A stretch of 33,779 nucleotides of DNA from an uncultured Ruminococcus sp. Lineage in GTDB: Bacteria; Bacillota; Clostridia; UBA1212. Shown here piece after piece: positions 1 through 33,779 of this stretch. The number at the start of each line of letters is the position of its first letter. Within the stretch, counting starts at the first letter, position 1. The DNA lies in NCBI GenBank assembly GCA_902782645.1, contig CACZNV010000171.1:1-33779 (forward strand). The letters run 5' to 3'. The notes under the pieces were generated by a model, which was not told where the DNA came from, ran no database searches, and saw nothing but the letters and a program-made list of their open reading frames with translations. The position numbers were made by a program, and so were the translations under genes.

Positions 1-1065
1 ACATTCTTCCTCATCGCTATGAGGCGCAAGGTGGGACTCAAGGAGCGCCAGATTATGACGGAGAGCATCAATGCGTCGAGCATTGGCGGCATCTTGTCCA
101 TCACAAAAATCATCCTCATAGGAACACTCATTTTTGAGGGCGCGGGAGCCATACTGCTGGCCATAAGGTTTGTGCCGAAATTCGGCGCCATGGGCATCTG
201 GTACAGTGTTTTCCACGCGGTTTCGGCATTCTGCAACGCCGGATTTGACGTTCTGGGGAGGGAGGGCTCCGCATCGCTCACAATGTTTGCGGCCGATCCT
301 CTCGTAAATATAGTAATAATCCTGCTGATTATCATTGGCGGCCTCGGATTCCTTGTGTGGGACGACATCAGGGTTCACGGCTTCCACTGGAAGCGCTACA
401 GGCTCCAGACCAAGGCGGTGCTCTTTATGACTCTCGTTCTGGTGGTCTCCGGCGCGGTGCTGATATTCATTTTTGAGAGCAACGCCACCGGAAAAGACAT
501 GGACGTAGGCAAGAGAATCCTGACGGCCCTCTTTGCGTCGGTTACAACCAGAACGGCGGGCTTCAACACCGTCAATACTGCGGACATGGCCTCATCGTCA
601 ATTGTGCTGATGTATGTGCTTATGTTCATTGGCGGCAACTCGGGCTCTACGGCGGGCGGTGTAAAAACCACCTCGATTCTGGTCATACTGGTGTTTGCCC
701 TAAGCGGTATAAGGAGAAAGCCTGACGCCAATGTATTCGGCCGCAGAATCCACGAGGACGCCCTCAAACAGTCGGTGTACGTGGTCTCGTTCAACATCAT
801 ATTGGCGTTTGTGGGAGCCCTCATAATCGGCGCGGTGCAGCCGTCCCTGGGCATCGACAAGATACTCTTTGAAGTGTTCTCCGCCATCGGAACGGTGGGC
901 ATGAGCATGGGCATCACGCCAAGCCTCTCCGTTGCCGGCAGGGTCGTAATAATGCTTCTGATGTATCTCGGAAGGGTGGGCAGCGTTTCGTTCGGACTCG
1001 CCATGCTGGAGCGCAAGGCAAGACCTGCGGTCACATATCCTACCGAGTCCATCACAGTCGGATAA
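1..1065 (+). CDS. ktrB: KtrB/TrkH-type potassium uptake channel subunit (5' truncated by window)
   Basis: This is the membrane-spanning subunit of a Ktr/Trk potassium uptake system. The reading frame is open from base 1, so the start lies outside the window and 354 C-terminal residues are visible; the family is usually about 440-490 residues. The selectivity-filter loops can be recognised: SAFCNAGFD, VTTRTAGFNT, GGNSGSTAGGVKTTS and AIGTVGMSMG, each between hydrophobic helices. The GGNSGSTAGG loop is the family signature. The protein should sit in the cytoplasmic membrane as a dimer on an octameric KtrA ring, and the next gene encodes that partner 93 bp downstream. KtrB and TrkH are hard to separate by eye; I favour KtrB because the partner is a short single-RCK protein rather than a double-length TrkA. 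Confidence 0.93.
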   Translation, partial: TFFLIAMRRKVGLKERQIMTESINASSIGGILSITKIILIGTLIFEGAGAILLAIRFVPKFGAMGIWYSVFHAVSAFCNAGFDVLGREGSASLTMFAADPLVNIVIILLIIIGGLGFLVWDDIRVHGFHWKRYRLQTKAVLFMTLVLVVSGAVLIFIFESNATGKDMDVGKRILTALFASVTTRTAGFNTVNTADMASSSIVLMYVLMFIGGNSGSTAGGVKTTSILVILVFALSGIRRKPDANVFGRRIHEDALKQSVYVVSFNIILAFVGALIIGAVQPSLGIDKILFEVFSAIGTVGMSMGITPSLSVAGRVVIMLLMYLGRVGSVSFGLAMLERKARPAVTYPTESITVG

Positions 1066-1158
1066 AAAAGGGCTTGTTTAAAAGCCTTGAAGAGTCCGCC
1101 GGGGAGAATTTCGCGGCGGCGTATAACTTCATTGATGCGCGAAAGGAAAAGGTGCGTT

Positions 1159-1803
1159 ATGAAATCGTTTTTACTTATAGGAATGGGAACCTTCGGACAC
1201 CATTTTTGCATGAGTCTCGCCAAGAAAAAACACTGCGAGATCATGATCGTGGACAAAAAGGCGGACAACCTTGAGGATTTGCTGCCCTACGTTGTAAGCG
1301 CCAAGGTTGCCGATTGCTGCGACGAAAAGATATTGAGAACCTTCGACGTGGCCTCGTTTGACGCCTGCGTGGTCTGCATAGGCAGTGATTTCCAGAGCAG
1401 CATTCAGATCACATCCCTTCTCAAGGACCTGGGCGCGAAACACGTTATCGCCAAGGCAGAGGAGGACGTCCAGGAAAAATTCCTTCTGAGGAACGGTGCG
1501 GACCAGGTTATCTACCCTGAGAGAGATATTGCCGAGAGAATGGCCACCAGCCTCTCCAGCAGCAGTATTTTTGACTTCATCCAGCTCTCCGAGGACTACG
1601 GAATCTACGAAATCACTCCTCTTAAGAAGTGGCTGGGCAAAACCATCAGGCAGGTGGATGTCAGAAATAACTACAACATCAGCATCGTTGCCGTAAAGAG
1701 CGGCTCAAAGATCAAGACCGCCACAGCGGACTACCTGTTCACGGAGGACGATCACCTGATGGCCATTGCCGACAAGGCCACCATCGAGAAAACATTTAAG
1801 TAA
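1159..1803 (+). CDS. ktrA: KtrA/TrkA-family potassium uptake regulator (RCK_N + RCK_C)
   Basis: This cytosolic nucleotide-binding gating subunit works with the KtrB channel. At 214 residues it has one RCK_N Rossmann domain (GMGTFG near residues 8-13, and an acidic residue at the end of strand 2 in IVDKK, as in NAD-binding RCK domains). A C-terminal RCK_C domain follows (about residues 135-214; YGIYEITP and the FTEDDHLMAIA ending). I start it at ATG 1159 because a purine-rich GGAAAAGG lies 5-10 bases upstream and the protein then begins directly with the first beta strand. The in-frame ATG at 1087 would add 24 basic, unstructured residues and has no ribosome-binding site. Cotranscription with ktrB is inferred from the short gap. 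Confidence 0.93.
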   Translation: MKSFLLIGMGTFGHHFCMSLAKKKHCEIMIVDKKADNLEDLLPYVVSAKVADCCDEKILRTFDVASFDACVVCIGSDFQSSIQITSLLKDLGAKHVIAKAEEDVQEKFLLRNGADQVIYPERDIAERMATSLSSSSIFDFIQLSEDYGIYEITPLKKWLGKTIRQVDVRNNYNISIVAVKSGSKIKTATADYLFTEDDHLMAIADKATIEKTFK

Positions 1804-1869
1804 TAAGCAGCCGTCTTACAACCGTCAGAAAAACCCCTTGAGACGTTTTGCGGATGAGGAAAGGAGTCT

Positions 1870-2784
1870 TTGCTCTTGGACAGAAGAATCGGAAATCCCG
1901 CGCAGCTCTGTGAAGCGATGCGCGTCACGGCGGCGGATGGCCCGGCAAGGGGCGCCGACCTCATATATGTCAGCAACGGGAAGCTCAATTTCGTGCTGAA
2001 CGCCTCAAACTGCCTCGACATACTGAGGCTCTGGCACGGAGGCACAAACATCGGTTTTTTGACGAAAAACGGCCTCTACAACGCAAACGACGAGTTCTCA
2101 AGAACTTTTCCGGCGGGCATGCTCTACACCTGCGGCCTTGACAACATTGGCGCCAGGGACGGCTTCAGAATCCACGGACGGATACACTCTGTCCCGGCGG
2201 CGATAAAGGAACTGAAGGCGGATGAAAAGGGCGTGAAAATCGTCGGCGAGATAAGGCTTACGGAGCTTTTCGGCGAGAACATCACAGTCACAAGGACAAT
2301 CACCGCCGCATACGGTTCGGGAAGGCTTGACCTTGCCGATGAGATAGTGAACAACGGATACAGGACCGAGAAGTACTGCATGCTCTACCACGTGAATGCG
2401 GGCTACCCGCTGGTGGACGAGGGCGCCGAGATTATTGGCGAGTTCGAGGAGAGCACCGGAAGGACCCCCTGGGCGGAGAAAAACATTGGCGGCATGTTCA
2501 AAATCGACGGACCTGCCGACAATATGGAAGAGATGGTTTTCTACCACCGCCAAAGCGTTCCGCAGGTCGCCGTCGCCAATAAAAAACTCGGCAAGAAAAT
2601 GACTCTCACATATTCAAAGGACACGCTGCCCTGCCTTATCGAGTGGAAGAGCATGGGAAGCGGCGACTACTGCATAGGGCTTGAGCCCTCAACCTGCTTC
2701 CTTGACGGCTATGTCGCGGGAAAAGACCTTATTCCCGGAGGCGTGGTAAAAAACTCAATCTCAATCGATGTTGAAGATATTTAA
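1870..2784 (+). CDS. DUF4432 family aldose-1-epimerase-like protein
   Basis: A 304-residue beta-rich soluble protein resembling the DUF4432 branch of galactose-mutarotase-like proteins. The features that suggest this are the central MLYHVNAGYPLVD segment, where the family keeps a YHxNxGYPL motif, and the late IEWKSM and CIGLEPST segments. Members are thought to bind or epimerise sugars, but the substrate is not known for most and cannot be read here. There is no signal peptide. Start choice: AAGGAG at 1861-1866 is followed by TTG at 1870 and a second in-frame TTG at 1876. The second has the better spacing (9 nt), so the true protein may be two residues shorter. It follows ktrA by 66 bp and may be read from the same transcript, although no functional link is evident. 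Confidence 0.8.
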   Translation: MLLDRRIGNPAQLCEAMRVTAADGPARGADLIYVSNGKLNFVLNASNCLDILRLWHGGTNIGFLTKNGLYNANDEFSRTFPAGMLYTCGLDNIGARDGFRIHGRIHSVPAAIKELKADEKGVKIVGEIRLTELFGENITVTRTITAAYGSGRLDLADEIVNNGYRTEKYCMLYHVNAGYPLVDEGAEIIGEFEESTGRTPWAEKNIGGMFKIDGPADNMEEMVFYHRQSVPQVAVANKKLGKKMTLTYSKDTLPCLIEWKSMGSGDYCIGLEPSTCFLDGYVAGKDLIPGGVVKNSISIDVEDI

Positions 2785-2859
2785 TGACTGATAGCGGCGT
2801 CCGCAACAGACCGGAACCGCAGACTTTACAAAAGAGAACCGTAAAAAGAGGACCGGAAG

Positions 2860-5133
2860 GTGAAAAACAGGGCCCGAAAATTCACATCGCCAATCATGCT
2901 GCTGCTTGCGGTAATCATCGCGGGCTGCGGCATTTTTTGCTTGTCGGGGTGCAGAAAAAGCGCCGTCCGCGCTGACGGCAAGGTTCGGGTGATGCTTGAG
3001 AGGGCGGACGGCCTTGTAATCAGGTCCCAAACTTATGTTGACATTGAACCCGGCGAAACAGCCGTCTTTGACGTTTCAGTCTACGACGGCTATGAGGTTT
3101 GCGGCCTCAGCGACGGGCTGTACGACGAGGCCGCAGGGAGAATAATACTTGCCGGCGCAAAATACCCCACGTCCCTTACCGTGTCGCTGCGGAAGACAGG
3201 CGCGCCGGCGGAGGAGACGCCGGCGCATGAAACCGGAACGCCTTCTGCGGGCGAAACACCCGTGGCCGCAACGCCCGCAGGTGAAACTCCGGCGGAAAAG
3301 ACGCCTTCGGGCGCAACTCCTGAGGTCAGTGAAACGCCTACGCCCGAAGGCTCCCCGGGGGCAAACACTCCGGGTGTGACAGGAGAGCCGGAGAGCAGCC
3401 CGTCAGAGACCCCGGAGCCCACCGAAACGCCGGAGCCAACCCCCACGCCCACGCCAACACCCGTGGCCATAACCCTTGAGGATCCTTCGCTTAACGAGAC
3501 TCTTGCGGCTTCAACAAAAGAGGCGGCGCAGAACGAGTACAAAATAATATACCACGCCAACGGCGGTAAAATCACAGGAACCTATTCGGATTCCGCCGCG
3601 GCCTTTTTCCCGTTGGACTTTTACCTCTGTCCGAACACGCTCCCCAACACGGGGTACTTTGTGAGGAACGGATTCATGCTGGCGGGCTACACCGAGAACC
3701 CGGACGGCACCGGCGAATATTATGCGCCGGGCTGGAACATAGTGCCGGGAGAGGTCTCGGAGGGTGTTCGGGAGACCGGAAAAGAGCTCTATTGCCTCTG
3801 GATGGAAGAGACGGACCCCGGAGATTTCAGCTTTGAAATCGTTGACGGCTTCGCCACGGTGAGAAGGTACGAGGGGCGGGGCGACGTTGTCGTTATTCCC
3901 GAAAAAGTAGGCGGTTACAAGGTGCTTGTAATCGAGAGCGCCGCCTTCATGCTGAAGGGGCTGAAAGAGGTTTACATACCGAAATACGTTGAGGCCATTG
4001 GCGACGGTGCCTTTGAGGGCTGCGGCAATCTGAAGAAGGTCAACATACCGGACAGCGTGGTTTCGATAAGCGAAAATGCATTTAAAAACTGCAAAAAACT
4101 GAAGACCGTGAATGTGCTTGCCGTGAGGAATCCTGCCTACACGGCAACGGTTCTCGGCACCGCAGGGGCAATAAAATACGAGCGGCTCCTCACCGTAAAG
4201 GGTCCGAAGCTTTTCCACGTCTCAGGCTCCAACGGTCTGTTCGGCATCGACTCGAAGAAGCTGGAGGAGGCCCTTGGCGGCGAGTACACGGTCATAAACA
4301 TGAGCATACACGCCAATTACAACGCGGCTTTTGTACTTGACGCAATTTCAAGGGTGGCTGAAGAGGGCGACCTGATTGTGATGTCGCCGGAGCTCAACGG
4401 CTATCAGCTTGGCGTGACAGGCTTTAACACCACAATGTGGCAGTGTCTCGAGGGGGCCTATGATGCAGTGGCGGCAGTAGATATCAGAAACTACACGAAC
4501 GTGTTCACTTCCTTTGCGGACTTCAACCGCACCCGGGTGTACATGAGTGAAAAAACTTACCGCCAATCCAACCGGGAGATCAACGGCATTGGCGATTTAA
4601 GCTATACCATCAAGGGAACCAGCGCGGGTTATACGCTCAAGCAGGAAATGTACCTTGAGGAGGGCGGCAGCATCTCCTTCCTTGAGGGCATAACTCTCCT
4701 CAAAAAGTACGGCGACAGGCTGAACAGAATCATTGACGGTATGGCGGAGCGGGGCGTAAAGACACTTATCTCCTTTGCCACCTGCGACAGGGCGAGCCTT
4801 GAGGAGGCCTCGGGGGGCTACCCCGCGGAACCGGCCGAGACACCTGCCCCCTGCGAAACGGCCAATCCTGAGGAAACTGACGAACCGGATGAGCCGGAAG
4901 AGGAGTTTAACGACGCCAATCTCTTCGAAAATTACATTGACGGACATTTTTCCGCCATCAGGATATCAAGAGTAAAAGACTACATACTTGCGCCTGAATA
5001 CTTCTGGAACTCGGAGTGGCACGTGAACGGCGAGGGCCGCGCGCTGCGCACCGAAAAGCTTGCGGAGGATATATTGGCGTATCTTGAGAGCATCAGAGAA
5101 CCTGAGGAAGAGCAGAACGGAGGGGAAGCATGA
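2860..5133 (+). CDS. Lipoprotein with TP-rich linker, Flg_new-like repeat, LRR_5 repeats and SGNH/DltD-like domain
   Basis: A 757-residue exported protein, probably a lipoprotein: a hydrophobic N-terminus ends in LSGC with Cys31 as likely lipidation site (Cys23 in IAGC is an alternative). Domain order: N-terminal beta domain (about 35-110); low-complexity Thr/Pro/Glu linker (about 112-205); a Listeria-Bacteroides (Flg_new) type repeat (about 225-300); BspA-like LRR_5 repeats (about 355-425); and an SGNH-hydrolase-like domain (about 450-745). The last aligns by eye with the protein at 7106-8536: SGSN here with Ser457 against GGSS there, and NSEWHVN here with His721 against DTNFHLND there. The Asp usually four residues before the His is Asn717. 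An acidic Pro/Glu-rich insert (about 655-690) interrupts the SGNH domain. The start is GTG after GGAAGG. It overlaps the next gene by 4 bp. An extracellular partner of the MBOAT acyltransferase is inferred. Confidence 0.72.
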   Translation: MKNRARKFTSPIMLLLAVIIAGCGIFCLSGCRKSAVRADGKVRVMLERADGLVIRSQTYVDIEPGETAVFDVSVYDGYEVCGLSDGLYDEAAGRIILAGAKYPTSLTVSLRKTGAPAEETPAHETGTPSAGETPVAATPAGETPAEKTPSGATPEVSETPTPEGSPGANTPGVTGEPESSPSETPEPTETPEPTPTPTPTPVAITLEDPSLNETLAASTKEAAQNEYKIIYHANGGKITGTYSDSAAAFFPLDFYLCPNTLPNTGYFVRNGFMLAGYTENPDGTGEYYAPGWNIVPGEVSEGVRETGKELYCLWMEETDPGDFSFEIVDGFATVRRYEGRGDVVVIPEKVGGYKVLVIESAAFMLKGLKEVYIPKYVEAIGDGAFEGCGNLKKVNIPDSVVSISENAFKNCKKLKTVNVLAVRNPAYTATVLGTAGAIKYERLLTVKGPKLFHVSGSNGLFGIDSKKLEEALGGEYTVINMSIHANYNAAFVLDAISRVAEEGDLIVMSPELNGYQLGVTGFNTTMWQCLEGAYDAVAAVDIRNYTNVFTSFADFNRTRVYMSEKTYRQSNREINGIGDLSYTIKGTSAGYTLKQEMYLEEGGSISFLEGITLLKKYGDRLNRIIDGMAERGVKTLISFATCDRASLEEASGGYPAEPAETPAPCETANPEETDEPDEPEEEFNDANLFENYIDGHFSAIRISRVKDYILAPEYFWNSEWHVNGEGRALRTEKLAEDILAYLESIREPEEEQNGGEA

Positions 5134-5414
5134 CAGTCACGGAAATCATCCTTACGGTCATATCTGCGGTCCTGTTTGTGCTCTCCGCGGCCTTTGAAAA
5201 GGTTTTCAGGAGAAAGCTGAGGGCAGACGCCAAGACAATCAACGGGGGTCAGAAGGCACCGCTTTTTGCCAGAAACAGGGCAATGCGAACCCTTTTCTCC
5301 CTTGCTTCCGCTTTTTTTGCGGTTCTCGTCTTCATTCTGCTCCTTGTCACCGCCGCAGGACACGAGGCTCTTCTCGCCGCGGTGCTGGTCATGCTTTTTG
5401 TGCTGCTGGTTTAG
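5130..5414 (+). CDS. Small integral membrane protein of the O-acylation cluster
   Basis: A 94-residue protein that I do not recognise as a named family. It shows three hydrophobic stretches (about residues 3-22, 50-75 and 78-94) separated by a basic loop containing FRRKLR and a second basic segment, so it should have two or three membrane spans. The start codon overlaps the stop of the upstream lipoprotein gene (ATGA), which indicates translational coupling. It ends only 9 bp before the MBOAT gene. The tight packing suggests it belongs to the acyl-transfer machinery, as small membrane proteins do in dlt and alginate-acetylation operons, but this is contextual only. Its stop is TAG, the only TAG ending a gene in this window, and it lies in frame with the following MBOAT start. 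Confidence 0.75.
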   Translation: MTVTEIILTVISAVLFVLSAAFEKVFRRKLRADAKTINGGQKAPLFARNRAMRTLFSLASAFFAVLVFILLLVTAAGHEALLAAVLVMLFVLLV

Positions 5415-5423
5415 GAGGCGGAC

Positions 5424-6884
5424 ATGAGTTTTAATTCGGTCGGTTTTTTAATATTCCTGCCTGTGACCGTGATCGTCAGCCGCATCCTGCCGGTTAAGGT
5501 GCGCTGGGTGTGGCTCCTTGCCGCCAGCTATTTCTTTTACATGTCCTGGCGCCCGGAGATGGCTCTCCTTATATTCTCCGTGACCCTGGTTTCGTACCTT
5601 GGCGGCCTCATTGCCGGAAACCGCCAAGGCCAAAAGGCCGCCAAGCTTGCCGCCGCCCTTGCGTGCATCCTCTGCGGCGGCGCCTTAGTCTACTTCAAGT
5701 ATTTCGGCTTCATTGCCGAGAACATAAACCGCATCGCGCAGGGCACTGTTTTGACCGTCCCTGACGTGATACTGCCCGTGGGAATCTCTTTCTACACCTT
5801 CCAGGCAATGGGCTATGTGATTGACGTGGCTCGGGGAAATATTTCCGCGGAAAAGCATTTCGGCTACTACGCGCTCTTCGTGTCCTTCTTTCCGCAGCTT
5901 GTGGCGGGACCCATCGAGAAGGCTGAGGTACTGATACCCCAGCTCAGAGCTCCTGCAAAACTGACCTACGACAGTGTCTGCTCAGGTCTCGGAATGATAC
6001 TCATAGGTTTTTTCAAAAAGATTGCCGTGGCTGATATGATTGCGGGCCCCGTGAACGCCATATTCGCAGACCCTGCGGCTGCGGGCAGCGGCTTTACTGC
6101 CCTTGGCGCGGTCCTGTTTGCAATCCAGATACTTTGCGATTTTTCGGGTTACACCGACATTGCGGCGGGATCGGCGGAGCTCCTTGGCGTGAAGCTTTCG
6201 AAGAACTTCGACAGGCCGTATTTTGCTGCGGGCATCGGCGATTTCTGGCGCCGCTGGCACATTTCCCTCTCCGGTTGGCTGAGGGACTACATCTACATAC
6301 CCCTTGGAGGCAGCAGAAAAGGAGGTTTCAGAACCGCAGTTAACTTACTTGCGGTTTTCCTGATAAGCGGTCTCTGGCACGGTGCTGCGTGGCACTTTGT
6401 AGTGTGGGGACTTCTCCACGGTCTGCTGGTGCTGATTGACCGTTTTACCCTAAAAATGCGTAACAGTATGTGGAAAAAGGCGGGCCTTGAGCCGGAGGGC
6501 GGAATCGTGAAGAACCTGCGCAGGATTGCCACGTTCCTTGCAGTGTGCTTCCTCTGGATATTCTTCCGGGCTGAAAGTATGACGGGGGCGTTTAAAATCA
6601 TTGCCGAAATCTTCTCCTTCAAGGGCGGGAGCGCCGCGGGCATATTCGGAGGCACTTGGAACGTAATCATTATGCTCGCCGGAATCGGTGTCATTTTCCT
6701 GAGCGAAACCGGCCGGGCAGGACTTTCAATCCCCTCCGGGGAAAGCCTTGCCGTCTCAAAGAAACCGCCAATGAAGCTCATCGCACCCGCAGCAGTCATC
6801 GTCATGATCTGGACGGTGGTCCTCGCCTGGCTGCTGCTATACGCAAACTCCGCAGGCAGCGCATTCATTTATTTTGTTTTTTGA
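5424..6884 (+). CDS. MBOAT-family membrane-bound O-acyltransferase (AlgI/DltB-like)
   Basis: A 486-residue polytopic membrane protein of the MBOAT superfamily, which moves acyl groups from the cytoplasm to extracellular polymers. Diagnostic segments are PVGISFYTFQAMGYVIDV, VAGPIEKAEVL, FWRRWHISLSGWLRDYIYIPLGG and SGLWHGAAWHFVVWG. The last holds the family's conserved histidine (His319 in LWHG; His324 follows). These match the AlgI/PatA/DltB branch that acetylates polysaccharide or cell-wall polymers together with an SGNH-type partner. GGAGG at 5415-5419 gives a well-spaced ATG. It is flanked by two SGNH-like exported proteins, as expected for a complete O-acetylation module. The target polymer cannot be read from sequence; DltB is less likely because no dltA/dltC genes accompany it. 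Confidence 0.92.
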   Translation: MSFNSVGFLIFLPVTVIVSRILPVKVRWVWLLAASYFFYMSWRPEMALLIFSVTLVSYLGGLIAGNRQGQKAAKLAAALACILCGGALVYFKYFGFIAENINRIAQGTVLTVPDVILPVGISFYTFQAMGYVIDVARGNISAEKHFGYYALFVSFFPQLVAGPIEKAEVLIPQLRAPAKLTYDSVCSGLGMILIGFFKKIAVADMIAGPVNAIFADPAAAGSGFTALGAVLFAIQILCDFSGYTDIAAGSAELLGVKLSKNFDRPYFAAGIGDFWRRWHISLSGWLRDYIYIPLGGSRKGGFRTAVNLLAVFLISGLWHGAAWHFVVWGLLHGLLVLIDRFTLKMRNSMWKKAGLEPEGGIVKNLRRIATFLAVCFLWIFFRAESMTGAFKIIAEIFSFKGGSAAGIFGGTWNVIIMLAGIGVIFLSETGRAGLSIPSGESLAVSKKPPMKLIAPAAVIVMIWTVVLAWLLLYANSAGSAFIYFVF

Positions 6885-6909
6885 CTAAAATGAGTAAAGA
6901 GTAAAAACT

Positions 6910-7080
6910 TGATTTTTGAGTTATTTTTCCGTGCGCGACCCCGACGCTGTACGAAGGTACTGCGAGCGGGGAGCTCGCGGAAAGCAAGTCGCAAGCAATC
7001 GTCGTAAGACACCTTGCAGAATAGATATAAAGTTCGGCCGCCTTATATCATCTGCGACTTGCGTAAAGAACCAAAAATCA
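6910..7080 (-). repeat. Structured 171-174 bp intergenic repeat, copy 1 (inverted orientation)
   Basis: First of three copies of a dispersed element, here on the minus strand between the MBOAT and SGNH genes. Its outer ends form an inverted repeat (TGATTTTTG at 6910-6918, CAAAAATCA at 7072-7080). An inner pair GCAAGTCGCA / TGCGACTTGC and a GC-rich multi-part hairpin containing GCGAGC/GCTCGC and GTAC/GTAC follow. The corresponding stems in the other copies differ in sequence but still pair. There is no open reading frame shared intact by all copies. Together with the short flanks it fills the 221-bp gap between the two genes and ends just before the GAAAGGAGG region upstream of the next start. 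Confidence 0.85.
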
Positions 7081-7105
7081 CGAAAGGAGGCGCCGCAATT
7101 AAGTT

Positions 7106-8536
7106 ATGGCAAAAAGAATAGTTGTAATACTTCTGTCCCTTGTGCTGCTTGCGGCGCCGTTTGCCGCGGTATTTGCCCTGGCGCAAAACGTGAAGGGCGT
7201 CTACAGCCGCACCTTCACCGCCGAGCTGCCGCGCAAATATGACTATCTTTACGCCGCAGAGGGCGAAAAGATAGTCGTTGTAGGCGGCAGCTCCGTGTGC
7301 TTCGGTCTTGACTCGGCCCTGATGGAGGAACTGACGGGCCGCAAAGTTGCGGATTTCGGCCTCTATGCCACCCTGGGCACAAAGGTCATGCTGGACCTTT
7401 CAAAGAGGGCAATCAAATCCGGCGACACGGTCATCCTGGCACCGGAGCTTGACAGTCAGACCCTCTCCCTTTACTTTAACCGCAGCGCCGTCCTTGAGGC
7501 CCTTGACGGCCGCTGGGACATGGTGAGAGACATTGACGACAATGACATTGGCGGTCTCGCAGGGGCCTTCCTCAGCTACCTCTCGAAAGCCACGGATTTT
7601 CGCCGCCGCGGCATATTCCCCGACCCCTCAGGCGTTTACAACATCTCCTCGTTTAACGAGTACGGCGACATTTCCTACGAAAGACCCGCCAATGTAATGG
7701 CCCTTGGCTACGACGCCAACCGCCCCGTCGACCTTTCACCTGACATCATATCCGATGATTTCATTGACTACCTGAACGGTTATATTGACGACTGTGCCGC
7801 AAAGGGGGCTGATGTGTGGTTCAGCTTCTGCCCCGTGAACAGGAGCGGTCTCAAAGCAGGCACCACCGCAGACTCGATTTACAGCTTCTACAGGTATCTT
7901 TCGAAGAAGCTGCATTGCCGTGTGATATCCGATATAAACGACTATATCCTTGACCAACAGTATTTTTACGACACCAACTTCCATTTGAATGACATTGGCG
8001 TCAAAATCAGGACTCAGACCCTTTCAAGGGACCTTCTAAGGGCCGAGGGGGACAACCGAACCGTGAAGATAGATATTAAGGATGTACCCGCAGAGGCAAC
8101 CCCCGAGCCCACGCCCTTTGTGATTGACGAGCCCGACGAGGTGTTTGTATTCACCTCTTTCGGAAGGGGACTTGCCGTGGAGAGCGTTCTGCCTGCCGCC
8201 AAGACATTGACCTCCCTCGACATTCCCAGGGAGTTTGACGGCAAGCCCGTCTACGCCATCCTTGCAGACGCTTTTTCCGGCTGCGAAAACCTGACCTCGG
8301 TCACCATCCGCTCAAACATCGTTTTCATCGCCGACGGCGCATTCGACATCCCCACCCTGAAGAGTGTTTTCATAGACGCCAAGGACTCCGGAAGCATGGA
8401 GGCCGGCGACAACATTTTCGGTTCCAACACATCCGCCGAGATTATCCTTCCCGACACCGAAAGCTACGAAAATTTCGTCACGGGCTACTGGTGGAGCCTC
8501 TACGGCGGCAGAATGAAGATAAAGTCCGGCGGGTGA
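7106..8536 (+). CDS. Exported SGNH/DltD-like protein with C-terminal LRR_5 module, partner of MBOAT
   Basis: A 476-residue protein with an N-terminal hydrophobic segment (about residues 4-27) that acts as signal peptide or anchor. The SGNH-like domain spans about 50-320. Block I is VVGGSSVCFG with Ser62 the likely nucleophile, and the last block DTNFHLND supplies Asp289 and His293. A short PTP linker leads to a BspA-type LRR_5 module (about 380-440; AFSGCENLTSVTI and GAFDIPTLKSVFI). The protein is homologous to the C-terminal domain of the lipoprotein at 2860-5133 but carries its LRR after, not before, the SGNH domain. The likely role is transfer of an acyl group outside the membrane from the MBOAT enzyme to a glycan or wall polymer. 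ATG 7106 follows GGAGG at about 7086-7090 with a longish spacer; no better start exists nearby. Confidence 0.75.
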   Translation: MAKRIVVILLSLVLLAAPFAAVFALAQNVKGVYSRTFTAELPRKYDYLYAAEGEKIVVVGGSSVCFGLDSALMEELTGRKVADFGLYATLGTKVMLDLSKRAIKSGDTVILAPELDSQTLSLYFNRSAVLEALDGRWDMVRDIDDNDIGGLAGAFLSYLSKATDFRRRGIFPDPSGVYNISSFNEYGDISYERPANVMALGYDANRPVDLSPDIISDDFIDYLNGYIDDCAAKGADVWFSFCPVNRSGLKAGTTADSIYSFYRYLSKKLHCRVISDINDYILDQQYFYDTNFHLNDIGVKIRTQTLSRDLLRAEGDNRTVKIDIKDVPAEATPEPTPFVIDEPDEVFVFTSFGRGLAVESVLPAAKTLTSLDIPREFDGKPVYAILADAFSGCENLTSVTIRSNIVFIADGAFDIPTLKSVFIDAKDSGSMEAGDNIFGSNTSAEIILPDTESYENFVTGYWWSLYGGRMKIKSGG

Positions 8537-8598
8537 CCTCAAAGGCTTTAAGAATGCTTGAGGAAACTTTGGACGGAGACAAACCGCCAAGGGTTCTC

Positions 8599-8627
8599 TT
8601 GCACTCCGCCACCCTCCGTTGTATAAT
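8599..8627 (+). promoter_or_regulatory. Sigma-70/SigA-type promoter for the GT2 gene
   Basis: TTGCAC (8599-8604), a 17-bp spacer, then TATAAT (8622-8627): a perfect -10 and four of six -35 bases at ideal spacing. It lies 46 bp upstream of the glycosyltransferase ATG. The gene therefore probably has its own transcript, separate from the O-acylation cluster. Confidence 0.75.
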
Positions 8628-8656
8628 CTAAACATACAAAACCGCCACGGTTGTAT
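8619..8656 (+). promoter_or_regulatory. Operator-like TTGTAT/ATACAA half-sites over the -10 region
   Basis: TTGTAT (8619-8624) and ATACAA (8634-8639) form an inverted repeat with a 9-bp centre that overlaps the -10 box, and a third half-site TTGTAT lies at 8651-8656. The arrangement resembles a repressor operator covering the transcription start. The regulator is unknown, and the AT-rich half-sites could be chance. Confidence 0.35.
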
Positions 8657-8673
8657 TTAAGGAGAATGATAAA

Positions 8674-9606
8674 ATGTCAAAACCCACTCTTTCGGTTGTT
8701 GTACCGGTCTATAATGAAGAAGAAGTCATCAATGAGAGCTACAGACGCCTCACCGAAGTCCTTGAGCAGACGGGGGAGTCTTATGAGATCATATTTGTAA
8801 ACGACGGAAGCCGCGACAAAACCCTGGCGCTGGGCCTTGAAATCTGCAAGGCCGACAAACGCGTCAAGATGATCGACTTTGCCCGCAATTTTGGCCACCA
8901 GCTGGCCATCACCGCCGGTATGGACGCAAGCTCAGGAGACGCCGTTGTGGTCATCGACGCAGACCTCCAGGATCCTCCGGAGGTGATACCGCTCATGATC
9001 GAAAAGTGGCGCGAGGGCTACGAAATCGTATACGGCAAACGCCTCAAGAGGGAGGGCGAGTCTGCTTTCAAAAAGTTTACCGCCAAGATGTTCTACCGCA
9101 CCCTCAACAAGATGACGGATGTGGCTATCCCTGTGGACACGGGCGACTTCAGACTCATCGACCGCAAGGTCTGCGACGCGCTGAAAAAGGTCCCCGAGCA
9201 CAACAGATACGTGAGAGGCATTGTGAGCTGGCTGGGCTATAAGAGCTGCCCGGTCGAATTCCAGCGCCACAAACGTTTCGCGGGCACCACAAAATATCCG
9301 CTCAAGAAGATGATCAGGTTCGCCTCCGACGCAATCATGTCCTTCTCTTACAAGCCGCTCAAACTCGCCAATCTCTTTGGCGGGCTCTCTATCTTCGCAT
9401 CAATCGTGCTCCTGGTGTTTTATGCGATATTTAAGCTCCTGAATCCCCTCACATCCCTTCTCATAGCGGGACTGTTTGTGGCAGGGCTGCTGTTTGTCTG
9501 CCTTGGCGTCATAGGAAGTTATATTGCGAGAATGTGCGACGAGGTCAGAAACAGGCCCCTTTACCTGATAAGGAACAAGCACAACTTTGATGATGAAGAT
9601 AAATAA
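8674..9606 (+). CDS. GT2 family glycosyltransferase, DPM1/GtrB/ArnC-like, membrane anchored
   Basis: A 310-residue polyprenyl-phosphate glycosyltransferase. The N-terminal GT-A domain starts with SVVVPVYNEEE, has FVNDGSRDKT and the metal-binding DAD at residues 95-97 within IDADLQDPPE. RFAGTTKYPL precedes the C-terminal part, as in GtrB/DPM1 proteins. Two hydrophobic helices (about residues 228-252 and 258-284) anchor it in the cytoplasmic membrane. Such enzymes load a sugar from a nucleotide donor onto undecaprenyl or dolichyl phosphate for later use outside the cell. A strong AAGGAG lies 9 bases before ATG. Its position after the O-acylation cluster suggests a shared role in surface glycan decoration, but it has its own promoter and terminator. 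Confidence 0.92.
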   Translation: MSKPTLSVVVPVYNEEEVINESYRRLTEVLEQTGESYEIIFVNDGSRDKTLALGLEICKADKRVKMIDFARNFGHQLAITAGMDASSGDAVVVIDADLQDPPEVIPLMIEKWREGYEIVYGKRLKREGESAFKKFTAKMFYRTLNKMTDVAIPVDTGDFRLIDRKVCDALKKVPEHNRYVRGIVSWLGYKSCPVEFQRHKRFAGTTKYPLKKMIRFASDAIMSFSYKPLKLANLFGGLSIFASIVLLVFYAIFKLLNPLTSLLIAGLFVAGLLFVCLGVIGSYIARMCDEVRNRPLYLIRNKHNFDDEDK

Positions 9607-9633
9607 CGGAAGATAAAGCAGCCTCGAACGGTT

Positions 9634-9674
9634 AATCCGAACCTCTTGCCAATCGCCTTGAGGTTCGGATTTTT
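9634..9674 (+). terminator. Rho-independent terminator after the GT2 gene
   Basis: A 12-bp perfect stem (9634-9645 with 9660-9671; AATCCGAACCTC and its complement), a 14-nt loop, and T residues continuing to 9674. It begins 28 bp after the glycosyltransferase stop. Confidence 0.85.
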
Positions 9675-9910
9675 GTAAGAATGGAGATATCGTGAATGCA
9701 AAAACAGATTGCCCGGATGCAAGCTTTACGCAGCTAGCTACAATTTGATTATAGATATAAAATGTACTATGTTTTATGGAGGCAATACTGCTCCTGATTT
9801 TTGTTGTAAATAAAAGGTGCCGGTAGTATACTGAAGCGGTATTGGCGTGTTCCGCAGAGGGACTGCGGGCGCTGGAATGGCTTTAATTACCACCGGGCGG
9901 AGACAAAACT
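9675..9910. other. AT-rich intergenic leader before the MATE gene
   Basis: The gene-free gap 9607-9910 is 304 bp: it holds the GT2 terminator and then this stretch, which is clearly more AT-rich than its neighbours. It includes a weak bulged hairpin near 9778-9797 (GGAGgCA/TGCTCC) followed by a short T run, and the MATE promoter. A 14-codon ATG frame at 9769-9813 has no ribosome-binding site. No RNA gene was recognised. Confidence 0.5.
9804..9832 (+). promoter_or_regulatory. Promoter for the MATE-GH127 pair
   Basis: TTGTAA (9804-9809), a 17-bp spacer, and TATACT (9827-9832). Each box keeps most consensus bases and spacing is ideal. It lies 78 bp before the GTG start of the transporter gene and is the only convincing promoter in the gap. 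Confidence 0.65.
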
Positions 9911-11293
9911 GTGAGGCTTGTCAGAACTGAAATGAATATGACGGAGGGGCCGATTGCGGGCAAGATTGTTGCCTTTGCGGTGCCCCTGTTTTTCGGCAAT
10001 CTGTTCCAGCAGCTTTACAATACTGCGGATGCCTTTGTGGTGGGAAATTTCCTTGGCGATGATGCCCTTGCGGGTGTCAGCTCCACGGGGAGCCTCATTT
10101 TTTTGCTGGTTGGCTTTTTCAGCGGCCTTGCCATGGGCGCGGGCGTCGTGATTTCGAAGTATTACGGAGCAAAAGACGTTGCAAAAATGCGCACGGCAAT
10201 CCACACGAGCTTCGTGTTTTTTGCGATATGCGGTGTGCTGTTCAGTGTCATTGGCGCTTTCGGAGCTCGCCCGATGCTGCAGCTGATGCAGACGCCTTCG
10301 GACGTCATGGGAGAGGCATTGGCGTATGTAAGGACATACTTTGCGGGGCTTTTCACCATGATTATGTACAACGTCTGCATGGGTATCATGCAGGCTGTTG
10401 GCGACTCTGTGCACCCCCTCATCTACCTCATCATCTCCTCGGTTTTGAACGTGGGGCTGGACTACCTGTTTATAGGGTGGCTGAAGCTTGGCGTGTTCTC
10501 CGCAGCCCTTGCCACCGTTATTTCGCAGTTCATAAGTGTTGTTCTCTGCCTTGCAAGGCTTTTCACCATTAAGGAAAGCTACAGGATAAGGTTCAAGGAT
10601 CTTAAAATAGATTTCAAAATGCTGGGACAGATCGTGAAGAACGGTTTGCCTTCGGGCCTTCAGAACTCCGTCATTTCTATCGCCAATGTGGTCGTTCAGG
10701 GCCACATCAACTACTTCGGAGCGGAGGCAATGGCCGGCTGCGGCGCCTTCTCAAAGATTGAGGGTTTTGCATTCCTGCCCGTCACCTGCTTCTCCATGGC
10801 CATCACAACTTTCGTGAGCCAGAATCTCGGCGCCGGCAGACCCGACAGGGCAAAGAAAGGCGCCCGTTTCGGAGTTGTAACTGCGGTTATCATCGCGGAG
10901 ACTATTGGCGTGCTCATGATAGTGTTTGCCAGGTATCTCATTGACGCGTTTACGGAGAGCGAGGAGGCTTTGCAGTTCGGCATTGAAAAGTCGAGGATAT
11001 GCTGCGGGTTCTTCTTCCTGTGCGCACTGTGCCACTGCTTTGCGGCGGTTCTGAGGGGCGCGGGAAGACCTGTGGTGGCAATGGCCGCCATGCTTGTGTT
11101 CTGGTGCGTCGTGAGGGTCTCGATTCTGTTCATCTTTGTGCCTGTAACCAAGACAATCCACATAGTCAACTGGGTATATCCCATAACCTGGTTCCTGTGC
11201 GCCTCCGTGCTCGCGTGCTACTTTTTCTTCGCCGACTGGACCGGCGAGAGAAAAGCCGCCAAGCTGAAGGCCGCGGCAGCTGTAAAGGAGTGA
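9911..11293 (+). CDS. MATE family multidrug/sodium antiporter
   Basis: A 460-residue polytopic membrane protein with the MATE layout: 12 hydrophobic helices in two related halves. The start GPIAGKIVAFAVPLFFGNLFQ and ADAFVVGNFLGDDALAGVSSTG are typical of the NorM/DinF group, and ITTFVSQNLGAGRPDRAKKG marks the second half. Such carriers export cationic drugs or metabolites using Na+ or H+ gradients; the substrate is not predictable. The start is GTG 9911, eight bases after GGCGGAG; ATG codons at 9932 and 9938 are alternatives. Its TGA lies directly beside the start of the GH127 gene, and the ribosome-binding site of that gene is inside this gene's last codons, so the two are probably cotranscribed. 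Confidence 0.93.
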   Translation: MRLVRTEMNMTEGPIAGKIVAFAVPLFFGNLFQQLYNTADAFVVGNFLGDDALAGVSSTGSLIFLLVGFFSGLAMGAGVVISKYYGAKDVAKMRTAIHTSFVFFAICGVLFSVIGAFGARPMLQLMQTPSDVMGEALAYVRTYFAGLFTMIMYNVCMGIMQAVGDSVHPLIYLIISSVLNVGLDYLFIGWLKLGVFSAALATVISQFISVVLCLARLFTIKESYRIRFKDLKIDFKMLGQIVKNGLPSGLQNSVISIANVVVQGHINYFGAEAMAGCGAFSKIEGFAFLPVTCFSMAITTFVSQNLGAGRPDRAKKGARFGVVTAVIIAETIGVLMIVFARYLIDAFTESEEALQFGIEKSRICCGFFFLCALCHCFAAVLRGAGRPVVAMAAMLVFWCVVRVSILFIFVPVTKTIHIVNWVYPITWFLCASVLACYFFFADWTGERKAAKLKAAAAVKE

Positions 11294-11295
11294 CT

Positions 11296-13182
11296 TTGAA
11301 GCATATGAATTATACGTCTCTAAGCAAACCGGCTGATGAAAAATCGTCAGACAGTCTTTTCGCGCTGCCTTCCGGAAGCGCCGTTTTTGAGGGCCCGATG
11401 ATTGAGGCTCTGGATTTTGTGGAAAACAAGTCCCTTCTTGACCCGAAGCTCTGGGCCCTTTTTATAGAACAGTTCAGGCTCGGAGACGTCGACGTGACCG
11501 ATTACGGCTGGCGGGGCGAGTACTGGGGCAAGATGGTGCGGGGCGCCTGCATCACATACGGCTGCAACCGCGACGCCAAGCTCTACAGGCAGCTTGAAGC
11601 CACCGTTCGGGACATTCTCACCGCTGAGGACCCCTTCGGACGCATCTCCACCTACACGATCCCCGCGGAGTTTCACGGCTGGGACGTCTGGTGCAGAAAG
11701 TACGTGATGCTGGGTCTTGAATATTTCCTGGAAATATGCGCCGACAACAACCTGGCGTATATGGTATTGGCGTCTTTGAAAAGGCAGGCGGACTACCTTA
11801 TCGCCAAGACAGGCTGCCGGGAGGTTGGCAAGATCGATGTGACATACACCTCTGAGTGGTGGGAGGGGCTCAACGCCTCGTCAATACTTGAACCCGTTGT
11901 GAGACTCTACAAGCTCACAAGCGATGAAAAATACCTTGAATATGCAAGAAAAATCGTGGCCTGCGGAGGCATGCGCTCCTTTGACATGTTCAAGGCGGCT
12001 CTTGAGGGCAAAACGGCTCCCTACGAGATGCCGGTCACCAAGGCCTACGAGATGATGTCGAACTTTGAGGGCATCATTGAACTCTACAGGGTCACCGGCA
12101 ATGAAGACTACAAAACAATGGCTCTCAATTTTGCGGAGCTTGTGCAGCAGACGGACATAACGGTCATAGGAAGTGCGGGCACCACCCACGAGCTTTTCGA
12201 CCACTCTGCGGTGAGGCAGTTTGACCCTTCGTTTACGGGAATTATGCAGGAAACCTGCGTCACGGTGACATGGATGAAGTTCTGCCTGCAGCTTTTGAGG
12301 CTCACAGGAGACGCCAAGTACGCCGACCGCATTGAAATCTCCGCCTACAATGCACTCCTGGGGGCTGTGAACTTCAAAGAAAACCCCTTTGAGGGCGAAG
12401 TTTTCGCCTTCGACAGCTACAGCCCGCTGCTGAATTCTGTGCGCGGGCTTGGGGTTGGGGGCTATAAAACCCTTGGCGGTTCCTCAAAGCACTGGGGCTG
12501 CTGCGTGGCCATCGGCTCGGCGGGCACAGGCCTTTTCCCGGCTTACGCCGTGATGAAAAACAGCCGGGGTATCACGTTTAACTTTTACATCGGCGGCAGA
12601 GTGAAGACGGATTTTGCGGACCTTGAAATCAAAACCTCCTACCCCTACGGCGACACCGCGGACATTACGGTTGACCCGAAGACCGGCGGGACTTTCGGCA
12701 TCTTCCTCAGGATCCCCTCCTGGAGCAGGCTGACTGAGGTTTCGGTAAACGGCTCGAAGACCGTATGCGAGGTTGAAAACGGGTACGCATCGATACTAAG
12801 AAACTGGCAAAAATGGGATAAAATCACCGTCAAGTTTGACATGGGGACAAGGGTTGTCCGGGCCGCCGACATAGACCCTGATGCAGCCGCCAATGCAAAG
12901 AACCATTTCGCGCTCATCAAAGGCCCCCTGGTTCTCGCAAGGGACGAGGCGATGGGCCACGACCTTGAAACCCCTGTAAACATAGTTGAAAAAGAGGGCT
13001 ATGCAGAGGAAGCATTGCCGGCTTCCACCCCGAAAAAAGAACCCGCCAATGCCCCATTCCCCAGACTCACCGTCTCCGTCCTGACGGAGAGCGGACCGAT
13101 GGAAATGTGCGACTACGCCTCCTGCGGACAGGACTGGCGGAACGGCAAAAAAATGACCGCCTGGATTATTTCCGGAGAATAA
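11296..13182 (+). CDS. GH127 family glycoside hydrolase (beta-L-arabinofuranosidase-like)
   Basis: A 628-residue protein of the GH127/DUF1680 family: an (alpha/alpha)6-barrel followed by beta-sandwich domains. The zinc/thiolate active site described for HypBA1 (Glu-x-Cys plus a Cys-Cys pair) is visible as Glu319-Thr-Cys321 in MQETC and Cys402-Cys403 in HWGCCVAIG, with nearly the same spacing. The expected activity is release of beta-L-arabinofuranose from arabinose-rich plant glycans; the related GH146 family is an alternative. No signal peptide is seen, so it probably acts on imported oligosaccharides. Start: AAAGGAG at 11284-11290 favours TTG 11296 (5-nt spacer); ATG 11305 is also in frame but 14 nt away. 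No arabinose operon or dedicated importer adjoins, only the MATE gene. Confidence 0.88.
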   Translation: MKHMNYTSLSKPADEKSSDSLFALPSGSAVFEGPMIEALDFVENKSLLDPKLWALFIEQFRLGDVDVTDYGWRGEYWGKMVRGACITYGCNRDAKLYRQLEATVRDILTAEDPFGRISTYTIPAEFHGWDVWCRKYVMLGLEYFLEICADNNLAYMVLASLKRQADYLIAKTGCREVGKIDVTYTSEWWEGLNASSILEPVVRLYKLTSDEKYLEYARKIVACGGMRSFDMFKAALEGKTAPYEMPVTKAYEMMSNFEGIIELYRVTGNEDYKTMALNFAELVQQTDITVIGSAGTTHELFDHSAVRQFDPSFTGIMQETCVTVTWMKFCLQLLRLTGDAKYADRIEISAYNALLGAVNFKENPFEGEVFAFDSYSPLLNSVRGLGVGGYKTLGGSSKHWGCCVAIGSAGTGLFPAYAVMKNSRGITFNFYIGGRVKTDFADLEIKTSYPYGDTADITVDPKTGGTFGIFLRIPSWSRLTEVSVNGSKTVCEVENGYASILRNWQKWDKITVKFDMGTRVVRAADIDPDAAANAKNHFALIKGPLVLARDEAMGHDLETPVNIVEKEGYAEEALPASTPKKEPANAPFPRLTVSVLTESGPMEMCDYASCGQDWRNGKKMTAWIISGE

Positions 13183-13191
13183 AATAACAGC

Positions 13192-13228
13192 CGCGGCGCC
13201 CCTGTTTTGAATTGATAAGGGCGCCGCG
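13192..13228 (+). terminator. GC-rich hairpin after GH127, possible terminator
   Basis: A 10-bp stem (CGCGGCGCCC at 13192-13201 with 13219-13228) and a 17-nt loop starting 10 bp after the GH127 stop. It is followed by only a weak T-containing stretch, so intrinsic termination may be partial. The loop and 3' arm also contain the next promoter. Confidence 0.5.
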
Positions 13229-13240
13229 TTCTGTTATAAT
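13212..13240 (+). promoter_or_regulatory. Near-consensus promoter upstream of the DUF2284 gene
   Basis: TTGATA (13212-13217), a 17-bp spacer and TATAAT (13235-13240). Five of six and six of six consensus bases make it one of the strongest promoters in the window. The -35 box sits in the loop of the preceding hairpin. The predicted leader is about 95 nt and contains a small hairpin (GCGGCG at 13247-13252 with CGCCGC at 13259-13264). Confidence 0.8.
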
Positions 13241-13343
13241 GTGGGTGCGGCGAAAAAGCGCCGCAAAAGGAACACATTGCGGTAAAAATGCGAAAAACGC
13301 GGGGCTTTGAAACCCGTCTTCGAAACACTTTGCGAGGCCGGCT

Positions 13344-13886
13344 GTGGAAGAAAACGAAAACCTGTTTTTGAATATCCGTATTGGCGATTTAAAAGCCCTT
13401 GGCTTTACCCGTTTTGCGGTCATAAAAACATCCGAGGTCACTTTTTCCCCGGAGGTTAGACAGATGTGCGAGGTCAACCGCTGCGGCCGTTACAACACCA
13501 CATGGGCCTGCCCGCCGGGCATCGGAACCCTGGAGGAGTGCATGGCCCGCTGCAAGGTTTTCGAAAACTGCGCGGTTTTCTCAAGAGCCTACGAGCTTGA
13601 GGACAGCTTCGATTTTGAGGGCATGATGGAGGGTCACGAGGATTTCTCAAAAGCCTCCGAAGAGCTGCGTAAAAAAATTGAGGGAAAGTTCCTGATGCTC
13701 TCGGTGGAGGGCTGCTCCAAGTGCGGAAAGTGCACATATCCCGACGCCCCCTGCAGGTTCCCGGAAAGACTGTCCGGCTCCCTGGAAGGCTACGGAATAT
13801 TCGTGAACAGGCTTGCCGCCGCCGCAGGCATGCCCTACAACAGCGGGCCGAACACTGTTACTTATTTCGGCGCCGTATTTTTCTAA
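13344..13886 (+). CDS. DUF2284 cysteine-rich putative metal-binding protein
   Basis: A 180-residue protein of the DUF2284 family, found in anaerobes and of unknown function. Two cysteine clusters are clear: CEVNRCGRYNTTWACPPG with EECMARC just after it (about residues 43-71), and GCSKCGKCTYPDAPCRFP (about 126-143). The second resembles a ferredoxin-like iron-sulfur binding loop, so a metal or Fe-S role is inferred, not shown. There is no signal peptide. GTG 13344 is the only start upstream of the conserved region, and its ribosome-binding site is weak (GAGG about 8 nt upstream). It appears to be a single-gene unit with its own promoter, followed 6 bp after its stop by repeat copy 2. Confidence 0.85.
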   Translation: MEENENLFLNIRIGDLKALGFTRFAVIKTSEVTFSPEVRQMCEVNRCGRYNTTWACPPGIGTLEECMARCKVFENCAVFSRAYELEDSFDFEGMMEGHEDFSKASEELRKKIEGKFLMLSVEGCSKCGKCTYPDAPCRFPERLSGSLEGYGIFVNRLAAAAGMPYNSGPNTVTYFGAVFF

Positions 13887-13892
13887 AACACT

Positions 13893-14066
13893 GTTTTTGG
13901 GCTCTTTACGCAAGTCGCGAAAGAGAACTAATGACAGGCGACTGAAGTTCTTGAAGCACACAAGGTGTCTAACGACGATTGCTCGCGACTTGCTTTGCGC
14001 GAGCTCCCCGCTCGCAGTACCTCCGTACAGCGTCGGGGTCGCGCACGCAAAAATAGCTCCAAAAAC
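13893..14066 (+). repeat. Structured 171-174 bp intergenic repeat, copy 2
   Basis: Second copy, between the DUF2284 gene and the fumarase genes. The outer inverted repeat is GTTTTTGG (13893-13900) and CCAAAAAC (14059-14066). The inner pair is CAAGTCGCGA / TCGCGACTTG, then the GC-rich arm with GCGAGCtccccGCTCGC and CGCaGTACctccGTACaGCG. The outer pair differs in sequence from copies 1 and 3 but is still complementary. The right half is the best conserved part among copies. The element fills most of the 247-bp gap before the fumarase alpha gene. Confidence 0.88.
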
Positions 14067-14087
14067 GTTTTTTGGGCTCTTTACGCA
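14067..14087 (+). repeat. Solo left-end fragment of the structured repeat
   Basis: Directly after copy 2 the first 20 bases of that copy recur (TTTTGGGCTCTTTACGCA is shared, with one extra T), but the rest of the element is absent. Copy 2 is thus bracketed by direct repeats of its own left end. This may be a remnant of a tandem copy or the product of a slippage or insertion event. Confidence 0.6.
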
Positions 14088-14133
14088 TCTTACCGGGTGC
14101 ATAGCAATACAAATGCAAAAGAGGTGACTTTTT

Positions 14134-15060
14134 ATGAAAGTCCCGAAGGAAGAAGAAAATATGAAAGCCGGTATTGAAAACGGAACGAAAATCGGCAAGG
14201 ATCTCGAGTCAGTCCTTGCCCGCTTGTTATGCCTTCTTGCGACCCATCTGCCAAAGGATGTTGCGCAAAGGATCCGTGAGATGGCGGAGAAGGAAAATGA
14301 CGGGGCCGCGAAAAAGGTCTACGACTGCATGCTGGAGAACATGAGCCTTGCCGACAGCCTTGCCCGGCCGCTTTGCCAGGACACGGGAATACCGAATTTT
14401 TACGTAAAAGCAGGCGCGGACTTCCCGCTGCTGGGCTCCCTCGAGGGCATTTTGAAGGGTGCTGCGGCAAAGGCTTTCAAAGATGCGCCCTTAAGGCCCA
14501 ATGCCGTTGACCCGTTTACGAGCAAAAATACGGGGAACAACGAGGGACCTCTTGCCCCGTACATTGATTGGCAGATAGTTGAGGGCGACGAGGTTGAGAT
14601 AACCGCCTACCTCTGCGGGGGCGGCTGCTCCCTTCCGGGATTTGCTCTTGTGCTGACCCCCGGAGAGGGTATTGAAAAAGCCAAGGAACTCATTGTCGAT
14701 AAAATACTGGAAAAAGGGGTCAACGCCTGCCCGCCTCTTGTCATTGGCGTGGGTATAGGAGCCTCAGCCGACATCGCAGCAAAGCTTTCGAAAAAGGCGC
14801 TGCTGAGGAAAATCGGCACCGAAAACGGGAACCCCATGGCAAAAGACCTTGAAAAAGAGCTTTTTGAGAAGCTGAATTCGCTGAAGATCGGCCCGTCGGG
14901 CATGGGAGGAGCCGAGAGCGTGCTTGCGGTGAACGTGGAGTTTGGCGTGAGGCACCCTGCGACCTTTGCGGTTGCATTGGCGACAGGCTGCTGGGCCACA
15001 AGACGTGCGACATTTAGAATCGGGAAAGACTTAAAAGTAGTCTCGGAAGACTTTGACTGA
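14134..15060 (+). CDS. Class I fumarate hydratase / L(+)-tartrate dehydratase alpha subunit
   Basis: The 308-residue iron-sulfur subunit of a two-component class I fumarase-type hydro-lyase, which interconverts fumarate and L-malate (or dehydrates tartrate). The three cysteines expected to hold the [4Fe-4S] cluster are Cys81 in LCQDTGIPNF, Cys199 in NACPPLVIGVG and Cys286 in ATGCWATRR. Their spacing (118 and 87) closely matches TtdA. KNTGNNEGPLAPYIDWQIV-type context and CGGGCSLPG are also family segments. GAGGTG at 14121-14126 supports ATG 14134; the ATG at 14161 is an alternative. The beta subunit follows 13 bp downstream. Fumarase versus tartrate dehydratase cannot be decided by eye; fumarase in a partial TCA pathway is more common in anaerobes. 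Confidence 0.92.
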   Translation: MKVPKEEENMKAGIENGTKIGKDLESVLARLLCLLATHLPKDVAQRIREMAEKENDGAAKKVYDCMLENMSLADSLARPLCQDTGIPNFYVKAGADFPLLGSLEGILKGAAAKAFKDAPLRPNAVDPFTSKNTGNNEGPLAPYIDWQIVEGDEVEITAYLCGGGCSLPGFALVLTPGEGIEKAKELIVDKILEKGVNACPPLVIGVGIGASADIAAKLSKKALLRKIGTENGNPMAKDLEKELFEKLNSLKIGPSGMGGAESVLAVNVEFGVRHPATFAVALATGCWATRRATFRIGKDLKVVSEDFD

Positions 15061-15073
15061 CGGAGGAAAAAGC

Positions 15074-15607
15074 ATGGAATATCATCTTAAAACTCCGATC
15101 GATGAGGAGACGGTAAGAAAACTGAGGACCGGGGACATCCTGTATATCACAGGGAGAATGGTCACTTTGAGGGACGAGGGTCACGCAAGATTTCTGGAAG
15201 AAGGCGGCGCGGACATCGACCTTAAAGGCATGGTGCTTTATCACTGCGGGCCTATTATCACAAAGGACGGAGACGGTCTCGAGGTGGTCTCGGCGGGTCC
15301 GACCACCAGCATGAGGCTCGAAAAGTTTGAAAAAGACTTCATAAAAAAGACCGGAATTTCCCTGATTGTAGGGAAAGGCGGCATGGGTGAAAGCACTGCG
15401 GAGGCCTGCAGAGAGTACGGCTGCGTCCACGGAATATTTCCGGGAGGTTGCGCTGTGGCGGCGGCTTCGAAGATAAAATCCGTTGGCGGCGTCATCTGGG
15501 AGGACCTGGGAATGCCCGAGGCTATGTGGATTTTTGATGCGGAGGAGTTCGGACCGGTGACGGTGAACATTGATACCGTTGGCGGTAACCTTATGAAGAG
15601 AAAGTAA
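15074..15607 (+). CDS. Class I fumarate hydratase / tartrate dehydratase beta subunit
   Basis: A 177-residue partner of the upstream alpha subunit, equivalent to the C-terminal domain of one-chain class I fumarases. Recognised segments are LRTGDILYITGRMVTLRDEGHARF, YHCGPIITK, a glycine-rich GKGGMGESTAEACREYGCVH loop and the end IWEDLGMPEAMWIFDAEEFGPVTVNID. Together the subunits form a cytosolic O2-sensitive Fe-S hydro-lyase. GGAGG at 15062-15066 lies 7 bases before ATG 15074, so this start is preferred over the upstream in-frame ATG at 15053, which overlaps the alpha gene. The order alpha-beta on one transcript is normal for the family. Confidence 0.93.
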   Translation: MEYHLKTPIDEETVRKLRTGDILYITGRMVTLRDEGHARFLEEGGADIDLKGMVLYHCGPIITKDGDGLEVVSAGPTTSMRLEKFEKDFIKKTGISLIVGKGGMGESTAEACREYGCVHGIFPGGCAVAAASKIKSVGGVIWEDLGMPEAMWIFDAEEFGPVTVNIDTVGGNLMKRK

Positions 15608-15639
15608 AAGCGCTGCAGAGCAACAAGAGGGAGAAGAGT

Positions 15640-16119
15640 ATGAATGTACAATGGTATCCGGGGCACATGGCGAAGGCCAAAAGGACACTTGAGGAAAACC
15701 TTAAACTTGTGAATATAGTGATCGAACTTTGCGACGCGAGGCTCCCCTACAGCAGCAGGAACCCGGCGATTGACAGCATCATCGGGAAGAAGCCAAGGGT
15801 GCTCGTGTTCAACAAGGCGGACCTTGCGGACCAGACCCAGAGCGACTACTGGATGGACTACTACAAAAAACAGGGCTTCACGGTGGTTTTTACGGACGCG
15901 AAGCAGGGCGACGGTGTGAAAAAGGTTATTGCCGCCGTCAAAAAGGCCATGGAAGAGAAGGTCAGCCGCTCCCTGGAGAGGGGCAGAATAGCCACTGCGC
16001 TCTATGCCATGGTGGTGGGCATTCCCAACGTGGGAAAGTCCTCTTTTGTGAATAAGGTTGCCGGCAAGGCCGCCGCAAGGACCGGCGACAAACCGGGCGT
16101 CACCGGGGACAAGCAGTAG
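15640..16119 (+). CDS. rbgA: RbgA/YlqF ribosome-assembly GTPase, N-terminal part (interrupted by TAG)
   Basis: The first 159 codons of a circularly permuted GTPase needed for 50S subunit maturation in Bacillus. It begins WYPGHMAKAKRTLEENLKLV as the family does. It has the G4 motif FNKADLAD (about residues 58-65), the G1/P-loop GIPNVGKSSF (residues 127-136; Lys133) and the switch sequence TGDKPGVTGDKQ. Codon 160 is TAG (16117-16119), exactly where homologues have the Trp of KQW or QQW. The frame continues unchanged afterwards with LLDTPG (G3) and the C-terminal domain. GGGAG lies 6-11 nt before ATG. As read, this product lacks the G3 motif and the rRNA-binding tail, so it would be inactive unless the amber codon is read through. 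Confidence 0.85.
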   Translation: MNVQWYPGHMAKAKRTLEENLKLVNIVIELCDARLPYSSRNPAIDSIIGKKPRVLVFNKADLADQTQSDYWMDYYKKQGFTVVFTDAKQGDGVKKVIAAVKKAMEEKVSRSLERGRIATALYAMVVGIPNVGKSSFVNKVAGKAAARTGDKPGVTGDKQ

Positions 16120-16125
16120 CTGAAC

Positions 16126-16656
16126 ATGGGTGAGGACATATACCTGCTGGACACACCGGGCCTCTTATGGCCAAGGATAGACAATCAGCTTGCGGCCCTG
16201 AGACTTGCGGCCAGCGGCGCAGTTAAGGACGAGGTGGTGGACACCGGCGAGCTCTGCGCCTTCCTGCTGACATTTATTGACAGCCACTACCCGGGAGCCC
16301 TTGAAGCCAGGTACGGGATAACGGTTCCCGAGGCCTCAGGCGAAGAGCGGGACTATGTGACCGATACGGTCATAGGGGCAGAGAGGCTCGAAAAAGGTCT
16401 TGCGATCCTCGAGGCCTGCGGCAGAGCAAGAGGCTGCCTGGTTAAAGGCGGCGGCGTTGACACCGCAAGGGCCGCCGCGCTGGTCCTTGACGATTTCAGG
16501 GCCGGAAAAATAGGCAAAATCAGCCTGGATTTCCCCGAGGTGCTGGACGAGGAAATCGATATTTCCGTAAGAAACGAGGAGGCCGCAAACCGCAAAAAGG
16601 AGAAGCAGGCCGAAAGAAAAGCGAACTACAGGAACAGGAAAAATGCCAAAAGGTGA
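16126..16656 (+). CDS. rbgA: RbgA/YlqF GTPase, C-terminal part after in-frame amber codon
   Basis: In-frame continuation of the gene broken at 16117-16119. The first visible ATG is at 16126, but it has no ribosome-binding site, so independent translation is doubtful. It encodes MGEDIYLLDTPGLLWP with the G3 motif DTPG, then QLAALRLAASGAVKDEVVDT and the RbgA C-terminal helical domain with RGCLVKGGGVD. The tail is strongly basic (KKEKQAERKANYRNRKNAKR). The conserved sequence shows no other damage, which implies a recent mutation, a base-call error, or functional read-through. It overlaps the start of rnhB by 14 bp, the usual arrangement of a coupled rbgA-rnhB pair. Confidence 0.75.
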   Translation: MGEDIYLLDTPGLLWPRIDNQLAALRLAASGAVKDEVVDTGELCAFLLTFIDSHYPGALEARYGITVPEASGEERDYVTDTVIGAERLEKGLAILEACGRARGCLVKGGGVDTARAAALVLDDFRAGKIGKISLDFPEVLDEEIDISVRNEEAANRKKEKQAERKANYRNRKNAKR

Positions 16657-17275
16657 AGAAATTGACCTCCTGAGATTTGAAAAAATGCTCCGGGAGCAGG
16701 GCTATGAGATAGTTGCCGGCGTTGACGAGGCGGGAAGAGGTCCTCTTGCGGGGCCTGTGGTTGCCGCCTGCGCGGTTTTTGACATGAAAAACCCTTTCCC
16801 TGAGGCCAACGACTCCAAAAAGCTCAGCGAGAAGCAGCGGGAGAAGCTTTTTGAGGGCATTAAGGAGGGGTGCATCGCATACGGCATCGGCATTGTGGAC
16901 AATGAGAGGATCGACGAAATCAACATCCTTCGCGCCACCTATGAGGCCATGCGGGCAGCGATAAAAGAGGCGGCGGAGAAGCTTGGCGGCGTCCCGAAGC
17001 ACATTCTTGTGGACCACGTGCACATTCCGGACCTTCCGAGGGGCGTGGAGCAGATCTCAATCACCCACGGGGACGCTCTTTCCCTTTCAATTGGCGCAGC
17101 ATCCATACTCGCCAAGGTCACAAGGGACCGGCTCATGGTGGAGATGGACAGCGTCTACCCGGGCTACGGCTTTGCAAAGCACAAGGGTTACGGAACCGCG
17201 GCCCATTATGCGGCCATAAGGGAGCTTGGCGTGTCGCCGATACACAGAAAGACATTTTTAAAAACGCTTCACTGA
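16643..17275 (+). CDS. rnhB: Ribonuclease HII
   Basis: A 210-residue type 2 RNase H that cuts the RNA strand of RNA-DNA hybrids and removes misincorporated ribonucleotides. The family start VAGVDEAGRGPLAGPVVAA is present with catalytic Asp28 and Glu29. Further acidic positions are in ILVDHVHIP and in the SILAKVTRDR region. The GYGFAKHKGYGTAAHYAAI and SPIHRKTF segments are typical of RnhB. The start overlaps the 3' end of rbgA, so expression is probably coupled to that gene. RNase HII beside rbgA is a common Firmicute arrangement. Confidence 0.96.
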   Translation: MPKGEEIDLLRFEKMLREQGYEIVAGVDEAGRGPLAGPVVAACAVFDMKNPFPEANDSKKLSEKQREKLFEGIKEGCIAYGIGIVDNERIDEINILRATYEAMRAAIKEAAEKLGGVPKHILVDHVHIPDLPRGVEQISITHGDALSLSIGAASILAKVTRDRLMVEMDSVYPGYGFAKHKGYGTAAHYAAIRELGVSPIHRKTFLKTLH

Positions 17276-17354
17276 GAGCGCATTAAAACATACCGACAAC
17301 AACTTTTAAACAGCTTCGCGGCTTCTTCGAAATTCACCTAAAAAGAGGGAACCT

Positions 17355-17765
17355 ATGGAAAAAATTTACGCCGCGGAGAACAGTACCGGGAATATCGCCA
17401 AGGGACGCATTGGCGAGGAGGCCTGCGCCGAAGAATACGAAAAAAGGGGCTACAGGATAGTCGCCCGGAACTGGCGCAGAGGTAGAATCGGAGAAATCGA
17501 CATTGTCGCGGAGAGCCCGGAAAAGAGAATTTTGTGCTTCTGCGAGGTGAAGACCAGAAAGAGCAGCGATTTTGCGAGGGCGTCGGAGGCCGTGGATTAC
17601 AAAAAGAGGCTGAGAATCAGAAAGCTTGCGCAGCTGTTTCTTCTCGAGAGGCCTTATTTCTCGGACCGTTACGTAAGATTTGATATCGCGGAGGTCTACT
17701 GCAGCTCAGAAGAGGGCAGAGAAGGCCGGGAACTTAAGACGGATATTATTGAGGCGGCCTTTTGA
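17355..17765 (+). CDS. YraN/UPF0102 family endonuclease-like protein
   Basis: A 136-residue member of UPF0102, a restriction-endonuclease-fold family. The motif GRIGEEACAEEYEKRGYRIVARNWR is followed by GEIDIVA with Glu47 and Asp49, then FCEVKTRKS with Glu64 and Lys66, which together form a PD-(D/E)xK-like core. The biological role is not settled; a Holliday-junction-type nuclease has been suggested for relatives. AGAGGG ends 6 bases before the ATG. It follows rnhB by 79 bp, the conserved rnhB-yraN order. The gap shows no clear promoter or terminator. Confidence 0.9.
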   Translation: MEKIYAAENSTGNIAKGRIGEEACAEEYEKRGYRIVARNWRRGRIGEIDIVAESPEKRILCFCEVKTRKSSDFARASEAVDYKKRLRIRKLAQLFLLERPYFSDRYVRFDIAEVYCSSEEGREGRELKTDIIEAAF

Positions 17766-17799
17766 AAGCCGCTTCCCAATATACACTTTTGGAGGAAAA

Positions 17800-19110
17800 A
17801 TGAAACTTAACTACAAGCGGACGATCCTGATAGGACTTGCGTTTATGTCGATACTTGCTTTCTGGCAGGTGTACGACCAGGTCATTCCTTACATACTTGA
17901 AAAAGATTTCAAGCTCTCGACGTTCTGGACCAACGCGGTCATGGCTATCGACAATATACTCGCGATATTCATGCTGCCGCTCTTCGGCGCGATCTCGGAC
18001 AGGACCAATACGAGACTCGGAAAGAGGACTCCCTACATACTGTTCGGAACCCTTGCCGTGTCGGGCTTCATAGTTTTATTGGCGGTGTCGCAGAGCCTCC
18101 ACAAGTTCGCGGCGTTCATGGTTTCGCTCCTCGTGGTGCTCGTTATAATGTCGATATACCGTTCGCCGGCTGTAGCGTACATGCCTGACGTGACCGAAAA
18201 ACCGCTCAGAAGCAAGGCAAATGCAATCATAAACCTTGTGGGATACATTGGCGGTATCTTTGCGACAGTCCTCATGATGGTGCTCCTCAAGACCGAAAAG
18301 CAGGCCGACGGAAGCACAAAGTACGTTGAGGGCACGTCGTTCATGCCGGTTTTCCTGATTTTGGTCGCTTTCATGCTCGTTTCGGTGATCGTGATGGTGC
18401 TTACTGTGAAGGAAAACAAGCTGCCGCACATCGTGGACGCGCCGGTCGAGGAAGACGCAAACAAGGGCAAGAAGGTCGACAAATCCGTCAAGGTCAGCCT
18501 TGCGATGATACTTCTTTCGGTTTTCTTCTGGTTCATGGCCTACAACGCGGTTTCGACGGCTTTCTCGAGGTACTGCGTTGAAGTGTGGCAGAAGGACCTC
18601 AGCGCCTCGTCGTCCTACCTTCTCGTGGGCACACTTGCAGCGATCGCGTCGTTCGTACCGCTCGGATTCCTTTCGAGCAAACTCGGGCGCAAGAAGACGA
18701 TCATGGGAGGCATCGTGCTCATGACGGCGTGCTACATTGGCGGTTTCGCGATGACAAAGGCAAGCCCGATCATGTACGTGCTTTTCGGCCTCGTCGGAAT
18801 CGGCTGGGCTGCCATCAACGTGAACTCCTTCCCGATGGTGGTTGAAATGTGCAAGGGAAGCGACGTGGGCAAGTACACAGGCATCTACTACACGTTCTCG
18901 ATGGCCGCTCAAATCGCAACGCCTCTGCTCTCAGGCATCATAATCGAAAAGATTCAGCCCTTCGGGAAAACGGGTTACCTTCTCCTCTTCCCTTACGCGG
19001 CGGTCTTCTCGGCACTGGCCTTTGTGACCATGATCTTCGTAAAGCACGGCGACAACAAGCCTCCGAAGAAGGGATCCGTGCTGGAGAACTTTGACGTGGA
19101 CAACGACTGA
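17800..19110 (+). CDS. MFS sugar transporter of the GPH/SLC45-like type
   Basis: A 436-residue integral membrane transporter with about 12 hydrophobic helices. The loop after helix 2 reads LFGAISDRTNTRLGKRTPYILFG, the signature of glycoside-pentoside-hexuronide and sucrose-type carriers of the major facilitator superfamily. A second copy-like loop SKLGRKKTIMGG lies in the other half. It probably takes up a mono- or disaccharide with a cation. GGAGG sits 5 bases before ATG. Codon use differs from its neighbours: by hand count about 18 of 29 Ser codons are TCG, against 2 of 15 in the next gene. The genes downstream (GDPD, an unknown protein and a fused ADP-ribosylglycohydrolase-like protein) could act on what it imports. 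Confidence 0.9.
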   Translation: MKLNYKRTILIGLAFMSILAFWQVYDQVIPYILEKDFKLSTFWTNAVMAIDNILAIFMLPLFGAISDRTNTRLGKRTPYILFGTLAVSGFIVLLAVSQSLHKFAAFMVSLLVVLVIMSIYRSPAVAYMPDVTEKPLRSKANAIINLVGYIGGIFATVLMMVLLKTEKQADGSTKYVEGTSFMPVFLILVAFMLVSVIVMVLTVKENKLPHIVDAPVEEDANKGKKVDKSVKVSLAMILLSVFFWFMAYNAVSTAFSRYCVEVWQKDLSASSSYLLVGTLAAIASFVPLGFLSSKLGRKKTIMGGIVLMTACYIGGFAMTKASPIMYVLFGLVGIGWAAINVNSFPMVVEMCKGSDVGKYTGIYYTFSMAAQIATPLLSGIIIEKIQPFGKTGYLLLFPYAAVFSALAFVTMIFVKHGDNKPPKKGSVLENFDVDND

Positions 19111-19116
19111 TAAAAG

Positions 19117-19956
19117 ATGGTTTTTGCAATTGCAGCTGTAAGCGCGGTGGTTTTTATTGCCGCATTGATAGTATTCCTCGTGTTTCCGGCTCCCCGCAGG
19201 CACAGGGACAGGAAGCTTATGAACGGTAGGGCGATTGCCCACAGGGGTCTTCACGACGCCGCCAACGGCATTCCCGAAAACTCCCTCCCGGCCTTTAAAA
19301 GAGCCGCGGAGGCGGGTCTTATGATCGAAAACGACATCCACCTTACCAAAGACGCCAATGTAATCGTCTTCCACGACGACTCCTTTGACAGGATGTGCGG
19401 AGTCTCAGGAAAACCCGAGGAAATGACCCTCTCCGAGATCAAACAGCTGAGGCTTTTGAATACGGATGAGACGGTGCCGACCCTTGGCGAGTGCCTGGAG
19501 GCGGTGGGCGGAAAAGTTCCACTCCTTATCGAGTATAAAGTTTCCGGCGGAAACTCCGCAAAGCTTTGCGAGGCGGCGGAGAGAATACTTAAAGATTACA
19601 GCGGTGACTACGTGATACAGTCCTTCTACCCCGGGGTCCTTTCCTGGTACAGAAAAAACAGGCCGGAGAGGATGAGAGGGCAGCTTTCGACCGTTATACT
19701 GAACGGAGGCATTGCCCTGTTCCTGCTGGGAACGCTGGTGTCCAACGTGGCCACAAGGCCGGATTTCGTCTCCTACGACATAAAGTTTGCGGGCAACTTT
19801 TTCAGAAGGCTGTCGAGGCTGCTGGGGGCTTTCCAGGCGGGCTGGACCTTCAGAAGCGAAAAGGAGCTACGGAAAAAGGGAAAACATTTCCGGGCTTTCA
19901 TATTTGAAAACATGGCTCCCGAGACTGTGGAGAAGTACATAAAAGAGAGGTTCTGA
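19117..19956 (+). CDS. Membrane-anchored glycerophosphodiester phosphodiesterase family protein
   Basis: A 279-residue protein with one N-terminal membrane segment (about residues 2-24) and a GDPD domain. The catalytic motifs are AHRGLHDAANGIPENSLPAF (His42, Arg43, Glu54, Asn55), MIENDIHLTKD (Glu71, Asp73) and VFHDDSFDR (His86). The enzyme family hydrolyses glycerophosphodiesters to glycerol-3-phosphate and an alcohol, using a divalent metal; some members act on wall or lipoteichoic acids. The usual ExD of motif 2 is kept as END. It starts 6 bp after the transporter stop with only a weak ribosome-binding site, which implies coupling. Its own stop lies 1 bp before the next start. Confidence 0.9.
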   Translation: MVFAIAAVSAVVFIAALIVFLVFPAPRRHRDRKLMNGRAIAHRGLHDAANGIPENSLPAFKRAAEAGLMIENDIHLTKDANVIVFHDDSFDRMCGVSGKPEEMTLSEIKQLRLLNTDETVPTLGECLEAVGGKVPLLIEYKVSGGNSAKLCEAAERILKDYSGDYVIQSFYPGVLSWYRKNRPERMRGQLSTVILNGGIALFLLGTLVSNVATRPDFVSYDIKFAGNFFRRLSRLLGAFQAGWTFRSEKELRKKGKHFRAFIFENMAPETVEKYIKERF

Positions 19957-19957
19957 C

Positions 19958-21205
19958 ATGAAAGATCTGAGTCTTGTTGACGGCATCATAGAGATAAACA
20001 GATTTGAAAAAGAACCCTTTACAAGGGTGGTTTTGCGGTACGAGACCAAGGCGGCCGCAAGGCTTATCGTCAGCTACAAAGAGGGTGACGATGACATTAT
20101 TTACCTTGAAAAAGGGAAAAACGAGTTCAGGTGGTTCGTGCCGGGATACGTTGACGGCGCCTCAAGGACCGGTATTTCGACGGTTAAATATGTAACCCTG
20201 GAGGAAGCGCCGGCGGAGCTTAAGATTCTTTCCGTGGATTTTGAAAAGGTGCCGGCGCCTTCAGGCGACACATCGTTTATTGAAAACGACTTCCTTAAGG
20301 TGGGCGTCAGGCTCATCTGGGGCGGCGGAATAAACTGCATTGAGGACAAAAAGTGCCCTGTGGAGGGGCTGGGAAACCTGGTGAACCAGGCAGACACCGG
20401 CCGTCTCATCCAGCAGTCCTACTACGGCACAGGCGAGTGCGCCGAGAATCCGGATTTTCGCTTTGGCGAGTTCATGGGTCACAACTGGTGCTACAATCCT
20501 GTACAGGGCGGCGACAGGGGCAATCAGCGCTCCAGACTGATCGACTTCAAAAAGACTGACGACAGTATTTACATAAAGGCTCAGCCCAAGGACTGGGGCA
20601 AGATCGGATGGGACACGCCAAGCTACATGGAGAACACGTATATCCTTGGCGGCGAGATGATAAGGGTCGACAACAGGTTCGTGGATTTTTCCTGCTGGAC
20701 CCACGGCTGCAACACCCAGGAGCTGCCCGCTTTCTACACAGTGAGCTATTTAAGAAGATTCACCTGGTACGACGGGGTGGAATCCTGGCAGGGGAAACCC
20801 CTTGCAATCAGGGACGACCTTAACTTCTGGGGCCTTCCGGAATACTCCGAGTCCTGCACCTTCCGCATCAGAAAATCCGCCAAGGAAACCTGGTGCGCCT
20901 GGGTGAGCCCCGAGGACGACTACGGCATCGGCATTTACGTTCCGAATATAGACGTTTTGAAGGCCGGCAAGTTTTCCTACGACGGCTCCAAGCGCCCGGA
21001 GGACGGCTCCACGAACTATGTGGCGCCTCTTGCCAGGGTCAGAATCATATCCATGAAGCCCATCGAGTACAGCTATCTTATCACCACGGGCAGCGTTGGC
21101 GGCATCCGGGAAAAATTCACTGCCCACAAGGATTTTGCGGACAACAGCCGTCTCTCCGAAGACCATATCTGCGAGAGAATGGCAGACGACGCTCCCGCAT
21201 ATTGA
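19958..21205 (+). CDS. Uncharacterised 415-residue beta-rich protein (possible carbohydrate-active enzyme)
   Basis: I do not recognise the family. The protein is soluble, has no signal peptide and is rich in Trp, Tyr and Gly. An N-terminal beta domain (about residues 1-95; FVPGYVDGASRTGIS) precedes a larger domain with VRLIWGGGINCIED, GRLIQQSYYGTGE, MGHNWCYNPVQGGD and THGCNTQELPAFYTVSYL. The density of aromatic and acidic residues and the repeated beta strands recall glycoside-active beta-sandwich or mutarotase-like folds, but no catalytic motif can be named. It begins 1 bp after the GDPD stop and lies 51 bp before an ADP-ribosylglycohydrolase-family gene. An operon role in glycan or sugar-conjugate breakdown is therefore plausible but unproven. 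Confidence 0.7.
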   Translation: MKDLSLVDGIIEINRFEKEPFTRVVLRYETKAAARLIVSYKEGDDDIIYLEKGKNEFRWFVPGYVDGASRTGISTVKYVTLEEAPAELKILSVDFEKVPAPSGDTSFIENDFLKVGVRLIWGGGINCIEDKKCPVEGLGNLVNQADTGRLIQQSYYGTGECAENPDFRFGEFMGHNWCYNPVQGGDRGNQRSRLIDFKKTDDSIYIKAQPKDWGKIGWDTPSYMENTYILGGEMIRVDNRFVDFSCWTHGCNTQELPAFYTVSYLRRFTWYDGVESWQGKPLAIRDDLNFWGLPEYSESCTFRIRKSAKETWCAWVSPEDDYGIGIYVPNIDVLKAGKFSYDGSKRPEDGSTNYVAPLARVRIISMKPIEYSYLITTGSVGGIREKFTAHKDFADNSRLSEDHICERMADDAPAY

Positions 21206-21256
21206 CGGGCAGATTGTTGCCGCAGGATAAAAGAGTTCTCACAAAGGAGAAAAAAG

Positions 21257-23263
21257 ATGCAAGTTAACTACAAAGAATTTGTTGACAGAGTCAGGGGCTG
21301 CTTCCTCGGCAAGACAGTCATCGGCACACTTGGGGCTCCCTACGAAGGCGTGAAAATGCCTATGAATCTTCAGTTTAAGCCTGAAATGATAGACACCATG
21401 CTGCCCAACGACGACCTGGATCTTCAGATACTCTGGCTTGAGGTGGTTGAGAAAAAGGGATTCCGATTCACTTCAAAGGACCTTCTGGACTCCTTCTGCG
21501 AGAACTGCGACTATTCCCCCGGCGAGTACGCTGTAATGCGCAAAAACCACGAGAAGGGCATCATGCCTCCTTACTCGGGCTCCTTCTGCAACGACTTTTA
21601 CATAAACGGCAACGGCTGCCCCATAAGGTCTGAGATTTGGGCCTGCCTGAGCCCCGGAAACCCTGTTCAGGCCGCAACCCTTGCCGGCAGGGACGGCGTG
21701 ATAGACCACGCGGGTATAAGTATCGACGGGGAGCTGTTCTTTGCGGCTGTGGAGTCCCTTGCTCTTTGCGGAAAGGGAGGAACCGGCAGCTTTGAGGACC
21801 TTTTCAGACTCTTTTCTGAGGGCATCGGCTTTGTGCCCAGGGATTCTGTCATCAAGGAAGCGGTCCTTTTCACCGCGGATCTCTGCAGAAAGCACAGCGA
21901 CATAAAAGAGGTGCTTTGCGAGATATTGACAAGGTACGGCCACCTCGACTGCACCAACATGCTTCAGAACTTTGCCATAACGGTTGCTGCGCTTCTCCTT
22001 GGCGGGGGCGATATTATTAAAACAGGCATGCTGGCCCTCAACTGCGGCTTTGACACTGACTGCACCTGCGCCACCGCAGGAGCAATTCTTGGCGCAATTA
22101 TAGGCGCGGCGAAGCTGGACGAGGCTTACGGCTGGAAAGACATCAAATATGTCCTTGGCGTCAAGGCCTCAAGGCGCAGTGACAGCGTTATCGACCTTGC
22201 GGACGACATTGCAATGCTTGCCGTGGCCCTTTCCAGGAGCGGAGACAGCGAGGTTGATATCGCGGAGGCGCCACTTGCCGGCGTCAGAAAATTTGCGGAA
22301 GAGGACCCGATTCTGTTCGGCGTCGAGTACGAAAACGGGGACCCCTCCTTCGGCACCGCCAAGGACGTGACCGTAAAACTTTCATTTAAGAACACCACGG
22401 AAAGGGCGGTCTACATAGACTACGCCCTGGACATGCCCGCCAACACGGCAATAAAAAAGCGGGACGAGACCCTTTCAAGCTACGGCCGCACCATTCTGCC
22501 CGGCGACACCACAGAGGAGGTTTTCGTGCTGGGAATGAAGGATTTATCCGGCGTGCTCTATGAGAAAAACATTGTCAAGGTAAATGTTGGCGGCGACGTC
22601 AGCGCAAATTTCACGTTCGGTATTTCCGGGAACAAGATTTGGCGCCTCACGGGCCCCGTCTGGAGCACCACACCTCCCACGGACGACGAAATACTGTCGC
22701 GGGGCAAGGGCTATTGGCACGTTTTCCCTCAGGCGAAGACCGAGGCGGAGAGCATCGACAATGTGAGAGAGTTCCACCTGAATTTCGCAAGAGACACAAG
22801 AACGGACATATTCACCATGAGGGAGCTTTTCGAGGAGCTGCCCCGGGGTGTGAACTACATGAGCGGAGGCACCGGGGTCATCTCAAGGCCTTACAGGGTT
22901 TCCGACGTGGAGACAAGGGAGGACTCCTTTGAATTCAGCGACTTTTTCGGCTTCAAGGGCCCCTGCGTCGTTTACCTTTCGCAGATACTTGTTTCGCCGG
23001 AGGACATGACAGTATTTGCCATGCTGGGATGCACCGGTCCCTTCAAGTTCTTTGTGAACGGCGATCTCATTGGCGAGAGGCACGAGGCAACGACTTTTGA
23101 TGCGGAGAACGCCCATTTTGAGGGTGTAAGGCTGCGGAAGGGCGAAAACAGGATAGTTCTTAGACTAACGAGACTGAGCGGCGACGCCAAGTACTCGCTG
23201 ATCTTCTCAAAGGGACTGACCTGCTCGACACACCACACTTGTTTTGGCACGAAGCTTATTTGA
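21257..23263 (+). CDS. ADP-ribosylglycohydrolase-family protein fused to C-terminal beta domains
   Basis: A 668-residue protein whose first ~340 residues match the ADP-ribosylglycohydrolase (DraG-like) all-helical fold: VRGCFLGKTVIGTLGAPYEG, then NDDLDLQ (Asp52, Asp53, Asp55), AGRDGVIDHAGISIDGELF and CGFDTDCTCATAGAILGAIIG (Asp266, Asp268). These acidic groups form the di-metal site in the family. The C-terminal ~320 residues look like an Ig-like domain followed by a galactose-binding-type sandwich (FKFFVNGDLIGE, GVRLRKGENRIVLRL). That fusion and the sugar transporter upstream argue for glycan or sugar-conjugate hydrolysis rather than protein de-ADP-ribosylation. AAAGGAG precedes the ATG. The stop lies inside a short direct repeat. 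Confidence 0.83.
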   Translation: MQVNYKEFVDRVRGCFLGKTVIGTLGAPYEGVKMPMNLQFKPEMIDTMLPNDDLDLQILWLEVVEKKGFRFTSKDLLDSFCENCDYSPGEYAVMRKNHEKGIMPPYSGSFCNDFYINGNGCPIRSEIWACLSPGNPVQAATLAGRDGVIDHAGISIDGELFFAAVESLALCGKGGTGSFEDLFRLFSEGIGFVPRDSVIKEAVLFTADLCRKHSDIKEVLCEILTRYGHLDCTNMLQNFAITVAALLLGGGDIIKTGMLALNCGFDTDCTCATAGAILGAIIGAAKLDEAYGWKDIKYVLGVKASRRSDSVIDLADDIAMLAVALSRSGDSEVDIAEAPLAGVRKFAEEDPILFGVEYENGDPSFGTAKDVTVKLSFKNTTERAVYIDYALDMPANTAIKKRDETLSSYGRTILPGDTTEEVFVLGMKDLSGVLYEKNIVKVNVGGDVSANFTFGISGNKIWRLTGPVWSTTPPTDDEILSRGKGYWHVFPQAKTEAESIDNVREFHLNFARDTRTDIFTMRELFEELPRGVNYMSGGTGVISRPYRVSDVETREDSFEFSDFFGFKGPCVVYLSQILVSPEDMTVFAMLGCTGPFKFFVNGDLIGERHEATTFDAENAHFEGVRLRKGENRIVLRLTRLSGDAKYSLIFSKGLTCSTHHTCFGTKLI

Positions 23264-23292
23264 GGCTTTTTACGGTTGAGGCTCTTTACGCA
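23260..23292 (+). repeat. Two-unit direct repeat resembling the left end of the structured element
   Basis: TTTGAGGCTTTTTACGG is followed at once by TTGAGGCTCTTTACGCA. The second unit shares GGCTCTTTACGCA with the left end of copy 2 (13893 onward) and with the solo fragment at 14067. No right end is present, so this is probably a degenerate remnant in the ADPRH-pth gap. Confidence 0.5.
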
Positions 23293-23321
23293 GAATAACA
23301 AGTTTTATTGGAGATTATATT

Positions 23322-23975
23322 ATGTCGATTTTTGACAAGCTGTTTCGCAAGGACGGCGGAATTGAAACCTATATCATTGCCGGTCTCGGAAATCCGGGGC
23401 CCGAGTACGAGATGACGAAGCACAACTGCGGCTACAGGACCGTTGATATTGTTGCCGAGAAGCTGGGGATAAGCTTTACAAAGCGCAAGTTCAATTCCCT
23501 GTATTGCGACTGCAAGATAAAGAAGGGCGGAGATGAGGTCAGAGTAATCCTCATGAAGCCTGAAACTTATATGAACAACAGCGGCGAAGCCATTGAGGAG
23601 GCTGCATCCTTCTACAAGGTGCCCGCGGAGAACATCATCGTTATATACGACGACTGCGACGTGGAGCCCGGCCGCATCCGGGTGAGAGGCTTCGGCAGCG
23701 CAGGCACCCACAACGGTATGGAGTCGGTGGTGTCCCACCTGGGTACCGAAAAATTCCCCCGCATCAGGGTGGGCATCGGCAGGCGCATGCCAAACGAGGA
23801 CATGGTCAAGTTTGTGCTCTCGGGCTTTTCCGAGGACAAGGAAAAGCTTGTGAAGGAGGCTCTCGTGTTTGCCGCCAATGCATCCCTTGCCGTCATCAAA
23901 AAAGGCATCGAGAAGGCAATGACCGAGTTCAACTCAAAGCAGGCAAAGCCGGATAACAACGGGGACAAAGACTGA
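23322..23975 (+). CDS. pth: Peptidyl-tRNA hydrolase
   Basis: This enzyme releases peptides from peptidyl-tRNA that drops off ribosomes. At 217 residues it is slightly longer than usual because about 15 residues (MSIFDKLFRKDGGIE) precede the first strand YIIAGLGNPGPEYE. Key residues are Asn24, His34 in KHNCGYRTVD, the asparagine pair in ETYMNNSGEA, and Asp110/Asp111 in VIYDDCDV. The later RGFGSAGTHNGMESV region and RIRVGIGRR are also conserved. Most homologues read HNVGF or HNAGF where this one has HNCGY. TTGGAG about 10 bases upstream serves as ribosome-binding site. It precedes mfd by 33 bp, the same order as spoVC-mfd in Bacillus. Confidence 0.95.
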   Translation: MSIFDKLFRKDGGIETYIIAGLGNPGPEYEMTKHNCGYRTVDIVAEKLGISFTKRKFNSLYCDCKIKKGGDEVRVILMKPETYMNNSGEAIEEAASFYKVPAENIIVIYDDCDVEPGRIRVRGFGSAGTHNGMESVVSHLGTEKFPRIRVGIGRRMPNEDMVKFVLSGFSEDKEKLVKEALVFAANASLAVIKKGIEKAMTEFNSKQAKPDNNGDKD

Positions 23976-24008
23976 TAAGCCGGTTTTAGACAGTAAAATA
24001 GAGAGACA

Positions 24009-27000
24009 TTGACGGACTTAAAAGATTTTCTGAATTTAATAAAGAACTGGGAGGGTTACCCCCGGCTGGCGCACCGCGTCGACTTCGGGGAGCCCTGCAG
24101 GATTGAAGGCGTTTCGGGCTGCGCGGCAAGGTACTTCGCAGCCGCTTTTGCTGCGTCTTCAAGGGTAAAACGGATAGTATATATCGCACCCAACGAGTTT
24201 GCGGCAAAAAGAGCCGCGGAAGATTTTGACTGCTTCATTGGCGACGGCGCTCTGCTCCTTGAGCCCTCGGACTTTATGTTTTTTAACGCCTTTGCGAGAA
24301 ACAGGGACAGGGAGTACAAAAGGGTTCAGACCCTGAAGAGGCTTGCCTCCGGTGACTGGAGCTGCCTTGTGCTTTCGCCTGCGGCCTTGATGCAGCCCAC
24401 CGTGGCTCCCGAAAGGTTCAAAAACTGTGATTTTTGCCTTGAAGAAGGTGAGGACTACGATCTCTTGTCCCTTGCCGACAAGCTCTCCCAAATGGGCTAC
24501 GTGCGGGTGGGTATGGTTGACGGACCGAGACAGTTCTCCATACGCGGAGATATTTTCGACATATTCCCCACATCCTCTGAAACCCCTTACAGGGCCTATT
24601 TTTTCGGCGATACCATCGATGTGATCAACAGCTTCGATCCGGTGTCCCAGAGAGGCATGGAGCGTGTGGGAAGAATAGAGGTTTCGCCGGAGAGCGAAAT
24701 CAGGCTTTCGGAGAGGACTCCGGAGGAAATCAAATATTTGATTGAAAGGTCCCTTGGCGAGACATGCGGCAGGCTGATTGCGGAAGGGTCCTTGGCGTCA
24801 AAATTCAGAAGCGAGGCAAAGAGCGCCGCCAGCCTTATTAAAGAGGGCGCGGAGTTTCAGGGCATGGACAGGTACATCCCTTTCATTATCGGCAGGGATC
24901 ACACCGTGCTTGACTACTGCAAGGGGGCACTGTTTTTCTGCGAGGACAGGCTTTCGGTTCTGAAGACTGCGGATGTTATGCTTGACGAGCACCGCCGGGT
25001 CTGCGAGACCGTCTCCCGGGTGAATTTCACGCCGGACGAGCTTTACGGCTGGTTCCTCTCGACAAACGAGGTCGCCGCAATTATTGACGCCAAGGCAATC
25101 AAGCTCGAAACCTTCGACGAGGAAGCCGAGGCCATGCTTGCGGAGAGAAAACTGGCCGAGGCGGGGCTGACTCAGAGAACTTTCTCGAAAAAACTGGTGC
25201 CGAAGGGGCTGAGACCCGAGGAGGCGCCCCCCGAATACCCGGACGAGTCCGGCGCGTACACATTCATACTCAAAAGCAGAAAGATCACAAGCGCCGCCGG
25301 CAATGAGATCACGATAAAAAACTACCTTGGCGAGTGGTTCGAAAAGGGCGTAAACATATATGTTGCGTCAAACAAAAACGACAGGTTCAAACGCCTGGTG
25401 GGCGAGCTTGAAAAGATAACCCGGGACATCCCTGAGATCGAGTGCGTCAACATGCCCGGAATAGAGGACGGGTTTGAACTTTTTGACGCGGGTTTTGCCC
25501 TGGTTTCGGAAAAAACATTCTTTGCCATGGCTTCCGGCGGCACCGCCAAGAAGTCCAAAAAAACAAAGGACGAGGACTTCTTCAACGACATCCACCCCGG
25601 GGACTATATTGTGCACGACATCCACGGCATTGGCGTGTTCAGGGGCATCGAGGCGAGAGAGGTCTCCGGCGTCACCAAGGACTATGTGGTGATTGAATAC
25701 GCCGGGGGCGGAAAGCTTTTTCTGCCTTCGCTGGAGCTGGGCACCGTTCACAGGTACGTGGGCAGCGACGACAATCTGCCCCGCATCAGCACCCTGGGAA
25801 ACAAGGACTGGCAGCGGGAAAAGGAGCGGGTCAAGAAATCCCTGCGGGAATACGTGGAAGAGCTTGCGGCGCTCTATGCGAAGCGCCGGGAACTGAAGGG
25901 CTTTGCCTTCCCGAAGGACGACGAGCTGCAGGCTGAGTTTGAGAGCAAATTCGGGTTTGAGCCCACCTCCGATCAGCTTGTCTGCACGGAAGAGATTAAG
26001 ACCGACATGGAGATGACAAAACCCATGGACAGGCTGCTCTGCGGCGACGTGGGATTCGGCAAGACAGAGGTGGCTTTCAGGGCCGCATTCAAGGCGGTGG
26101 CTGCGGGAAAGCAGGTGGCAATACTGGTCCCCACCACGGTCCTCTGCCAGCAGCACTACTTCACGGCGGTTGAACGCTTTGCAGATTTTCCCGTAAATAT
26201 AGACTATCTCTGCAGGTTCAGAAGCGGCTCTGACGTCAAAAAGATCAAGGAGGGGCTGGCGGACGGCAGCATTGACATAATTATCGGAACCCATGCACTG
26301 GTTAAGGGCAAGGACGTGACTTTCAACGACCTGGGGCTCGTGATTGTTGACGAAGAGCAGCGCTTTGGCGTCATGCAGAAGGAAAAGTTGAACCTGCTTT
26401 ACCCGTTGGCGGATACCCTTTATATGAGCGCCACGCCGATTCCACGCACCCTCAATATGTCCCTCTCAAAGATCAGGGATATCAGCGTCATCACCGAGGC
26501 GCCAAGGAACCGCAACCCGGTCCAGACATATGTCATCAAGATAAGCGACGACGTCATCAGGAACGCAATCCTGAGGGAGATGGCCCGCAACGGCCAGGTG
26601 TTCTACCTCTACAACAGGGTGAAAAGCATTGGCGACAGGCTGGAGTGGCTTGGAAAGCTGGTGCCCGAGGCGAGAATTTGCGTTGCCCACGGCCAGATGC
26701 CGGAGCACGAACTGGAGCGGGTGATGCGGGACTTCATTGCGAAAAAGTACGACGTGATGCTCTGCTCCACCATCATCGAGTCCGGTCTTGATATCGCCAA
26801 TGCAAACACCATCATAGTCGAGCACGGCGAGCGCCTGGGACTTGCCCAGATGTACCAGATAAGAGGCAGGGTGGGCCGCTCCGACGTGAGGGCCTACGCT
26901 TACATAACCTACCCCGACGAGGAGACCCTCACGAGCGACGCCTGGCAGAGGCTGAAGGCGATAAAGGAATTCACCGAATTCGGCTCAGGCATCAAAGTCG

Positions 27001-27623
27001 CCATGCGGGACCTTGAAATAAGAGGCGCAGGGGCGGTGTTCGGCGAGCGGCAGTCCGGAGACGTGGTTACCATTGGCTATGACCTTTACAACCGCATGCT
27101 GAGCGACATGATAACCGAGGTGACCGGCGGACCCGCCAAGGAGGACGTGACCGTCACCATCGATTTCACCGTAAGTTCATACATCCCCGGAGACTACATT
27201 TCTCTGCCTGACGCAAGAATGGAGATTCACAGAAAGATCGCTGCCGTCTCCTGCGACAACGACATTCTGGACCTCGAGGAGGAGCTTCTGGAGCGGTTCC
27301 CCGGCGACATCCCTCAGAACATCGTGAACCTGATGCACCTTTCCCACATCAAGGCCCTTGCCGCCGAGTGCGGCATCAAGACCGTGGTGCAGCTTAAGAA
27401 CAAGGTGGAGATGGACATCTGCGACGAGCACCTTTTCGACACAAAGATAAAGGAAAACTACAAGATGATTGTAGAAAACTACAGGGGCAGGTTCAACGTG
27501 ATGGCCTCCGAAAAGAGAATTTACGCCCAGTATTCGATTCCCGAGAGGGTTTCGCTTTACAAGCACGCGGAAATCATTGAGAGCGTTGAAAAGTTCCTTA
27601 AAGTTCTTGCGGGAAAAAAATAA
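24009..27623 (+). CDS. mfd: Transcription-repair coupling factor Mfd
   Basis: A 1204-residue DNA translocase that removes stalled RNA polymerase and recruits UvrA. Domains in order: UvrB-like N-terminal module (about 1-330); RNA-polymerase-interacting CarD-like domain (about 525-600; GDYIVHDIHGIGVFRG and GGKLFLPSLEL); superfamily 2 helicase core with Walker A GDVGFGKTE (Lys685) and Walker B DEEQ (781-784); SATPIPRTL and HGQMPEHELE; and a C-terminal TRCF domain (about 1050-1180). Length is normal for the family. The start is taken as TTG 24009, the first codon giving a sensible N-terminus; its ribosome-binding site is weak, and translation may depend on coupling to pth 33 bp upstream. Confidence 0.96.
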   Translation: MTDLKDFLNLIKNWEGYPRLAHRVDFGEPCRIEGVSGCAARYFAAAFAASSRVKRIVYIAPNEFAAKRAAEDFDCFIGDGALLLEPSDFMFFNAFARNRDREYKRVQTLKRLASGDWSCLVLSPAALMQPTVAPERFKNCDFCLEEGEDYDLLSLADKLSQMGYVRVGMVDGPRQFSIRGDIFDIFPTSSETPYRAYFFGDTIDVINSFDPVSQRGMERVGRIEVSPESEIRLSERTPEEIKYLIERSLGETCGRLIAEGSLASKFRSEAKSAASLIKEGAEFQGMDRYIPFIIGRDHTVLDYCKGALFFCEDRLSVLKTADVMLDEHRRVCETVSRVNFTPDELYGWFLSTNEVAAIIDAKAIKLETFDEEAEAMLAERKLAEAGLTQRTFSKKLVPKGLRPEEAPPEYPDESGAYTFILKSRKITSAAGNEITIKNYLGEWFEKGVNIYVASNKNDRFKRLVGELEKITRDIPEIECVNMPGIEDGFELFDAGFALVSEKTFFAMASGGTAKKSKKTKDEDFFNDIHPGDYIVHDIHGIGVFRGIEAREVSGVTKDYVVIEYAGGGKLFLPSLELGTVHRYVGSDDNLPRISTLGNKDWQREKERVKKSLREYVEELAALYAKRRELKGFAFPKDDELQAEFESKFGFEPTSDQLVCTEEIKTDMEMTKPMDRLLCGDVGFGKTEVAFRAAFKAVAAGKQVAILVPTTVLCQQHYFTAVERFADFPVNIDYLCRFRSGSDVKKIKEGLADGSIDIIIGTHALVKGKDVTFNDLGLVIVDEEQRFGVMQKEKLNLLYPLADTLYMSATPIPRTLNMSLSKIRDISVITEAPRNRNPVQTYVIKISDDVIRNAILREMARNGQVFYLYNRVKSIGDRLEWLGKLVPEARICVAHGQMPEHELERVMRDFIAKKYDVMLCSTIIESGLDIANANTIIVEHGERLGLAQMYQIRGRVGRSDVRAYAYITYPDEETLTSDAWQRLKAIKEFTEFGSGIKVAMRDLEIRGAGAVFGERQSGDVVTIGYDLYNRMLSDMITEVTGGPAKEDVTVTIDFTVSSYIPGDYISLPDARMEIHRKIAAVSCDNDILDLEEELLERFPGDIPQNIVNLMHLSHIKALAAECGIKTVVQLKNKVEMDICDEHLFDTKIKENYKMIVENYRGRFNVMASEKRIYAQYSIPERVSLYKHAEIIESVEKFLKVLAGKK

Positions 27624-27630
27624 ATAGCTG

Positions 27631-27659
27631 TTGACAAACCAATCGGGTTCATGTATACT
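27631..27659 (+). promoter_or_regulatory. Near-consensus promoter for the ylxM-ffh-rpsP operon
   Basis: TTGACA (27631-27636; perfect -35), a 17-bp spacer and TATACT (27654-27659; five of six). It lies 8 bp beyond the mfd stop. The predicted transcript would start near 27666 and carry a leader of about 230 nt that contains the entire copy 3 of the structured repeat. Confidence 0.85.
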
Positions 27660-27680
27660 GTCAACCGATTCGCTTGACAG
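27658..27680 (+). promoter_or_regulatory. Inverted repeat CTGTCAA-N9-TTGACAG over the transcription start
   Basis: A perfect 7-bp inverted repeat (27658-27664 and 27674-27680) overlaps the last bases of the -10 box and the likely start site, a typical place for a repressor. It also repeats the TTGACA hexamer of the -35 box. No known regulator is assigned. Confidence 0.4.
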
Positions 27681-27684
27681 GCGA

Positions 27685-27857
27685 CGATTTTTGACTCTTT
27701 GCGCAAGCCGTGAACAAAATTCACGACAGAAACAATCTTTGTAAAGCGCATAAGGGGTCTGACGACAATTACTCACGGCTTGCTTTGCGCGAGCTCCCCG
27801 CTCGAAGTACCTTCGTACATCTTCGGGGTCGCGCACGCAAAAATAGTTCAAAAATCG
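27685..27857 (+). repeat. Structured 171-174 bp intergenic repeat, copy 3 (in ylxM leader)
   Basis: Third copy, with the longest exact outer inverted repeat: CGATTTTTGA (27685-27694) and TCAAAAATCG (27848-27857). The inner pair is GCAAGCCGTGA with TCACGGCTTGC, and the right half holds CTTTGCGCGAGCTCCCCGCT and GTACcttcGTAC, nearly identical to copy 2. The left half is divergent apart from the pairing bases. An alternative small hairpin, CGTGAAcaaaaTTCACG, competes with the inner stem. The element lies wholly within the predicted 5' leader of the ylxM-ffh transcript, between promoter and first start codon. Confidence 0.88.
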
Positions 27858-27895
27858 ATATTACTGCTTAGACAGAGCACGGGAGAGTGATTGCG

Positions 27896-28252
27896 GTGGA
27901 AGGAAAAATCGATATCAATCTGCTGCTGGACTTCTACGGACCGCTGCTGGACAGCAGGCACAGACAGACTGTTGAGATGTATTTTGCCGACGACATGACC
28001 CTCAGCGAGATTGCGGAGGAGCTTGGCGTGTCGAGACAGGCGGTTCAGCAGAGCGTCGCCAAGGGACGGGAAAACCTGGAGAAGTTTGAGCAAAAGCTGG
28101 GACTTTGCGGACGTTTCGGGGCGGCTGAAAAGAAAATTGCCGAAGTCAAGAGACTTGCGGAAAAGATCAGGGAGACCGCAGGGCCGGGCGAGCTTGCGGA
28201 GCTTTGCGAGAAGCTCAGCGGGGCGGCGGATGACCTTGGCGATACCATCTGA
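27896..28252 (+). CDS. ylxM: YlxM-family (UPF0122) putative HTH accessory protein of the SRP operon
   Basis: A 118-residue protein with a sigma-70 region-4-like helix-turn-helix (TLSEIAEELGVSRQAVQQSVAKG, about residues 42-64) followed by a charged helical tail. YlxM proteins are encoded next to ffh in Gram-positive bacteria and have been linked to signal recognition particle function in streptococci. The N-terminal KIDINLLLDFYGPLLDSRHRQTVEMYF matches the family well. The start is GTG 27896, because GGGAG at 27881-27885 then lies 10 bases upstream; the GTG at 27887 almost touches that site. ffh follows 24 bp downstream in the same direction. Confidence 0.9.
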   Translation: MEGKIDINLLLDFYGPLLDSRHRQTVEMYFADDMTLSEIAEELGVSRQAVQQSVAKGRENLEKFEQKLGLCGRFGAAEKKIAEVKRLAEKIRETAGPGELAELCEKLSGAADDLGDTI

Positions 28253-28276
28253 AAAACCTATTATCGGAGAAAAATT

Positions 28277-29626
28277 ATGATTTTTGGAAATCTGGCGTCA
28301 AAGCTTTCGGAAGTGATGCGCAAATTCCGCGGCAAGTCCAAAGTCACAGAGAGTGACGTAAAGGAACTTATGCGGGAGGTCAGGCTTGCGCTTCTTGAGG
28401 CGGACGTAAACTATAAAGTGGTCAAGGACTTCACCAAGTCGGTTTCGGAGAAGGCGGTGGGCGCTCGCGTGCTGGAGGGACTGAACCCCGGACAGCAGGT
28501 TGTAAAGATCGTGAACGAAGAGCTCATCCAGCTCCTTGGCGGCAAGGAAGCTAAACTGGATTTGGGAAAGACACCCCCCAATGTCATCATGATGGCGGGC
28601 CTTCAGGGTGCCGGTAAGACCACAGCTTCCGCAAAACTTGCTCTCATGCTTAAGAAGCAGGGCAAGAACCCCATGCTGGTGGCGGCGGACATCTACAGAC
28701 CGGCGGCTATCAAACAGCTGGAGGTTCTGGGCGGGCAGATTCAGGTTCCTGTTTTCTCCATGCCCGAGGGCACAAAGCCTGTTCAGATTGCAAAAAACGC
28801 CAAGGAAAAAGCCGTGAGGCAGCTCAACGACGTTATAATCATCGATACCGCGGGTCGCCTTGAAATCGACGAAAAGCTCATGGAGGAGCTGGAGGAAATC
28901 AAAAAAGCCACCAATCCCTCCGAAATACTTTTGGTTGTGGACTCCATGACGGGCCAGAATGCCGCCAATGTGGCCGTGGCCTTCAACGAGAGACTGGATA
29001 TCACGGGAGTCATCCTTTCAAAGCTTGACTCCGACACCAGGGGCGGTGCGGCGCTCTCCGTCGCCCAGATGACGAACAAGCCAATCAAATTTGCCTCTGT
29101 CGGCGAGAAAATGAACGAGTTTGAGTCCTTCAAACCTGACCGCATGGCAAGCCGTATCCTCGGCATGGGCGACGTGCTCTCACTTATAGAGCAGGCGGAG
29201 CAAATGTACTCCGAAAAAGAGGCCCGGGAGCTTGAGAAGAAAATCAGGCAGCAGACATTCACCCTTGACGACTTCCTCCAGCAGCTGAGGCAGATCAAAA
29301 AGCTTGGCGGTATCACAAAGCTTCTCGGCATGATGCCGGGGGTCGCAGGCAGAATCCGGGAGGAGGACATTGACGAAAAGGGCATGGTCAAAACCGAGGC
29401 GATAATCTGCTCAATGACCATGAAGGAACGCAGAAATCCCAACCTTCTCAACGCCAGCAGGAGAAAGAGAATCGCGGATGGCAGCGGAACCACGGTACAG
29501 GACGTCAATAAACTAATGCGCCAGTTTGAAATGATGCGCGACATGATGAAGAAGATGTCGGGCGGCAAGGGTCCCAAGGGCCTTGGAAAGCTTGGCGGTT
29601 TCGGCAAGGGCGGCTTCAATTTCTGA
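28277..29626 (+). CDS. ffh: Signal recognition particle GTPase Ffh (SRP54)
   Basis: A 449-residue protein that binds 4.5S/6S RNA and signal sequences and delivers ribosomes to FtsY at the membrane. The N domain (1-85) is followed by a GTPase domain with G1 GLQGAGKTT (108-116), DTAGR (190-194) and SKLD (248-251; TKLD in most homologues). The RGGAALS loop is present. The Met-rich M domain (about 325-449) includes GGITKLLGMMPG and SRRKRIADGSGTTVQDVN, the RNA-binding segment. The Gly/Lys/Phe-rich tail is normal. The ATG lies after CGGAG at a good distance. It heads a translation-related run with rpsP, khpA and rimM. Confidence 0.97.
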   Translation: MIFGNLASKLSEVMRKFRGKSKVTESDVKELMREVRLALLEADVNYKVVKDFTKSVSEKAVGARVLEGLNPGQQVVKIVNEELIQLLGGKEAKLDLGKTPPNVIMMAGLQGAGKTTASAKLALMLKKQGKNPMLVAADIYRPAAIKQLEVLGGQIQVPVFSMPEGTKPVQIAKNAKEKAVRQLNDVIIIDTAGRLEIDEKLMEELEEIKKATNPSEILLVVDSMTGQNAANVAVAFNERLDITGVILSKLDSDTRGGAALSVAQMTNKPIKFASVGEKMNEFESFKPDRMASRILGMGDVLSLIEQAEQMYSEKEARELEKKIRQQTFTLDDFLQQLRQIKKLGGITKLLGMMPGVAGRIREEDIDEKGMVKTEAIICSMTMKERRNPNLLNASRRKRIADGSGTTVQDVNKLMRQFEMMRDMMKKMSGGKGPKGLGKLGGFGKGGFNF

Positions 29627-29737
29627 AGACACCGGTGACCGGAAAATCAAAACAGTTGAAAAGAGCGGCGACGCGAGATAATCCGCACCACGCTTTATCA
29701 AATAAAAAAGCTCAATTAAATTTGGAGGTAAAAACAA

Positions 29738-29977
29738 ATGCTTAAAATCAGATTAAGAAGAATCGGCGCTAAGAAGGCTCCTTTTTACAGAATAGTTGTA
29801 GCAGAGTCAAGATTTGCAAGAGACGGCCGTTTTGTAGAGGAAATCGGAACCTACAATCCTCTTAAGGATCCCGCAGAGTTCACCATCGACCTCGCAAAAG
29901 CAGAAGACTGGATCAAAAAAGGCGCTCAGCCCACTGACAAAGTTAAAGCTATCATCGAAAAAGCTAAAGCTGAATAA
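29738..29977 (+). CDS. rpsP: 30S ribosomal protein S16
   Basis: A 79-residue S16 protein, of normal length. It starts [42 protein letters not shown], the highly conserved family beginning, of which the [10 protein letters not shown] core is diagnostic. It binds 16S rRNA in the 5' domain of the small subunit. TTTGGAGG ends 9 bases before ATG. The gap from ffh is 111 bp, larger than others in the operon. A weak promoter-like TTGAAA with a downstream GATAAT (near 29656-29682, spacing short at 15 bp) could give extra expression, but I do not rely on it. Confidence 0.97.
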
Positions 29978-30014
29978 TGTCGGTCTAAGATCGGTCTTTG
30001 AAAGGATTTAAATT

Positions 30015-30242
30015 ATGAAAGAGTTTCTTGAAAGCATCGCCAAGATGCTCGTCGACAACAAGGATGCAGTCAAAGTCACTGAAGAAGAGACCGACGAGGG
30101 CATCTACCTCAGACTCTCCGTAGCTGAGGAAGAAACCGGCAGAGTTATCGGCAAGGACGGCAGAATCGCCAAGGCAATCCGCACCATCATCAGATCCGGT
30201 GCAAAGAACCGCGGCAAGCAGGTCTACATCGATATTGAATAA
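30015..30242 (+). CDS. khpA: KH-domain RNA-binding protein KhpA (YlqC family)
   Basis: A 75-residue protein made of one KH domain. The RNA-contacting GxxG loop is GKDG in RVIGKDGRIAKAIRTIIRSGAKNRGKQVYIDIE. KhpA pairs with KhpB/Jag in Gram-positive bacteria and affects cell elongation and small-RNA-related control. Genes of this family lie between rpsP and rimM in many Firmicutes, as here. AAAGGA about 8 bases upstream of ATG is a good ribosome-binding site. It is followed by rimM 18 bp after its stop. Confidence 0.94.
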   Translation: MKEFLESIAKMLVDNKDAVKVTEEETDEGIYLRLSVAEEETGRVIGKDGRIAKAIRTIIRSGAKNRGKQVYIDIE

Positions 30243-30260
30243 TCCCAAGGAGTGTCCCGC

Positions 30261-30779
30261 ATGCTCGACTATCTGACCATCGGAACAATAGTCAATGTCC
30301 ACGGCGTTCACGGCGAGGTGAAGGTCATCCCCGACACCGACGACGTGACCCGCTTCCGCAAGCTCAAAAAGGTGCTGCTCCTCTCCGGAGGCGTTCGCAG
30401 GGAAGCAGAGGTCAAAGGCGTAAAATTCTCGAATAAATTCGTGATTTTGAAGCTTGAAGGCATCGATGACCGCGACACCGCCGACAGAATGAGAGGCATA
30501 GAGCTTCAGGTGGAGCGCAAGGACGCGATCAAGCTGCCGGAGGGCCGGTATTTCATCGGCGACCTCATCGGCTGCCGTGTCCTTGAGGACAACGGCGAAG
30601 AGCTTGGAATCCTTACGGACGTGATTCCCGGCGCAGGCAGCGACATCTATGACGTGGACTGCGGCAACGGGAAAAACATACTGATCCCCGTGCTTGAGGA
30701 CGTGCTGCTCTCGGTGGATATCGAGGCAGAGATCATCACGGTCAAGCTGCCTAAAGGGCTGCGGGAAATATACCTCTGA
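30261..30779 (+). CDS. rimM: Ribosome maturation factor RimM
   Basis: A 172-residue 16S rRNA-processing protein that binds S19 in the 30S head. The N-terminal beta-barrel starts LTIGTIVNVHGVHGEVKVIPDTDD, and a PRC-barrel domain follows (about residues 95-170; GCRVLEDNGEELGILTDV and ILIPVLEDVLLSVDIE). The start is ATG 30261 with AAGGAG eight bases upstream; the GTG at 30252 overlaps that site and is rejected. In most bacteria trmD and rplS come next. Here the gene is instead followed by a strong hairpin and a convergent minus-strand unit. Confidence 0.93.
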   Translation: MLDYLTIGTIVNVHGVHGEVKVIPDTDDVTRFRKLKKVLLLSGGVRREAEVKGVKFSNKFVILKLEGIDDRDTADRMRGIELQVERKDAIKLPEGRYFIGDLIGCRVLEDNGEELGILTDVIPGAGSDIYDVDCGNGKNILIPVLEDVLLSVDIEAEIITVKLPKGLREIYL

Positions 30780-30800
30780 CGCTTGTTAACCTGTTAACGG

Positions 30801-30849
30801 TTAAACGTGAGGGAGCCGGGGCGAATTGCCCCGGCTCCCTCACGTTTAA
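30801..30849. terminator. Bidirectional terminator: perfect 22-bp hairpin between rimM and acpP
   Basis: The arms 30801-30822 and 30828-30849 are exactly complementary over 22 bp with a 5-nt loop (GAATT). A G+C core is bounded by TTAAACG/CGTTTAA. It begins 21 bp after the rimM stop and ends 13 bp before the convergent acyl carrier gene's stop, so it can end transcripts from both sides. A second short palindromic pair, GTTAAC-CT-GTTAAC, lies just before it. Confidence 0.9.
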
Positions 30850-30862
30850 GCAAAAAGCCTTA

Positions 30863-31090
30863 TTATTTTTTAAGCCCCTCAAGGAACTTGACGATATCGC
30901 CTACGGTATTGAACCTTGCCAGTTCCTCGTCCGGAATGGTAATGTCGTACTCTTCTTCGATGGTCATGAGCATTGTCAAAACCGACAGCGAGTCCGCGTG
31001 GAGGTCTTCTTTGATTCTTGACTCCGGCGTGACTTCCACGTCCTTCAGTCTGAGCTCTTTGATAAGTAGATTTTTAACGTCTTCAAACAT
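30863..31090 (-). CDS. acpP: Acyl carrier protein
   Basis: A 75-residue acidic helical protein that carries fatty-acyl chains on a phosphopantetheine arm. The attachment motif is LHADSLSVLTM with Ser34; most homologues read GADSLDxVEL, so the residue after DSL is unusual. Helix 3, EEYDITIPDEELARFNTVGDIVKFLE, fits the family. AAAGGGG ends 7 bases before the ATG on the minus strand. plsX lies 105 bp upstream on the same strand, joining acyl carrier supply with acyl-phosphate synthesis. The fabD/fabG genes often found between these two are absent. A second or specialised ACP cannot be excluded. Confidence 0.9.
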   Translation of the reverse strand: MFEDVKNLLIKELRLKDVEVTPESRIKEDLHADSLSVLTMLMTIEEEYDITIPDEELARFNTVGDIVKFLEGLKK

Positions 31091-31195
31091 AGTTTTTCCC
31101 CTTTGTTGGTAGTTTATTTTCGAATATCAAATTCGGTTTTTGTCATTTTGGCTTTAAGTACCGTTTTGCGGTCTCTTACAGCGGTTTATTGCGGT

Positions 31196-32212
31196 TTATT
31201 GAGCTTCCTCCGGAATCGAGGCGATTCTTTCGGCAATGATGCCGTTCAGATTGCTCCCCGCCATGCTCCTGGCCTGTTCGATGCACTTTGCCACGGCAAC
31301 CTTGTCGCTTGCCCCGTGCCCCTTGACGATGATCTTCTCAGTTCCGAGGAGCACGCTTCCGCCGTAGCGCTGGTAGTTCATGAACTCCTTTTCCTCCGCA
31401 AACATTTTCTTCATGAAGAGGGCGCCGATCTTGTACTTGGTCCTGGAGTAGATGTCTGTTTTGATTTTCTTCAGCAGCTGGAGTGCCGTGCCCTCGGTGG
31501 TCTTGATGAGAACATTTCCGGAAAAACCGTCGCACACCACCACGTCATACTTGCCGGAAAGCAGGTCCCGGCTTTCCATATTGCCCACAAAGTTGATGCC
31601 GGGAAGATCCCGCAACCTCTTGTAAACCTCTTTTCTCAGGTCGTCGCCTTTTTCCGATTCGGTGCCGATGTTAAGGAGCGCCACCCTGGGATTCTCAATT
31701 CCGAAAGCCTTCTCCATGTAGGCGCTTGCCATGACGCCAAACTGAACCAGCTGCAGCGGCAGACAGTCCACGTTGGCACCGCTGTCGCACACGCCAACGA
31801 TACCCCCGCTCATTGTGGGAAGAATAGGGCAAAACGCAGGTCTGAACACACCCTCCAGCCGTCCTATTCTGAGTGTGGCCGCCGCAACAAGGGATCCTGT
31901 GGCGCCTGTTGACACTATGCCTTCAATGTCCTGGCTCTCCCTAAGGAGCTTGATGCCCTTCATCATTGAGCTCTCCCGCTTCAGCCTTATCGCATCTGTG
32001 GGCTTGTCCTCACCCGTTATAACGTCGGGCGCGTGCAGTATCTCGCATCTGGAAAAATCACCGCCAAGCCTGTCAATTTCGGCCTTCACCGAGGTCTCGT
32101 CGCCGCTGAAAATGAGGTACAAATCCTCATATCTTTCAAGGGCAAGCAGCCCGCCTTCCACATTTGCGCCGGGGCTCTTGTCCCCGCCCATGCAGTCAAT
32201 AATCAGTTTCAT
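31196..32212 (-). CDS. plsX: Phosphate acyltransferase PlsX
   Basis: A 338-residue enzyme that makes acyl-phosphate from acyl-ACP for phosphatidic acid synthesis with PlsY. The N-terminus IIDCMGGDKSPGANVEG, the GIVSTGATGSLVAAATLRIGRLEGVFRPA segment, GVCDSGANVDCLP and VVCDGFSGNVLIKTTEG are family signatures. GANVDCLP differs from the common GANVDCKP. It acts at the inner face of the membrane. ACGGAG about 7 bases before ATG is the ribosome-binding site. It starts 12 bp after the upstream acetyltransferase-like gene, which suggests cotranscription. No FapR operator match was seen before plsX or acpP. Confidence 0.95.
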   Translation of the reverse strand: MKLIIDCMGGDKSPGANVEGGLLALERYEDLYLIFSGDETSVKAEIDRLGGDFSRCEILHAPDVITGEDKPTDAIRLKRESSMMKGIKLLRESQDIEGIVSTGATGSLVAAATLRIGRLEGVFRPAFCPILPTMSGGIVGVCDSGANVDCLPLQLVQFGVMASAYMEKAFGIENPRVALLNIGTESEKGDDLRKEVYKRLRDLPGINFVGNMESRDLLSGKYDVVVCDGFSGNVLIKTTEGTALQLLKKIKTDIYSRTKYKIGALFMKKMFAEEKEFMNYQRYGGSVLLGTEKIIVKGHGASDKVAVAKCIEQARSMAGSNLNGIIAERIASIPEEAQ

Positions 32213-32224
32213 AGATTTCTCCGT

Positions 32225-33349
32225 TTAAACCAGTTTTTTCACATACGAGCGGCGCTTTTTATGTTCGACTGAATCAAAGTATTTCCACATTGACCGTATC
32301 GCCGTGTTGTCTTCCAGATTCAGGTTCGTCTCCGCATACTCCACGCCGGTGTTTTTGAGAATTTTCGCTACCTCTGCGACTATCGCCGTGCCAAGGCCCA
32401 GGTTCATGAGCTCCGGCTCCACGCCAATGAGTCCCAGATCGATGGACTTTGGCTTTTTAATCGCCTTGAGGAGCCTCAGAAGAGTGGGTATGGTGAGCCT
32501 GCCGCCGGATTTTTGAACCGCCTTGCCGATGGAAGGGAAGCACAGCCCGAGGGCCACCACCTTCTCGTTCTCGTCAAGGAGAACGGTGACGAACCGCAGA
32601 TCCACGATAAGCTTGAAGTTATCCACCATCATCTTCTTCATCCGGGCGGTGAAGGGGACGGTGCCGTAGATATTGGCGTAGGAACGGTCCAGAAGCTCGA
32701 AGAACATGTCAACGTATTTGTCGAGGAATTCGTTGACGTTTTTTGCGGTGCTGAAATGGAGCTTGAAGCGCTTGAGGAGCTTCTCCTCAAGAACAAAAAT
32801 GCGCTCGTCAAAACCCTCTTTGGGGTAGCGCAGTCGGCTTTCCACCCAGTCCACCTCTTTTTCGTAGCCCAGTTCCTCAATCAGCTTTGCGTAGTATTCC
32901 GCGTTGTACTGCTCCTCGAAGGTGGAAAGCTGATCGAAGCCCTCAATGAGAAGGCCCTCACGCTCAAGGTCCGAGTAGCCGAGGGGACCCACCATAGTGT
33001 CCATGCCCTTGGCGAGTGCCCAGTCCTCCACTGCTTTGAAAAGCTTTCCGGCGACTTCGCTGTCGTCAATCGAGTCAAAACGGGTGAAGCGTACACGCTT
33101 TTCGTTGTTTTTTTCATTGGCGGCCCGCTGTATGATGCCCTGAATCCTGCCGCAGATCTTTCCGTCCCTGTAGGCGTTGAAAAATACGGATTCGCAGGTG
33201 TCCTCGTACACGAACCCCTCCTTGAACATCTTCTTTTCGTCGCCGTAGAGGGGCGGCACGAAGCAGGGGTTGCCCTTGTAAAGTTTTAAAGGAAACTCTA
33301 TAAACTCCTTGATTTCACGGGGAGTTTTTACCGGTCTTATTTCAATCAT
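32225..33349 (-). CDS. GNAT-like acetyltransferase family protein (YghO-like)
   Basis: A 374-residue soluble protein. The opening IREFIEFPLKLYKG-type segment (here REIKEFIEFPLKLYKGNPCFVPPLYGDEKKMF) matches a widely distributed hypothetical family related to YghO. The C-terminal part has GNAT-like features, including ELMNLGLGTAIVAEVAKIL and EYAETNLNLEDNTAIRSMWKYF, the usual acetyl-CoA and end-of-fold motifs. The substrate is unknown. The ATG follows a run of adenines (10 T residues at 33349-33358 on the plus strand) with no ribosome-binding site, 7 bp after the degV stop, so translation probably depends on coupling. plsX follows 12 bp downstream on the same strand. Confidence 0.82.
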   Translation of the reverse strand: MIEIRPVKTPREIKEFIEFPLKLYKGNPCFVPPLYGDEKKMFKEGFVYEDTCESVFFNAYRDGKICGRIQGIIQRAANEKNNEKRVRFTRFDSIDDSEVAGKLFKAVEDWALAKGMDTMVGPLGYSDLEREGLLIEGFDQLSTFEEQYNAEYYAKLIEELGYEKEVDWVESRLRYPKEGFDERIFVLEEKLLKRFKLHFSTAKNVNEFLDKYVDMFFELLDRSYANIYGTVPFTARMKKMMVDNFKLIVDLRFVTVLLDENEKVVALGLCFPSIGKAVQKSGGRLTIPTLLRLLKAIKKPKSIDLGLIGVEPELMNLGLGTAIVAEVAKILKNTGVEYAETNLNLEDNTAIRSMWKYFDSVEHKKRRSYVKKLV

Positions 33350-33356
33350 TTTTTTT

Positions 33357-33779
33357 TTATCTGTGCGTCGCGTGGAAGCAGAGGCCGATGGCGTTGGGGC
33401 CGCAGTGGCTTCCGGCGGTGGGGTTCACGTTTACAATCTCGTACTTGACGTCGTCGCCCAGCTTTGCCTTGAGGGCCGCGATGAGCTCCTCAACCAGGGG
33501 CATGGCGTCCGTGTGGCCGATGAAGATACGGTGGTTCTTCACATCATCGCCAAGCTCATCCATGTAGGCAATGAGGCGGGCAATGGCCTTGGCGCGTCCC
33601 TTTTCCTTGCCGATGGAGACCATTTTGCCTTCGGTGCTCATGTAGATGATGGGCCTGATGCCTAACAGGTTGCCCATGGTGCCGGCAATGCCGCTGACAC
33701 GGCCGCTGTGCTTGAAGAACTTGAGGTCGTCGGCCATGAAGTACATGGTGTGCTTATCGACTTCGACCTTTGCCCATTC
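33357..33779 (-). CDS. DegV family fatty-acid-binding protein (5' end beyond window)
   Basis: The C-terminal 140 residues of a DegV protein; the frame is open to the window edge, so its start lies beyond 33779. LKFFKHSGRVSGIAGTMGNLLGIRPIIYMSTEGKMVSIGKEKGRAKAI is the conserved second half of the fold. The C-terminus IVNVNPTAGSHCGPNAIGLCFHATHR keeps the family's His/Gly-rich ending. DegV proteins bind long-chain fatty acids; relatives (FakB) present them to the kinase FakA. A lipid role agrees with plsX and acpP downstream on the same strand. The stop is TAA at 33357-33359. Confidence 0.93.
   Translation of the reverse strand, partial: EWAKVEVDKHTMYFMADDLKFFKHSGRVSGIAGTMGNLLGIRPIIYMSTEGKMVSIGKEKGRAKAIARLIAYMDELGDDVKNHRIFIGHTDAMPLVEELIAALKAKLGDDVKYEIVNVNPTAGSHCGPNAIGLCFHATHR

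Follow-up and report, generated by a model that had tools for sequence, protein, structure and literature searches.

Structured repeats positioned behind stop codons across Clostridia and their putative mobility as folded single-stranded DNA

The three related elements in the window (the whole 33,779-nucleotide stretch of DNA that was analysed) are members of a large family of structured repeats that had not been catalogued before; it has no Rfam match, and no description of it was found in a partial, open-licence set of papers. Small structured repeats are known in many bacteria, and most families of them are limited to a few species. The present family, which lacks an Rfam entry, is matched in 60 of the 391 sampled Clostridia genomes (approximately 15%), distributed over 35 genera, by a covariance model (R3) built from its second subclass. 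Comparisons of orthologous and duplicated sites show that the family moves and multiplies and that it inserts in sense orientation directly behind stop codons. Our preferred interpretation, held tentatively and with slightly less than even confidence, is that these are non-autonomous mobile repeats recognised as folded single-stranded DNA by a putative trans-acting enzyme. With these results, a new kind of mobile element targeted to gene ends becomes open to testing.

Anatomy and covariation of the window copies

The initial annotation had placed three copies of the element in the window, and covariance model matches confirmed their positions to within 1-2 bases. Copy 1 (6911..7079, minus strand) is a full-length element matched at 173.9 bits and is the sole window copy that lies antisense to the gene adjoining its own 5' end. 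It is trailed by a truncated 5' end (GTTTTTACTCTTTACTCA, 6891..6908, minus strand), recognised from its sequence as a typical deletion derivative. Copy 2 (13893..14066, plus strand), likewise a full-length model match, starts 6-7 nt past the stop codon of a DUF2284 gene (13344-13886) and is followed by another truncated 5' end that was recognised by sequence (GTTTTTTGGGCTCTTTACGCA, 14067..14087, plus strand). Copy 3 (27686..27856, plus strand), the remaining full-length model match, starts 62 nt past the stop of the gene at 24009-27623. Both the truncated ends beside copies 1 and 2 and the sense-oriented insertion directly behind stop codons are features beyond those initially described.

Elements of the family measure 150-240 bp and are organised as a three-way junction at which a long closing stem, P1, is joined by the variable arm P2 and the imperfect hairpin P3. 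The order of the unit is P1 5' arm, CTTTAC, P2 with a long variable loop, P3, AAAAATA and P1 3' arm. In copy 2, on the plus strand throughout, the P1 5' arm (GTTTTTGGGCT, 13893..13903) has its 3' partner at 14055..14066 (AGCTCCAAAAAC), and the conserved, unpaired CTTTAC junction occupies 13904..13909 between P1 and P2. The covarying P2 stem is formed by GCAAGTCGCGA (13910..13920) and TCGCGACTTGC (13983..13993), and P3, an imperfect hairpin with conserved internal loops and the apex GCAGTACNNNNGTACAGC, covers 13994..14051. This apex motif is common to the window class and subclass 2, and the CTTTAC junction is near-invariant across the genus as well as in G006 and at two further loci (L163 and L173). 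These stems are the outer and inner stems and the composite hairpin originally claimed, and the paired differences among the copies, including CTTTCC..GGAAA versus CTTTGC..GCAAA, were found as described. The reported difference at the apex is real, with GC/GC being present in copies 1 and 2 and GA/TC in copy 3.

Folding of copy 2 (13893-14066) was compared with 200 dinucleotide shuffles and gave z values of -4.1 as RNA and -5.6 as DNA. The three window copies by themselves are insufficient to prove covariation. An alignment of 24 copies from the same genome, made by MAFFT without structure, contained two-sided changes in 18 of 42 pairs with 98.5% of cells paired; this level of pairing was reached in none of 500 shuffles and dropped to 31-45% in slid registers. 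In a further alignment of 35 diverse copies, two-sided changes extended to 33 of the 42 pairs with 305 doubly changed cells, these counts being biased towards structure by the fitting of the alignment to the model. The covariation in these 24 and 35 copies supports the original suggestion of selection on, or copying through, a folded form.

In many copies from four of the genomes (G002, G003, G005 and G006) P1 extends 8-12 bp beyond the model. Here the P1 arms pair with their own partners (score of at least 6) in 50-100% of copies, 67% in G005, versus 0-5% with the partners of other copies, 17% in G005. Some of the arms include the host stop codon or the last codons of the host gene. The extension may have arisen through copying of the host gene end into the element or through later growth of a palindrome.

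Distribution, mobility and position behind stop codons

The genome from which the window derives (G000, a 2.1 Mb draft in which the window is contig 171) contains 72 matches to the covariance model built from 24 of its own copies. The search of related genomes with such models, which the initial annotation had proposed, recovered copies in the genus and in the wider Clostridia. All six genomes of the genus contain the repeats; they also occur weakly in one further genus of the same taxonomic family and in a single genome from a different family. Model R2 returned matches in 27 of the 391 sampled Clostridia genomes, and model R3, for which the numbers of matches within each genome stand for at least that many, also matches window-class copies in G000 and G003. 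A pattern scan picked up this fold, built on other stems, in Christensenella sp. UBA1782 and in two other Clostridia MAGs. A pattern match from Flavobacteriaceae (L152) was rejected as a chance match. The phage and plasmid collections that were searched held no copies, and IMG/VR yielded a single contig of 27.7 kb, putatively viral, with one copy (L262:11134-11334). Most of the compared genomes are drafts, and breaks of draft contigs inside elements lead to underestimates of the copy number and of large arrays. Contigs that start or stop inside elements are seen in G000 itself (for example L003, L004, L007, L035 and L057). Annotation is affected as well, since assembled contigs are frequently interrupted at the elements, whose sequence overlaps gene ends and terminators.

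Evidence for movement comes from orthologous sites. The site of copy 3 is empty in the syntenic relatives G001 and G004; such an insertion-free orthologous gap, one of the checks originally suggested, supports mobility and marks copy 3 as a recent insertion. At the site of copy 2 the gene end is conserved in both relatives, with only a mini derivative of the element in G001 and no full element in G004, and the syntenic gap of copy 1 in G001 carries a copy in the opposite orientation. In the sister species G003, two copies are 100% identical over 193 bp with unrelated flanks, and each lies exactly behind a host stop, one after ..ttcTAA and the other after ..aacTGA. The protein end encoded at the latter site (..LYVAN-stop or a near equivalent) is conserved in G000, G001, G002 and G004, and the element is absent there from the stretches shown of all four. 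One of these twins is flanked by a CTAA target-site duplication and the other by none, and no consistent target-site duplication was seen in the family. Orthologous arrays of G000 and G001 differ by deletions, changes in copy number and exchange of P3 arms. Two orthologous copies from different species (L068:1395-1567 and L082:94-267) were observed to have the same P2 and exchanged P3 arm types, a configuration that suggests conversion between copies.

The position of the elements relative to genes was evaluated in 112 arrays. A gene was called on the 5' side in 97 of these, in sense orientation in 84 and antisense in 13 (P = 7e-14); the antisense window copy 1 is an exception to the sense orientation. 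Gene calls followed a simple longest-ORF rule, by which individual cases may err. The P1 edge lies no more than 12 nt from the stop codon in 56 of the 84 sense arrays, a closeness that is inflated in part of the set because the P1 5' arm supplies stop-like triplets (in class 1 the arm itself carries a stop-like TGA or TAA). The stop-codon position of the G003 twin insertions is independent of such triplets. Such insertion, immediately behind stops and in a single orientation, is unusually precise and calls for a mechanism able to sense where genes end.

Strand preference and a putative mechanism

A plus-strand A.C cell corresponds to G.T or G.U on the minus strand. Among 50 subclass-2 copies, plus-strand G.T and A.C cells numbered 10 and 53, respectively (P = 3e-8), and any alignment bias should run against this A.C excess because covariance models favour G.U. 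In class 1 (own genus) the counts were even at 55 and 56, so that the strand argument for this class is one of folding energy only. Folding is more stable for the minus strand in 48 of the 50 subclass-2 copies and, with DNA parameters, in 71 of 84 class-1 copies. The best-folding strand is opposite to the upstream mRNA, as these data show for the broad subclass and suggest for the window class. A structured RNA on the sense strand, considered first in the present analysis, is weakened by wobble-type pairs that favour the opposite strand in the broad subclass, with the window class remaining even, and was dropped on the basis of these counts.

Rfam 15 gave no match in the window at the gathering threshold and only chance-level matches to the element, and for 20 subclass-2 loci, searched with E up to 1, nothing covered the element except noise below threshold. 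The initial annotation had likewise named no matching family. Its range of possible natures (structured RNA family, MITE or REP-like element) was right, and a narrower choice is possible given the lack of an Rfam family, of an association with Y1 transposase and of a consistent target-site duplication. The screen for a potential mover covered Y1 transposase, reverse transcriptase and integron integrase and yielded no enzyme. Autonomous copies with a gene between the element halves were considered and rejected; the 5' fragments lying before other genes, identified by eye as argB, murA, dnaK and others, look like deletion remnants beside ordinary genes.

By analogy with the attC sites of integrons, we infer a single-stranded DNA substrate and a trans-acting enzyme. 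The strand opposite the upstream mRNA, exposed as single-stranded DNA, would be the substrate of a putative recombinase or transposase supplied in trans, which would recognise the P3 apex together with the unpaired junction bases and would link the closing stem P1 to DNA beside a stop codon. Selection for a recognisable structure would keep P1, P2 and P3 paired while the sequence drifts, and the mechanism, selection or a combination of the two would favour sites just behind stop codons. Old copies decay through deletion and through arm exchange between copies. If the folded minus strand is indeed the substrate, the family would represent an independent parallel to attC in a class in which no integron integrase was found here, and could bear on how recombination sites become attached to genes. 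A more specific version, which we judge rather unlikely as a whole, is that the putative enzyme differs from the attC/IntI, HUH/Y1, DDE and retroelement systems, inserts three-way-junction single-stranded DNA at stop codons throughout Clostridia and possibly copies the host gene end into the closing stem.

Competing explanations and variants of the element

The main rival is that the minus strand encodes a structured noncoding RNA which converges on the neighbouring gene, ends at the stop codon of that gene and would spread as a selfish or regulatory RNA gene. We regard this as a possible though rather unlikely explanation. The wobble-type pairs favour the minus strand, whose RNA folds better by 5-9 kcal/mol; its P3 internal loops read as purine-rich and GA-type, and in subclass 2 its P1 frequently terminates in a U-run close to the stop of the neighbour. 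Such a gene is at odds with the 5' side of the minus strand, which displays no promoter-like enrichment and no conserved sequence (flank conservation stops near P1), and it would be antisense to both neighbours wherever these two genes run in the same direction, as they do in 33 of the 56 arrays for which both were called and the upstream one is in sense orientation. A 3'-UTR or terminator element of the upstream mRNA, acting from the plus strand in the manner of REP or ERIC effects on mRNA stability, would account for the sense orientation of 84 of 97 arrays and for the terminator-like hairpin with a T-run found in the plus-strand P2 loop of 32 of the 50 subclass-2 copies. Transcripts would then often stop within P2 and leave out P3 as well as the P1 3' arm, however, and only 2 of 88 class-1 copies carry such a hairpin. 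The plus-strand excess of A.C over G.U in subclass 2 is also the opposite of what RNA selection on that strand would leave, and we consider this explanation improbable. Templated correction of palindromes during replication could keep the stems perfect with no structural selection, in which case the element would be an ordinary palindromic repeat. The even G.T and A.C counts of class 1, the scarcity of mismatch intermediates relative to double changes and the copy-by-copy extension of P1 arms into host sequence all agree with such a process. The imperfect P3 loops, the CTTTAC junction and the apex are nevertheless conserved over many families and have not been corrected to perfect pairing, and the strand asymmetry of subclass 2 would be unexpected, which leaves this process with a similarly small probability.

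That the elements are integron attC sites, or REP sequences served by a Y1 transposase, is very improbable. In integrons the bottom strand of attC is bound (PMC3053210), and the element resembles attC in a structure that is kept as the sequence varies and in its sense position behind stop codons, and would also do so in its putative folded, single-stranded bottom strand. It differs in its three-way junction, in its dispersal behind housekeeping genes, in having no cassette arrays and in lacking the core boxes RYYYAAC/GTTRRRY (0 of 89 and 0 of 51 copies). None of the 391 genomes holds an integron integrase above the TIGR02249 cut-off, the sub-threshold matches being taken to be general tyrosine recombinases. 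With the REP/REPIN sequences and their RAYT (Y1) enzymes the family has in common short structured repeats at high copy number downstream of genes (PMC3733652). REPs are 20-40 bp in length with GTAG or CGTC tags, whereas the 150-240 bp element forms a three-way junction and no GTAG or CGTC foot was found in its alignments. Moreover, Y1 transposase (PF01797) is absent from G000 and G003, 20 of the 60 carrier genomes lack it, and its presence is not associated with that of the element (Fisher P = 0.25). The MITEs, such as ERIC, Correia/NEMIS, RUP and YPAL, are similar in being intergenic, 100-200 bp long and built of inverted ends and long stem-loops (PMC2229807). The terminal repeats of the present element differ from these in that they covary per copy rather than forming a fixed transposase site; its P1 arms are copy-specific and not the fixed, shared terminal inverted repeats of DDE-type elements. 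It also differs in showing no consistent target-site duplication, in targeting stop codons and in occurring across many families within one class. Group IIC introns, which are likewise structured, insert into terminators or attC sites behind genes in a specific orientation, a behaviour to which that of the element is similar. They have been associated with integrons (PMC7923331). The element is about a tenth of their size and lacks intron domains, and no reverse transcriptase (RVT_1) was detected in G000 or G001, both copy-rich but incomplete drafts. Finally, the pneumococcal BOX, RUP and SPRITE repeats are likewise small interspersed repeats of Bacillota for which the mover is not known (PMC3049150); they differ in sequence and architecture and are not class-wide.

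Copies of the element are arranged singly or in tandem with 2-nt spacers, and 5' remnants and short derivatives produced by deletion are frequently seen. In many places a second variant is nested at the same P3-apex point of the first, and the full element with its nested apex variant looks as if it were a composite moving as a unit. The nested variant is approximately 150 bp long and has an extra CTTAAGC..GCTTAAG stem (L052:6922-7121, L051:3911-4260 and others). Three loci of families f22 and f32 (L208, L209 and L216) have a P3 with an extra hairpin inserted behind the conserved apex. Two to three mini elements of 44 bp, consisting of P1 only, stand in tandem upstream of a gene identified by eye as dnaK-like (L067:4606-4751). 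On contig 84 of G222, one gene is followed by a tandem row of five subclass-2 elements that repeat with a period of roughly 226-229 bp (L248:1501-2607).
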